Source: Lophium mytilinum
Lineage: Eukaryota > Ascomycota > Dothideomycetes > Mytilinidiales > Mytilinidiaceae
Assembly (NCBI GenBank): GCA_010093605.1
Contig: MU004195.1
Location: 1,259,736-1,323,735, forward strand
Length of the DNA: 64,000 nt
Direction: 5' to 3'
In this document: positions 1 to 64,000 of the stretch, piece after piece
Layout of the letters: every line of letters starts with the position of its first letter
Position numbering within the stretch: the stretch's first letter is position 1
Notes under the pieces: generated by a model
The model's input: only the letters and a program-made list of their open reading frames with translations
What the model was told of the DNA's origin: nothing
Databases searched by the model: none
Made by a program: the position numbers and the translations under genes

Positions 1-1650
1 AAGAAGGCAGACCTTCTCGACATTGAGGAGAGCGTTAGTGATGCGAAAGCGGAGAAGAAGAAGTCGGCCTTGGTCCTTGACAAGACTAAGGGATTTATGA
101 AGTACCAACGACGGTCGGAGAAGTACCGCAACCCAAAGACCCGGACGCGCGACTGGAACGAGCTGTCCACGCGCCTCAACGAGGACGAAGTCAAGTATCA
201 GACTGCTAGATGCATGGACTGCGGTGTGCCATTCTGCCAGTCCGACTCAGGTTGCCCTATCAGCAACATCATCCCGAAGTGGAACGAGCTTGTCTTCCAG
301 AACCAGTGGAAGGACGCGCTGAACCGCCTGCTCATGACCAATAACTTCCCTGAGTTCACTGGTCGTGTGTGCCCCGCTCCGTGCGAGGGCGCTTGTGTCC
401 TTGGTATCAATGAGGATCCTGTCGGTATCAAGTCGATCGAGTGCGCAATCATCGACCGCGGCTTCGAGATGGGCTGGATGGTCCCTTCGCCGCCGAAGTA
501 TCGCAGCGGCAAGAAGGTCGCGATCATTGGTTCCGGTCCGTCAGGTCTTGCTGCTGCTGATCAGTTGAACAAAGCTGGTCACTCCGTCACCGTCTACGAG
601 CGCTCTGATCGCGTCGGCGGTCTCCTGATGTACGGTATTCCGAACATGAAGCTCGACAAGAAGGTAGTGCAGCGCCGCGTTGACTTCCTCGCAAGCGAAG
701 GAGTCAAGTTCGTTACTTCCGTGTTCGTGGGCCAGGAGGGGCAGCCTAGTTTGGAGTCGCTTCGAGCTGAGAGCGACGCGGTCATCGTCGCTACTGGAGC
801 AACCGTTGCGCGCGACCTTCCTCTCCCGAACCGCAACCTCGAAGGAATCCACTTTGCTATGCAATTCCTGAGCAAGAACACCAAGTCGCTCCTCGATTCC
901 AACCTCGAAGATGGATCGTATTTATCAGCAAAGGGCCGAAACGTGGTCGTCATCGGCGGCGGAGATACAGGAAATGATTGCATCGGAACTTCCCTGCGAC
1001 ATGGAGCGACCTCAATCACAAACTTCGAACTCCTCCCCCAGCCAGAACCCAAGCGCGCGCGCGACAACCCCTGGCCGCAGTGGCCCCGTATCTACCGCGT
1101 CGACTACGGCCACGCCGAAGTCAAAACTCACATGGGCAAAGATCCGCGCGAGTACTGTGTCATGTCTACCGACTTCGTGGACGACGGGGCGGGCCACGTC
1201 AAAGGCATCAACACAATCTCCGTCGAATGGACCCGAAAAGCCAACGGCGGGTGGGACATGAAGAAGCTCGACGGCAGCGAACGCTTCTTCCCGGCTGAGC
1301 TCGTCCTGCTGTCTATGGGGTTCCTAGGTCCGGAAGAACTGGTCTTGGGAGATATCGAGAAGGACGCGCGCTCCAATATCAAGACCCCGCCTGGCAAGTA
1401 CAGCACCAGCATTCCGGGAGTGTTTGCGGCCGGAGATTGTCGCCGCGGACAGTCACTCATCGTCTGGTAAGTCACGCAACGTCCACGCTTTGTTGCTTTT
1501 CACTAACAAATGTCACGCAGGGGGATCAACGAGGGCCGTCAATGCGCACGAGAGGTGGATTCTTTCCTAAGCGGTGTTGGTAGTATGCTTCCAGTCACTG
1601 GAGGCATCGTCAAGAGTGCTCCTTATGTTGCTCTTTCTGGCGAGAATTAG
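1..1650 (+). CDS. glt1: NADH-dependent glutamate synthase (GOGAT), C-terminal part, 5' truncated by window edge
   Basis: The frame is open from base 1, so only about the last 530 residues of a roughly 2,100-residue enzyme are present. They form the small-subunit-like NAD(P)H/FAD domain, which passes electrons to the glutamine amidotransferase/synthase part that makes two glutamates from glutamine and 2-oxoglutarate. Visible features are the iron-sulfur cysteine block (CMDCGVPFC, then a CPAPCEGAC segment), a Rossmann motif [10 protein letters not shown], a second nucleotide site [10 protein letters not shown], and the terminal FAD-contacting [11 protein letters not shown]. Exons are 1-1466 and 1521-1650. 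The intron 1467-1520 has GTAAGT...CACTAAC...CAG. The junction restores W-G-I-N-E-G-R, the standard end of the FAD site. Family identity is very secure. Confidence 0.95.
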
Positions 1651-1850
1651 GCAGTTACTCATGGTGGAAAAGGTGCTGGGAGTGACGGAAAGCGTGGTTA
1701 CTAATGATGGTCTTCCAAACAAACAGTAGTTAGTTTAGCACAAGTAACCACAGAGCGTGATATTCAGGCAGGCCTGGGGGCGTCAGGCGTCGGGGGGTTA
1801 GGCGTATGTACGATTAATCAAAAGCATAAGTTCTTACATTTGTGCCTTCG

Positions 1851-2090
1851 AAATGGTGACATTACTCCCCAAAGTAGCCACGTGGTGTGGTACTCTTACT
1901 TGTATATGTAACTTAGAAATGGTAGTATTGCTACTAAAAGTAACTACGTGGTGTAGTACTTTTACTTGTATATGCAACTAAGAGATGGTAATATTACTTA
2001 CAGAAGCAACTACGCGATAGTCCTTGTACTTGTATTTATAACTAAGAAAAGGTAATATTACTTGTAAAAGCAACCACCCGTCGTCCGCTT
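1851..2090. repeat. 66-bp tandem repeat, about 3.6 copies
   Basis: Seen directly. Units start near 1851, 1917, 1983 and 2047 (steps of 66, 66 and 64 bp). Each carries a diverged core of the form AATGGTAATATTACT, then GTAACTACGTGGTGTAGTAC, then CTTGTATATG. Copies differ by scattered substitutions and the last is partial. It lies in the AT-rich gap between glt1 and the next gene, with no convincing coding frame. Confidence 0.85.
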
Positions 2091-2189
2091 TAAGCACCGA
2101 ATGCGTGCCCACTTAGGGGTCCCTCTGCGTAGTTCCTTCAGGCGTACTTGCAACTGTTTTCCAAACACTTCGAATCGTATATTCTCGTG

Positions 2190-2600
2190 GTTTCGTTTTG
2201 GGGGGTTGGATACGAGTTCGGGCGCCCCAGGAGGTTGCGGTGTTTGGAAAAGAAGGATGTCATTTCCGGACGCACTGAATTGGATGGGTGGAAATGACAT
2301 GCCGATTCGTAAATTTTTTGGAGGTGGCTGTAAATTGGACATTGTCGTGTCTTCGGTTTAGGGGGGTGTGATACGGCTTCGGGCGCCCCAGGACGTTGTA
2401 GAGTTTTGAAAAGGAGGATGTCATTTCCGGACGTGCTGAATTGGGTGGGTGGAAATGACATCCCGATTTGCGATTGTTTTGGAGACCGTTGCAAATTGGA
2501 TATTATTATGTCTTCCTTTTGGGGGGTGTGATACGTCTCCAGGCGCCTCACGCGGGTGCGAGATTTGAAAAAACACGATGTCAAGTTCCATACAGTCTGA
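2190..2600. repeat. ~160-bp direct repeat, 2 full + 1 partial copies, each with an internal hairpin
   Basis: Seen directly. A G-run followed by GATACG and GGCGCCCC recurs at about 2200, 2361 and 2521. Copies 1 and 2 each contain perfect 11-bp inverted arms: ATGTCATTTCC at 2257-2267 with GGAAATGACAT at 2290-2300, and the same pair at 2418-2428 and 2451-2461. Copy 3 keeps only a decayed left arm. On the minus strand the same peptide can be read from both full copies, but the copies lie in different frames because the period is not a multiple of three. The rest of 1651-2658 holds no gene I can support. Confidence 0.85.
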
Positions 2601-2658
2601 ATTAGACGCTCACACCAACATACCCAAAAAAACGCCCAAAGCGCACCCTCTCAACGCC

Positions 2659-5479
2659 CTAATCCAACTCCTCGTCCGCATCCAAGCCGACCAGCCTCCG
2701 CTCCGCCAACTCCCGAATCTTCTCAGCCAAAACATCACGCTGGTATTTCCGCGCCAGCTTCTCCGCCGCGGTCAACATGTTCCCATTCGGGTCCTTCAGG
2801 AGCCCAACAATTTCCAAGGCTTTCATACCGCGCTCCTCCCCCGCGAGGCACTCGAGTTGCAGGAGCTGGAGGAGTGCTTTGTTGACATCGGATTCGCGAA
2901 GTGCGAGAGCGTGGCGTTGATCAGACGTTGTACGGGTAACGGAGAACGTATCTGTTTGTTGTGCCAGCAGGACAGAGTTCCGGACAAAGCGTTCTTCGAT
3001 TTCCAGCTGTTTGTTTGAGGCTTCTTCTGTGTCATCATCCATTTCTGTGTCCACGTCGCCTTTTCCTTTCTTGGACGGGCGCGGCCCCGAGAGCGGAATC
3101 TGGAATTCGAAGTCTGTGAGGATCGAGCGGGGGAAGTAAGGATGCTTGTCGGCGCCTTTGAGAATTACACAGTAGAATTTGTTGCCTGCAACTGCAACTG
3201 GCCAGTAAGATTCGGTCTTCGTGCCCGCGGCCAGACGGGAGAGTTGGCGCGTATCCAAGAGCGGTGTCCAGCGTGCCTGGGACGGTGTTCGCCAGTGAAG
3301 GAGTGTGAGGAGAACGCCAGTGGAGTCATATATATACGGGTCCTACGCGGGACGTGTCAGTCTAGAGCTTCACAGGATGTATCGGTTACACTTACGCCAT
3401 TGTCAGAAAAAAATACGCTTTGGAGACTGGCCCCTGGGGCTAGTGCCACAACGTCTTCACTCTGGCATACTTCATCGCGTTTGATATTTTCGATAGTGTA
3501 AAGAAGGCGACATATGCCGTCTCCTCCAATAGGTCCATTTCCTATCGTCATAACGTAGTCGCGCCACGCAGCACACGTTACGGTCGGCGAGCTTTTCTGT
3601 CGATATACCCGAACTGGAACTCCAAAAAGCGTAAAGATACGGACATAGTTCGAGGACGTAGTCACAACTGCGTAGGATTCGCTTAGCGCGATGGCGCTGA
3701 CCTCTTCGCCAGCAGGTAGCTCGGTACGCCATTCGGTTCGTGTCGTCCAGGTCTCATGGGGCCTGTAAAAGATCATTGCTGGGCTCGCACCGTTAGGCTG
3801 ACTTGAAAAAAGTGCGCCGTTATCGTTGAGACAGGCCTTGTCGTACAGGTAGGGGTCTGTGAAGTGAAAGTCGCGATGAGCTTCCCGGTCATAGAACTCC
3901 ACGGTGACCGTGTGATGAGTCTCCTGGCTGACTGTCCAAGCGAAACCCGTTAGATTCAGACACAGATACCGTCGATTACCTTGCCACGGTGTACTTCCGG
4001 GCTGAAACGATGGATGGACTTCAGGCTCGAAGGAGTGTGAAGCAGGAACTCTGCGTTTCGTTGCGCCGTTAAGGGCATCGAGATGGCCGTTCGTTCGTTT
4101 TCCATGGCCATTGAGCACCTCATCTGCGTAACCCGCACCATCGTCATCTACAACGAAGCCATCGTCTTCGGCGTCGGACATGCCATCGAGCATGTCATCC
4201 AGAGAATCGGGTGTGCCCGCTCGGGCTCCTCGCATTGCCAATTTCTCCGGGCCATTGTTCAAATTGCGTACTCCGTTAGCTCCATTTTCGGCAAGAGGGT
4301 CATGAAGAAAAGGAGCTGGTTGGAGACCCTGTCGAAGTAGGGCAACGTGTTCTTCAGGAACAAAGTCAGGACGAATAAAAAGCTGGCCCTCTCCATTCGT
4401 GTACGAAATAGTGTTTTCCGTTGGATGCCATGCGACTGCAAGGACTGTTTCTCGAATGTCATCATAAGTTTTGATCACCTTTAGCGATTTTGCATCCCAT
4501 AAGTAAAGCTTTCGATCCGTAGCGGTAGTGACTAGAAATGCGCCATTGGGCGACCAGGCTGCAGTTGTTATGTCGCCAATGTGATCAGTCTTGAAAGTCT
4601 TCTGTCGGTGCCAATCTAGGCGCGACATCACTTGTATTTCTGCGCAAACTGTCAGCATAATGCTCCTCTCTGTTGTAAAGCATGCTCCTACCCCTGGTTG
4701 GTGTTGGTGTTGCGAACGCTCGCCCGTCGGGATGCCATAGCACCTTGGAGCTCGCTTCAGAAGCCGAACCCATACTCCTAATCATGCCGTCCACTCTCTT
4801 TATCAATTGAGGCTCGTTAGTGCTCATCGAATACACGTAGATCTGGCCGTCGGTGCAGGATACGGCAAGGTAGGTTCCGCTATTGTCGAAGGCTACATGC
4901 TTGACGGCCTTCGGTTGCTCTTGAAGCCGAAATACTCGGGTCATGTCTTCCGTGTTCACGACTTTAACAACAAGCTCGCTATGATCAATTAGTACTTTGT
5001 AAGAAAGAGGGAACAATATCATACTCGCTGGCAACAGCCACCCAATTTCCATCTGGAGATAGCGCAACATCTCGAACAGGCAATGTACTCCGTACCAGTA
5101 TTGTTTCGAGTGAATTGGTCTCCAAAGAGTACTTGCATACCGTCCCATCCTCGGAGCCAGCAATGAAGAAGGTATTCTACGTCGTGTGATCAGCCTATTT
5201 CCAAATTATAATCCTGCAACACGTACACTTGCAACTACAGAAGTGTTATCTGGCATGCAGTCGTCAATGTTTATGGGTTCCGCATCCGATCCGCTGGTAA
5301 AAACGCGTATTGGGTTGCTCGCTCCAGCGGTAATCAGTTTCTTGCCGTCCGGTGTGTAGCATAGAACGGTCGTGCCGGGAGTATCTTTCGAACAATTAGC
5401 GCAGGTTTTTCGCATTATCTTAACCAATTGGGGAATACATACGCGCCTGGCGGGGCTGGACCCGCTGTTGAATAGACAT
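2659..5479 (-). CDS. mcl1: DNA polymerase alpha accessory factor Mcl1/Ctf4 (And-1 family)
   Basis: Trimeric replisome hub linking CMG helicase to polymerase alpha, also needed for cohesion. Six exons on the minus strand: 5479-5443, 5384-5227, 5176-5025, 4978-4692, 4639-3396 and 3342-2659, giving 853 residues. Every join keeps frame. The N-terminus reads RQAHTPGTTVLCYTPDGKKL, typical of the family, followed by WD40 blades (for example NTFFIAGSEDGTVCKYS and VLWHPDGRAFATP). An acidic linker near residues 340-380 (DDMLDGMSDAEDD) precedes the SepB-type second propeller, and a helical C-terminus follows. I did not see the HMG box of animal And-1, as expected for fungi. The start was chosen at the ATG that supplies the 37-nt first exon. 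Very confident in family, fairly confident in splice sites. Confidence 0.93.
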
Positions 5480-5779
5480 TGTGGGCAGCAGAGAGTGGTG
5501 ATGGGTTGTACGTTGCTTTGCGGGTTGACGCGCTGGAGTTTGGCAACGCGTAAAGTGTTTGACTGGTTTGCATTGAATGGTCTTGGCGCTATTTTTCACC
5601 GCCACATCGACGTGGCAGTGTGGCTCTACCTTCAGCTGGCAGCCTGCAGGTGCGGACCGGGGTCCATCAACCCTCCATTGCTTTCACTTTCCACTCTAGT
5701 CAACTCATAACCATTAAGCACCTCATTCACGATCATCACAATCACTAACAATCTACTTTTACCTTGACCTTGATGCACG
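5480..5779. promoter_or_regulatory. divergent intergenic promoter between mcl1 and the F-box-like gene
   Basis: Three hundred bases separate two outward-reading starts, so this stretch must hold both promoters. A CCAATTG-like element and CT-rich leader sequence are visible, but no TATA box that I would defend. Confidence 0.4.
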
Positions 5780-6692
5780 ATGGAACAAACAGGGAAAGCA
5801 AAATACCTGGCTCACGCATTAGGTGAAGGCATTACCGGACTTGTGAATCTGGCTTCTCATTGGCAGGTAGGATTATTTCCCAGTTTGATGAAAGATAGTT
5901 GTCTTACGTTGAAAGATCTCTCTTCCCGACGACAAGGTCCCCTGCCCTTTGATGGACAACCCATTTCCGTTCTTAGATCTGCCACTGGACATTCGGGTGA
6001 TTATCTATTCATATGTCTTATCCTGGCCAACTCTGACTCGGAATTTCTCTCGACTCGGTTCGTTAGAGAGCATTTTGCTCAATGCTCGCAAACCACTATC
6101 TAGTACGGATCGAGAGAAGGCTCGCGTCAAGCCCAGACTTGTAACTCCAGCCATATTCCTTGTCAATCGCCAAATCAAGGATGAAGCCATGGGTGAGCTT
6201 GCTAGGATGCCAATAGTCATAGACAGCCCACCTCTCTGTGTAGCTCTGACCAACCGGCCTTTCGAAATTACCGAGTTCATCTCAGCTCCACTGCTAAAGA
6301 GCTGCCGCCGAGTGCTACTTACTATAAATACCGACCTGACGCCGGGCGACGGCCTTCTACTCTACCGCAGCGACCTCACATACTGGAAACCCTGGGAGCA
6401 ATGCCTCTCGGCCCTATTCCTAGATGTCTGGGCACCCGGTACCCACGATCTACAACTTCTGGATGTCGAGATCGGAGGCGTATGGTCCGCTAAGCCATTC
6501 CAGGATCGAGAGATCAAACAAGTCAGCAAGAAGAAACGATCGCCGCATCTCCGGAGCAAATGCTATCGTCAGAGTGTTCTTCAGCAGATGCGATTCGGCC
6601 TGAGGTCACTGGGTCCGGGTGTCAAAGTGACAGTTCGGGATCCGAATGGATTGGATATTAAACATCTGCTAACTCGCGCTTCTCGAACATAA
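5780..6692 (+). CDS. hypothetical F-box-like protein
   Basis: I do not recognise a named gene. The core frame from the ATG at 5952 gives 246 residues beginning MDNPFPFLDLPLDIRVIIYS, the 'LP-DIR--IY' signature of fungal F-box-like/2EXR hypothetical proteins. The middle and C-terminus are unremarkable, with a basic KKKRSPHLRSK stretch. An upstream ATG at 5780 gives a 29-codon first exon ending at 5866. A 49-nt intron (5867-5915, GTAGGA...AAAG) joins it in frame, which would make 287 residues. I prefer the longer model because phase and intron size fit, but the start at 5952 is a real alternative. Role unknown; such proteins may recruit substrates to SCF ligases. Confidence 0.6.
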
Positions 6693-6944
6693 AAGCAATT
6701 CGTTTTTCCCAGATTCGGTAATCGAGGTTCTTAACTGCGTTGGCATTGGTGTTTAAGAGTACCGATATACCCACGAGGATTTTTGAGAATTGGACCACAT
6801 CAACGGAATCATCATTTCTTTCCATCGGACGAGTACACAGCTATTAACGTCTCACCTTTAATTCTGATTTTGAAATTCCGTGTATGCGATGATTCATAGT
6901 GCTTTTGGCGTCTTCCTCCTTCAAACCCCTGGTTTCTTCACACA

Positions 6945-7535
6945 TTACAAAAATGGCAGTGTCTCAATCCCCCTGGGTCCATTCTCTACTCTCTTCATGA
7001 TACTCTCGTGGCTTTCTCCAGCATTCAATCTGCTACAAAGATCCTCTGGATCGAAGTCTGTCCCAAAAGGATTTCCTCCAAACAACGGCCCCGCCATGAA
7101 CTCGTTCGCCTCTTCAACCGTATTAAAGTTGTCCGTCTGTGTCTCGAGCATATTCCCATCTGGATCACGGTAAAAGATGCTGGTCGTTGGCCCGTGGTTC
7201 ACGCTCCAGATGGGCAATATCCCTATTTCCTTTCGCTGTCGATACGTCAGGGCCAGATCGTCGAGAGTATCGAATGAGAAAGCAAGATGTTCGAGTCCAC
7301 AGGATGCGTGACTTTTTGGTGCGGTGCCGGGGATGTAGCCGATTGCTACGCGGTGATGCTCATTGTCGTATGTGAGGAATGAGAGCGTATTAGTCTCGTA
7401 GCTAGCGTGTGCACCGAGGAAGTCTTTGTAGAACTAAACCATTGGGGCGAAATTTGAGGTACGGAGGACCACATGAGCCAGTGCGGAAGGCGACTTCACT
7501 ATGGGGCTGTATGTGGAGGGACCGTTGATGACCAT
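6945..7535 (-). pseudogene. glyoxalase/extradiol dioxygenase-fold protein interrupted by one in-frame TAG
   Basis: Starting at the ATG at 7535, the frame reads to a TAG at 7436-7434 and then continues without another stop to 6945, about 197 codons in all. It encodes a vicinal-oxygen-chelate protein of the biphenyl-2,3-diol dioxygenase/glyoxalase type: ALAHVVLRTSN (first metal His), CGLEHLAFSFD (second His), and SIFYRDPDGNMLETQ (terminal Glu). The stop falls where relatives have the run MVxFYKDFLGA, usually with Q at x, so a single C-to-T change in CAG would explain it. Splicing around it would break frame. Either a recently disabled gene, a read-through product, or a sequencing error. It lies at the left edge of the metabolic block. 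Confidence 0.75.
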
Positions 7536-8796
7536 CTTGTGTATATTGCGATGCAGTGGAAAAACTCCCAGGAATGAGTGCGTGGAGACAATTCGAGATT
7601 TCCTTTCTCTTTTATTCAAGCAGATTGGCGATGTTTGCTGAATTACACACCATTAAAGAGAAACGCATCAAATCCACTACCATCTCCCAAGCTGTAAGCC
7701 CACTCCACAACACCCTCACCTCTACCTTTCACGGAGCCAGCTCAACTTCACCCGCACAATCATCCCATTCTCGCCTGAGACGAAACCTACCAAACCCTCT
7801 CCGCCACACCAAGACTCCATTTACCCTCCGAGTCTTCTACCTCAGCCACCACATACCCGCCTCACCGAATCCCAGCCCTACCTACGCCCAGCGACGTCAC
7901 GAGCAACGCCGGCACCCACTTACCCTTTTAATCCGGAGCTCTCTCTCACCCGGCCGAAATCCAGCTAAACGCGGGGTCATCTAGAATCCCGCAGTAGCCC
8001 GTCGAGCTCAGCCGCTGATCCCATTAGCGGCAGTTGGAGAACTGGGGTACCCCGCATTAAAACGCACGTCTGGGAGGCACTGGGGTGAATGCATACTGGC
8101 TGTAGCCCGGCTTGCAACCGATTTGGACCTCGGGACCGTTCGTTGCGTCCCTGCATACGGCGCCCCTCTTCGACTTCTAGCGCGCAGATGGAGGAGCGCC
8201 GTGAGCCGTGGGGATGGGTGCCCAAGAGATCGGAGAGGATGGCGGGCGCATGTGAATGCTGCGTAACCGATCTGCGGTATGCTGGATGGGATGGGGAGTG
8301 GGGAGCTAGGGTTGGGGACTGGGGATGCGGGAATTGGCATTACTATGTATGTACGTGCGTGTTGGTGGGTCGGTGCCGAGATCAAGATCTGGTAATTTTG
8401 CGAAGCTCGGGACGGAGGGTCAGCTGGTAAGAGGGGGTAGGGAGTCCTTTTGGCAGGAGTGACGTTTATGGGTGGGGAGTAAGGCTGCTGAAATGCCGTG
8501 TTGAGACATGGTTCGGTATTGGAATATATGTGCATTAAAATGGCGGCATTAGATACAGTCCGCTCGCCGTACGTAAGATAGCCGAAAGTAAACAATCCTT
8601 TCTGATATCCCCCTTTTATCCCAGCGCCCCCGCCCCCCGCCCCTCCCCCCCACCCCTCCCCTTTTCATAGTACAGCAGCGATTGCGGCGTTCGTTATAGA
8701 CAATTGTGGAAACCCCCAGATAACCACCACCGTCCTCGACTGCGAGGAGTGACTATTATGAATGAACAGCGTAACCAACTCTTCCCACCCCTGAAC
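7536..8796. other. gene-free intergenic stretch
   Basis: No supportable gene. Open frames here are low in conserved content. Visible features are GAGCTCCGGAT (minus strand, 7941-7931), which matches an element in the promoter near 18540, and a long C-rich tract at about 8623-8663 just downstream of the transcription-factor gene's stop. Confidence 0.5.
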
Positions 8797-11734
8797 TCAA
8801 TTCATGGGTATGAAATCCAGCTCTTCGTCCCCTAGTAACCCATTCATCGCCATACTCGACACTCGTGAGAAAGAGGGCAGGAAGCTAGGCCAGTTCTCAA
8901 GACCGATGTCCATAGAGTCGAGGCCGCCGAACTGGAGAAACGAAAAAGTGTCAGGCTGATCGAACGTTTCATTGTGTGAGCTGGAGGTGTTTGTTCTCAC
9001 CTCGCTCATCGAATACAAAGACTCCACACCGCTTTGCTGGAGTTGGGGCTCCGCCACGAGCGTCATTGGTGGCGGTGGGTCCATTTGCTGCTCTTGGCCT
9101 CCTACTACCCGCTCACGGGCTTTCTTGACCGTTGCGCGCGCTAAGCTGGTGATTTCGCCGGTGAAGGGGAAGGCGATCTTTGAGTTCGAGGCGAATTCGA
9201 GGAAGCCAAAGTGCCCGGCAACGACGTCCATGAGTGCGATGTCGGCCGGGGCTGAGGGTTGGTTGGGGAATTTGAGCACGTAGATGAAGACGTTGATCAG
9301 GCCCAGTAAGGGGTAAAAGAACGTCAGCCTATATAGTACATGACTTGTAAGCCGAAGGTGAGCTTCCGTAGCGGGAAGGAAACCAGAGAGGAGTTTGATG
9401 TCAACTTACCAGGTTGGCCATGAACCATTGGAGTCAATGTATTTAGTTGCTAAAATAATCTTTCGGGATGCATCGACTACTGTCTGTGTACTTGTATTTA
9501 TTTGCTCCCGGATTGCTGGTGTGGGGTTGCGGGTGAAACCGTTAGTATTCCACGGGTATGTGAAGACTGAATGAATGGCGATTAGGCTTCCATAAAAGGC
9601 AAAATGGAGATATATGATGTGGTAGAGATGGGTGCCAGGTGGTAGATAGGCTTGGTTAAATGGAAGGTCAGGTCGCAAATGTGGCGGTATGTTGTCTTTC
9701 CACTCTCGCAGGCGTCGCTCGACCTCGTGAGCTTTTTGGATGATAACCTCTGGTGTTTGTTTCGATGCCTTCACAGAACAAAGCTCCCTGGCGATCGAGG
9801 AGCCAATCTGGGCATGTTTGATAACGCAAATAAAGAAATCGAAATTGATGGCGCTGCCTTCGAGCACAGCAGTGGGAATCTCGGAACTAATATCGTCGTC
9901 ATCGATGGCCGACGGCCTTCCCGAACGGTACGCAATGTGCTTTTCGTAGGCATATATTGCCCAGAATAGCCAGTTGCGGTGCTGAATTTCCGGTTCCCGC
10001 ATGTTCCAGGTTTCCACTGGCTGACGATGCAGTCCCTTTGATTGGGCGAGGCGGAGAGCATTTGAGACTAGCATGTATTCCAAAGCCGGATTCCCAAGTC
10101 CCTCTGTGAAGAAAGCCTACCAGATATGTAAGCATGAGACTCGATAAGAGTCGCTTTACTTACCATTGCAAGTAGTGCCTGGACCGCGGATAATCCGGTA
10201 CGCATATATATCAGGTCTGTGTGCACAGATAGGGCGTTCTCAAAGTACGACCAAGCCTTTTCTTGAGCTTCAACAAAGGCGTTCGGGCGATCTTCTTTTG
10301 TGTGGACTATTTTGCAGCCTGAGGCATAAACAGTGTTTCGCAAAGCGTACCACGCTGAGTCTTCTTCAATCGTCTCTTGCTGGAAGTGTGCTTGCAATCG
10401 TGCCTCAAACATTGGTCGATGCACTACTCCAAAGACCTTATCGAGGCTTTCCTCGAAGTAAGCTTGAAGAAATTAGCAATAGTGCGAAAATAATTTCAAC
10501 TTGAGCGGACCTTGAGTATATTTCCAGGCTGTGGCTGGATCTGGGTCCGCTGCTCTTTGCTGGGATATCTTCCGATCCATCTTGAGGTTCCGCGTCACAT
10601 CAAGAGACAGTGTGCTAGCGCTCGCAGCGAAATCCGATGCGCCAACTCTCTCCGACACCCATTTCATTCCTGGACTTGAACAAATGGACAAGTATGAGAC
10701 CGGACCTTCAAGAGTCACGGGTTTAGCATGAGAGGCTTAGTTCTGACACTGGACTTGGAGCCCTACCATGGTGCTCAGAGTTACTCTAGGTGGTGTTAGC
10801 GAGATTATGCTGTGCGAAGAAATGTCTACATACCATCTGAGGCGAGACTACAGCTTCTTCTGGAACATTTGCGTTGGAATGCTGCGGGAGTTGATACTCA
10901 AGCATTTCTCCGCCACCACTGAAAGTATCGGACATAGCATTTGACATTCGTCTTATTGATGATTGTGGTGATGCTGTCTGGGGTGGTGAATGGGGAAGCA
11001 TGTTATTTGGGATTGATAACCGGGGGAGACTTGGGGCACCCATATCTCCGCTATGGTCGTTCCTCATGACGTTGTTCAAGGGGCTTCCACCTTGGCCCAT
11101 ACTGGCAGGACTCCGAAGTAGATTCAGATCCCTCTGGAAGTCGGTTGGAGTCGGCGTTTGGCCAGTCATATCCCCTGGGAATGGCTGGCACTCGGTTGCG
11201 GCCGGAGTTTGATAGGACATGTTCAAGGTTGGGGTCTGCGCCTGCGCTTGGGCGGCCATACTGGCTTGAAGGAGGGTCTCCATGCGGGCGAGTCGCTCCT
11301 CTAACATCTTGTTCGCCTCATTGGCCTTCTTTCGTGTCCGCTGGTGTACCACAGGGTACACACAGTTCTCTCGGTGGTCCTGAGAGTCGTTCAGTAGATG
11401 TCTGATCCGGGTATGGTGGAAAGTCGCAATATACCGTGCAATTGGTGCAGGGCCGAGCTCCATTGCCTAAATATACTATTAGTATATTCTCAAGGCTAAA
11501 GCTCTTTTCAATTGATGGACTTCACTAAAAAGAAAGCACAGAGAATAGACTGATAATATGTGGTTTTACGCGTTCTCTCGAGCGCCTCGAGCTCTCAGAA
11601 GCTCGAGAAAGCTTCAAGAATGCAGGGAACATGCGTTACGACCAGAACCTCTCAATCAACTCACATTTGACCTTCTTTAGTCGGCAGAAGTTGCACGCGA
11701 CTGTGCATTTCGTCCCTTCCCTTGGGGTAGGCAT
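8797..11734 (-). CDS. Zn2Cys6 transcription factor with fungal-specific regulatory domain
   Basis: Likely pathway-specific regulator of the block. Eight exons: 11734-11665, 11466-11435, 11379-10834, 10785-10767, 10705-10511, 10462-10164, 10116-9410 and 9328-8797, giving 799 residues with every phase consistent. The zinc cluster is assembled from three exons: C14-x2-C17-x6-C24-x5-C30-x2-C33-x6-C40. A basic linker and coiled coil follow (KKANEANKMLEERLARMETLL starts near residue 53). The middle-homology domain includes HHGPVSYLSICSSPGMKWV, YMLVSNALRLAQSKGLHRQ and RNWLFWAIYAYEKHIAYRSG. Exon 4 is only 19 nt, and intron 1 (198 nt) is the longest here. The domain type is certain; the target genes are an inference from position and shared promoter elements. 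Confidence 0.9.
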
Positions 11735-12631
11735 GGCGAATGTGAATATCAAGAGAGATGCAAATTCAGGTGCTGAACTTCGCTCGACTCAACCCAGGAC
11801 CTTGCGCGAGCTCGCCCGCATTCAGGTCGCAACTCTATCTACTTTCCTTGCACAGCGCCAAATCGAACGCGTGCAAGGCTATTCGGGGCCCGGACACCCC
11901 CACAGCCGGACCAGGTTGTGCAAGCGCAGTGCGGGGCGCATTGGGGTACTAAACACCCCAGACTCTGTCCTGTAAGCTCGCGCACACTTCCAATCAGGGG
12001 GAGGTATTGACGATTCAAGGGCGCCAAGTGGCCACGTCCCAGGCCACGGTGCCACGTTTCTCCCCTGGGGTCTCGGGCTAGGAGAGGCGTTTGATTCACC
12101 GTTGAAGAGCCGAGAATGCGGGGTTTCGGGTTGATGCATGCCTCTTGATCACGCTGGGTGCTGTACGCTGGGTACGCTGGGTACGCCGGGGTATGTATGC
12201 TCCCGGGAGCCACGGACCAATTTCTCGAGAGGGTACACAAATAGTGGTAGGAATACTTCCAATCATCAGCTGGCTGGCTGACATAATGCAGAAGATTTTG
12301 TGCTTCACTGATGTTGACCCACCCAAGGTGTGACGTTATATTTGATTGGTTCGGCTGCGCTCACGTGACTTTAGGGCCGTACAAGTTTTGATTGGACCGG
12401 TAGGTCTAGTTGCGCCTTTATATGCTTCCTGTGTCTCCTTCGTCCTGACTGGCTCAGTTCACAGTCAGTCGAGATGCGGATAGCGGATGGCGCATATCCG
12501 TGTTCTGCAACCTCCATCACAAGAGCTCAGCCTTAGCACCTAGGCACAGACCACATCCCGACATGATGGATCCGACTCAACGTCCTCTGACACCCACAGC
12601 GGACTAATTTCACCCCTCCACCGGCGCAATT
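11735..12631. other. upstream region of the regulator; no gene seen
   Basis: This stretch lies upstream of the regulator's start and downstream of the flavin monooxygenase's stop. It holds a 9-bp tandem repeat (TACGCTGGG three times with one change, about 12164-12190), a CACGTGAC E-box near 12362, two CCAAT-type ATTGG boxes near 12342 and 12390, and a TTTATATG element near 12417. The last three are arranged like a rightward promoter, but no gene of useful length follows before 12632. Confidence 0.4.
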
Positions 12632-14663
12632 CTACTTCTGCATATCGCCGATTTTCTCAAATTCGAACTCGCTGTCCTGCGTCTGCATCCCCACTGTAGA
12701 CGTGAAGGCTTCCGGCTGGCGGTCCCCATTCGACAGCTTCGCGACGCCTTGTCCTGCCCCTGTGATGACGCCCACGATCGTCTTTGCGGCGTCCAGGTCT
12801 GCAACAGCGTCGCCTCTCCATGACACATGCCCGTCTGGACGTATGAGCACCAGCCGAGCGCCCCATACACCGTATGCGTGATCTTCCCCGTCCAGCTTGA
12901 CATGCTTGATGGGAGTTGACGCCGCCTCGGCCGCTTGCAATACATGGCCTGATCCCCGCTCGCTGCCGTCGGCAAACTCCACCAAAGTAAAGTACTTGCC
13001 ATAGAGGTCGAAGATAGGGCGCCCGTCCTTCAGGAAGACATGGGGAGCACGCATGCCAGGCCAGGTACTGGGGTGGTACGCCGTGGGGTCGAATTCTGGC
13101 GCCGGCGTCGACTCGTCGGGAATGCAAATGCTCGATTGGTATCGATATCCCATTTCGACTCCAAAGTCCTTGTTCTCGTTATCGTGCGTCTGGTAGTGTT
13201 CATCTAACGCCTTCCTTTTCTGCCGTCCTTGATCGGTGATGGAGTCGATGATATGCGGGTCGGCGCCGAGAATTTCGCCCACCTTGATATGCACACCGAG
13301 GTGCACGCCTGACCGCTCAACACTCATCAGCGCGACTGGTCGTCGGTCCTCTTCGTATGCCTGCAATAGTCCCGACTTCCCGGTACCGTTCATCACCATG
13401 CCTAGCTTCCATCCGAGATCGACCGCGTCCGCTATCCCCATGTTCATGCCATAACCGCCAGTTGGTATGTTTTGATGTGCCGCATCTCCCGCCAGAAAAA
13501 CTCGCCCGAGTGGACTAACGTACTTTCGCGCGACCGCAATATGTGGGCGGTATGTCGACCGTACCAGGATCTCGTCGATTTTGATCTTATACAGCCCACC
13601 GAGACCACCGAAGACCTTGTATACGGCTTCTTCTGATCCGACGCCGTCAGAGCTAACATCCAGAGGGAAGTTCAAATGGCATGTCCATGTATCAACCTCG
13701 TCTTGGGCTATGCAGGCTCCGCCAAATCCACCGGCCTCGGCTTGGAGGACGAATAAATGCCAGAATTGGCCTTGTTTACGAATACGCGCGAGATCCTTAG
13801 ACTTGAAATGCACCAAAAGCACGTAGCCAGGGCTGTGGGTCCCTGTCAGCTTTACCTTTCTTTTCGGTGTCAGGTGTGGATGCACGACTTACATTGGTCC
13901 GCCATCTAGTGGCATTTTCAAGCTACGCCGAACCTTGCTTGATGCTCCATCGCAAGCACCGACGTACCTCGACTTGAAGATATGCCGCTTTCCAGTGGAA
14001 ATATCTGTGACCGTAGTCTTGACGCCTTCTTCTAGTTCCTCGGCCCCTTCAACCTTCCATCCGAAACGCACATCCACGGCGGGATCGTTGTCGCAACGCT
14101 CCTTCATTATTTTTTCGAATAGTGCCTGCGACAGTCTTTGATATGGTTCGAGTGGCTGAGTGCCATCGTTCTTTTCTTGGATGGTTTTTCGCCATTGGTC
14201 CACTCCAGGGAGTTTCCAGCTTGTAAGAGCCTCGGTTTTATCCAAACCACTGGATATTAGGACGGTGTAAGGTATTTCGGAGGAGACGCCTTTTATCGTG
14301 AGAAATCAGTACACAGACGCCAAATAGGCTTTGCAGCAAGAAGTCGTTTGACCATAATGGATAGTTTTGGGGTGTGGAAGCGCTGCTCACCTTCGGTCCT
14401 AATGAGCTCAGCTAGGCCGAGCTTTCGAAACCATTCCATAGACCGGCAATTGGTCAAGTCCATCTTGGGCCATCTTTTCATGGCTGTCAGCCACCCCTGC
14501 AGCCACCACATCGAGGCAAGGACCGGACTTACTTTGTTGTCGTATCATTTCTCTCCAGTAAAAGTGACTTAACACCATAGAACGATAAGACTGTCGCCAG
14601 GATAAGTCCAACAGGTCCTCCACCTGCAATAAGGACAGTGTCTTCGGGCAGTGTATGTTCCAT
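12632..14663 (-). CDS. FAD-dependent aromatic hydroxylase, phenol hydroxylase/PheA-TfdB type
   Basis: Flavoprotein monooxygenase expected to hydroxylate a phenolic ring with NAD(P)H and oxygen. Four exons: 14663-14533, 14473-14391, 14289-13893 and 13832-12632, giving 603 residues. The FAD site near residues 9-20 reads IAGGGPVGLILA, followed by a conserved WPKMDLTNCRSMEWFRKLG. The DG motif is VGACDGASSKVR, and the GD motif is GRVFLAGDAAHQNIPTGGYG, followed by MNMGIADAVDLGWKL. The roughly 170-residue C-terminal part (GKYFTLVEF... VLIRPDGHVSWR) is the thioredoxin-like domain of phenol hydroxylases. The acceptor after CCCACAG at 13833 was chosen because it restores GGPIPGYVLLVHFKS. It diverges from the SnoaL-like gene at 15073. 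Substrate unknown. Confidence 0.9.
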
Positions 14664-15072
14664 TACGAATGCTAGTTTTGCTGTCTTGCTCGAGAAGCAC
14701 GACGGAACTGAGCTTCGACGTTATAAAGACATTTCGATTTTTATGTAGCCAAAATGCTCCGAGACCCATGTGATGACTAGAGGTGCTCGGAGCATCGCTT
14801 TCCGGCTCCCGCATGGGGGCGTTTTGTTCTCTTTGGCCCTCATGATGCCCAGGTGTGCCCCACCCCCACGGTCGTCGTGGCTAGTCAGACTACGAGTGGA
14901 AGGTCCCGTTAATACTACCATCTCAGGGCTACCTAACTGGGATGGCCGTCGTACGGATTCTGGGTTCAAATGCGTTGTCACATCCATCCTTTTCTTCTCT
15001 TTCATTGCTCACGATCTCTCTCGATCCTCAAGACAAGCCAGCTTCATTTGATCAAAGTGGTACCCTGTTACT
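14664..15072. promoter_or_regulatory. divergent promoter with a 10-bp inverted repeat
   Basis: This is the shared upstream region of the phenol-hydroxylase-type gene (leftward) and the SnoaL-like gene (rightward). ATGCTCCGAG at 14754-14763 and CTCGGAGCAT at 14786-14795 are perfect inverted arms separated by 22 bp. Each arm contains a CTCCG half-site like those elsewhere in the block. Confidence 0.6.
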
Positions 15073-15732
15073 ATGGCCTCTATATCCTGGCCTACTCCGG
15101 ACTTCCCTAAGAAGGTCGAGGAACTCATAACCGAGTTCTACTCCCTAGCCGACAGCAAGGAGGACACCACTCCGGAGAGGTTCGCCGCTTTGTTCGCCGA
15201 GGATGGGAAAATGTATGGATTGGCGGGAGCATCTACGGGGCGAGCTGGTATGTTTACCGTCTCAGATCCACGCCACGATTTGTTTACCTTGTGGTGATCA
15301 TCCGCGTTGCGCTGATGGCCAGATCATGCTTCCGAACCTTGGCGCCCTCGGTTCAATTCCTCCGAGATCATCAAAACTTCCCGTCCCATAATACTGACAA
15401 TCTACGGTATAGATATTGCAGCCGCCCGACCGAAGTCTTGGAATATGATCGCTTCACGGAAGCATCAGCCGGTGAAAGTTTACAGCTTTAAGTCTGATTA
15501 CAGCGACGTCCTCGTCATGGGACAAATCTCTGCAACACTGACGAACGGCAACTCTGTCTCCGTCGAGTATATTGCGCAATTCGTACTCAAAGGCGATACC
15601 AGCGCAACTCCAGTTATTGCATCATATAAATCTTGGGCTGTCAGAATCCACAATCTTCCCCTCTGCAAGCGAGTCCCGCTGACCCGGATACAGGACTCTG
15701 CTCCATGGTTCAAGGCCATGGGAGTACAATGA
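15073..15732 (+). CDS. SnoaL/NTF2-like small protein
   Basis: A small alpha+beta barrel protein of the SnoaL/NTF2 superfamily, whose members are polyketide cyclases, isomerases or hydratases. Predicted exons are 15073-15247, 15323-15382, 15422-15639 and 15694-15732, giving 163 residues. The reading is ITEFYSLADSKEDTTPERFA, then LFAEDGKMYGLAGASTGRA, KHQPVKVYSFKSDYSDVLVM, VSVEYIAQFVLKG, and finally KSWADSAPWF. The 39-nt intron at 15383-15421 is short and frame-neutral, so it may be retained. The last intron (54 nt) is also frame-neutral but gives the expected C-terminus. Transcribed divergently from the flavin hydroxylase at 12632, with which it may be co-regulated. Substrate unknown. Confidence 0.7.
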
Positions 15733-15970
15733 TTCAAAGGCGTTTCTTTCCGTCATACAGTAGCTAGCCGCATTATTCCCACTCGCAATTGAAGCGAATC
15801 GATGATTTTTCTTGGATCTTTACACACGAATGGTATAATAGTCTCTGAATAGGGATGCCACATCGACTCGACCGCCAGGTACCGATGAAAACCTTGCAAA
15901 CTCCCCCAAAAAGTTTATTTTGCAGTACATCCATGTTTCTGTTGACAAAGCAGTGCAAGAAGTCTAGCTT

Positions 15971-18207
15971 CTATAACTTAGCGACCTCATCTACATCAAC
16001 TTCCTTTGCCGCGGCCTCGACATCAAAATACTTCTGATACAACCCCACGGCATCAGGGTTCGCGACCACGTTACTCTTGCTGTCTCGCCCACTAATCACG
16101 TTCTTCACCAATATCTCCAGCTTCTTACCCACGTGCGAATACGGGATGTCGTCAACGTAGAAGACATACTTGGGCACATGTCGTCTACTCAGCTGCTTGC
16201 CAATCTCCGCCTTGAGTTGATCCTTGAGGGTTTGTGTCCGCTTTTGGCCTTGTGCCATCTTCAGGAACAGAATGACGGATTCATCGCGGTCTTGCGGCCG
16301 GCGCTGTCCCACACAGACGCTGTCGGCGATGCTGTGGAAGAGGCGGACAACGGCGTAGATTTCGGCGCTACCGAAGCGGACGCCCGAGGGATTCAAGACG
16401 CCGTCGCTAATTAATTTCCGCGTTAGCTATTGCAAATGTGGGTTCTCCCTCCTCTCCTCCGAAGCCACTTACGATCGCCCGAGCATCTGTATGCCGCCCG
16501 TCGTTGTCGAAATCCTAATCAAATCACCTTGGACCCAGACTTTGGGCCCAAACAAGTCGTAGTAAGCTTCTCGATACTTGGCGTCACCTCCGAGGCCCCA
16601 GAATGTGACCGGTTGACTGGGGAATGGTTGCCTCACTATCAGCTCTCCGGGCTCGTTGCTGGCATGTATGCTGACGCCTTCTGGATGGCTGGGGTCGAAC
16701 ACATCCACTGCCATTCCTAGCACTTTTGCCTGGATTTCGTCGGCATACAGAGGGAGGAGAGGTGAGCCACCGACAACTGTAAGTCATTAGAGAGAAACTT
16801 TCAAGAGCTCAGCTGACCGTAAAGCACTTACAGGCGCACGAACAGTCTGTACCACCGCTTCCAGATATTAGCTGAACTTTAGAAGGAAAGCCCTTTGCAT
16901 AGAACCATTCCACAACGTCTGGTGGAAGGACCGATCCCGTTGATGTTACTTTCCGCAGAGCTGAAAGGTCGTGCTCATCCCGGGGACGCTTGTTGCTGTC
17001 CATGAGGTCGGTAAGGTACTTTGCAGATGTCCCAAAGACGTTGACTTTCAGCTTTGCGAGCAACTCTGGCAAGAACCCTACATCGGGGTAAAGAGGCGAT
17101 CCAGAATACACTACCACGGCTGCTCCGGTTCCTAGGGCGGAGAGAACGAATGCCCACATTATCCATGCAGTTGTAGTATACTGGAACATCAGATCTCCTG
17201 GGCGTAAACCGATCTGGACTATGTAGTCCTTCTTCACCTGCAAAAGAACACCGCCAGCAGTGTGGAGTATGCATTTTGGTGCGCCAGTAGTTCCGGAAGA
17301 GTAGAAGATGAATGCGGGCTGACTGAAAGGTAGCTGTTCGAAGACCAGTTGCCGGCCAACCCCTTTGGCATAGAACTCTGGGAATGTGATCCCCTTCTCA
17401 ATCGACGCAGCCTGCTTCGGATCCGAGGACGTAAGCACGATATGCACCAGCTCCTCTCCTTGGGCAACCGTCTTCGCCCAGGTCTGCACAGTGCCCATCA
17501 GATCCCGAAGCTTGCCGTTATATATCACAGACGTGTCCGAGAAAACGAGCTTGGGCTTCGTCTGTACCAGGCGATCCAAAATACCCTGAACTCCAAAATC
17601 CGGGGATACCGAAGACCAGATCGCGCCAATTGATAGCGCCGCCAGACATAGGATGATGGGCTGCGCGTTATTCCCGATGACTGCGGCAACTCGATCTCCA
17701 GTCTTCACGCCCAGACTCCGCATTGCGTCGGCGCTTTTTTCGACGAAGTCGTACAGCTCGCGCCAGGTTATCACAGTAGCATCTAGCGATGCTTCGACGA
17801 CTTCGAGGATTGCTCTTCCATTGGGGTCGCGGTTTAGCAGCACACTTCCTGCGAAGTTCATCTTTGCGCCCGGGAAGAATTTAGGCGACGGGTAGAGGTT
17901 TCCGCCATGCTGACTCCCTAAAGTGGTAAGCAAAGCTTAGAGTCATATCCGGGAACTATTTTGAGGGGCAACGGACAGGTTCGAAAGCTGCTCTTGGGGG
18001 AGCTGTTGCACGCATGTCTAGAAAGTCGAACAGCGCCAGCCAGAAATCGCCCGCAGTATTGGGACTTATCGACCACGCGTGGAGCTCCGAGTAAGATTTC
18101 ATGGATAGATGGTAGCGCTCATTTGAGTAGTCCCTGAATCTTGCCATCGCAGAGTCGTTCAGGTCTTCGTGCGAAGGTCGCCATATCGGAGCTCTTTGCT
18201 GCGCCAT
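15971..18207 (-). CDS. acetoacetyl-CoA synthetase, probably peroxisomal
   Basis: Adenylate-forming enzyme activating acetoacetate (or a related beta-keto acid) to its CoA thioester. Exons 18207-17977, 17909-16832, 16776-16473 and 16406-15971 give 682 residues. Visible are the N-terminal ACAS motif FFPGAKMNFAGSVL, the P-loop FYSSGTTGAPKCILH, SGSGGTDCSCAFVGG, WVQGDLIRI, GVRFGSAEIYAVV, and the catalytic-lysine segment HVGKKLEILVKN. The first intron is uncertain: the donor at 17976 (GTCCGT) with the acceptor after GAGTCAG keeps frame, but another join is possible. The protein ends AKL, a recognised PTS1 variant, which points to peroxisomes. Its promoter is shared with the flavin monooxygenase at 18696, arguing for a metabolic role in the block rather than general ketone metabolism. 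Confidence 0.9.
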
Positions 18208-18695
18208 TTTGATTGTAGAGTGAGTAATTAGAGGACGCGAGAAATCGAATGGCTCGAAATAAAACAGAAATCGCAGACAGATTTAGAAACAGTTCAGTGA
18301 TTGAGGTGTGGAGACTGAAAACCATCTGGCACCTTCAAGAGCTATCCTCGCCAAATAGCTTCTTAAGCTCGAAGCTCCCTGGCCCACTTCTATCGACCAA
18401 AGCTCACAGCCGCTACAGAGAGGTCCTCGGATCCTAAGCTCCTAGACCAATAAGATGTTCCAGATTTCGCTGCAGGGACAAGTTCGACCCGAGCTCCGAG
18501 CTTAGTTTGGCTAGCTGGGGAAGAAGAGCAGGCCGAGCTCCGGATCAGCTCGCCTCCCCGCGAACACTCGGCGGGCTACCTACACCTCCGACCAGCATTA
18601 CCACAGCACTTCAGGTACAATTATCAAGATGACTTACTTAATTCATTGCAAGCGAATTCGGCGATCTTCGTGCTTTGAGGTCACACATTTTCAAA
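18208..18695. promoter_or_regulatory. divergent promoter with two CCG-N4-CCG elements
   Basis: The region lies between acetoacetyl-CoA synthetase (leftward) and a flavin monooxygenase (rightward). It carries CCGAGCTCCGA at 18489-18499 and CCGAGCTCCGG at 18533-18543, two exact copies of the 11-bp element found in other promoters of the block. A further CTCCGACC occurs near 18585. Confidence 0.65.
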
Positions 18696-20154
18696 ATGGC
18701 TAAGAAAGATCTCAACGTCATCATTGTCGGCGGAGGATTTGGAGGACTTGGTAGTGCGATTGAGCTCACGAGACATGGTTTCAAAGCTCATGTTTATGAA
18801 GCCTCTCCGGATCTTACTAGGCAGGGTAGGTCGACATCGAAAGCAATGTGATTCGGGTCACTGATTCCGGCTCTAGGCGATGTCATCATGCTGGGCTCGA
18901 ACTGCACCCGTATTATAAAGAAATGGGGCAACGTCTTAGACGAAATCCTCAAGATAAAGTCGCAACCAGATACGCTAGCCATCCAAGACAAGAATGGCAA
19001 GGTCATGCTCGAGCAACCGCTGCCGAAAGAGTTTGACGGATTCCCTAATATCTACACGAACCGGACTAAGGTGCAGAATTTTTGCTACGAGTACGCGAAG
19101 TCCATCGGCGTCAAGTTTACTTTCAACGCTCGAGTAAATGAGTACTTCGAGGAGGGCGACAAAGCTGGCATCGTCCTCAATGGGGAGAAGCTCACCGCAG
19201 ATTTCGTCATTTCAGCGGATGGCGTGCATAGCAAAGGTCGTGCCTACGTCACCGGCGTAGCGGACAAAGCCCAAAAGAGTGGATTTGCGGTGTACAGATG
19301 CTGGTTCCCGATAAGCAAAATTGCTGATCATCCTCTGACGAAGTACATTGCGGAGTCCAAGAAGGACATGTTCGCCATCTGGATCGCGGAGGATACGCAC
19401 GCCATCCTTACCACCAACGTCAACCTCCAGACTTGCACCGTATTTGCGACCCATAAGGACTACTCCGATATTGCGGAGTCGTGGCATTTGAAAGGGGATG
19501 TCAAGGAAATGGAGCGCGCGGTTGAAGGTTGGGATCCAAAGCTCATTCAGCTCGTCAAGTCGATCCCAGAGGATGGCTTGATTGATCATAAGCTACTGTG
19601 GCGCGATCCTGTGAAGAAGTGGGTGTCGAATAAGGGCCGCGTTTGCGTAGTGGGCGACGCAGCTCACCCTCATCTGCCGACCTCCGGTACTGGCGGTGCA
19701 TCGGCTATTGAAGACGGAGCAACGATTGCGGCATTGTTGGAGAGGACTGGAGACGTCCCGCTTGCACTGAGGTCGTATATGGCGCTGCGGCAAGTTTGAC
19801 TCCCCTGGATCGTCGCAAATAGCTAACTGATCGTGAAGATACGAGCGAACTGCATTGACTCAACGCATGGGCTGGGAAACGCGCCACAGATGGCATCAAA
19901 CCGACTGGGATGAGGTGGCCAAGAACCCAGCTTTCTTGAAGCTCCCGCAGCCAGTGTGGTTGAACGGACATGATGCGGAACAGTATGCGTATGATAACTT
20001 CGACGCTGTCAGTGCGAATGTTCTAAAACAAGCACCTTTCACATCTACCAATGTGCCGGATGGTCATGTTCATGAGGACTGGACGATTGCAACAATGATG
20101 TCGGCGGAGGGCGAGAAGGCTGAGGCTGGGTTTTATGTCGTCAATAATGACTAG
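18696..20154 (+). CDS. FAD-dependent monooxygenase, salicylate hydroxylase-like
   Basis: Second flavin hydroxylase of the block, of the smaller salicylate-hydroxylase-like class. Exons 18696-18825, 18877-19774 and 19839-20154 give 447 residues. The FAD site near residues 8-21 is IIVGGGFGGLGSAI, with an acidic ribose-binding residue in HVYEAS. The DG motif is VISADGVHSKGR, and the GD motif is GRVCVVGDAAHPHLPTSGTG. The donor at 19775 was chosen because it yields ALRSYERTALTQRMGWETRH. It diverges from acetoacetyl-CoA synthetase, with two shared promoter elements between them. Related enzymes hydroxylate or decarboxylate-hydroxylate aromatic acids. The exact substrate cannot be read from sequence. 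Confidence 0.9.
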
Positions 20155-20545
20155 GTATGGAGAACATCCTCGAGTCATAAGCCATCTAAGCCTTTGGAAT
20201 CGATAAGAATCAGACAACGACGAATTCTTGGATGCATGAATGAACAAAATAAGGTGACTATAGACAAGGATGCCGAAAACTTGGACTGACACAAGCTCTT
20301 CAAGGATACAATATTGAGCCTTTGATTCTCAAGATCAACCACGCCAATTCATGTTGTAAGGAAGTTAATGGGACATTTGCTAATAGGTATGCTGTTCCGC
20401 ACCACCTCAACGCTGGTGAACTACAACTTCCGATATGAATCTTGCTATGATCGATACACGACTTCATGGCGTTTTCGTGTGGCAACTTGACATGCTCTCA
20501 TTGTGGTATGTTGCAATACTCTGATGGTACGGATCCGATCCATTA
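20155..20545. other. convergent 3' intergenic region, nothing recognised
   Basis: The stretch lies between two gene 3' ends. No coding frame with conserved content and no repeat seen. Confidence 0.5.
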
Positions 20546-21679
20546 TCACTTGACCGTCTTTCCCGTTCCTCTCTCTTTCTTTAGTATATCAGTAATAGGC
20601 TGGTAGGCCTGATCCAACGCTTCCTGTGGCACGCCAGTTCCCTCTACGGGTGTGTCTGGGTCGAATCCAGGCGGCGAAACGAACCATGTTCCGATCGTCC
20701 TCTCTCCAACTTTGCAGGTTTCGAAGACAGTTCCTCCGGGGTACTTGCCCTCCTTGATTATCTTCATGTATCCCTTCGCGACATCAATCGCATCGATGGC
20801 GATGTCATCGGTGTATCCGTACCGTGCTTGTTTCTCTGGGTGATTCAACCAGAGCGGGGTTCTTACAATGCTGAAGTAGTAGAAAGATTAGAGAGCTATG
20901 TTAGATGTTAAAGAGAGATAGTTTGACTGACCCAGGTGCAATAGTGACGACTTTCACGCCCTCCAACCGATCCGTTTGGCCCATTGATCGAGTGAAGCCG
21001 ATCAGGGCATGCTTTGTGGTGCAATACATGGGAGCAACATCCTGTCCCATATAGCCTGCCATTGAAGCCATGATGGCTACCACACCTTTCTTGTTCTTGC
21101 TGAGGAGAGCAGTGACGGCGATACGAGTGAGCTTCAGGGGGTGGTTGACATTGATGTCAACGTAGGCGTAGCGTTCATTCTCGTTGTCTTCCCAGTAATC
21201 TGACCACGGCTTTTCAAACGAACGACGTTAGTGGAGCTTCTTCTATATTACTCCGTTCATCTGGAATACTAGGTATGGGAAATTGGGATATCCCTCACCG
21301 GTTCGAAGACACCGGCTCCAGCGACGTAGACATCAGGGACGTCTTCAAACTTCTCCTCCGACACCTTGACCAAATGCTTCAGCTCTGTCCATTTCGCTAC
21401 ATCGGTCTTTTGGAAGAAGACAGTTTTCGGGTTCGCTTTTACGAACTCATCGCCATCTGGCTGCAGATTGAGGTCTGCAATGATGACTTTGGCTCCTTCC
21501 GCAAGTACAAGCTTCGCAAGCTCGAGATGGATGCCTTTGCTATAGTTAGTAAAATCGTTCTTGCTTCAAACTAGAGAAAATCACGGAATAAGCTTGAGAC
21601 TGTTCTTACCCCCACCACCTCCAGTTATAAGCACGATCTTGCCATTGAGGTCAAAGTCGCCGACAGGACCGTGAGGCAT
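20546..21679 (-). CDS. short-chain dehydrogenase/reductase, 15-hydroxyprostaglandin dehydrogenase-like
   Basis: NAD(P)-dependent oxidoreductase interconverting an alcohol and a ketone. Exons 21679-21610, 21534-21299, 21209-20932 and 20870-20546 give 302 residues. The cofactor motif is ITGGGGGIHLELAK (the usual third glycine of TGxxxGxG is histidine here). The catalytic pair appears as MASMAGYMG (Ser) and MYCTTK (YxxxK). The typical VDINVNHPLKLT and IAPGIVRTPLW segments are present. The acceptor after GCAAAG at 21535 was chosen because the alternative AG breaks frame. An exact CCG-N4-CCG element lies about 190 bp upstream. Probably oxidises or reduces an intermediate made by the neighbouring hydroxylases. 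Confidence 0.9.
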
Positions 21680-22053
21680 GATGTTTGAGAGGTTGAAAAA
21701 GGTGAATAGGTTTCAGGATACAGAGATAGCCTACAAGCTCAAAGTTGTAGCATAGATATTAGTGACTATAAATAGTTGGTTCCCGAGCTTCAATTAAAAT
21801 TCAATGGAGCCCTGTATAGTAGGCTTCCCGAGGAACATGTATTGGTCTAGCATCCCGGTCAGGACACTCTCCGGCCTCCGACTATGGGTGGGATCATTCC
21901 GAAAAGATTCTGGTCCCTCCCAAAACGAGACGACCAAGCGACCGAGAGGGTGAGCGAATCAAATCTTCTCTTCCCCCATCCGCAGACGAAGTCCACGCAT
22001 CACCTCTCCGATCTTCTGCTCCCATTTCACATCATAAGTCGCCAAGCGGCTAT
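21680..22053. promoter_or_regulatory. promoter region of the short-chain dehydrogenase
   Basis: This 374-bp stretch lies between the dehydrogenase start and the 3' end of the PI synthase gene. It contains the element described separately at 21871. No gene seen. Confidence 0.5.
21871..21881 (+). promoter_or_regulatory. CCG-N4-CCG element (CCGGCCTCCGA)
   Basis: Exact match to the block consensus CCG-RSCT-CCG-R, about 190 bp upstream of the dehydrogenase start. It shares the core TCCGGCCTCCG with the copy upstream of the P450 at 30298. Confidence 0.55.
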
Positions 22054-23163
22054 CTACTGTCCCTTCCGCGCATGCGCCCTCTTCCTCTCAATATCGCCCT
22101 CGGCTAGCCACCGACTCGCCTTCACAAGCTGGATCATGTTAATAATCTGCTTGCCCGCCATGACGGGAAAGGAAGTAATAGCCAAGATCCAGGGGATAGT
22201 AGAGTCCATTTTGTTAGCGCTATAATGGAAAGGTTAGCACGTACAGACGCGCAAATCTTAGATTACGAAATTTTAGGAGGGGTAGCTTTTAAGTAAAGAT
22301 AGATATTGGACACCACATTAGAGAAAGTCATAGACGTACCGGGCATATTCCATTGCGCCTGCCGACCACGGACTTGCAAATACCATAGAGCGTTCTACTG
22401 GCGCAGGCTTCCCGACGGGCAAGCTTGCAAGGTTATCCGAGGTCTTTAGGGTAGGCGAGAGGTAGGGCGAGGAGAAGGAGAGGAGGTAGAGCGCGATAAA
22501 GAAGAGTTCGTTCAAGGCGCAAAAGATGAAAAGGACTTTCTGGGGGGCAGTATCAGTTCATCTGTGCCGCGGGGACGTAAAGTGAGGTAGGGCGGAAATA
22601 AGGCTTAGGATCCGACGCACCTTATTCGTATAATACATCTTCAAGACCCAACTCCTGCTCTCATCAACATCCTTGTGGCTCCGCCCGCTTTCCCCCATGC
22701 TTAGCGTCGCGTACATGTGCATGTAATGGCTTGCCAGATCCAGACTAATAAGGCCTTGGAATATGATGCTCCACCGGGGGAACGCGCTAGCAAGGAAAAC
22801 AAGCAAACAGGACGTGGTGCAGCGATCTGTTACCATGTCCAGTACGATGCCGAACTTCGTCTCCTGGTCAAAGTACCGCGCCGCCATGCCGTCTAGTGCA
22901 TCAAGTAGGCAGGATGCACTGTAGAGGAGGGAGCAGGTCCGGGGATGGAGCGGCATATAGTAGAGGGAAGCGATAGTAAGGACAACGCGGGAGTAGCCTG
23001 GAAAGAAACTATAAGTTGGTAGGGTTGCAAATAAGAATAGGGGTTTCGTACCGACTAGGTTTGGATAGAAGAGGAAAATGTTCTCTTCTCGCTCTTGGGT
23101 TTGCGATCGAGCGGGCCTCATAGTGATGCCACTGCCGTTTGCCAATGGCCGTGGGCCCGCCAT
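22054..23163 (-). CDS. pis1: CDP-diacylglycerol-inositol 3-phosphatidyltransferase (phosphatidylinositol synthase)
   Basis: Endoplasmic-reticulum membrane enzyme joining CDP-diacylglycerol and inositol to make phosphatidylinositol. Exons 23163-23052, 22997-22621, 22539-22340 and 22219-22054 give 284 residues. The CDP-alcohol phosphotransferase motif D-G-x2-A-R-x8-G-x3-D-x3-D is complete (LDGMAARYFDQETKFGIVLD continuing to MVTDR). FLFYPNLVGYSRVVLTIASL and YMPLHPRTCSLLYS are typical of fungal PI synthases, and several hydrophobic membrane segments follow. The start was taken at the first ATG, which leaves a 35-residue N-terminal extension. It sits inside the metabolic block although its product is general lipid metabolism. 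It may be a resident housekeeping gene. Confidence 0.93.
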
Positions 23164-23908
23164 GGTAGATACACCAGTAAGGTCAAGGGCGGAAAATCCT
23201 CCCTGGAAACTAGCTTGAGCTTGTCCGACTAACACAATGATATGTGGCCTTGATTCGTGACTTGGGGATGTATTTTAAGACCCCTCGTTGAAACTTGACA
23301 ATTTCTAGTGAGGTAAGTTGGAACCTGTGCCGCGGTAGTGAGCCAGGCACCCAGGGTGAGCACCTGCAGGTGGACCTAAGCCAAACTCAGCCACTGTGGC
23401 GTATGGTCACGTGAGCATATGGGGTTAAGCAGCGTGCATATTGGGGTATTCGCCAGCTAATCCGGGGTCTATATTTGAGAGGCAACTTTGCGCATTCACG
23501 GCGTGTATCAATCTACCATGATGGATTTGCAGGTTCCGAGTGATTACGAGCACACGTGGGCAGGCGTCTGTCGATCTTTAAGGAGAAGGATTTAGGAGGG
23601 ATCATAGAAGAGTAGGTCGCTGATTCGACAATCGATCAGGGAACATCATATATATCAAGCGGGCAACATCTGCCCACATGCTCTTGAAAGTTGAACCGAA
23701 GTTCGGGGAAATTCCAGATGCAGGGGCGGGAAGGAACTTAAAGTGGGGTATATGTAGGTTGCTTAACTCGTGCAATCTCCCCGAGGTCAATTTGCAGAGC
23801 TCGCGGAGAAATGTCAAGATTTTGACTGTGTCAAGAGTACTGAATTTATTCTGCAGGGTGACTGACGATAGTGACCCTCTTCCAGACGAGAAGCTGCTTG
23901 TAAAGCTC
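23164..23908. other. intergenic region upstream of pis1
   Basis: Holds the pis1 promoter and the 3' flank of the DUF3237 gene. A CACGTGAG-like E-box near 23409 is visible. No gene supported: the 100-residue plus-strand frame at 23678 overlaps the DUF3237 3' end and has no recognisable domain. Confidence 0.45.
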
Positions 23909-24717
23909 TCATCTTATAACCTTGCTAACCTTGGTCTCGATAATCATGGGTTTGCCCTCTTCAACGACGAAGTGAGCTGACCCCACAAACAGGTCGTGTT
24001 CAAGCGATTTAAGGTGCTCAGCTCCAGTCTAGATGGACAATTAGCTTTTGCATTCGAATGCTGTGATCCTGTTTACCTCAATTTTGATTTGAGTAACTGG
24101 TAGATAATTAGCCCTGCGCTTCAATGGTTCCAATGGTCACTTACATGCGTCTCCAAAGTCCGTTGTTGTCGCATCTGGGCTTTGGAGCAGAATCTTGACG
24201 AACTGCTCGGTTAGGCGAATAATTCCGGTGTAAGAGTACGAGAGGAACTACGGATCTCGTTAATACAGATATGTTTATTCGCGATCTTAACTGACTGCTC
24301 CGTCTACGGTTCTAGAAAAAGACGAGAAGTTAGCTAGGCCGTTCCGAAAAACGTCCAATGCCCCTTACTTTATCGCAGCGTTCACATTGATCCGTGCGTG
24401 CGTCTGTCCTGGTTCAGGGCGAACATAGTCCGACCCGTAGACAACTTCGCCGTCAATAGCTGGCTCGAAACCAGGCTCGCTCTTAATCGATCCTGTCACG
24501 ATTGGCTGACAGGCCCGTTCAGCGTCGAGAAACGGACAAATTCAAAGGTGAGGCCTACTGTGATTTGGAGCCCACCACCGGTTGCGACACTTCCTGAAGG
24601 CTTATCAGTGAAGAAGGAGAGACTTTAACCGCGATGTATGTACCTACCGACATCATAAGGTATTGTTGCTTGGAGAAGAACAGTAAAGGCAGGCTGGAGG
24701 GAAGGGAAGCCGGACAT
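23909..24717 (-). CDS. DUF3237 family protein
   Basis: A small beta-rich protein of a family with no firmly assigned activity, often near aromatic or polyketide metabolism genes. Seven exons: 24717-24648, 24593-24559, 24505-24369, 24311-24296, 24247-24145, 24096-24077 and 24028-23909, giving 166 residues. Family landmarks join across the introns: IPYDVGGSVATGGG, TPIVTGSIKSEPGFEPAIDG, VVYGSDYVRPEPGQTHARIN, then IKTVDGAFLSYSYTGIIRL, and near the end FTQIKIETGAEHLKSLEHDL, FVGSAHFVV. Exons 4 and 6 are only 16 and 20 nt. All six introns are 48-66 nt. It lies upstream of and in the same direction as pis1. Function not assigned. Confidence 0.8.
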
Positions 24718-25039
24718 AATGATATTGAAAGTCTTGAGGCAAATACGGAGTGTCTCTGATGAATTAAGAAGTGAAAGTTAGGAGAGGAAGCAGACTAGGT
24801 TGATTAATATGTTCGAGCAAGTACCATGACCAAAGGGACCGGGGAAGGATGCGCCTCTTCCGGGATGCCTGAACTACGGAGCCGAACGAGTATGTCTTGG
24901 GTACGCTAGTGTAGTGGTTGCCGGATTGCACCGACAAACATTGAATAGTGAGATCTCATAGGAGCTAATAGTGCAAAATAGGCTGGCTATTCGCTATGAT
25001 TCAAGATGCCATGGCGCATCTGCAGAGCACTTTATCCAT
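24718..25039. other. short intergenic region upstream of the DUF3237 gene
   Basis: Contains ACGGAGCCGAA (24876-24886), an imperfect copy of the block's promoter element on the minus strand with 3-bp rather than 4-bp spacing. No gene seen. Confidence 0.4.
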
Positions 25040-25738
25040 TTACTCCAACCTGATGTTCTCTTCTATTTTCAAGCCACTAGTGAGATCCGCCTTTTGTGTA
25101 GCCATATTCACCGGGAACGAGAAATGCTCATGCACATACTTCCAGTTGCCATCATCCCTCTTACGGACGAGACTCGTAGTGCGAAAAGTGAAATCAAAAG
25201 CGTTTCCATCAGCAGCTACTCCCCAATATCGTTGCAACGCAGTTGCATATCCAAAAGTCTCCGTTACAGCCGTGATCTCGAGGTCCTTAAACGCGATCTG
25301 TGCGTCCGCGAGATAGGGAGTGATGTTGTCATAGTGGGGACGGAATCCAGGCCGTTGGACCGATCCCATCAGGTCGAAGTACATGGCCTCATCGAGGTCG
25401 TAGAACTTCTTCCCCCAATTGGGATGGTCTTTACAGTCGAAGTTACAGAAGTAGGCAAAGTCTTTGTAATGTTGAAGAATCTCCTCCTCAGCCCTCGCAA
25501 GTTTGGGATCGTGGTCCTAGCGTTTTGCTTAGTAAGTAGCTCGGTTCGGCTAAACTTCCCCTTTCCCTCAACGTTCTCCCATATCGTCACCACTCACTTT
25601 GTTTGCAGGTCCCGGAAGATCTTTGTGGAGCTCCGGGATGGTTGTCAGCGTTTTCTGCCACTCTAGTCAGCCTACTTGATGTCTGGATAGGTCCGGTATG
25701 TTCAATTCATTGCTCACCTCGTCCTTGAAGTCAGACAT
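25040..25738 (-). CDS. SnoaL-like/NTF2-fold protein
   Basis: Second NTF2-fold protein of the block. Exons 25738-25718, 25660-25598 and 25516-25040 give 186 residues. The N-terminus is assembled as MSDFKDEWQKTLTTIPELHK. It is followed by ARAEEEILQHYKDFAYFC, DLMGSVQRPGFRPHYDNI, FKDLEITAVTETFGYATALQ, and FDFTFRTTSLVRKRD with WKYVHEHFSFPV, the pattern of SnoaL_3/DUF4440-type domains. A role as a cyclase, isomerase or accessory protein is possible but not shown by any catalytic residue I can defend. It diverges from the P450 at 26099 across a short shared promoter. Confidence 0.8.
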
Positions 25739-26098
25739 AATGATATCAAACGCTGTGTCGTTCTTTTTCCATCATTGTGTCCTCGGGTCAGCCCATCATT
25801 AAGACTCGAACCGGAGTACCACATCAGTAGCCGCGTAAAACTGAAGCCGGGGCAATAGCCTTGTCCTGAGCTCCGGGGAACCCACATTACGTCTAACCCA
25901 GCTCCCCGAATGGATCGACTTAGCCTGCGGAAGGCCGGAGAAAGCGCCCGCGATAGGTTGGAGGCTCTTTAGTATGGTGTGGATATGACACGTGTGGTCG
26001 TGTGCATCTACATTCATCTTGCGTAGTGACCCTTTACATCGGCGAGTTTGGAAGAACCAGGGCGTGAAGAGCTAAACGATAGGGCACCGCAATCGATC
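25739..26098. promoter_or_regulatory. divergent promoter between SnoaL-like gene and cytochrome P450
   Basis: Carries a one-mismatch copy of the block element (CTGAGCTCCGG, 25866-25876) and an opposite-strand copy with 5-bp spacing (25927-25940, reading CCGGCCTTCCG). The two copies could serve both genes. Confidence 0.5.
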
Positions 26099-27859
26099 AT
26101 GGCTATCCTCACGACCATTGAAAGTTTTCTCCCAGCAAAATCTCAGGTACCAGGAGGCTATATAACCTACTTGGCTGCCTCATTTGCGGTAAGTTTCCCA
26201 ACTACGGCCATCATCACGTGTATCTAACGAAACGCATTAGCTTTTGATTGCGGTATACAAAGTATTAACGTATGACAAACGCCGTAAAAGCTTGCCACCT
26301 GGCCCGAAAGGGCTGCCCTTTATCGGGAGTCTCCTTGACTTCGCAGACGCCAACAAGCTTCCTGAAGTATGCTTAGGCTGGGCCCAGAAGTATGGCAAGA
26401 TCTCTTACGCGAAGATTGGTGGTACCGATTTCGTCTTCCTTAACACACCTACGGTTGTCAAGGACCTTATGGACAAGCGTGGACAAAAGTATAGCGATCG
26501 ACCACATATGCCAATGGCATTCGATGCCGTTTCCAACCAGAAACGCCAGTTTTTCATGCCATATGGTGACATCTGGCGTAACGTGCGAAAAATCAGCCAC
26601 GCAGCTCTGAACCTCAAGACATCTTCCTCATACAAGCCGGTGCAAGATTTTGAATCCAAGCAAGTGGTATATGACCTTCTGCATTCCAAGAATGATACCG
26701 ACTTTTACGACATCAACCGACGGTACTCCAACAGCTTGATCATGCTGATCACTTATGGCCGTCGCGTAGCCACTATGGAAGACCCGGCATTCCAAAAGAT
26801 CTTCAAAGTTCTTGAGCATTTCACCGCAATGGCTGAGCCCGGTGCTTGGTTGGTCGACGCATTCCCGTCCCTTGCAAAACTACCATCATGGATGGTGCAG
26901 AATTGGTGGAAGATTGGCCGAGAATGGCACGCAGAGGACTCCGCAATCTACCTTGGTTTCTACCGCGAGCTGGTCGAGAAAGCGAAGAACGGCACTGCGC
27001 CCGAGTGTTTTGTTCGGGACTTCTACGAGAGCAATCCCGAAAAGAATGGCGTCGACGAGGAGGGTGCTGCTTACGCTGCTGGTACGCTGGTAGAGGCAGG
27101 GAGCGAGTCTACGTCTACTGCGATCAACAGCTGGCTTCTAGCATGCTTGCTCTATCCCGAAGTTGTCACGAAGGCACAAGCAGAGCTTGACCGCGTGGTT
27201 GGCCATGATAGAATGCCTACTTTCGAAGACGAAGATAATCTGCCTTATATCAGAGCGATGGCCAAGGAAACTCTCCGCTGGCGACCGATCACCAAGATTG
27301 GCGTCAGTCATTCCACTACTGAAGACGACTGGTACGAAGGCTACTTCATCCCGAAGGGATCAGTTGTCGTTCTTAACTGGTGGTGAGTTGACACAGCAAG
27401 AATGTTCTGTTTCCTTTGACTACAAACTTACGCACTTTTAGGTCAATCCATTTTGACGAGAAATTCCACAAAGACGCTCAAGCCTTCAACCCTGACCGCT
27501 ACGTCAACGACCCTCTTTCCACAGCCGAATGCCTTAATGCCGCCGACCCCAACGCGCGAGATCATTACACCTACGGAGCCGGCCGTCGGGTCTGCTCTGG
27601 TATTCATGTGGCTCAGAACTCGCTTTTCATCAACATGGCACGGACACTTTGGGCTTTCAACGTGAAGAAGGCAAAAGGCCCTGATGGTAGAGAGGTGACA
27701 CCTCCAGGAACCATGGAAGACGGTTTCCTGTGTGTACCAAAGAAATTCGCGTGTCACTTTGAACCTAGAAGCCCAAAACACGCCAAGATCGTGGAAGAAT
27801 CCTGGATCGAAGCGGAGAAAGAAGGCTTGAGCTGGCTAAGGACCAAGCATAGGCTGTAA
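26099..27859 (+). CDS. cytochrome P450 monooxygenase (first of two)
   Basis: Membrane-anchored haem monooxygenase. Exons 26099-26188, 26241-27382 and 27442-27859 give 549 residues. The N-terminal anchor is near residues 20-40 (YITYLAASFALLIAVYKVL), followed by the hinge LPPGPKGLPFIG. The I-helix reads AGTLVEAGSESTST, the K-helix ExxR is ETLRWRP, and the haem loop is YTYGAGRRVCSG with its cysteine near residue 462. The first position of the usual FxxGxRxCxG is Tyr, as in several fungal families. The 3' exon join gives VVLNWWSIHFDEKF. It is divergent with the SnoaL-like gene. The family is certain; the CYP number and substrate are not. Confidence 0.93.
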
Positions 27860-28620
27860 GCTATTCTGGAAGACACATTCCATCACTGCATTACGAGAAG
27901 TGTGATGGCATATTGTTTTGAAGCTGAGTTGATTGAGTGCAAGCGGTGGTATTACTAATATTAGTCTCATTCACAGAAAGAGAGAGCTATGATAGAGTAC
28001 CTATTCGACCGCTTTCACCTTTAATGCCTAAATCAATGAACGTGTGCTTTGTGCTATTGTGTATCCTCCAATGTTGGTGTTGACTTCAATTTATTTGCGG
28101 CTAGCTGAATATATCCCGCTATTCAATTCACGGTCCAATCAACGGGCTCCACTTTTATTCCTTCACAACCGGGCATCATACTTCGAAATTTCTCTACCAT
28201 TACTCCTGAACCCTGACTACCCCTCACTTCGGCATCAAAGAGCTTGGGGTGAAAGAGGGTCAACCTGCGTCTCATTCTCCATCTATTTACGCTCTTGGCC
28301 GGCGGGCATAATTCCGGGCTCCGAGATACCAGTTTACATCCACTATACCCCAGTCCGTCACAACAGCTTTCCTTCTTCGAGCTACTTCGAGTTCAAGATC
28401 ACGTACCGAGCTCAGGGTAGCACGGGATACAGCCATTGGTAACGAATAATGCGGAGGACAAGATCAACCTCCGCGGATTCCGGGGTTGAGTTATAGCGAT
28501 CTAATCGAAAAGTCAAGCATATAGCTCTCTAACTCTCAATACTAAACGTCAACCTCAAGTCACATTTCCCTTTCTTCTCATCTGAGCAAAGTAGTATCAC
28601 GATCCCTCAATCTCTTCACC
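27860..28620. other. intergenic region holding the promoter of the AttH-like gene
   Basis: No gene supported. A 132-residue plus-strand frame at 28044 has no family features. The region contains a perfect block element at 28314. Confidence 0.45.
28314..28324 (+). promoter_or_regulatory. CCG-N4-CCG element (CCGGGCTCCGA)
   Basis: Exact match to CCG-RSCT-CCG-R, about 300 bp upstream of the AttH-like gene. Confidence 0.5.
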
Positions 28621-29697
28621 ATGCCAACCCAATACGTCCCCCCAGAAGCCGACTACTGGCTCCCCGTCCCGCCCCCCGGCGAAACATGGCACACCCACAC
28701 CATCCACACGCACTACTTCGGCTGGAGCATCCCCTCCGAAAAGCTCGGCTGCTTCATCTACGTCCGCGCCCAGCCACATTTCAAGCTCTGCCTTGCGGGC
28801 GTCTCCATCTTCCGCGGCATGAACAACCTGCGGCCCCTCGACTGCGAGCACTCCAACATCGTCAACACCCTGCCTTGGCCGACGGTCACGCCGAGCGGCG
28901 AGGGTGGTTCCATGAAGCTCGAGACGGAGAATGGGCTGAGCATCGAGTTTCTGGAGCCGGGCCATAAGATGCGGATTGTGTATAAGAGCAAGGACGGCGC
29001 GACGCATTTCGATGTCACGCAGACCGGGCTTTGTCCTGCGCTGCCTAGGGGTCATGTGATGGCGGGCGAGGACCGTGATAGGCGTGAGGGGCAGAAGCCG
29101 GGTGGGTTGGAGCAGTTGATGCATTGCGTGGGCGACGTGACGCTGAATGGGAAGGAGTACAAGATCGACTGCTCCGCATCGCGGGACCGGTCGTGGGGTC
29201 AAGTGCGAACGGAAGACGAAGTCACTTTTCCCCCCATCGGTTGGTCGCCCATGGCATTCGGAAAAGAGCTCTCCTTCAACCAAGTCGGGATCGAGGATTA
29301 TCAAAAGAGCACCCCGGATTGGGAGGGCGTGTTCAAGTATGATAAGAGCAAGCCGTCGCATCACTTTTCGTGGCTGGTGAAGGATGGCACGGAGGTGAGG
29401 AATGTTATAAAGGTGCATAGAAGGGTGCTTGAGTTTCACCCGCAGTTGCATTCGGCGATAAAGCAAGAGATTGAGTTTGAGGATGATAAGGGAGAAAAAT
29501 ACTTCATCAAAGGAGAGGCGATTGCCGTTGCTCAATTGCCCTCTTGGCCGAATAACGTCTTCGTGGACAGCGTGTACAGATGGGAAGATGATAAGGGGAG
29601 GGTCACCCATTGCGCTTATCAAGAGGCGTGGTACGCAAGATATCAGCAGTTTGTGAAAGGGTTGTTGGATATCAAGCCGAAGCAGGCAATCCCGTAG
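28621..29697 (+). CDS. AttH-like (DUF7064/DUF7065-type) protein of unknown function
   Basis: A 358-residue single-exon protein, unusual beside its intron-rich neighbours. It begins MPTQYVPPEADYWLPVPPPG with ETWHTHTIHTHYFGW, and contains CSASRDRSWGQVRTED, FSFNQ-like segments and AYQEAWYARYQQF near the end. The layout, two beta-rich lipocalin-like halves with an N-terminal W-H-HYF segment and a central R-D-R-S-W-G, resembles AttH/hydroxyneurosporene-synthase-like proteins seen near steroid, carotenoid or cyclic-lipid metabolism genes. I cannot name an activity. It has no signal peptide or membrane segment. The next gene (P450) runs towards it on the other strand, and a block promoter element lies upstream. 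Confidence 0.7.
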   Translation: MPTQYVPPEADYWLPVPPPGETWHTHTIHTHYFGWSIPSEKLGCFIYVRAQPHFKLCLAGVSIFRGMNNLRPLDCEHSNIVNTLPWPTVTPSGEGGSMKLETENGLSIEFLEPGHKMRIVYKSKDGATHFDVTQTGLCPALPRGHVMAGEDRDRREGQKPGGLEQLMHCVGDVTLNGKEYKIDCSASRDRSWGQVRTEDEVTFPPIGWSPMAFGKELSFNQVGIEDYQKSTPDWEGVFKYDKSKPSHHFSWLVKDGTEVRNVIKVHRRVLEFHPQLHSAIKQEIEFEDDKGEKYFIKGEAIAVAQLPSWPNNVFVDSVYRWEDDKGRVTHCAYQEAWYARYQQFVKGLLDIKPKQAIP

Positions 29698-30297
29698 GGC
29701 GTCTAAAAGCAATGAAAGGCGTTCTGAACATACATGACATTTTAAACGACTGAACTCAGCGCGTTTGTTACTCGTTCTTCCTCATGTCCATTCGCAGAAT
29801 GCAAGTCTCTTGTGCGAAAGTACTGAAGTTAGGAGGTATCCTCCTTATGATAGTGTCTTTTGAGCCTAAGGTTTGAGTGAAGGGTCGAGGTCATACGGAA
29901 TAGAAACAGTAATTTATATCACTGCAACATCGATAAGCCATAGTTTCGAGCGTGAGTATTGAGGTAGCTGGAGAACAGAACAAGCCATGAGGTTTCTTCG
30001 GTTAGGTACACTGGCGAGCGACCTTTGTCACCCACTTTGTCTTTCTGAGCATTTGCTAGGAAAATGAAACCTGTCAATACATGATGAACCTTCTTTAGCG
30101 TTCTTTGGAGCTCCAATGTTTCAAAACTTTCCAATGCTTGATGGACACGTTAATTCAAATTGCATCTCGCTCGCTAATGATAGTTCGCACCTGACTGCCG
30201 GAGATAATACGACTACATGTAGACTAGTCTTCCCATTCATAGCACTAGGAAAATTCGCTTACCGACATTCTATATAAACAGTGTGTTGTCATTATAC
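29698..30297. other. convergent 3' intergenic region, nothing recognised
   Basis: The stretch lies between two gene 3' ends. Only a short minus-strand frame (about 70 codons, 30134-29919) without a known domain is present. Confidence 0.45.
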
Positions 30298-32412
30298 CTA
30301 TGGCTTCTTCTCCTTCGAGACGAAAACCGTCTCGAAGAACTCCTCTGTAAAGTTCCCATCCGCATCCAGTGACTTCTGGGCCTCTTTCCAGGAGTCTCGG
30401 ATGATCTCCACCCTGCGTTGGTCGCGAGGCTCGATCACAGCGCTATTTCTTGTTAGCTCGCGGGTAGAGGACGCTCCTCCTAGGATAGAGTACTTACGGG
30501 TAGGGTACGGGGCGAACGATGAAGCCCTGGGTGACTTCATCTTGGTTGATCGGGATAGGTACGCCGGCACTATCAAGCTTGCGGGAGAATTTGAACCCCC
30601 ACAAGAGGCGGGAGACAGCGGTGAAGAGACCTCGTTCCGCAACATGGAAGCCAGGGCATACGCGGCGGCCAGCACCAAACGTGAAATGTGGGCGCTTGCT
30701 CGAATCGGGATCGATACCGTAATTATCACTCAGCGTGTTCTCCGCACTGTGACGAGAGGGGTCAAACACCCGAGGATCGTTTTTGACGTTGTTGTTTAGA
30801 GTCCAAACATTGATGAACATGGATGCGCCTTTGGGTATTAGATATCCCTTGTAAATGTCGTCCTTTAGTAGCGAGTGCGGTACTGCAGCACTTAGAGTCG
30901 TGGGCATCCCTACTAAAGTTAAGATTGACACACTGGAATGTTGGCAGACTTCATACATCTTAGCGACTCCTCGATGACAGCGCGGATATAGGGCAAGTTC
31001 TCCCGGTCTTCCCAGACCGGGAGTCGATCTGGTCCTACGACCTGATCAATTTCACGTTGCGCTTCTGCCTGTACCTCTGGGTAAAGGATCATAGCTTTGA
31101 CGAATCCCAGCATAGTATTCCATTGCGTATCTCTAGTTTCTATTAGCATTGAGTCTCATTGGTACGAAAAATTGAATCACGAACGTGGCTGCGCCGAAGC
31201 CATGAGCAGCATTGTTTGCTATCTCAACATCGGTCAGTCGATCTTTGTCTTCGCTGAGAAGCATGTCACGTATAAAACCTGGAAGTTCATTATTCTTGAA
31301 GATCGGACCATAAGCGGGTACGTTAGCTTACTTGGATACACTTTGCCTTCTTGGATGCTGGTCTTTGCGCCCTCCATAAGCTGCATGAATAAGTTCTCTT
31401 CGATGACCCTAATTCGTGCCAGCAGCTGCTTGTAGGGCATTAGGAATGTCGGACAGTAGCGGTAGAATGGTCGGAGAAACGGGAAAAAGTCGACGAGTTG
31501 CAGATTCGCGGCCTCACTTGTCAGATCCATCCACTTCCTTCGGATTAGCAGGTATTGAGAGGAGGCTGATCATGTGACTTACATCCATCAAGTCCTTAAC
31601 TCTTCCCCCACTACTCGTCGTCCTGAAGCCGTAGAGCACCGTGGAAGCTACACTAGTAGTGTACCGTTGCAAGTGACGAGAAAAATCATCGGGCACATCC
31701 AGCATTTCGTTTAGCAGCTGAGTGCTGTCGAACGCCTAAGATACATCAGCCTGAACTATGCAATACGGGCTAGACGAAACATACCTGATAGGGAATGTAC
31801 TGATTTGCGACCGTTTTGTTTAAGCGCAGATGGTACATTTTGCGTTGACGTCTCCAAACATCGTCATTACTGATTGCATGTTAGTGATCCGTCTGATGAG
31901 AAAATCTCAGCATCATATTTTACTCTCGAAACGCAATATTCATGTTGCCCCCGAACTCGCGAATGAACAAGTCAGGACGAGCAGCATAGGTGTGGCCGCG
32001 TTTCTCCAATAGATCCTTGACGACTGTTTCATCGTTCATGAGGACCATGGTCTGACCCGCCAACTTCAAGGTCATAATAGGCCCATCTGTTTTTCTATGT
32101 TAGACTGCAACGCTGAAAATGGGTACCACGACCATTTCTTACATTCCTGAGCCCATTCCCTGAATTTGAAATGAAAGTCTTTCAGTGGCATCTGGTGGAG
32201 GTTACCAAGAATAGGGATTGTGGGTGGCCCTGTCCATCGTGATTAGAGCGAGCAAGGTAATGCTGGATACCAACATGCTACTCACCTGGAGGCATATTTT
32301 TGGGCCTCATTCCATAGTTCAACACCTTGTACCCTACGAACGCTCCAATAATGGCGATAGCGAGCCAATACACATACGGAAACTCTGAGGTGGTGTTCTG
32401 AAGTAGCCCCAT
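30298..32412 (-). CDS. cytochrome P450 monooxygenase (second of two)
   Basis: Ten exons: 32412-32286, 32229-32143, 32086-31924, 31869-31785, 31735-31583, 31533-31332, 31278-31185, 31132-30957, 30909-30498 and 30442-30298, giving 547 residues with all phases consistent. The anchor near residues 14-36 ([18 protein letters not shown]) is followed by [13 protein letters not shown]. The C-helix [13 protein letters not shown], the I-helix GFGAATDTQWN (acid-Thr pair created across intron 7), the ExxR motif EESLRWMP, and the haem loop [12 protein letters not shown] (cysteine near 447) are all present. It differs clearly from the P450 at 26099 in intron number, so it is not a recent tandem copy. A perfect block promoter element lies about 155 bp upstream. 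Substrate unknown. Confidence 0.9.
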
Positions 32413-33405
32413 GATTGGTTCAATTAGAAAAAAGGGCTTTACGAATGCTGTAATATGGGCTACACATGGGACCTATCGAGGCCACTGTGTTCGATATACG
32501 GTTGTCGTTGTGGTTGATCTGCAAGTCGGAGAGCTCGGTACAGCCTGCTTCCTCCCCGGCAAGCCTTCCGGCCTCCGGGGCGACTGAGTAAAGCTACTTT
32601 CTACCGCGGAGGAAATTGTGGAGAGGGAGTATAGGAAACCCTGGCCACAGATAGACTTCTCCCCGCCTCCATGGTGTATCAGGCGGTCCACGGAGCACCG
32701 CGGCATCGGCGAGTGCCTCGAGGAAGGTCGTACCATTGCCGCATTGGGCTGGGCGGCTTGGATAGGCATCGGGTGAAGATCAAGTAATTGAAAGAAAGAT
32801 AGGAACGTTTGCTCTCACCCGAAAGTTCATGCTGAAGAATTATACGTGTAGACGATGCTCATGTGGAGCAATGCGGTGGTTACAGAGGGGGTTCTCGATT
32901 TGGGACAGACCTCTAACCTCTCTGGTAGAAAGATATCGAGAAGCTTGAGTACGTTGCATCCACTAGCACAGGGCGCTCATCCCATACCTACTTCATTAAT
33001 GCTACCGTAAGCTCCTAAGCTTCAAGATTCAATGGCTTGTCGTGGGTTTTTGTACACAATCTTGACCCTTTCATGAAGCATCAAACTTATCTCCAAAATT
33101 TCATCGGGCGTAGAACGATCAGTTTGAACAGTCAGTAGTTCGCGAGGCCATCTCACAGAGAGTCGCAAATATGCAATGCTTTCGGAAAGGGGTGAGTTTG
33201 GATGGAAGCGCGCGCAACTCGCCCGTGGTGTTTGGCTACTTCTAATTGGGCAAAGCGCCAATCTGTCGCGACTGAACTTCCAGACCGCATCGGCGGGATA
33301 GAAAAGGCGGCCCTCCCACAACAAACACTCCACCACTCCTTTGCTCGCAAACCCTCCACCCAATCCGCACCACTCTCTCACACCGTACAACATTCTCGCG
33401 CAACT
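32413..33405. other. intergenic boundary between the metabolic block and housekeeping genes
   Basis: Contains the P450 promoter (element at 32568) and, at the right, the CHZ1 promoter. Open frames here on both strands lack conserved domains. Confidence 0.45.
32568..32578 (+). promoter_or_regulatory. CCG-N4-CCG element (CCGGCCTCCGG)
   Basis: Exact match to the block consensus about 155 bp upstream of the second P450. A related CGGAGAGCTCGG lies near 32527. Confidence 0.55.
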
Positions 33406-33893
33406 ATGGGCGACCACGCAACCGACCACAAAATGGAGGATGACACCGCCATGCAGAGCCCCGCCGCCAGCGGCGCCATTGAGAACCTGAAGGGCAAGGG
33501 AAAGGCCGCTGACCAGCAACCAGAACACAGCATGGATGAGGAGTCGTCCGATGAAGAGGAGTCTGGCGCTGAGAACGAGGTACGTTTCACTCGTTGCGCC
33601 TGAGATGTTGCGTCTGATATTTACTAACAACCGTGCCCCACTATAGGCCCATGAAGGTATAAACACCGCCACTGCTCCGCGCCCCCTCGAACAACGTACT
33701 GACGAGAGGGACAGCTGAGCCAGAGGACGAGGATACGATGGAGGAAATCAACACCGACAACATCATCAACGACGGCCGGCGCACTCGCGGTAAAAGCATT
33801 GACTTCAAGAAGGCCGCTGCCGAGTTGGACGACGACGATGAGGAAGATGACGACGAGGACTTCCAGGACCCAGACGATGCGATGGAGGAGTAG
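33406..33893 (+). CDS. chz1: histone H2A.Z-specific chaperone CHZ1
   Basis: Small acidic nuclear chaperone that delivers H2A.Z-H2B to the SWR1 remodeller. Exons 33406-33579, 33647-33656 and 33715-33893 give 120 residues. The middle exon is only 10 nt. The CHZ motif is complete: TMEEINTDNIINDGRRTRGK followed by SIDF. It is flanked by acidic tracts (MDEESSDEEESGAENE; ELDDDDEEDDDEDFQDPDD). Exon joins give NEAHEAEPEDEDTMEE. Length and composition match the family. The long minus-strand frame across it is a shadow. Confidence 0.93.
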
Positions 33894-35409
33894 AACGCCT
33901 TGCAGGTGAGCCGCTAGCCACTACGCGCCGACCCATGCGCCTGCCCGCCGCCACGATACTGACAAAACACAGGCGTCTGTCCCTTGTCGCCAACCAGGCC
34001 TTACACTTGCATTCTAAAATTTCGTACTGGTCATTGGGGAGGCCGCCGACAAAGCATCGGATGATCTTGGAGTCTTGGAGTGTGCATGGGAGCTGGATAA
34101 CGGGCTGGAAAAGGGATCATGGCATGCGGCTGCTTGGCCATGTAGATTTCCCGGTTGCATAGCATAGTCACTCTGTGATAGTCCTGAAATATCACCATTT
34201 GTGGCAGAATGCACTGCTGGCTAGGTGATGGGTGCAACATAACACAGTCTAGAATTGATGCTCGACTAAAGGAGAATTCCCTTGACTGCCCAATGACGCC
34301 AATAAAGACTGAAGGAACCTCGTGATACTCGAAATGCTAAACCTAGGCCTCTATCTTCTAAGGACCTCTTGCGACCGAAAGAACGCGCAGGTATTCTTAG
34401 TTCTTTAGACTTCTGAAACGAGCTCTCAAAACATCTATTTTGTGGAATTTTCTCTTTGTCTTGGGTCTTCCTTCTGATAAGTTACCTCCCATTACCTCTT
34501 GCGCTCTGCTTGATTGAAACGCTGCGCGTTGATAGGCCGTTAGGTACGCCATCGGCTAAGTATCCGTAATATTTCTACTTGGAAAGCCTGTACATGATTC
34601 CAGCCGGGAGCCTTTTTGTGAAGTCGTGCTTCGTAGGCTAGTCACCGTTATATGCGGCCAGAAATCAGGATCGAATCAAGTACGCAGTCATCTTGCGAAG
34701 TGGAGATAACGTAGTCGGATATATGTTTGTCTCTGCTATACAATATGACCTCCCCTCCTCTAAAAGTACAGTGAAGGTTCGCTCGAGTATGCCATGCCAG
34801 TTCCGGAAACGCCAATTGATGTGTTTGAGATGGTGAAGTCGATGATCTACACAAGTTTGCGGACGTACTCGATCGCGAAAGGAGCTGAGCATCGTCATCA
34901 GCGTCGTATTGGTCTGATCGTTGGATATTGTTGGATATACGTACAGAGGTAGAGTAAGAGACACATCCCAGCGGTGAACCTGATCTCCTGGCTTGCTTGC
35001 GCTTCTTGAGCCTAAGAATTGCGGTCAGTATCTTCCCCGTGGGTGTAATCAGAGAAATCTCCTAACCTCAAGCTCGGCTTTGGAAGGTGGTGGTGGTTCT
35101 ACCGCGTCCATTAGTATAGATTCTTGGGGGAGAATTAATCGGAAGAAACTCACGTCCGGCAAACATGGTCATAAAAGGGTTTGTTGGGGGAAGCTGTGCG
35201 ACCTTAGATGCTCCTCAAATACAAGTAACTAAAAAGTGAACGGCGTCCGGTGAAACGATATTCCGAGGGGATGGCCCGAGCTCAGCGTCCAGCGCTCTTT
35301 CAACGACTTCACGCGCTCCATCGCCATTGTCTGAAAGGACATCTTCGACATCTCACAGTAACGACACCACCTCTGCTGCGTCACTGCTCCACGACTCACT
35401 CGCGCCATC
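33894..35409. other. gene-free intergenic stretch
   Basis: About 1.5 kb between chz1 and iws1. No conserved frame, RNA gene or repeat recognised. The right end holds the iws1 promoter and leader. Confidence 0.45.
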
Positions 35410-36917
35410 ATGGAGGACGTCGAATTCACCCGCTCTCACTCGAAGTCCCCCCTTCCAGAGGCCGGGCACGATCCTCAAGATCCTCTCCGCCCTGAAATCG
35501 AAGAAGAGAACTCCACCCCAACCCCACCGTTCCTGAACCCAACCCAAGACATGGAGACTGCAGGAAACAGGCCCGAAACGCCAGATGAAGACGACCCGGA
35601 CGTTCAAGCCGACCCCAACCTCTCTGACAATGATTCCGATCTTTCAGATGTAGATGAGGCGCAGTTTGACGACTTCGACCCTGCCAACATCGCTATCGAG
35701 GATCGGCCGGTTCTTGACGAGACCAATCTGAACCTCATCGGTGTGCACAAGCGCAAGCGAACGGAGGGAGAGGCTGACGGGGACGCGAAGAAAAAGAAGA
35801 AGCGCGATAATCGACGAGAGAAGCCAAGGAAGTCACGGAAGGGTCGCAGTGGCGATGATGAAGCTGCAAGTGGAGGTGAGGGCGAGAGCAGGCGGCGAAA
35901 GCGAAGGGAGGGAGGCGGCGGGAGAGCTAGGGCTGCGACTCCGCCAGAGGAGAACGAGGAGAATCTGTCTCCTGAAGAACGTATGTGGCTTCTATGCATG
36001 TACACATGTCGACGATTTGGTACTAACTTGATTTTAGGACGAAGACGCGCTCTCGACAGGGCTATGGACGAAGCACTGAAGAAGGGTGGTACTCGCCGCC
36101 GCAAGAAGGACGGTATCGACCTGGAACAAATGGCCGATGCTGAAATCGAAGACATGCGACGGCGCATGACAGACGCTGCGAAGTGGGATAACGAGGGTCG
36201 GGACCGTGGCCTGCCTGCGATGCATAAGCTCAAGCTCCTCCCCGAGGTCGTAGCATTACTCAACAAGAATACGCTGAAGGAGTCTTTGGTGGATCCGGAT
36301 ATCAACCTCCTGCAAGCTGTCCGATTCTTCCTAGAGCCACTCAACGACGGCAGTCTCCCGGCGTATAACATCCAGCGCGAGCTCTTTACCGCTCTTGGGA
36401 AGTTGCCAATCACGAAGGACAGCCTCGTGGCCAGCGGTATTGGCAAGGTCATCATGTTCTACACGAAGAGCAAGCGCCCTGAGCAAGTTATCAAGCGGCA
36501 AGCGGAGCGTCTATTCAACGACTGGACCCGCCCTATCTTGAAGCAGAACGACGACTACCGCAAGAAGGATTTCCAGTCAGCCGCTTACGATAAGCAGTAT
36601 GTTTCCCTCAACAATTATCCAATCCACATGTTTGCGTTGCTAACAGCCTCTCTAGGGATCTCCCTGTGCGTTCTATCAATCCAGTAAACTCCCAGGCTGC
36701 TGCCCAGGCCGCTGCTCGCAAGAAGGCGCTTGAGACACCGAAAGTCTGGAACCGAGCTAGGATGGAAGCCGGTCCTACCACCTACACCATCGTCCCGAAG
36801 ACCAACGTCCAGGTTGAAGAGAAAAAGGTCCAACGTGCACCGGGTGCGGCAGGGGACGAGGCCTTTAGGCGTATGCGTGCCAAGCAGCTGGGAAAGACTG
36901 GCCGCGGCGGAAGGTAG
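35410..36917 (+). CDS. iws1: transcription elongation factor Iws1/Spn1
   Basis: Partner of Spt6 in RNA polymerase II elongation and chromatin reassembly. Exons 35410-35980, 36038-36596 and 36656-36917 give 463 residues. The first 190 residues are disordered and charged, with a basic nuclear signal (KKKKKRDNRREKPRKSRKG). The TFIIS N-terminal/IWS1 helical domain follows: KLKLLPEVVALLNKNTLKES, LLQAVRFFLEPLNDGSLPAY, GIGKVIMFYTKSKRPEQVIK and LFNDWTRPIL. The C-terminus (YTIVPKTNV, RRMRAKQLGKTGRGGR) is typical. It is transcribed toward the nuo78 3' end. Confidence 0.95.
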
Positions 36918-37408
36918 TAGAGCTTTCTGTTCATCGAGCGTGCTGGCGTTAGTCTGGTGACGGGGTTTCCCGTCATATCTCCTGCATTGGCGGCGTTGAG
37001 ATTGAATATTTTCGTGGGTAGCGGATGCGATAAGTCAACAGGAATATATATTTCTCTTTCGAAAGAATCTTCTGCAATTATGACGAGAACCTAGCTACTA
37101 TCTGACCAAAGTATCCACTTATGCGCTGTCCTGGATCGTAGCTTTTTTTTCTTGGGGGGGGGGGGGGAGAGGTACAGTCAACAGTCCCGCATACCTCCCA
37201 ACGCAGCATCTCTGAACATATAGCAGTTTACATCACCACCAAGTCACCATGCATATTATACACCAGCTGATGCCATTCACTAACTACGCTCACAGGCGAC
37301 GATTTCAGAACTTCGGAGTTTAAAAAATGGCAACGCGAGACCTATGTACACATATAATGCAACGCCCTAGAAACTTATACACAGCCGCGCCCCAGCTCTC
37401 GCAACACC
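36918..37408. other. convergent 3' intergenic region with T and G homopolymer tracts
   Basis: A run of eight Ts is followed after a few bases by about 13 Gs at 37142-37167. Otherwise nothing recognised between iws1 and nuo78. Confidence 0.6.
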
Positions 37409-39876
37409 TTACGCAGCGGCAGCCAACTGGCCCGCAGGAGGGCCGTAGCCGACTTGCGGGTTGGGCTCGCCGGGGGCCATGAAGTTGGTTTGGGGGTTCT
37501 TTTGTGCCTTGGCGGCGGAGCAGCGGGCCATTGTTGGGGAGCTGGAATGGATGTAAGTCTTTTGCTCGTGATAAACGGAGAGGTAGATAGGGGCTGCAAC
37601 TTACTTTCTTGAAATAGAGTCTGTGAAGTAGAAGTTATCGATAACCTTCTTCAGTGGCGCACCCGTCGGCTTGGCGCCCTTGTTCATGTCCACGAGCTGC
37701 ACCTTCGTGAGCTGTGGTAGACCGGTCGACTCCACCACGTCGTAGCGTCGTAGCGCGGGGGAAATCTCCTCCATACGGTCTCGCAAGGCTTCGACGTCGT
37801 CGAATGGTAGCGGTGCGCCGAGGTATTCTGATGCGGCGCGGATGATCTTCCAGTCTTCCCTCGCGGCACCAGGTAATGAGACCGCGTTGCGAGACATCTG
37901 TGCGCGGCCCTCGGTGTTGATGTATGTGACCGACTTCTCGGTGTATGCAGCGCCGGGGAGAACGACGTCTGCTATTTGTGCACCTCGGTCGCCGTGGTGG
38001 CCTTGGTAAACGACAAACGCGTCCTTGGGGATCTCAGCTTCGTTGATTTCATCGGCTCCTAGCAGCCAGATGAACTTGGGTTTAGTATCTGCGACGGTTT
38101 GGGACGGGACGGTGAAGCCGACTTCGTATGCACCGGCACGGGAAGCCGACCGTTGGAGGACGTTGTAGCCGTTCCACTCTGGCGTGGTGAAGTTGGCTTT
38201 GTGCTTGTCGATAAAGGTGCCGACAATGTCGTATATAGCTTTGGCGTCGGGGTTCTCGACGACTCCGCTACCCATAATAATCATAGGCTTCTTCGCAGCT
38301 TGAAGCTTCTTGCCGAATGCACCGGCGAGGGCTGACTTCAGACTTGCAGCAGTGTCCCCGAATTTCTCATATTCGAACGTGCTCTCGAAATCCTGACCGA
38401 CAAGGCCAATTTCCAGATCTGACCTCAGCCACTGCTTCCTAATACGGGCATTGAGAACAGCGGCTTCGTGTCGTGGGTTGGTGCCAACAAGGAGTATGGC
38501 GTCAGCTTCTTCCACGCCATAAATTTTAGAGTTGAAGGTGTAGTTGGATCGGACATCAATTCCATGGGCGACTGGCTCGCTCCCTTTGGGCTGGTCCAGA
38601 GCTAGGTTCTCGGAGCCCAACTTATTTGCAAGATCCTTCATGGCCACTAGAGTCTCGGTTTCGACTAATGGCCCGGCAATGACCTTGAACTCATCGCCCT
38701 TCGGTGCTATCCGCTTGTATGCATTTCCTATCTCAACCAGTGCCTGTTCCCATGAAGCTGGTTGGAAGCTGTCCTCGGTCCGAATGAGCGGGTTGACGAG
38801 TCTCTGGGTGCTCAAGGCGTCGCAGGCAAATCGTGACTTGTCGTTGATCCATTCCTCGTTGATATCATCATTCAGACGCGGTAGTATCCTCATGACCTGG
38901 ATACCTCGCGCATCTATCCGAATATTAGATCCGAGTCCGTCAAGCACATCTATAGATTCGGTGTGGTATAGCTCCCAGGGCCTGGCCTTGAACGCGTATG
39001 GCTTTGATGTCAATGCACCCACGGGGCATAGATCAATGACATTTCCGGAAAGTTCGGTATCCAAGGCGGTTTCCAGGTAAGTACCAATCTGTAGGTCGTT
39101 GCCGCGTCCCGTAGATCCGAGTTCTGGAGCTCCTGCGACGTCGTTGGCGAATCGGACGCAACGGGTGCAATGAATACACCTGTTCATTGAGGTCTAGCCT
39201 GGTCAGCGCATACTCTCTCATACCCTGATAACAGCAATTACTTTGATCAAAGGTCCAATGTTCTTGTCCTCAACCGCGCGCTTTCCTCCCATTTCGTGGA
39301 ACCGCCCTCTGTCCGCTCCATACCGCATTGACTGATCCTGCAAGTCGCACTCGCCACCTTGGTCGCAGATGGGGCAGTCCAGGGGATGATTGGCGAGGAG
39401 GAACTCCATGACACCCTCGCGGGCTTTGTGGACGAGCGGAGAGTTGGTCTTGACGACCATTCCGGGTTGTACGGGCCAGGCACACGATGCCACGGGCTTC
39501 GGGGCTCTTTCCACCTCCACCAAGCACATGCGGCAATTACCAGCAATCATGAGCTTCTCGTGATAGCAGTACCGCGGGACTGTGCTTCCGGCCTTCTCGC
39601 ATGCTTGTATCAAGGCGGATCCGGCTATTGTGGTTGTCAGAGGGCCATTTAGGGCTCAGCAGGGTCGTAAGGTCCGGCATACCTTCGATTGATACTTTCT
39701 TTCCATCTGCAGAGCTCGTTAGCAGCTGTTCCTGCGGCGCCACGCATCCGGCACATACCTATTGTGAGCTCCACCTCGGCCGGCCTGGCGGTGGTGGACG
39801 CAAAGGTCCGGCTGCCATTGAGGGCGGCAAGCCTCGTCGGCTTCCTCAGCGACCGGAGCAATTGTTGCCGCAGCAT
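37409..39876 (-). CDS. nuo78: NADH-ubiquinone oxidoreductase 78 kDa subunit, mitochondrial (complex I, NDUFS1/NuoG)
   Basis: Iron-sulfur subunit of the matrix arm of complex I. Exons 39876-39759, 39706-39683, 39624-39242, 39193-37605 and 37541-37409 give 748 residues. The N-terminus [20 protein letters not shown] is a mitochondrial presequence. The [2Fe-2S] ferredoxin domain includes [20 protein letters not shown] followed by C. The cluster ligands [20 protein letters not shown] and [19 protein letters not shown] hold the [4Fe-4S] sites, and the molybdopterin-oxidoreductase-like body follows. The C-terminus ([18 protein letters not shown]) matches fungal 78-kDa subunits. Exon 2 is just 24 nt. 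Confidence 0.95.
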
Positions 39877-41966
39877 GTCGGGGCGTGATGAGGGGAGATG
39901 GCGATGGCAAAACAGCTCGTTGACGTCTGGAGTTGGAGTTTCGCCCTCGCGCCACTTTGGGCTAGGCGATTAATAAGGCGGTCATGATTGGCCCACCTGG
40001 CCCAAGCTCGCCTTTTTCGCAGTACAAAAGGAATCGCGCCCTGAGAACCTCTTCCTTCCTCACTCATTACGGACACAATTTATTGTAGGACCCTTTGGCT
40101 GGCACTCTTTTGCGCCAGCACCATCGAATCTTCCTCTATTACGTGCCCCAGATCGCGACTTGTCGTGCGATGTTAGCTGGAGCCGGCTTCGAGTTTTCTC
40201 AAGTGGAGCCGTGTTCCTTTACCAACAGCGCTACATGCCTTTTCATCGGCATTACCTTCGTAGATTTGCTCCTTGATGTTCCCTTCTGACGAACAGAGCT
40301 GCAAAACTAGAGTGACCATGATCCTCCATTCACGATGATATCGCCCTTTCCACTGATGTCTACGTTGCAGCGAGGTGGCTGGCTGAAATGGACACTAGCA
40401 ATTTGATCAATTATACTTGGTCCGAACAACTCCCCTCTCTCGAGGTCTTTCTATCCTGAGCTGTTATCTTCCTGCAACCGTATCTTTACCGCTCTTGTGT
40501 CTTTGACTCTTCCTGGCGCCGACCAAGTTTCAAGATCGCCTAACATAGCAGTATTGATTCTTGAGCTAGTAGACGATATTCCCATTGGACATATCATTAG
40601 GTTGCCAGTAGCCGAAATCCATATGCTTAGTATTGGAACTCCTCTTATGCTCCAGCCAACAGGACCAGGTAGCTTGTTTAGAGCGTTCTCTACCTTCTGG
40701 ATGAGCTGACAGCTGCGATCACCCTGGGTAACTTCACGAATTGTCCACCTTTGCGGTACACTGCAGCAATCGGGCACCCCCGTCATATCCAATGACCATT
40801 CGTTCATTACGAGACCTGTGTGCCCCCCTGATATACCTTCCAATCTAGAATAAGGCTGTCCGAGAAGTCGTATGCAGGTAATCCGCCATCCCGGATTCCA
40901 TTTCAAAACCCCCCTCGTACACCACCACGCCTTTGTTCGTAATGCCTCAGCCCTTCAACACCAAGCAATACCAATCTATATCCATATACGACACATTACA
41001 TGAGTCCCGAGGACGTGTCCCAAAGCCTCAATCGCTTTTATATGCCCCTTCTGTTAATTGGTTCCGGGACCGTTTAACTCTCCCTTTACTTCCTACATGG
41101 ACTCCAATTGAGATTCACAGCTTGCAAGATATCGCATGTACACTCCTAATCTACTGTAACAAAGCCTCAAGCATACGCCCAGCCCCTAGCAAGCTGACGA
41201 CTTTATTCAAGAGGTTACCGTATTGCCAGAGCTTACTGATTCCCTTCATCGTAAAGACTGGTCTAGACGAACCGCAAAGGTCAAACGCGCTGACTGTACC
41301 TACCTAGCAAGCTCATCTCGACTCTTTGTAAAGGCCAAAGTCGAACTACAGCCCTATTTCCAGCTCGTATATCAGCAGTATTTAGGCGTGTACCTCCAAG
41401 CTCTCGTAGTGGGGCAGTGATGGATTGCGTGCTCGACCTCGAACCACCGAACCCGCGCAGCTGTGTCATGCCCGCCCGAAGACTTTTTCCCACCATCCCA
41501 CCACCGAGCAACGCCGTCGGCCCTGGCATCAGCAGCATGGCAGAGCGAATTCGGAGCCGGGCTGATGGGAGCAAGACGTGGGAGAGGGGTGGGGAAGTGG
41601 CCGAACAAGGCGCGTCTTTGCTATTTAAACTCCTTAAAGAATCCATGTGGCCCCATCTTGCACTCCACCACACGCGATTCGATTCCCCAGCTTCCTCGCA
41701 CTCTAGCCTCCCATTGCGCCGTGGCGAGATCCTCAGACTCTATTCACCTTTTCTGGACGCTTTCGGCTGCAAGCTAGCGAATTGCACAAGACGCCATTGT
41801 ATGACGTGACGCGCGGGCCACCATCACAGTTTACTGGGTTACCCCACCTCTTTGTTGCTGGCACGCGAGAGCTTTAGAATCCCAGGATATCCTTCTTCTC
41901 GGGATCTGTGACACCGGATTCTACTTGTAGTTTCAAATTGGGTATTGAACTCGACGAGCTCTCACT
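39877..41966. other. 2.1-kb divergent intergenic region; no gene supported
   Basis: Holds the promoters of nuo78 and the sulfhydrylase gene. A 151-codon minus-strand frame at 40906-40451 is open but unrecognised, so I leave it uncalled. The right end is CT-rich leader sequence. Confidence 0.4.
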
Positions 41967-43761
<1,795 letters not shown>

Positions 43762-44934
43762 GGGAAAAGGTTGGGTGGGTGGAGCGTGGAGAGCAGAGAT
43801 ACCTAGGTTGAAGTCATTTTGGTCGCAATGTCCGTGTGGCTAGAGCCTCTTGCAAAACAGTGATTGGTGTTTCACATTGCATGTGCAACGCCGAGCTCGC
43901 AATCCCTGTGGCTCTCCATACAAATCGAGGTCCGCTGGCCGCATGTCAGGTGGACACCCCCGGACTGCGGCCGTATAGCGATAGCGAGCTGGCGGAGGAT
44001 GGTGTCAAGACGTTGTAGGCCCGAGAGAAGATACCGAGGTGTCTTTCTCCGCATTTGAACGCAACAACATCAACTCCACAATCTTGATGCTGGCACACGG
44101 GCGTCTTGAGGTGCTGGCCTTGTTCTCTGCGCCACTGCTAACTTAGCGCACAACGCGTTAGGCCTCCCGAGGTACCACCCAGATCTCGCGGCTAGGCCTC
44201 CAGGATTAGATCCAAAGATGAGGTGCAGCATGTGAAGACAAACAAGCATTTGACGTACCTTGCTACATCATCAAGGGTGACGCGCGCGCTCGTGAATCTT
44301 ACGGACACATATTCGCTGCACTAATTAGACGACATCCCACCACGCCCTCTACCCCAGACTTTCTTCTGACCGTCCCCGATAGCGCTCTCGGTCATTCTGC
44401 CCGATCGACGTTCACTCCGCCAGCTTGGCCCGCACTTTTTCGAACTTTGCTTCTTTGGGAGGGACCGAGGCATCCGCAACTCGTTCCTTTTACAGCAGAA
44501 GAGCAGCGGATTCCTTGAAAGAAGGCGACAGACTTCTTCCACTCCTTTCTCCATAATTTACACCTCTCTCCTTTACACACCACCTCAGTCTTGCACATCG
44601 TGACGCTGTGCAACCGTAGAAATTTACTCCCCGCCGCCCCCACCAACCCCGTCAAGCTTCCCCCAGAGTTCTTGGTAGTGGCGTCGAAGCCCTGTGCATC
44701 CGCTGTAAGTGGCTTGCATCCCATCTCGGCATCGCCGACACTGCGTTTTCGTTTACCCAGGTGCTGTTCCTGAGGCTGATGCGATGATAGCAACCGCTGT
44801 TCGGGTCATCATCCTCCGCAATCCTTCGCACGGTGCTGCGCCGCTGAGTCCGGATTCCTAGCTCAGCCGGAGTAGAAAGGGCTCTTCGATCTACGGGAAT
44901 CGGTCTTGACACTCGAAGCCTTTGATAATTCAAT
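43762..44934. other. intergenic region, promoter of the acyl-CoA synthetase
   Basis: No conserved frame on either strand. The right third is CT-rich leader-like sequence before the start at 44935. Confidence 0.45.
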
Positions 44935-47245
44935 ATGTTCGGGTCGACTCCTCTCGCTATTGAGCGTGCGGCTGAATTCGCGAAGCCGCCGCCTGTGGGA
45001 CAGCCTCACAGCGTCGCCTTGCCTGGGTCGAAGCAGGAGGGGCGGACAGCTGTGTATAGGCATTGGCGGTTCCAGGACGGGCTATTGAAGACGTTGGATC
45101 CTGCGGTAAGGAAGACACGGATATTGAGCCATGGAACTGTACTGACGGGGTTTGGCGTAGATAACGACCTGCCACGAAGCCTTTGAAGCCACAGGTATGT
45201 ACTCTTCCAGAAGGTTCAATGGATCGGATGGCTGATTTTGGTTCTAGCAAAACGGATACCGAAACAGAAATGCCTAGGCCACCGCCCGTGGGACCCCGTA
45301 ACGAAGACCTTTGGAGCATACCAGTGGGAGGATTACCAGACGGTACAGAGGAGGAGAGCCAACTTCGGGGCTGGCTTGATCGATTTGCATGAGAAGCACG
45401 GAGTGACAGGATCCAAATACGCCGTGGGACTGTGGTGTCAAAATCGGCCAGAATGGCAGATTACAGACCTAGCATGCATGTCCCAAGGGCTCTTCACCGT
45501 CTCCATCTACGATACCCTAGGCCCAGATGCTGCAGAGTTCATCATCAACCACGCGAACATGGCTTGCGTGGTGACGTCCTTGGCTCATGTCACCACACTC
45601 CTGAAGCTGAAACCCCGGCTGCCGTCTCTGAAATTTATCGTTGTTCTTGATCCTCTCAGTGCAGGCGAGCAACCCGGACAATCCAAAGGCGACCTTCTGA
45701 ATTCCCTCGCAAACGACATGGGCCTATCAATCCACAATCTCCATGACATCGAGGCAGCTGGCGAGAAATCACCACGTCCCTACAACCCGCCTACTCCTAA
45801 CGATGTTGTAACGATAAACTACACGAGCGGGACTACAGGTGACCCAAAGGGAGTAGTCCTGACCCATGCCAATGCGGTTTCAGCGACTATGGCGAGCTTT
45901 CTTATTCTGAAGTCTGGCAACAACGACGTTACTTCGTCGTTCCTCCCATTAGCACACATTTACCAAAGAGTGGGAGAACATACTGCTCTAGCCTCTGGTG
46001 CGGCGATTGGCTACTTCCATGGGAATATTGCAGAGTTGGTAGACGATCTCAAGCTAATTCGGCCCACGGCAATGGCAGCTGTTCCTCGTCTCTACAACCG
46101 ATTCGGAACTGCTATCAAGGAGAATACCATAGAGCAACCCGGTGTCAAGGGGGCTTTGTCCCGGCATATCGTAGCAACCAAGCTTAGTGCGGTCAACAAC
46201 AAGACACCTGGGGCTGCTACCAACAAGCACGCCTTCTACGACCGGATTTGGGCGAAGAAGGTCCAAGCAGCCTTGGGTCTTGACAGATGCAAAACTCTGG
46301 TGTCCGGATCTGCGCCCCTCGACCCATCTCTCCATCAATTCTTGCGCGTGGTAACGGCGAACCACTTTCTGCAGGGCTACGGCCTGACCGAAACATACGC
46401 GGTGTCTCTAGCTCAGCTGGACGGTGACGTGTCGGCCGGAAACTGCGGAGCAGTGGCTCCAAACGGAGAGTGCTGTCTCGAAGATGTCCCAGACATGGAG
46501 TACCTCTCATCAGACAAGCCCTACCCCCGCGGCGAGCTCCTCATCCGCAGCGAGTCCCTCTTCCGCGAATACTACCGCAACGAGGCGGAGACGTCCAAAG
46601 CCATCGACAAAGACGGCTGGTTCCACACCGGCGACATCTGCCACGTCGACGAGCTCGGCCGCTTCAAGATCATCGACCGCAAGAAGAACGTCCTCAAGCT
46701 CTCGCAAGGCGAGTACATCTCGCCCGAGCGCATCGAGAACGTGTATCTCGCCAATCTCGGCTGGCTGGCGACGGCGTATGTCCACGGCGACTCCCACCAG
46801 AGCTTCCTAGTTGGTATCTTTGGCATCGCGCCTGATAGCTTCGCGGCTTTCGCGGGCAAGGTCCTTGGAGAGCCGATCGACCACCTGGATCTCGCGAAGT
46901 TGAATGAGGCGTGCCAGAATCCGCGGGTGGTGAAGGCGGCGCTGGGGGCGTTGGATAAGGTCGGCAAGAAGAACAAGTTCAATAGCTATGAGAAGGTGCG
47001 GTCGATCAAGCTGTTTATTGATCCGTTTACCATTGATAACGAGCTTTTGACGCCAACGTAAGTCCACTACTCTTTTTTCCGGTCCGCGTGCCTCTTAAAG
47101 TCGATTTTGCTAACATAGATGTTTTATCAGTCTGAAACTCAAGCGCCCGCAAGCTGCGAGGAAATTCCGCGATCATCTGGACGAACTGTATGAAAGTGCA
47201 CTTGCCGAAGAGAAGAAGAACGCCAAACCGAAGGCGAAGCTATAG
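44935..47245 (+). CDS. long-chain fatty acid-CoA ligase, probably peroxisomal
   Basis: Activates long-chain fatty acids to acyl-CoA, here probably for peroxisomal beta-oxidation. Exons 44935-45105, 45161-45194, 45248-47057 and 47131-47245 give 709 residues. AMP-binding motifs: INYTSGTTGDPKGVVLTH, GYGLTETYAVS, and GWFHTGDICHVDELGRFKII leading into DRKKNVLKLSQGEYISPE. The N-terminus RPWDPVTKTFGAYQWEDYQT is typical of ACSL-type enzymes. The C-terminus ends KPKAKL, a PTS1 variant. The alternative acceptor CATAG at 47119 would leave a longer exon; the one at 47130 preserves frame and the expected LKLKRPQAARKF. Identity to family is certain. Confidence 0.92.
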
Positions 47246-48737
47246 ATGAGAGGAAAGGAAGTTTGCGTAGAAAACATAAGGTCGGCGTTGTTTTTATTTG
47301 TTTGCCGCTCACAGCCTCGGCTAGAATAGCTTGTGGTGCATGGACTGTTGGTGCGGAGCATCGATTTCAAGGCGGGTAGCTGCATGTAGGTGAACCCTTC
47401 TTTTTGGAATTCATACATGGTGGTGTCTTCCGTGTGATGTTTTGTTGTAGACTAGAAATCGTGAAAGTGGATGTATTAATATGTTGGTTTTGGAGGCGTT
47501 CTTGATGCTCGTGATGATTGTATGTTGTTGCTTTATTGGCACTCTCATAAGGGATTCGAAGGCTGGTTCATTGTAGGACTCGTCATCTTCGACGTCGCAC
47601 GTAGCTCTCATGCTTTCAATACATGACAATTGGGAAAATAAACTTTGAATCACTTTGCTTCTTAACCGTTTGCTTATATATAGGGAAGTGGGCAGCCGCA
47701 CGGGCCTCTATTAAGGCATCGGGTTTTGCGGTTCCGTCCCGAATCCCGTTCACTCTCCTCAATGTCTGGACTCTCCCTCTCTAACCGAGCTTTTGATGTC
47801 ACTGCTTTGTTCACTAATACGCCATGTTACTAGGCTCAGAGCCTGTTCTTCTCCGCTAGTGCGCTGTCTCTTTGAAGATGTCGGCGCATGGTAGAGCGTG
47901 AGGCTTGCGAACTCAGAATTCATAGTTGAAAAGCATATTCCAGCTGAATTTCTTAGTTTCCCTCTCCTCTTCTCAGACACATAAATGTTCAATCTCGATT
48001 CCTAAAAAATATATACTACATTCTAAGTCCGTGCTTGTGAGCTCTGTGGCATCTCTGATAGATTGAGGTGTGATAATTTTTTACAATAAAAGCTTGTGAA
48101 CTTTGGTATAGTAGGGTATAGAACACGGCTTAGAAACGAAGCCGACCCTGGTCTAGACTGCATAAGCTTTTCCACACATTGAATACAGAAGGAGGGTTTG
48201 AGGTTGTCCAGAGGGGTGGTTGGTTGTGCTGATGAGGTGTAGGTCGACCGGCAACTGGTCTCAGACCTCAAGTGCTCTGGAATAGTTGAGACCTGGCTCG
48301 GGGTAATATATAGTGGCCTCACGTAGTGTGAGAAGCTGAAAGAGGAACGGAGGTGTGTCATCCAACGGGAAAAAGGTAGAAAATTGAGTGTGATTAAAGG
48401 AGCAATGACTCTGAAGTTTGGAAGACGGTTAGGTTCTTACGAATGTTGTCATTAGTGCTCCAGGACTAGATGATTATCTGCTTTACCGCGTCGAACAACG
48501 GCGAGACGTGTTGACGAACTGAGTGGGGCGCTTACATGGCTTGGGTCCATGGATGGTGATAGTTCGGTACCTTGGTACATACCTTTGTTAGTCAGAGCTC
48601 CCACATCTATTGCCTTGAAACCTCCAACATCTCCCACCTTAAGACCTCCCACATATCCCACATATCCCGCCTTAGACCTCTCACATCTCCCACTTCCTGA
48701 AAAGATTTCCCACCACTATCACCAACCAACCAACCAA
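47246..48737. other. intergenic region with a CCCACAT-rich stretch
   Basis: No gene supported over about 1.4 kb. At 48597-48710 degenerate copies of CTCCCACAT(C/A)TCC recur, just upstream of the chosen start of the F-box gene. The reading frame of that gene stays open through them to an ATG at 48549. Confidence 0.5.
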
Positions 48738-49526
48738 ATGGAGGCATCAGCTGCGCACCAGGCGCTCGGCATCACCGAGCTTCTCGAATACATCCTTCTC
48801 GAACTTCCGATCTTTGAAAAGTTCCAAGCTCAACGAGTCTGCAAGGACTGGAAAACCGTCATCGACAACTCCTCGCCGCTGCAAAAAGCGATGTGGCTCG
48901 CCCCTCAAAGTCTATATTCTCCGCCAAATAAAGACACGGACCCTGCCGATTCTATACAAACCTCTTGGAACATAATGATGCGCGCCATGAAGTCTGGTCC
49001 TATCTCGACAGAGTTCAGCCCGCTGTTGTGGGGCTGCCGCGACCTTCAAATGTGCGGTATTGCCTTGGAAGCAGCAAATACGAAACTGCTTGCGGTTCGC
49101 GACCATCCATTCTCTACCCGCTGCCAGGAAGCTCTGGACGGCAAGTGCAAGATGACGTGGGAGGATATGCAGGTGTGCAACCCACCATGCACAAGCCTGG
49201 TGGTGTGCACAGTCGAAGAACCATCTCTAGCAGGATGGATCATGGGCGCCCAGAGTCGCGCCTCTTTCAAGCGCTTAGAGAACGAAAGCGGAGTGCGAAT
49301 GGGAGAGGTAGTGAGGTCGCTTTTCGAGCAAAGGCGGAACCCACAGTACGAAGTACCACAGGAAGTGGATAACCGGTTGGTGGAAGCAATGTTTCGTTAC
49401 TATATGTATTCTCGCCTCGAGTTGGGATTCGCCCTAGACTGTGAGGGTATCACAGGATTTTGGCAAGACGAAGAACCGGCACCCTCGCGATTACAATCTA
49501 TGTTCTGTGATTTTATCGATGAATAG
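48738..49526 (+). CDS. F-box domain protein
   Basis: Single exon, 262 residues from the ATG at 48738. The F-box at residues 8-50 reads ITELLEYILLELPIFEKFQA followed by QRVCKDWKTVIDNSSPLQKA, the usual site for Skp1 binding, so it probably acts as a substrate receptor of an SCF ubiquitin ligase. The remainder has no recognisable domain. An in-frame upstream ATG at 48549 would add 63 residues, but these are encoded by repetitive promoter-like sequence rich in Pro and Thr, so I prefer the internal start, which lies in a favourable ACCAAATG context. Confidence 0.8.
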   Translation: MEASAAHQALGITELLEYILLELPIFEKFQAQRVCKDWKTVIDNSSPLQKAMWLAPQSLYSPPNKDTDPADSIQTSWNIMMRAMKSGPISTEFSPLLWGCRDLQMCGIALEAANTKLLAVRDHPFSTRCQEALDGKCKMTWEDMQVCNPPCTSLVVCTVEEPSLAGWIMGAQSRASFKRLENESGVRMGEVVRSLFEQRRNPQYEVPQEVDNRLVEAMFRYYMYSRLELGFALDCEGITGFWQDEEPAPSRLQSMFCDFIDE

Positions 49527-50201
49527 AGAGTCTTCTTTTATTGGAATGAAGGGAAGGATGGAAATGGAAAGACTTGTTACTAGATATCGTGAATACACTG
49601 AAGACATTCAATCCACCTTACCCAAATGCATCTAAGAGAATCGCGATGGAATGATCAACGTTGAAGGCAGAATGCATATTTCTGAACAGAATAAGTCCTA
49701 CGAAGGGTTCTCAAGCGACCTCTACGACCGTGCAGCTTAAACCCCATAGCTGGATTTGCTGACGCTGAGCTATATCTACCTCTCATGTCTGAACATCTGG
49801 AAACGGAGTGTGAGGCTTCCTCGCCCAGAATGTGCCCTTGATTGAGCACTTCATACGCGAACAAATCATTTGGAAGGATTTGGTAGCCCTAAGGCTATGA
49901 GATGAACCACAAAAGTGAATGAGTTAATGCATTGTGCTGGTGGTAGAGTTCATGTCAGCTTTGACGGTGCTTGGCCTTCCGAGGGGCTCGATACCTACTT
50001 TGAAACCCGCGCCGCTCTCAGCTACAACACCTCTGGATTTCTTTCATGCGACGATTTTCCACGATACAAAGCACTTTCCGCGTACTAGAACATCACCGTA
50101 AAAGCTACAAGATCTCGAAAAGTCATTGGCAGCCCTTAACCCTCCTGCGCCATTGAGCGCATCTGCGCCAATGCGCCCCCAACCATAACCTCCCTCCAAC
50201 C
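49527..50201. other. intergenic region upstream of mid1
   Basis: No gene recognised. Contains the mid1 promoter and leader. Confidence 0.45.
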
Positions 50202-52242
50202 ATGCAGTTCCCCAAACTCACGCCTCTCCAGTCGAGGCTTGCGGCCTCCCTCATTGCGTCCGCGATACTAGTCCTCGTATATATATTCCTAACGCCAAAT
50301 CATTTCGCCTATGCCGCCGAGCTGGACTCGATACTCCAAGAAGACCACAACCACCACCGGTTACACGCACGTGCGCCTGCAGACCTTCTCGACGATTTAG
50401 ACGACTACGATGATGCTGAGGGATACGAGGCGGAGTTCATGGGAGTGTCGCGGAGTATCACAGGGCGGGTAGCTGCCTTCAGCGATGCGCTTACGAATAA
50501 TGTGGTCAATAAGATGGATCTTGATCCGGGCTTGACGCATAATTATGTCTTTGCGAAGGCGGAGGTATTGGGGAACCACACGGATAAAGGAGTAGGATAT
50601 CCGTCTGTACTGCAATTGCAACGCCGGAGCGTGAACCTGGATGGAACTGAGTCCTTAATGCTCGACCAGGAAGACCGTGGAGATGGAGAACTATTGGACG
50701 AGGAAGAGACGGAGGACATTCACAAAAGACAGGACGAGGGACCGGCTGTGTATATCTCTGTCAACGCGTGCCGGCAACCTTCTCCGAATGGGACCGTATC
50801 TGGCAGCCCTCCTCACCTTACAATGTACATTTCAAAGACGAATAAAGCCCCTGGACGGAATTCCCAGAAGGACCTGGTTACCCCGCCGATTCCTTTTCAA
50901 GGAGGATTCGCCAACTATACTCTCAACTCCACTGGGGATGTCTACATAGGGATATCTGCACCCGACCTGCCGAAGAACTATGCCGGAAATTGGCACTTTG
51001 AGATTGCAGCTTCAATCGACGGGCTATATCAGCAATACCACGATTCAGAGTTTCTGTTCTCGGTAGACACTGACAGTGGGTCAGCTTTGTTCATAACTCA
51101 TAACCTTACTCCGAATGATACGATGCCTGATGTGGACAGTGAGTGGGTTAAGTTTGGGCCTCTCTTCACGATGTACGCATTCCCTCAAGACTATCGGCCA
51201 ATCAAGGGCTTGGAGCAGTCATTTTGTGCAATACGTGAGTCGTTCGATGCGGCAAGCCTACCGGTTTCGACGGGCATGACACAACGAATGACTCCAGCTC
51301 TCAACCAACCGCCTCTCAATCAAAAATTGACGAACCAGACAAAGCAGCAGTTCCACATAGACGGGTTGAATGCCAGCTCTACTTACACTGCGTACCTTGC
51401 AATGGTCGGGAACGGTACGACTGAAGGCCCAGACGTCCCTGACGGAAAAGTCGTAGGAGGTGGCGGTCAAATATGGAAAGCCATCACCTTCAACACTAAA
51501 ACCGGTGTGTTTCCCGTAAACATCACCACCATATCTTCTCAACTAACAAATTCCTCCAGATGGAAACTGCCAAGTAATCTACAATCTAACCTTCTGCAGC
51601 GACGTTGCCTACGCCGTCCCCGCCAACCCCTCCAAGTTCAACGCCATCGGCCTCGCCTCGCTCTACGATACCCAGGCCCAATCTTACTACGACAACTTCA
51701 CCAAGTCCATCGCCCAAGTCGCCTGCGACACCACCGACACGGCCCGCTACTCCCTCGCCAAGACCTGCGATGACTGCGCCCAGGACTACAAGAATTGGCT
51801 CTGCGCTGTGCAGATCCCGCGCTGCGAGGACTTCTCTTCTTCCCCCGCCCTCACGTACCTCCAACCGCGGAACATCGGGCAAGACTTCATCAACGGCACG
51901 GAGCCTAACGCGAACGCGACGGCGGAGAAGCGGATGTCGTTTACGCAGAGCCGCAACCCGCTGATCGATAGCGTGATCAAGCCAGGTCCGTATAAAGAGC
52001 TGCTGCCGTGCGAGGACTTGTGTTATAGTATTGTGCAGAGCTGTCCCGCGAATTTGGGGTTCTCGTGCCCGAGCGGGAAGAATCTGGAGGCGGGGTATGG
52101 GAAGCGGGACCCGAGTGAACAGAACATGACGTGTAGTTATCTTGGGGCGGTGTTGCAGAAGCCGAGTGGGGGTGGGAGACTGTCGATTAGTGCTGGCCTT
52201 GTAGTCAGTATGGCGTTGCTCGCAGTGATGCTCGCGGGGTGA
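50202..52242 (+). CDS. mid1: stretch-activated calcium channel subunit Mid1
   Basis: Plasma-membrane partner of Cch1 in low-affinity calcium entry during stress and mating. Exons 50202-51504 and 51560-52242 give 661 residues. There is an N-terminal hydrophobic signal/anchor (residues 13-31, LAASLIASAILVLVYIF), then a long extracellular region with many N-x-S/T sites. FCAIRESFDAASLP, the CDVAYAVPANPSKF segment and the Cys-rich block (CDDCAQDYKNWLCAVQIPRC; LPCEDLCYSIVQSCPANLGF) form the conserved Mid1 C-terminus. A hydrophobic tail (ISAGLVVSMALLAVMLAG) resembles a GPI-anchor signal. Well-supported call. Confidence 0.93.
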
Positions 52243-52830
52243 AGGGATGCGGTTGAGTGATTATTTGGCATAGGCGTTTGGGATGTTCATGAGATTATGG
52301 CGTTGAGAAAGGTGAGGAGCGTAGGCTGCATGCAGAGGCGTCAAGACTTTGTGTATAGCGCTACGACTTATGTTACTGGCCTGCTTTAATAGCGCTCGAA
52401 GTGCTTCATAACCTTTTATAGCACCTCCAATGAGATAGTAGTTTATCATTGTGCATGCCTGATGCTTTACTAGGCTAGCTGAGGTTGTGGGGGTACAAAA
52501 GTTTTCACCGGCTGGATGTTTGACCCTTGGCTCGAGTATTCAATTCATGAGGATAGACTTGGATTTCGAAATTGATCTATCAAACTTGAAAAGCCGCTGA
52601 AGGCAAAGGAGGTCCCTATTTAGGCTTCCTTTCCTTTACGGTAGGAAACCACCCTTCAGATCAGCTATCCAACCTAAGGCGCCGGTTGTAATGGCGATTT
52701 TTAGACTCCAAAACTCCACCCGCTAAAATTGACGCAGAATTGATGCCTGTTGGCTGTTACTAGAAGCGCTCGAAGCCGTCTGGCATAGCTATCCAACCAC
52801 CCAAGCGCTTCATAGCACACCGCCACATCT
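52243..52830. other. convergent 3' intergenic region, nothing recognised
   Basis: Lies between the 3' ends of mid1 and spt4. Only short shadow frames. Confidence 0.45.
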
Positions 52831-53610
52831 CTAGTCCCTTGAAATAGTCTCCTCAGCACTCCCATCTCGTCTGTTAACGAATTAGCATCCCATCTCCCGC
52901 AACAGCCAGACTTCACACTAAACTTACGGCACATAATTCACCCCCGCAGCCTCCACAGCCGCCACTACCTCCTCGGGCAGAACCCCTTCAACCTGCACTG
53001 CATAAACCCCCGCAATATAACCCTCCAGCCGCTGATACCTCGCAACCCAGCTGGTCTTCGTATCGGCCACGGTCATCAGCCCATCGAACACCTGGCTCGT
53101 GCACTCATTCACCGCATCCCCGGAGCCCGTCAGCTCGAGGAACGCCTCGCAGTTCGGGCACCCCCCGCTGACAAACTTGGCGTACGTCTGCACGATGCCG
53201 CAGACCATGCAGGCGCGCAGGTTCTTGTAGTCGCGCGGGCCGACGAAGGCGGAGTTCGACATTTCCTCGGCGGCGGGGTCGGCGGTGTCTTCGGTAGGCG
53301 CGAATTGGGCTACGGGGGCCTTCTTCTTCTTCTTGCGTTTCTTGCGGGGTTCTTCTGGGCTGTGGGAGGAGCCGCGCTCGATGGAGGGGAGGATGTGAGT
53401 GTGTTTATGGGAGGAGTCCGCTTCTTTGAAGAAGGCGGCGGCGGCGGCCTTTCGAGCGGCTTCTTTGGGTGGGGTGTTGAAGAGGTTCTCGAGGGCTGGG
53501 TTCTTCGCGGGGCGCTGGGGAGGAGTGGCTAGGAGGGAGGGATTGGTGTGTGGAGGAGGGGGGAGAGCGGGAGGGTGGTGGTCGTCGTGGTCGTGGGGAT
53601 TGTTCTCCAT
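52831..53610 (-). CDS. spt4: transcription elongation factor Spt4, with an open N-terminal extension
   Basis: Zinc-finger partner of Spt5 in the DSIF complex of RNA polymerase II. The conserved core starts MSNSAFVGPRDYKNLRACMV at 53262 and contains C-x2-C (CMVC) and C-x2-C (CPNC) with ECTSQVFDGLMTVAD. A 57-nt intron (52871-52927) gives the usual end VPRDGSAEETISRD. The core is 124 residues, the normal family size. The frame is open upstream to another ATG at 53610, adding 116 residues rich in Pro, Ala and Lys, with a nuclear-signal-like run PRKKRKKKKKAP. Exons for the long form are 53610-52928 and 52870-52831 (240 residues). The start is undecided: the short form is the conservative choice. 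Confidence 0.85.
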
Positions 53611-53976
53611 TCTGGCCCAAAGCGCGCTATACCCTTTGTTAGTAGTGAGACAAGGGAGCTGGCGTCAGGCTTACCGTGTTCGGCGCCCAGTGTGGGGTTT
53701 TGTGGGTGGTAGGGTGTTTGGGCTAGGCTGTGTGGCCTCGGCAACCGGTGATGTACTGATTAGGGTACGCGCCCGGGCGGGCAAGCAAAAGCTTCGAGAA
53801 TCGTCGGGAACGCAGTCGACGCGAGCCAAGTGTGTGAAGGTGCTGCCTTGAACCCACGCTCTTTCCACAGCTTCACTTGCAACCGTCTGGAATCCGTCCG
53901 TGTTGAAACCCTGGCCCCCGTCAAGAGTTGGATTCTGTCAAGGAGGATTTCACTTCACAGCGCCCCCGCAGGCACC
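53611..53976. promoter_or_regulatory. divergent promoter between spt4 and ppt1
   Basis: A 366-bp gap between outward-reading genes. If Spt4 starts at 53262 the gap is longer. No motif I would defend. Confidence 0.4.
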
Positions 53977-55584
53977 ATGGCTGCAGCACAGGAAGAGGCC
54001 CTGGCCTTCAAGAACAAGGGCAATGATGCCTTCAGGAAGCAGGACTGGATCGAGGCCATCGAGTTCTACTCCAAAGCCATCGATGCATATTCTGAGGATC
54101 CTTCGTTCTATACGAACCGCGCCCAGGTTATTCGCCCCCAGCCCTACCAGCACGCGAGCATGGCTAATGTGTGTTTGATAGGCATATATCAAGACTGAGA
54201 TGTATGGGTTGGCTATTGCAGATGCAGACAGTGCCATTGCGTTAGACCCAGAGAATGTGAAGGTGTGTAGGACTTGAGGCTTCGAGTATCATTGCGGGCG
54301 CTTATAATTGTGTTCGGTATTAGGCATTCTACAGACGGGCGTCGGCCAATACAGCTATTCTACACCACTCCGATGCACTGCGGGACTGGAAGCTTGTGGT
54401 CAAGAAGGCTCCCAAGGACACGGCTGCTCGCATGCGTATGGTCGAGTGCGACAAGGTGGTTAAACGGGATGCATTCCTCAAGGCTATTGAGATTGAGGAT
54501 GCACCGAGTGCGGCCGAGGGTTTAGATCTGGAGCATATGGCGCTGGAGAAGAACTATGATGGTGTGAAGCTTGAGGAGCAGATAACACCGGAGTTTGTTG
54601 AGGACATGATTGACAGGTTCAAGAACGGGAAGAAGCTGGCTAGGAAATACGTCTTCCAGATCATATTAGCGGTTAAAAAGATCGTGTATGAAGAGCCAAC
54701 GATGGTTGAGGTTGAGGTGGAACAGGGGAAGACTATTACGGTCTGTGGAGATACTCATGGTTAGTCTCTTTCCTCTCCCCAATTGGGTCTGGATTATTGC
54801 TGACTTCTTTGCCCTAGGCCAATTCTTTGATTTGCTTAACATCTTCAAGCTCAACGGATTTCCTAGCGAAACCAATGGCTACCTGTTCAACGGCGACTTT
54901 GTCGACCGTGGCTCCTGGTCCACTGAGGTTTGCCTGCTCCTATACGCCTACAAATGGTTGTATCCGACAAGTTTCTTCCTGAACCGCGGCAACCACGAAA
55001 CGGATGATATGAATCGCATGTATGGCTTCGAAGGCGAATGCCGCGCCAAGTACACCGAGCGTGTCTTCAAGGTCTTCTCCGAATCCTTCTCTGCCCTTCC
55101 CCTTGCGACGCTCATTGGCAAGAAACATTTCGTCCTCCATGGTGGTCTCTTCTCCGACGACGCCGTCTCACTCGACGACATCCGCAAGCTGAACCGTCAC
55201 AAGCAACGACAGCCAGGCCAGTCGGGCCTTATGATGGAGATGCTCTGGACAGATCCACAGCCCGATCCCGGACGTGGCCCCAGCAAGCGTGGTGTGGGTA
55301 TGCAGTTTGGGCCGGATGTTACGAAGCGCTTCTGCGAGGCCAATGGTCTTGAGACTGTCATTCGCAGTCACGAAGTTCGCATGGAGGGTTATGAAGTCGA
55401 GCATGACGGGCGCTGTATCACTGTGTTCAGCGCTCCTCACTACTGCGATAACACCGGCAATAAGGGCGCTTTTATCAACATCGGACCAGAGCTAAAACTC
55501 AAATTCAACCAATTTGAGGCCGTACCGCATCCCGACATCAAGCCGATGGCTTACGCCTCGAACGGGCTGAGCGGGCTGATCTGA
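53977..55584 (+). CDS. ppt1: serine/threonine protein phosphatase 5 (TPR-phosphatase)
   Basis: Hsp90-associated PPP-family phosphatase with an N-terminal TPR domain. Exons 53977-54126, 54182-54262, 54324-54759 and 54818-55584 give 477 residues. Three TPR units fill residues 5-110 ([60 protein letters not shown]). The PP5 linker follows, then the PPP motifs [26 protein letters not shown], and the SAPHYCDN segment, with metal ligands intact. The first donor is GTTATT, an atypical but in-frame choice. The C-terminus matches PP5 orthologues. Confidence 0.95.
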
Positions 55585-56157
55585 AATAATGAACGCGGGA
55601 CTTCTAGCGAGGAAGAATCGGGGACATACCAAAGCGCTGAAAGGGATGGGAAGGAAGAATCTTGCATAGCCCATTGGTGTTAGCGGCGTAGGCATGGGAT
55701 CATTGCATAGGTGCCTCAGATTGGTGGGGTGCCGGTGGCTACATCTGTTTCGGTATATCTTGGGAATTATTCAGGCCAGTGACGAGGACTTCGGGATTGT
55801 ACATGTACCATAGGGGATGGTTGGATGACGGGCCGGAGTATATAGGCCCTGCGTAGATGAGATTGCAATATACTGAGGGTACTCTGCTCGTACTGAAGCC
55901 TTGCCAAACTGTGAACTCGTTGTTAAGGTCGAGGTGTTCCTCAGATCTATCTGTTTAATTCAATTTCGAAGCAATGAGTGACCCCATACATCCAAATAGT
56001 AGCGCGGACGGGAGCTCTCTTTCTCAATGGCCCGTGCGCCGAGGCACGTGCCCTCGTGGAGTTGCGTCAGATCCCAGATCTAGGAAACAAGGATACCTTC
56101 AACACCACCTCGGTCACTCATTCAATTTTCAAGTAAGTAATGTCGTAGTTTTCGAAC
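55585..56157. other. intergenic region upstream of yme2
   Basis: No gene. A plus-strand frame beginning at 55974 is in a different frame from yme2 and lacks conserved sequence. Confidence 0.4.
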
Positions 56158-58985
56158 ATGATGTTATTCAACTCCACCGCCCGGCGGATACATCCAATGC
56201 GGGCAGGCACCGTGTTTGGCCTTCAGAGAAACGCGTTTGCCAGTCTACAGGGAACGCTGAGAAAAAGGTATCAGGCGACAGAACCGCTCATGAAATACGA
56301 AAGCTAACTCCATGTCAGGACTCCAGTCATTTCAGCCCTCGACTCGAGAAATCGAGGAGTACGGCGAGCTACGCTGCAAGCTGGAGAAGGGAAATCCGGG
56401 CACATTAACACTGCTCCCAATGAGGGCATCCTATTCTTTGACAGTGCGTTTCATTGCTTTCCATCATATTGCTCTCTATCTCTATGTTTCTCTAACCGTA
56501 TTTTCAAGATGTCTTCCCGCTTCGTCTCCAATGGCTTCTTCGTGTACCTTTCTCTCCCGAGGACAGGGTACCCGGTCTCTTGAATAGCCTGACCTCGCCC
56601 GGTTTGACTGCCGGCGACCCTCTCAATCTCATTGAGAAGGCGATGAAAGATAAGACACCCGTCGACATCGTCGAAGTTCTTCCGCGATTGAAAGAAGGTG
56701 GCGAGTTTGTGAAGTTCACCCATAATGAGACAATGCCATCTGACGTGATCGAACGCGCTATAAAGGAATACCTAAAGGAAAAGCCCATCAAGCCATGGTG
56801 GAACCCGTTCGTTCGAATGCGAGTGAATCTTGTCAGAGGTCGGCCCTGGGTGGAGGATCTTTATCGACTCCCCACGTCAAGATTGAAGGTTGAGTTTCTG
56901 CCGTCTAAACCGGGAGAAGAAGCTGTAGAGCTCTCGCAGGAACAACTTTACGCACACTTTAGGCCATATGGAAAACTCTCCGATATCATACCGCAGCCTC
57001 AGGATTCCAAGATTCTGCCGAAATTCGCGTTCTTGGACTTCACGGCACCGAGACGAGCAATCATGGCCAAGAACTGCATGCATGGGTATTTGGTATCCGA
57101 TGCTGAGGGAGGAGGAAAATCTGGGACTATCATTAGACTCACGTATGAGCAGAAGCGTAAGGCACATTGGTTCTGGGACTGGCTTGTCAACCATCCAAGG
57201 GTAACCATTCCTGCCGTCGCTGCTATTGTTGCCAGCGTAACCATTGCTATCTTCGATCCGTAAGTTGCATGCACGCTCCTTAGGGGGCTTGCTAACAAAA
57301 CTAGCATCCGAACTTTCTTCATCAAAACACATATCACGAGGTCTTTCCACATCGCAGACAGCAGAATCTATCGCTGGTTCAAAACACAGGCTACGGTTCG
57401 TTCAGTTTTTTGCTGGCAAGAGACTAGGTCATGCTAACGAGAACGGTAGGACATCTTGAGACTCCACAATAAACAGGACGATGACGCTGGCATGGAAGCT
57501 ATTTGGGACGACCGACGAGGCAACATCGAACAGATCAAGACTTGGCTAATAGAGACTGCCGATACGTTCATCATTGTCCAGGGTCCTCGTGGTTCAGGAA
57601 AGAAGGAATTAGTGATCGATCAAGCCTTGAAGAACAAGAAGTACAAGCTGCTCATTGACTGCAAGCCCATCCAAGAAGCTCGAGGAGATAGCGCCACAAT
57701 CTGCGCCGCGGCTGCCGAAGTCGGGTACAGGCCTGTCTTCTCTTGGATGAACAGCATCAGCGGTATGGTTGATCTCGCCGCGCAAGGTGCCACGGGCATG
57801 AAGACAGGCTTTTCGGAGACTCTGGATACTCAATTGGCGAAAATATGGAACAACACCGCAACAGCTCTAAGACAGATTGCATTGGAAGGTCGTAGTAAGG
57901 ACGACAAGGATTCTCATTTGGGAGATGACGACTATCTAGAGGCACATCCTGAGCGTCGCCCCGTTGTTGTCATTGATAACTTCCTGCACAAGAGCCAAGA
58001 GAGCGGCATTGTCTACGACAAGATTGCTGAATGGTGAGAGCTCTTCTCGTTCCTGCATGATATACAGTACTGACATCATATCAGGGCCGCAACTCTCACT
58101 ACCAACAACATCGCCCACGTAATCTTCCTCACAAACGACGTCTCCTTCTCCAAATCTCTCAGCAAAGCTTTGCCCGACCGCGTCTTCCGCCAAATCTCCC
58201 TTTCCGACTCCAGTCCCGAAGTCGCCAAAAGATTCGTCATCAACCACATCGACTCTGACGCCGACGACGAGCCCGAACCCGACGACGGCTCCAAGAAGCT
58301 CACCCCTTCCCAGCGCCGCACCGACCTCGCCGAGCTAGACTCCTGCATCGAGTCCCTCGGCGGCCGCCTTACCGACCTCGAGTTCCTCGCCCGCCGCATC
58401 AAGACCGGCGAAACCCCCTACAAAGCCGTGCGCGAGATCATCGAGCAATCCGCCTCGGAGATCCTAAAGATGTACATCTTCGGCACGGAGGAATCGACAG
58501 ATTCGCCACGCCGATGGAGCGTCGAGCAAGCCTGGTTCCTAATCAAGCAGCTCGCCACCACCGAGGAGCTGCGATACAACGAGATCCTCCTCTCTGACAC
58601 GTACAAGAGCGGCGGCGAGGCCGTGCTGCAGGCGCTCGAGCAGGCGGAGCTCATCAGCATCGTCGGCGGGCCTAATGGCCGTCCCGCGGCCATCAAGCCG
58701 GGTAAACCGGTGTACTTCCCTGCCTTCAAGCGGTTGACCGAGGACGACGTGTTGCGCAGCAAGCTGGACCTGGCGGTTGCGACGGAGCTGATCAAGATTG
58801 AGAATGCGAACATCGATAAATATGAGAACGAGTTGTTGTTGATGTCGAAGCTGAAGAGCCAGCCGTGGCAATTGACGCCGCGGGTGCAGTGGTTGTTGGG
58901 GAAGGTGGAGGCGAGTCAGGCGAAGGTGGAGAAGTATGAGAAGGAGTGTGGGGTGTTGAAGAAGGTGCTGGGAGAGGAGTACTAG
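56158..58985 (+). CDS. yme2: mitochondrial inner-membrane protein Yme2 (RNA12 family)
   Basis: Inner-membrane AAA+/RRM protein affecting mitochondrial nucleoid and mtDNA escape. Exons 56158-56267, 56319-56443, 56509-57259, 57305-57395, 57450-58033 and 58085-58985 give 853 residues. A basic presequence (MMLFNSTARRIHPMRAGTVF) leads to the family signature NEGILFFDNVFPLRLQWLL, assembled across two introns. An RRM-like region (SRLKVEFLPSKPG to IIRLTYE) precedes the single membrane span (TIPAVAAIVASVTIAIF). A Walker A motif (VQGPRGSGKKEL) and a Walker B-like RRPVVVIDNF follow. A heptad-rich C-terminus ends the protein. The start could be the second Met (56161). Confidence 0.92.
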
Positions 58986-60614
58986 ACCGAGGACGAGAGC
59001 GGTGTATGATTAGATAGCGATGTTCTCTGTTGGCTTCAAATCGATTGAGCGTGGGCTGAACGGCGGCTTTTCTACATTTGAGGATTGACTTGAGTTGTAT
59101 ATATGTATCATCACTCTTCTGCTCCTCCAACATGTGCGAAAATAGTCTCAGGTATATATTCTTGATTGCTTGCACTGGGCTTGGGTGTCCAATGATCCGT
59201 ATTACGATGTTGGGTGTGCGTGCAGAAACCGCGCGCGACGCGCCGCCCGCCTCCTGCAATCCATAGACAACAAGCCAAACCACCATCTCGCCGAGCTTCA
59301 CAGGCGTGATGGGGTGGACGCGAGAGCCAAAGCTCTCCAAAGATGTCCTTGCAGGATGGAAGAGCGAAAGGTGAACAACGCGAGTGGCCTCAGGGGAGGA
59401 TGCTGAATAGGGTGAACGAAAACATACATGTCCAATTGTCTCCAAATTGCATCAAGAACCTTAAATGACACAGTACAAGTGATCGCAATGAGGTGAAATG
59501 ATTTAAGAACTCAGAACGTGGGTACTGAGCGGGGTGGAAGAAAGTAAACAATCGCGAGACTCGCGAAAAGCCTCAAAACACCTCGAAAAACCCACTCCCA
59601 GGCGTTTCACCGCGGTGAAAAGCCTCTCAAGCCCTCCAACCCACCCAGCTCCCCTCCCCCTCACAATCCCGCAGCTCCCCGCGCGCGGGAAACCAAATGT
59701 AGCGCCCGCCTTCCTCACTGATACCATACATACCCCATAATTCCGCTCACATTTCACTAATAAGCAGGTTTACCTAGTTGGTTCCGCTCTCCCTCCGAGC
59801 CCGATGCACCGCCCCTCACCAACCGAGCCGGCCGACGTCGCCAACTCGCCCCGGGTTCGATTCCCAAAGCGAGAATTAGCATGTACGGTACTTGCAATAA
59901 GCTAACCTACGGGCGTGAGCATGTGAACCGGCTACGGAGAAAACCTGGAGAACGGGTTTTCTACACCTCCCATCGGGGGAGGTGGTGTTTTTGCTCTTTT
60001 GATCTTTTTTTTTTTTGGTGTTTTTGTGTTGTTTTTGCGTTGTGAGCGCCGGTTTGGCGGGAATCGCCCGACAGCACGTAAATGGAGTAGACTGGACTAA
60101 TGAGTATGCGTATACTACACGCTCATGCGAGTGGTGTTCTGCTCCAGGGATATTCTGTTTACTTTTTTAGTGTTGGTAGACTGGGTTCGACGAAAATCTT
60201 GAGAGGCATAAGAGGATGCCATTTCTCCGAGATCGCAAAAGGAAGAACTTACGTAGACACCACTCTGGAGAACCATGAACCTTGTTTGCTCTAGCTTTCT
60301 CCGATTTCTATAACAAGTGCGCATGGAGACGAGTCGCAAAAGTAAGGCGAAGCAAGATTGAAACAGAAGAAGTGGTACGAGAAGGTGTGCTTCGGTGGTC
60401 TCTTTAGAGAATGACATACTTCCAGTCGCTACCTACCATCTAACGCTGGTGATACGCCGCGGGTGCTATCATCGTAGAAGGGTTGATAACATCTCTACCT
60501 AATCCAAGAGTTTTCTGCTTCTTGACTCGGCGCTGGAGATGACTGGCCTGCTCGACGGCCTACCTAGATGCTCTCTCTGGAGACTGTTCTATCTTACCCA
60601 TCTCCCCCATACCT
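58986..60614. other. 1.6-kb intergenic region between yme2 and apc15
   Basis: No protein gene. Contains a 16-bp perfect palindrome TTTCACCGCGGTGAAA (59605-59620), a GGTTCGATTCC box (59854-59864), and two stem-loops before a T tract (described separately). Confidence 0.5.
59939..60016 (+). other. two adjacent stem-loops followed by a T12 tract
   Basis: Arms GAAAACC/GGTTTTC at 59939-59945 and 59955-59961; arms CACCTCCC/GGGAGGTG at 59964-59971 and 59977-59984 with a 5-nt loop. A 12-T run spans 60005-60016. A tRNA-type B-box sequence lies 75 bp upstream. This could be the 3' end of a small non-coding (Pol III-type) RNA, but I could not match it to a known RNA family. Confidence 0.35.
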
Positions 60615-61725
60615 TCAACCTCCCCTCGGCGGAGGCGGCCTCATCAGCCGATTCCTAAACGCATTCCCCAGCCCAGGCCCCCTCGCCGCAGCAGGAGAAC
60701 TCCCCACAAACGAGCTCCCTCCCATCATGGAGCTCCCATCTTCACTAAACATACTCGTCCTCGCAGCAGCGCCACTTCTCGCCCCCAGCCTCCTCCCACT
60801 CTGCGGCCTATTGATACCACTCCTCCTCCCCTCGAAGCTCATCTCCTCCATCTCGGAGCTCTCATCCTCCAGCTCGGTATCCGTATGCTGATAGCTCCCC
60901 GCCTCCGGCACATCATCATCCAAATCCCGCTCATCCTGCAGCACGCCCGCCATATCCGCCTCCTCCATCTCCAGCATCTGCTCGACATCCGCCTGCACCA
61001 TGCTGCCCTCAATAAAAGAGTCCTCATTAAACGTCATCTCGGCCTCCGTCTGCTCAAGCCCATCCTCGCTCCCCATCTCGCTCGTGCTCTGCACCTCATC
61101 GCTGTCTTCGGCCTCCGCTTCGGGCACCTCGTCGTCCAGATCCCGCTCTTCCTCATCTCCGTCTCCCTCCTCTTCGCCGGCCTCCCGTTGCGCGGCAAGC
61201 TCCTCTGCTTCCTGGAGAGCAGCCATGTCGGCGAGCGCCTGCTCCCGCCGCGCGAGGATCTCTTGCTCCTCCCGCTCGGCTGCCTCGTCCATGGTTGCTT
61301 GGTATGTCTTCGGTACGCCTGGGGGACGGATCCAGCCCGCGCCGAAACGCCTCACATTCTGCTTGCGCTGGAGGATCGAGTTCTCATCCGCAGCTAAAGA
61401 CGCGAGGGTACTGCGCGTAGAGCCGGCATGGGTGTGGTGGGAGTGCGGGCGGCGTTGTTGCTGGTGGTGCGGTGGGGGCGCGTTGTTTGGGTCTGTGGAA
61501 GAGGAGACGGGGCTGTCGAGGGAGCTAAGGCGGGAGGTTGGGTGGGAGGGCCAGAGGGTGGAGTCCTGCGGATTGAAGGTTAGAGGTCTGAAGTTTGAGG
61601 TTTCTGTTTGTAGAGTGTGTATGTAAGATTTCTGGGAGGGGCAATTCTAAGGCTGAAACCCGCAAGGGAGGCTGTGTTGGGGCGGGACTTACGTCGCGGG
61701 GTGTTATGAGGGGGAGGGAGAGCAT
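60615..61725 (-). CDS. apc15: anaphase-promoting complex subunit Apc15/Mnd2
   Basis: Small, largely disordered APC/C subunit that helps release the checkpoint complex. Exons 61725-61693 and 61565-60615 give 327 residues. The N-terminus MLSLPLITPRDDSTLWPSHP is the family hallmark. It is followed by QRKQNVRRFGAGWIRPPGV and ATMDEAAEREEQEILARREQ, typical of fungal Apc15. The acidic middle carries the RDLDDD-type APC15 motif twice (ERDLDDEVPEAE and ERDLDDDVPEAG), suggesting internal duplication. The C-terminus is Gly-Arg-Pro-rich. The intron is 127 nt. Confident family call. Confidence 0.88.
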
Positions 61726-62437
61726 TGTGGATTGTAGTTTGTTTGTGTGTATGAGAGGGTGGTGGTGGGAGGGAAGTTGCTGGGTTGAGCTTCACGACAT
61801 TGAAGATGTTGTCAGGGAATAGAGTTGTGGAGTAGGTAGAAGTAGGAACAAACACGAAACAAACACCTGGGCATGCTTGCAAGCATCGCCAAGCTAGCTA
61901 TGTAAGAGGTCTCGCCGTTGGTGCTGCAGTAGGCTAGCCGGCCGCCAGTATAGACAGGATCATCATGCTAATTGCGGCCAATCAGCATGGGCGTGAACGC
62001 AGCGTGCTCGATTGGTGAGGCTCCCATGCTCCCTTACCTCGCACCTCGCACCCATGGCTCCAACACTCCAGCACCGGCTATATCATCAGTGCCCGCTGCT
62101 CTGGAACCGTCCCAAGCTTGACTTTCCATTGTTCCTCTCGCTTCTCCTCTCGAAAAAGTAGCCTCGTGTCAGTTCGTTCCGAGGAAACACTCGACTTTAC
62201 GGATACTCCTCCGACTTGGCTTCCATAAAGCTCCTCCAATCCCACCGCTGTCACCTCTTTTCGACTCCCGCTATCGTTCCAGCTACAGCTTCTACTCCAC
62301 CATCGCTCTCGAACCCAAAAAAACACAAAAAGCCGCGGCCGTACCCGCAATAGCGCTCACTACCCCAGCGTCCTCCAAACTTATTTCAACCACCACTACT
62401 TCGCACCCACCACCAAACCCCCTCAATCAACTTCAAA
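61726..62437. promoter_or_regulatory. divergent intergenic region between apc15 and the secreted-protein gene
   Basis: Contains CT-rich leader sequence on the right and an ATTGG/CCAAT pair near 61977-62013. No other gene seen. Confidence 0.4.
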
Positions 62438-62716
62438 ATGAAACTCCCAACCACAGCCCTCCTTCTCACAACCACCACACTCACCTCCGCCCTCGCCCTC
62501 CCCCAACTCCAACTCAACCTCCACCGCTCCACCACCGCAACCTCGGCCTCACCAACCCGCCCCATCCCCCAGCTCCCCATGCACACAACCGCCCTCATGG
62601 CCGGCGCAGCCTGGACGCCCGCCGCAAACCCCTCGCCCACTTCAGGCACCCCTCAGGCGCCCACCTCGGCGCCAACGAGCTCGACAAAGCCAGGAAAAGA
62701 GTGGCGGGATTTATGA
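62438..62716 (+). CDS. small secreted protein, Thr/Pro-rich, no known domain
   Basis: A 92-residue open frame with a convincing signal peptide at residues 1-20 (MKLPTTALLLTTTTLTSALA), cleaved near ALA/LPQ. The mature part is rich in Thr, Pro and Ser with no cysteine, so it is unlike disulfide-rich effectors. CAAAATG start context and a CT-rich leader support transcription. The hydroxyl-rich composition suggests O-glycosylation. I cannot assign a function. It could be a fragment of a longer spliced gene, because the frame ends within GC-rich sequence. Confidence 0.5.
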   Translation: MKLPTTALLLTTTTLTSALALPQLQLNLHRSTTATSASPTRPIPQLPMHTTALMAGAAWTPAANPSPTSGTPQAPTSAPTSSTKPGKEWRDL

Positions 62717-63538
62717 CCGCAGCCATTCGCAGTTCTCTCAACGCATGTACGTTTTGAACTATCCTTCGAGTAAAAAAAGACTAGGGGCATTCCCAAAGCC
62801 CCATCATGGCCTTCCCAAATCCCCATACCAGTTTTCCCAAAAACGCGGTCGCGCGACAGCCCGCACCGCAGAATGACGGAGGCGGCTTGTCCAGCTAGTT
62901 CTAGTCGATTGCGATTTTGCCCTGCAGCGCGCTAACGCGGTCTAGACAGGCTGGTTGACAGCGCACTAATCAACCTTTTTCCACGGGTTGACGTCAAAAG
63001 GGGTTCAGAAGCTGAAGCAGTCTGGATTTTCGCGTTCTTGGTTGCCTGGTGGTCGGTCGGTCTGACATGCATTGCATTACAATAGGAGGAGGTATACCCA
63101 TGTTTGATCGGTTCGGCGCTACTGGAGTTTGCTCTTCTGGGGAATGGAGTGTCAGCTTTTCATGACGCAAGGATCAGGGCGGGGCGTCGGGATTCGGGTT
63201 TACATAGCGAGGCGTTTTTGGAGTTTTGAGAATTGCAGGGGCTGGATGTTTTGCATTAGGGGGATTGGATGGGTGTGTACATGAAGGAGTCGACAGGGCT
63301 GCGGAAAAGAGCACAAGAATCACGGAGAGTTCTGGTATTCATGTGGAACGTGTATTCTAGACATGTACCCAGTCTATACGGATTCTCCTCTTAAACGGAT
63401 AGCAAAGCTACCGCTCTGCGCATTTTGATCAAGCACATCGTCCACTTCTCAGGGAATATCTACTCAACGCAAAACACTAGCAAAGGCACCGCCATATGCC
63501 CACTAATGACACAACTCATCGAGCCATACAGACGACCT
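62717..63538. other. intergenic region, nothing recognised
   Basis: Two short CCC-AAA-type repeats (CTTCCCAAA / TTTTCCCAAA around 62790-62840) are the only structure noticed. Confidence 0.4.
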
Positions 63539-64000
63539 CTACTCCAAATACCCGTTCGCCTTCAACCACTCCCGAATAACCGCCTCATCCCGCTTCCGAT
63601 ACGTAGCCTGTCCAAGAATCGTATCATTAACAACCGCCAGGCCGCGATCAAAGCCCCTAACGTCCTTATCCTTGAAGAACGCCCTAATCTCATCCGCCAC
63701 CTCAAAGCTCGCGAACTTAGCCAAGCCCGCCCGCAAGAAGCGCTCCAGCACCACCATGTTGCCGCTGAGGAGCGGGAACACAGTCTGGTCCCAGTTGTCG
63801 CGGACGTACTTCCAGAGCTCGTAGCGCACGTTTGCGTTGTTGGCCATGGCGATGCCGCCCGAGTGCTTGTCCTGTACCGCCACTGACGACGAGAAGAGGA
63901 AGGTGAGGAACTCTTGGGCGAGCTCGGGGGTCTGCACGCGGCCGAGGGACTGGAGGCAGATTTCTTTGCCGTCGATGGAGGTTGTGGTGGTGTATTCCTT
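63539..64000 (-). CDS. M1-family zinc aminopeptidase, C-terminal fragment (runs off the right edge)
   Basis: The last 153 residues of a large metallopeptidase. The frame is open to the window edge. The segment EICLQSLGRVQTPELAQEFL, then HSGGIAMANNANVRYELWKY and VRDNW, then VLERFLRAGLAKFASFE, is the ERAP1-type helical C-terminal domain found in fungal Ape2/Aap1 aminopeptidases. It lacks the HExxH catalytic domain only because that part lies outside the window. Probably a cytosolic or vacuolar peptide-processing enzyme. Family is well supported, exact orthologue less so. Confidence 0.85.
   Translation of the reverse strand, partial: KEYTTTTSIDGKEICLQSLGRVQTPELAQEFLTFLFSSSVAVQDKHSGGIAMANNANVRYELWKYVRDNWDQTVFPLLSGNMVVLERFLRAGLAKFASFEVADEIRAFFKDKDVRGFDRGLAVVNDTILGQATYRKRDEAVIREWLKANGYLE

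Follow-up and report, generated by a model that had tools for sequence, protein, structure and literature searches.

A thirteen-gene island without a recognised backbone enzyme in Lophium mytilinum: a candidate catabolic cluster with an interrupted ring-cleavage-type gene

Thirteen genes, namely twelve gene models and one gene of the VOC/glyoxalase fold, were present at positions 6945..32412 of the window, the whole stretch of 64,000 nucleotides of Lophium mytilinum DNA that was analysed. The gene models and domain matches confirmed in its place every gene that an earlier note on this DNA had listed. Twelve of the thirteen have GT..AG introns and uninterrupted frames, the exception being the VOC gene, with one in-frame TAG. 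Pfam matches were obtained to Zn2Cys6 with Fungal_trans, FAD_binding_3 (two proteins), SDR, DUF3237, SnoaL_3, glyoxalase/VOC and CDP-OH_P_transf, and two P450s and one AMP-binding protein were also recognised by domain. The genes on both sides of the island are presumably housekeeping genes; one further gene, without a Pfam match, lies at its left edge. The coding statistics of most members were inside or near the range of nine neighbour genes (GC3 0.55–0.69; outside it, DUF3237 at 0.51 and ATTH at 0.74), and, with GC3 and codon scores generally near those of the neighbours, no case for horizontal transfer emerged. As had been claimed, the cluster appears to be free of a backbone enzyme: among the matches listed in a profile search of the contig there was no ketoacyl synthase inside the window, the sole one being at C15:1561031, 237 kb past it, and none of the modelled proteins of the locus matched NRPS or terpene-cyclase families. 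A transporter, also said to be missing, was not recognised in the island.

The VOC gene (6945..7535, minus strand) is biphenyl-diol dioxygenase-like, and its description as a ring-cleavage pseudogene agrees with the TAG at codon 34. The glyoxalase/VOC domain match covers the part past this stop, and the remaining frame is open. The residues that we take to be the VOC metal ligands (His in LAHVVLRT, His in GLEHLAF and Glu in NMLETQ) are all kept, so that the 2-His-1-Glu set of an extradiol-type dioxygenase is retained in a frame that is interrupted. VOC relatives were found at four further loci in the genome, and three of them read as open. As these three carry N, E and D at the position of the stop, Trp arising from UAG editing would be unusual there, and RNA editing of the stop is not supported. 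Ring opening at the locus is weakened by the stop. Next to this gene lies the Zn2Cys6 regulator with a fungal transcription factor domain (8797..11734, minus strand, eight exons; PF00172 and PF04082).

FAD1 (12632..14663, minus strand, four exons) is a class A flavin hydroxylase whose solved kin are TfdB and RebC; its best solved relative was 2,4-dichlorophenol 6-monooxygenase (203.5 bits), and it reached 110 of 560 bits on phenol 2-monooxygenase PRK08294, below the cut-off. FAD2 (18696..20154, plus strand, three exons) is a group A flavin monooxygenase whose best solved relative is named MAK1-like monooxygenase (239 bits), with CtdE, a biosynthetic enzyme, at 233.5 bits; on salicylate monooxygenase TIGR03219 it reached 79 of 446 bits, again below the cut-off. 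The two flavin hydroxylases of the earlier note are confirmed, both with FAD_binding_3, the second one being MAK1-like, not salicylate-hydroxylase-like. According to PMC5611651 and PMC8120277, MAK1 is the maackiain/medicarpin monooxygenase of Nectria haematococca; it belongs to the group A flavin enzymes, serves to detoxify phytoalexins of plants and is given as putatively peroxisomal. FAD2 resembles it in that, in the comparison with solved structures, its top relative is named MAK1-like, but differs in that its C-terminus has no peroxisomal signal and in that it is almost equally near to CtdE.

The acyl-CoA synthetase proved to be an acetoacetyl-CoA synthetase paralogue (AACS, 15971..18207, minus strand, four exons), with 633.4 bits on TIGR01217 (acetoacetate-CoA ligase) against a cut-off of 520.9. 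A copy on contig C18 scores higher (708.1 bits), indicating that the cluster gene is a paralogue and that its substrate may differ. The AMP-binding domain fits the original description; the protein ends in AKL, a possible peroxisomal signal, and a canonical PTS1 end is absent from the 11 other modelled proteins. Another AACS paralogue, on C5, adjoins a P450 gene and, by inspection, transcription-factor-like, ADH-like and ALDH-like genes.

The short-chain dehydrogenase (20546..21679, minus strand, four exons) has the Pfam SDR match, and the DUF3237 protein (23912..24717, stop codon excluded, minus strand, seven exons) scored 113.6 bits. As to the two SnoaL-fold proteins that had been described, SNOAL2 (25040..25738, minus strand, three exons) is a SnoaL_3 protein with a weak NTF2-like PDB match, while the SnoaL/NTF2-like SNOAL1 (15073..15732, plus strand, two exons) reached 18.8 bits on SnoaL_2, under the cut-off of 27; there was no meaningful PDB match for SNOAL1 or DUF3237. 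A SnoaL-type protein belongs to a Trichoderma ergot cluster, and in a lichen fungus a DUF3237 gene is located near two polyketide synthases; together with the near match of FAD2 to CtdE, such families common to biosynthesis count against a catabolic reading. P450A (26099..27859, plus strand, three exons) stands head-to-head with SNOAL2, an order that recurs at C4:2467879-2471132, and its best paralogue (C1:1934236-1935796, 49–54%) adjoins CMD-family, 3-hydroxyisobutyrate-dehydrogenase-like and FAD (flavin-monooxygenase) genes. The best paralogue of P450B (30298..32412, minus strand, ten exons) is at C4:1963518-1965409, adjoining an EthD protein and an SDR. The catabolism-type genes at the paralogue loci of P450A and AACS support the view that the members belong together. 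The AttH-like protein (28621..29697, plus strand, single exon) is present as claimed, its sole Pfam match being DUF7064 (25.8 bits, cut-off 24.7), with no other match in its own genome and no PDB match; a search of bacterial and archaeal contigs likewise gave no relative.

The one gene that had been set apart, when twelve of the thirteen were said to fit one pathway, is a phosphatidylinositol (PI) synthase-type gene (PIS, 22054..23163, minus strand, four exons), whose membership in the cluster is uncertain. Its CDP-alcohol motif is intact: it scored 44.7 bits on PF01066 against a cut-off of 22 and carries DGxxAR(x8)G(x3)D(x3)D, the motif of PI synthases, with 46.7% identity to the yeast and 47.4% to the human sequence. 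The other copy in the genome, on contig C14, is 68.8% identical and has no cluster relative nearby. A variable position of the catalytic motif is Ile in the cluster copy and Ala in the C14 copy and in the yeast and human sequences. A second match in the genome was absent for four of five neighbouring housekeeping genes, and the fifth had family-level matches only. PI synthase is an essential enzyme; as the second copy of its gene, a duplication that had escaped the earlier note, the thirteenth gene is not necessarily an outsider.

The loci of the members' relatives in the same genome (n = 60) were compared with uniform placement in 5000 draws; SNOAL1 and ATTH contributed no loci to the pair count. 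Twelve cross-family pairs lay within 10 kb of each other, against a null mean of 0.69 and a maximum of 6 in 5000 draws, and with P450s excluded there were 5 pairs against 0.24 (maximum 4), a surprise that the uniform null overstates because oxidoreductase genes cluster in fungi generally. The pairs recurring at other loci were regulator/VOC, SNOAL2/P450, SDR/P450 and FAD/P450; in this pairing of relatives, the non-random co-location expected of a fungal degradative cluster was found. The two best regulator paralogues are separated by 2.9 and 3.8 kb from the two best paralogues of the VOC gene, and in all three loci where VOC and regulator relatives occur together they share a strand. The two further loci (C15:9-24 kb and C16:33-43 kb) are unlinked. 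Both share with the cluster the paralogous VOC and regulator genes on one strand, the first together with a SNOAL1-like protein (28% identity to SNOAL1 over 148 positions) and the second with a flavin hydroxylase and a P450. Unlike the cluster, the fetched stretches gave no AACS, DUF3237, AttH-like or PIS match among their predicted proteins, and the C15 locus has an MFS transporter, an ADH-like gene and a polyketide-cyclase-family protein. The regulator/VOC pairing and the repeated gene orders indicate association beyond that of chance neighbours, which is the part of the one-pathway claim that stood. Of 27 loci with relatives of P450A or P450B, 7 lay near another member's relative, compared with 4 of 69 loci of other P450s, but without six hand-added loci (four among the seven) the figures were 3/21 and 4/69, and this contrast was therefore dropped as evidence.

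The earlier note had also called the cluster a candidate for co-regulation, for which no promoter motif that held up was found. In a first pass, GC-rich words were picked by eye and 22 patterns were counted; an open scan then placed CGGAGC/GCTCCG first among the words of the cluster promoters, but 91% of 300 label shuffles were equal or better. The word is present in seven of ten cluster promoters and absent from those of PIS, the regulator and the SDR gene. It seemed replicated at the C15 and C16 loci, where it occurred 12 times in 8.5 kb compared with 27 times in 57 kb, one of 19 patterns tried, but it is also present 6 times in 7.1 kb at loci without a regulator relative (C4, C19). Against an 82 kb control it ranked 16th, 18th and, by product, 8th of 2086 words, and with one promoter left out P was 0.17. 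As it failed the larger control and occurs where no regulator relative does, it was dropped as a shared motif. This failure counts against a catabolic reading, as do the interrupted VOC gene, the weak P450 contrast, the general clustering of fungal oxidoreductase genes and the lack of a recognised transporter.

Taken together, these results suggest, with a probability of about 0.5, a regulated cluster that breaks down or detoxifies a cyclic compound, probably an aromatic one, and that is possibly losing its ring-cleavage step. Given the observed gene content, open frames and member pairs recurring elsewhere, and with each reaction, the order and the substrate taken from the gene families, an inducer would act via the Zn2Cys6 protein, P450A, P450B and the MAK1-like FAD2 would hydroxylate or epoxidise the ring, and the TfdB-like FAD1 would convert a phenol to a catechol. 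The VOC protein would open the ring, a step that is stop-interrupted here and that a paralogue at another locus perhaps supplies. Oxidation, isomerisation or hydration steps would fall to the SDR, both SnoaL-type proteins, the DUF3237 protein and the AttH-like protein, and AACS would activate acetoacetate or a keto acid resembling it, with peroxisomes as the probable site.

The ring-cleavage-type gene, with its TAG where the open paralogues encode an amino acid, could also have become a pseudogene in a decaying or partial remnant of such a cluster, in which other genes may follow; this is unlikely, as the other twelve genes are open with GT..AG introns and most have coding statistics like those of their neighbours. 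It is also conceivable that independent oxidoreductase genes were gathered by chance in one gene-rich stretch, as the unmatched AttH-like gene, the other PIS copy without a nearby cluster relative and the weak P450 contrast would have it, but the recurrence of four kinds of pairs elsewhere makes such a gathering improbable.

We see a similarly small chance for a biosynthetic, tailoring cluster with its backbone enzyme unrecognised or elsewhere and the second PIS as a spare target protecting the producer. The intact second PIS among neighbours mostly without a second match, the resemblance of FAD2 to the biosynthetic CtdE and the DUF3237 gene near polyketide synthases in another fungus speak for it. 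Against it, no ketoacyl-synthase match was listed on the contig within 237 kb of the window, the paralogues of P450A and AACS stand among genes of catabolic appearance, and the PIS promoter is without the candidate word, although the word is weak and two further cluster promoters likewise lack it. Moreover, PIS linked to self-resistance or to a biosynthetic gene cluster was absent from the literature searched (open-licence PMC papers). That PIS belongs to the cluster, with a compound made or cleared there inhibiting PI synthase and the diverged copy being an insensitive spare, seems very unlikely; if true, we know of no earlier target copy of this kind for PI synthase, and the copy would suggest that a natural inhibitor exists for a lipid enzyme on which fungi depend.

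In target-duplication self-resistance clusters, the biosynthetic genes are accompanied by a spare target, such as a second HMG-CoA reductase or IMP dehydrogenase. The present locus resembles them as a metabolic cluster enclosing a duplicate of an essential gene, but differs in that no backbone enzyme was seen in the ketoacyl-synthase search or among the modelled proteins, and in that it can be tied to no product and shows no sign of PIS co-regulation. We know of no cluster with the gene set described here, and nothing similar was found in the open-licence PMC literature. For the preferred catabolic reading, the locus offers a compact gene set for testing substrate and regulator specificity, with regulator and VOC relatives side by side at two further loci. 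Salicylate-hydroxylase genes have been described in M. fijiensis and in cluster 32 of A. flavus, where a Zn2Cys6 regulator occurs as well as a ring-opening dioxygenase, although the passages on them mention no other member of our locus. The concept of fungal degradative gene clusters (Gluck-Thaler and Slot 2018), as applied to Trichoderma in the relevant passages of PMC10735191, covers pterocarpan hydroxylase, phenol monooxygenase, salicylate hydroxylase and ring-opening dioxygenase classes. The locus differs from such clusters in that FAD2 and FAD1 are under the salicylate- and phenol-monooxygenase cut-offs, and in its additional AACS, DUF3237, DUF7064 and PI synthase genes. It is like them, as far as those passages describe them, in grouping hydroxylases, P450s and dehydrogenases with no backbone enzyme seen among them, and judging from sequence similarity FAD2, with its MAK1-like best match, and the VOC fold may fit other core degradative classes.

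As the earlier note had observed, 13 genes lie within 6945–32412 of the window, and both the rebuilt gene models and the domain scans, which also confirmed most of the gene names proposed there, bear this out. In models with explicit introns, 12 of the genes are open, with GT..AG introns, and the VOC gene, of the glyoxalase-fold ring-cleavage type (6945–7535), has a single in-frame TAG. The long intergenic stretch upstream of it (7536–8796) contains C runs at about 8625–8660. The gene at the left edge of the island (5780–6692) had no Pfam match. The island is flanked on the left by glutamate-synthase-like and Ctf4-like genes, and on the right by Chz1-, Spn1- and complex-I-like genes, all of which we take to be housekeeping genes.

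Several enzyme assignments could be sharpened. The closest solved structures to the flavin hydroxylase FAD1 were 2,4-dichlorophenol 6-monooxygenase and RebC. The second flavin hydroxylase, FAD2, scored 239 bits against a MAK1-like monooxygenase, 233.5 bits against CtdE and 183 bits against its third-closest structure, FAD monooxygenase 6pvf (presumably PhqK), versus 82.5 bits against salicylate monooxygenase. The acyl-CoA synthetase of the earlier note, here AACS, scored above the acetoacetate-CoA ligase cut-off and ends in AKL. The AttH-like protein ATTH gave a marginal DUF7064 match, and no second match to it was found in the genome.

Clustering was tested inside the organism's own genome (43.18 Mb, 24 contigs, designated C plus a number). 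VOC has relatives at four further loci, the best at C15:18710–19255 (66%) and C16:33485–34021 (60%). The two best relatives of the regulator, at C15:22139–23580 (43–62% in pieces, 38.7% over the whole model) and C16:37785–39020 (32%), lie 2.9 kb and 3.8 kb, respectively, from these VOC relatives. Assuming uniform placement, a hand calculation gives odds of about one in a million that both would lie 5 kb or less from one of the four VOC loci. VOC and the regulator share one strand at all three loci (3/3, window included). The C15 regulator model has a Zn2Cys6 domain; the C16 model aligns solely to the rest of the protein (residues 228–750 of the window regulator), and no zinc cluster was seen in it. 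Near a contig end, C15:9192–23891 additionally carries SNOAL1-like (28% identity to the SnoaL-type SNOAL1, without Pfam match), polyketide-cyclase-family, short-chain dehydrogenase (SDR), ADH-like (assigned by inspection) and sugar-type MFS transporter genes; the locus is compact, putatively catabolic and akin to the window cluster. The window module has another relative at C16:33473–42945, a row of VOC, flavin hydroxylase, regulator-like and P450 genes.

Relatives of other members were also paired. The SNOAL2 relative at C4:2467879–2468537 and a P450 repeat the head-to-head arrangement of the window. The best relative of P450B (C4:1963518–1965409) adjoins an EthD protein and an SDR relative, and on C19 a FAD2 relative and a P450 are divergently oriented. 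On C1, the best P450A paralogue has a CMD-family protein beside it, together with a flavin monooxygenase and a 3-hydroxyisobutyrate-dehydrogenase-like domain that the gene finder fused into one model. C1:1914761–1940354 holds three P450A-like matches in about 21 kb, with the CMD-family and flavin monooxygenase genes at one end. A further oxidative cluster that lacks a backbone enzyme lies at C5:1021630–1033803, where an AACS paralogue adjoins P450, transcription-factor-like, ADH-like and ALDH-like genes. Among 60 loci, some based on weak matches (identity down to about 24%), 12 cross-family pairs lay within 10 kb, two of them formed by a single flavin gene close to two P450s, whereas 5000 uniform placements gave 0.69 on average and never more than 6; with P450s left out, the count was 5, and the placements averaged 0.24 (maximum 4). 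SNOAL1 and ATTH stood outside this count, as genome searches gave no loci for either. Clustering of oxidative genes is a general feature of fungi, so this pairing is less surprising than a uniform null makes it look. A contrast in which relatives of P450A and P450B lay near another member's relative in 7/27 cases, versus 4/69 for other P450s, was discounted because it included six manually added loci, without which the former figure was 3/21. The case for clustering is based on the pairing of regulator and VOC and on the recurrence of the SNOAL2/P450 order.

Promoter words did not establish the co-regulation proposed in the earlier note. The best cluster word, CGGAGC/GCTCCG, was no better than shuffled labels. 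It appeared to be replicated at the C15 and C16 loci, yet also occurred at loci without a regulator relative, and its signal weakened against a larger control. It is absent from the regulator and SDR promoters, and from that of the thirteenth gene.

That gene, PIS (22054–23163), of the phosphatidylinositol synthase type, sits inside the oxidative cluster, and its position between SDR and DUF3237 is its sole tie to the pathway. A second copy lies at C14:981580–982618, with a helicase gene, which we take to be DRS1-like, within about 1 kb. Both copies are open, are identical at 192/279 positions, have all three intron positions in common (models compared by eye) and are about equidistant (46.5–49.1%) from approximate versions of their yeast and human counterparts. 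With dS of 1.89, near saturation, and dN of 0.25, the duplication is therefore old, and both copies look constrained. Among neighbours of the window cluster, the Spn1-, complex-I-, Spt4- and Yme2-like genes had no second match in the genome, and the Ppt1-like one had family-level matches only; thus, the second copy is special to PIS.

Breakdown of an aromatic or cyclic compound is the likeliest reading of the cluster, though unproven. Judging from the known chemistry of the enzyme families, the regulator would sense the substrate or an intermediate, the P450s and MAK1-like FAD2 would oxygenate the ring, TfdB-like FAD1 would produce a catechol, and VOC would cleave it. The SDR, SnoaL, DUF3237 and AttH-like proteins could then process the cleavage product, and AACS may form a CoA thioester for breakdown in peroxisomes. 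Because of its in-frame TAG, the VOC locus as sequenced cannot yield a complete ring-cleavage enzyme through ordinary translation. Three VOC paralogues elsewhere in the genome were read as open.

The window cluster would belong to the class of fungal degradative gene clusters described in PMC10735191 and PMC8120277. Core-gene tests at the model level gave mixed results: neither of the two monooxygenase cut-offs, for salicylate and for phenol, was reached, and the MAK1-like and VOC core classes may fit cluster members. The DUF3237 family is no proof of catabolism, because in a lichen fungus one of its genes lies close to polyketide synthases (PMC8262933). This gene set was not found in any paper in a search of open-licence PMC literature, nor was one found there that links PI synthase to self-resistance or to a biosynthetic gene cluster. 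The notable features of the cluster are the repeated regulator/VOC pairing and the unexplained PI-synthase copy.
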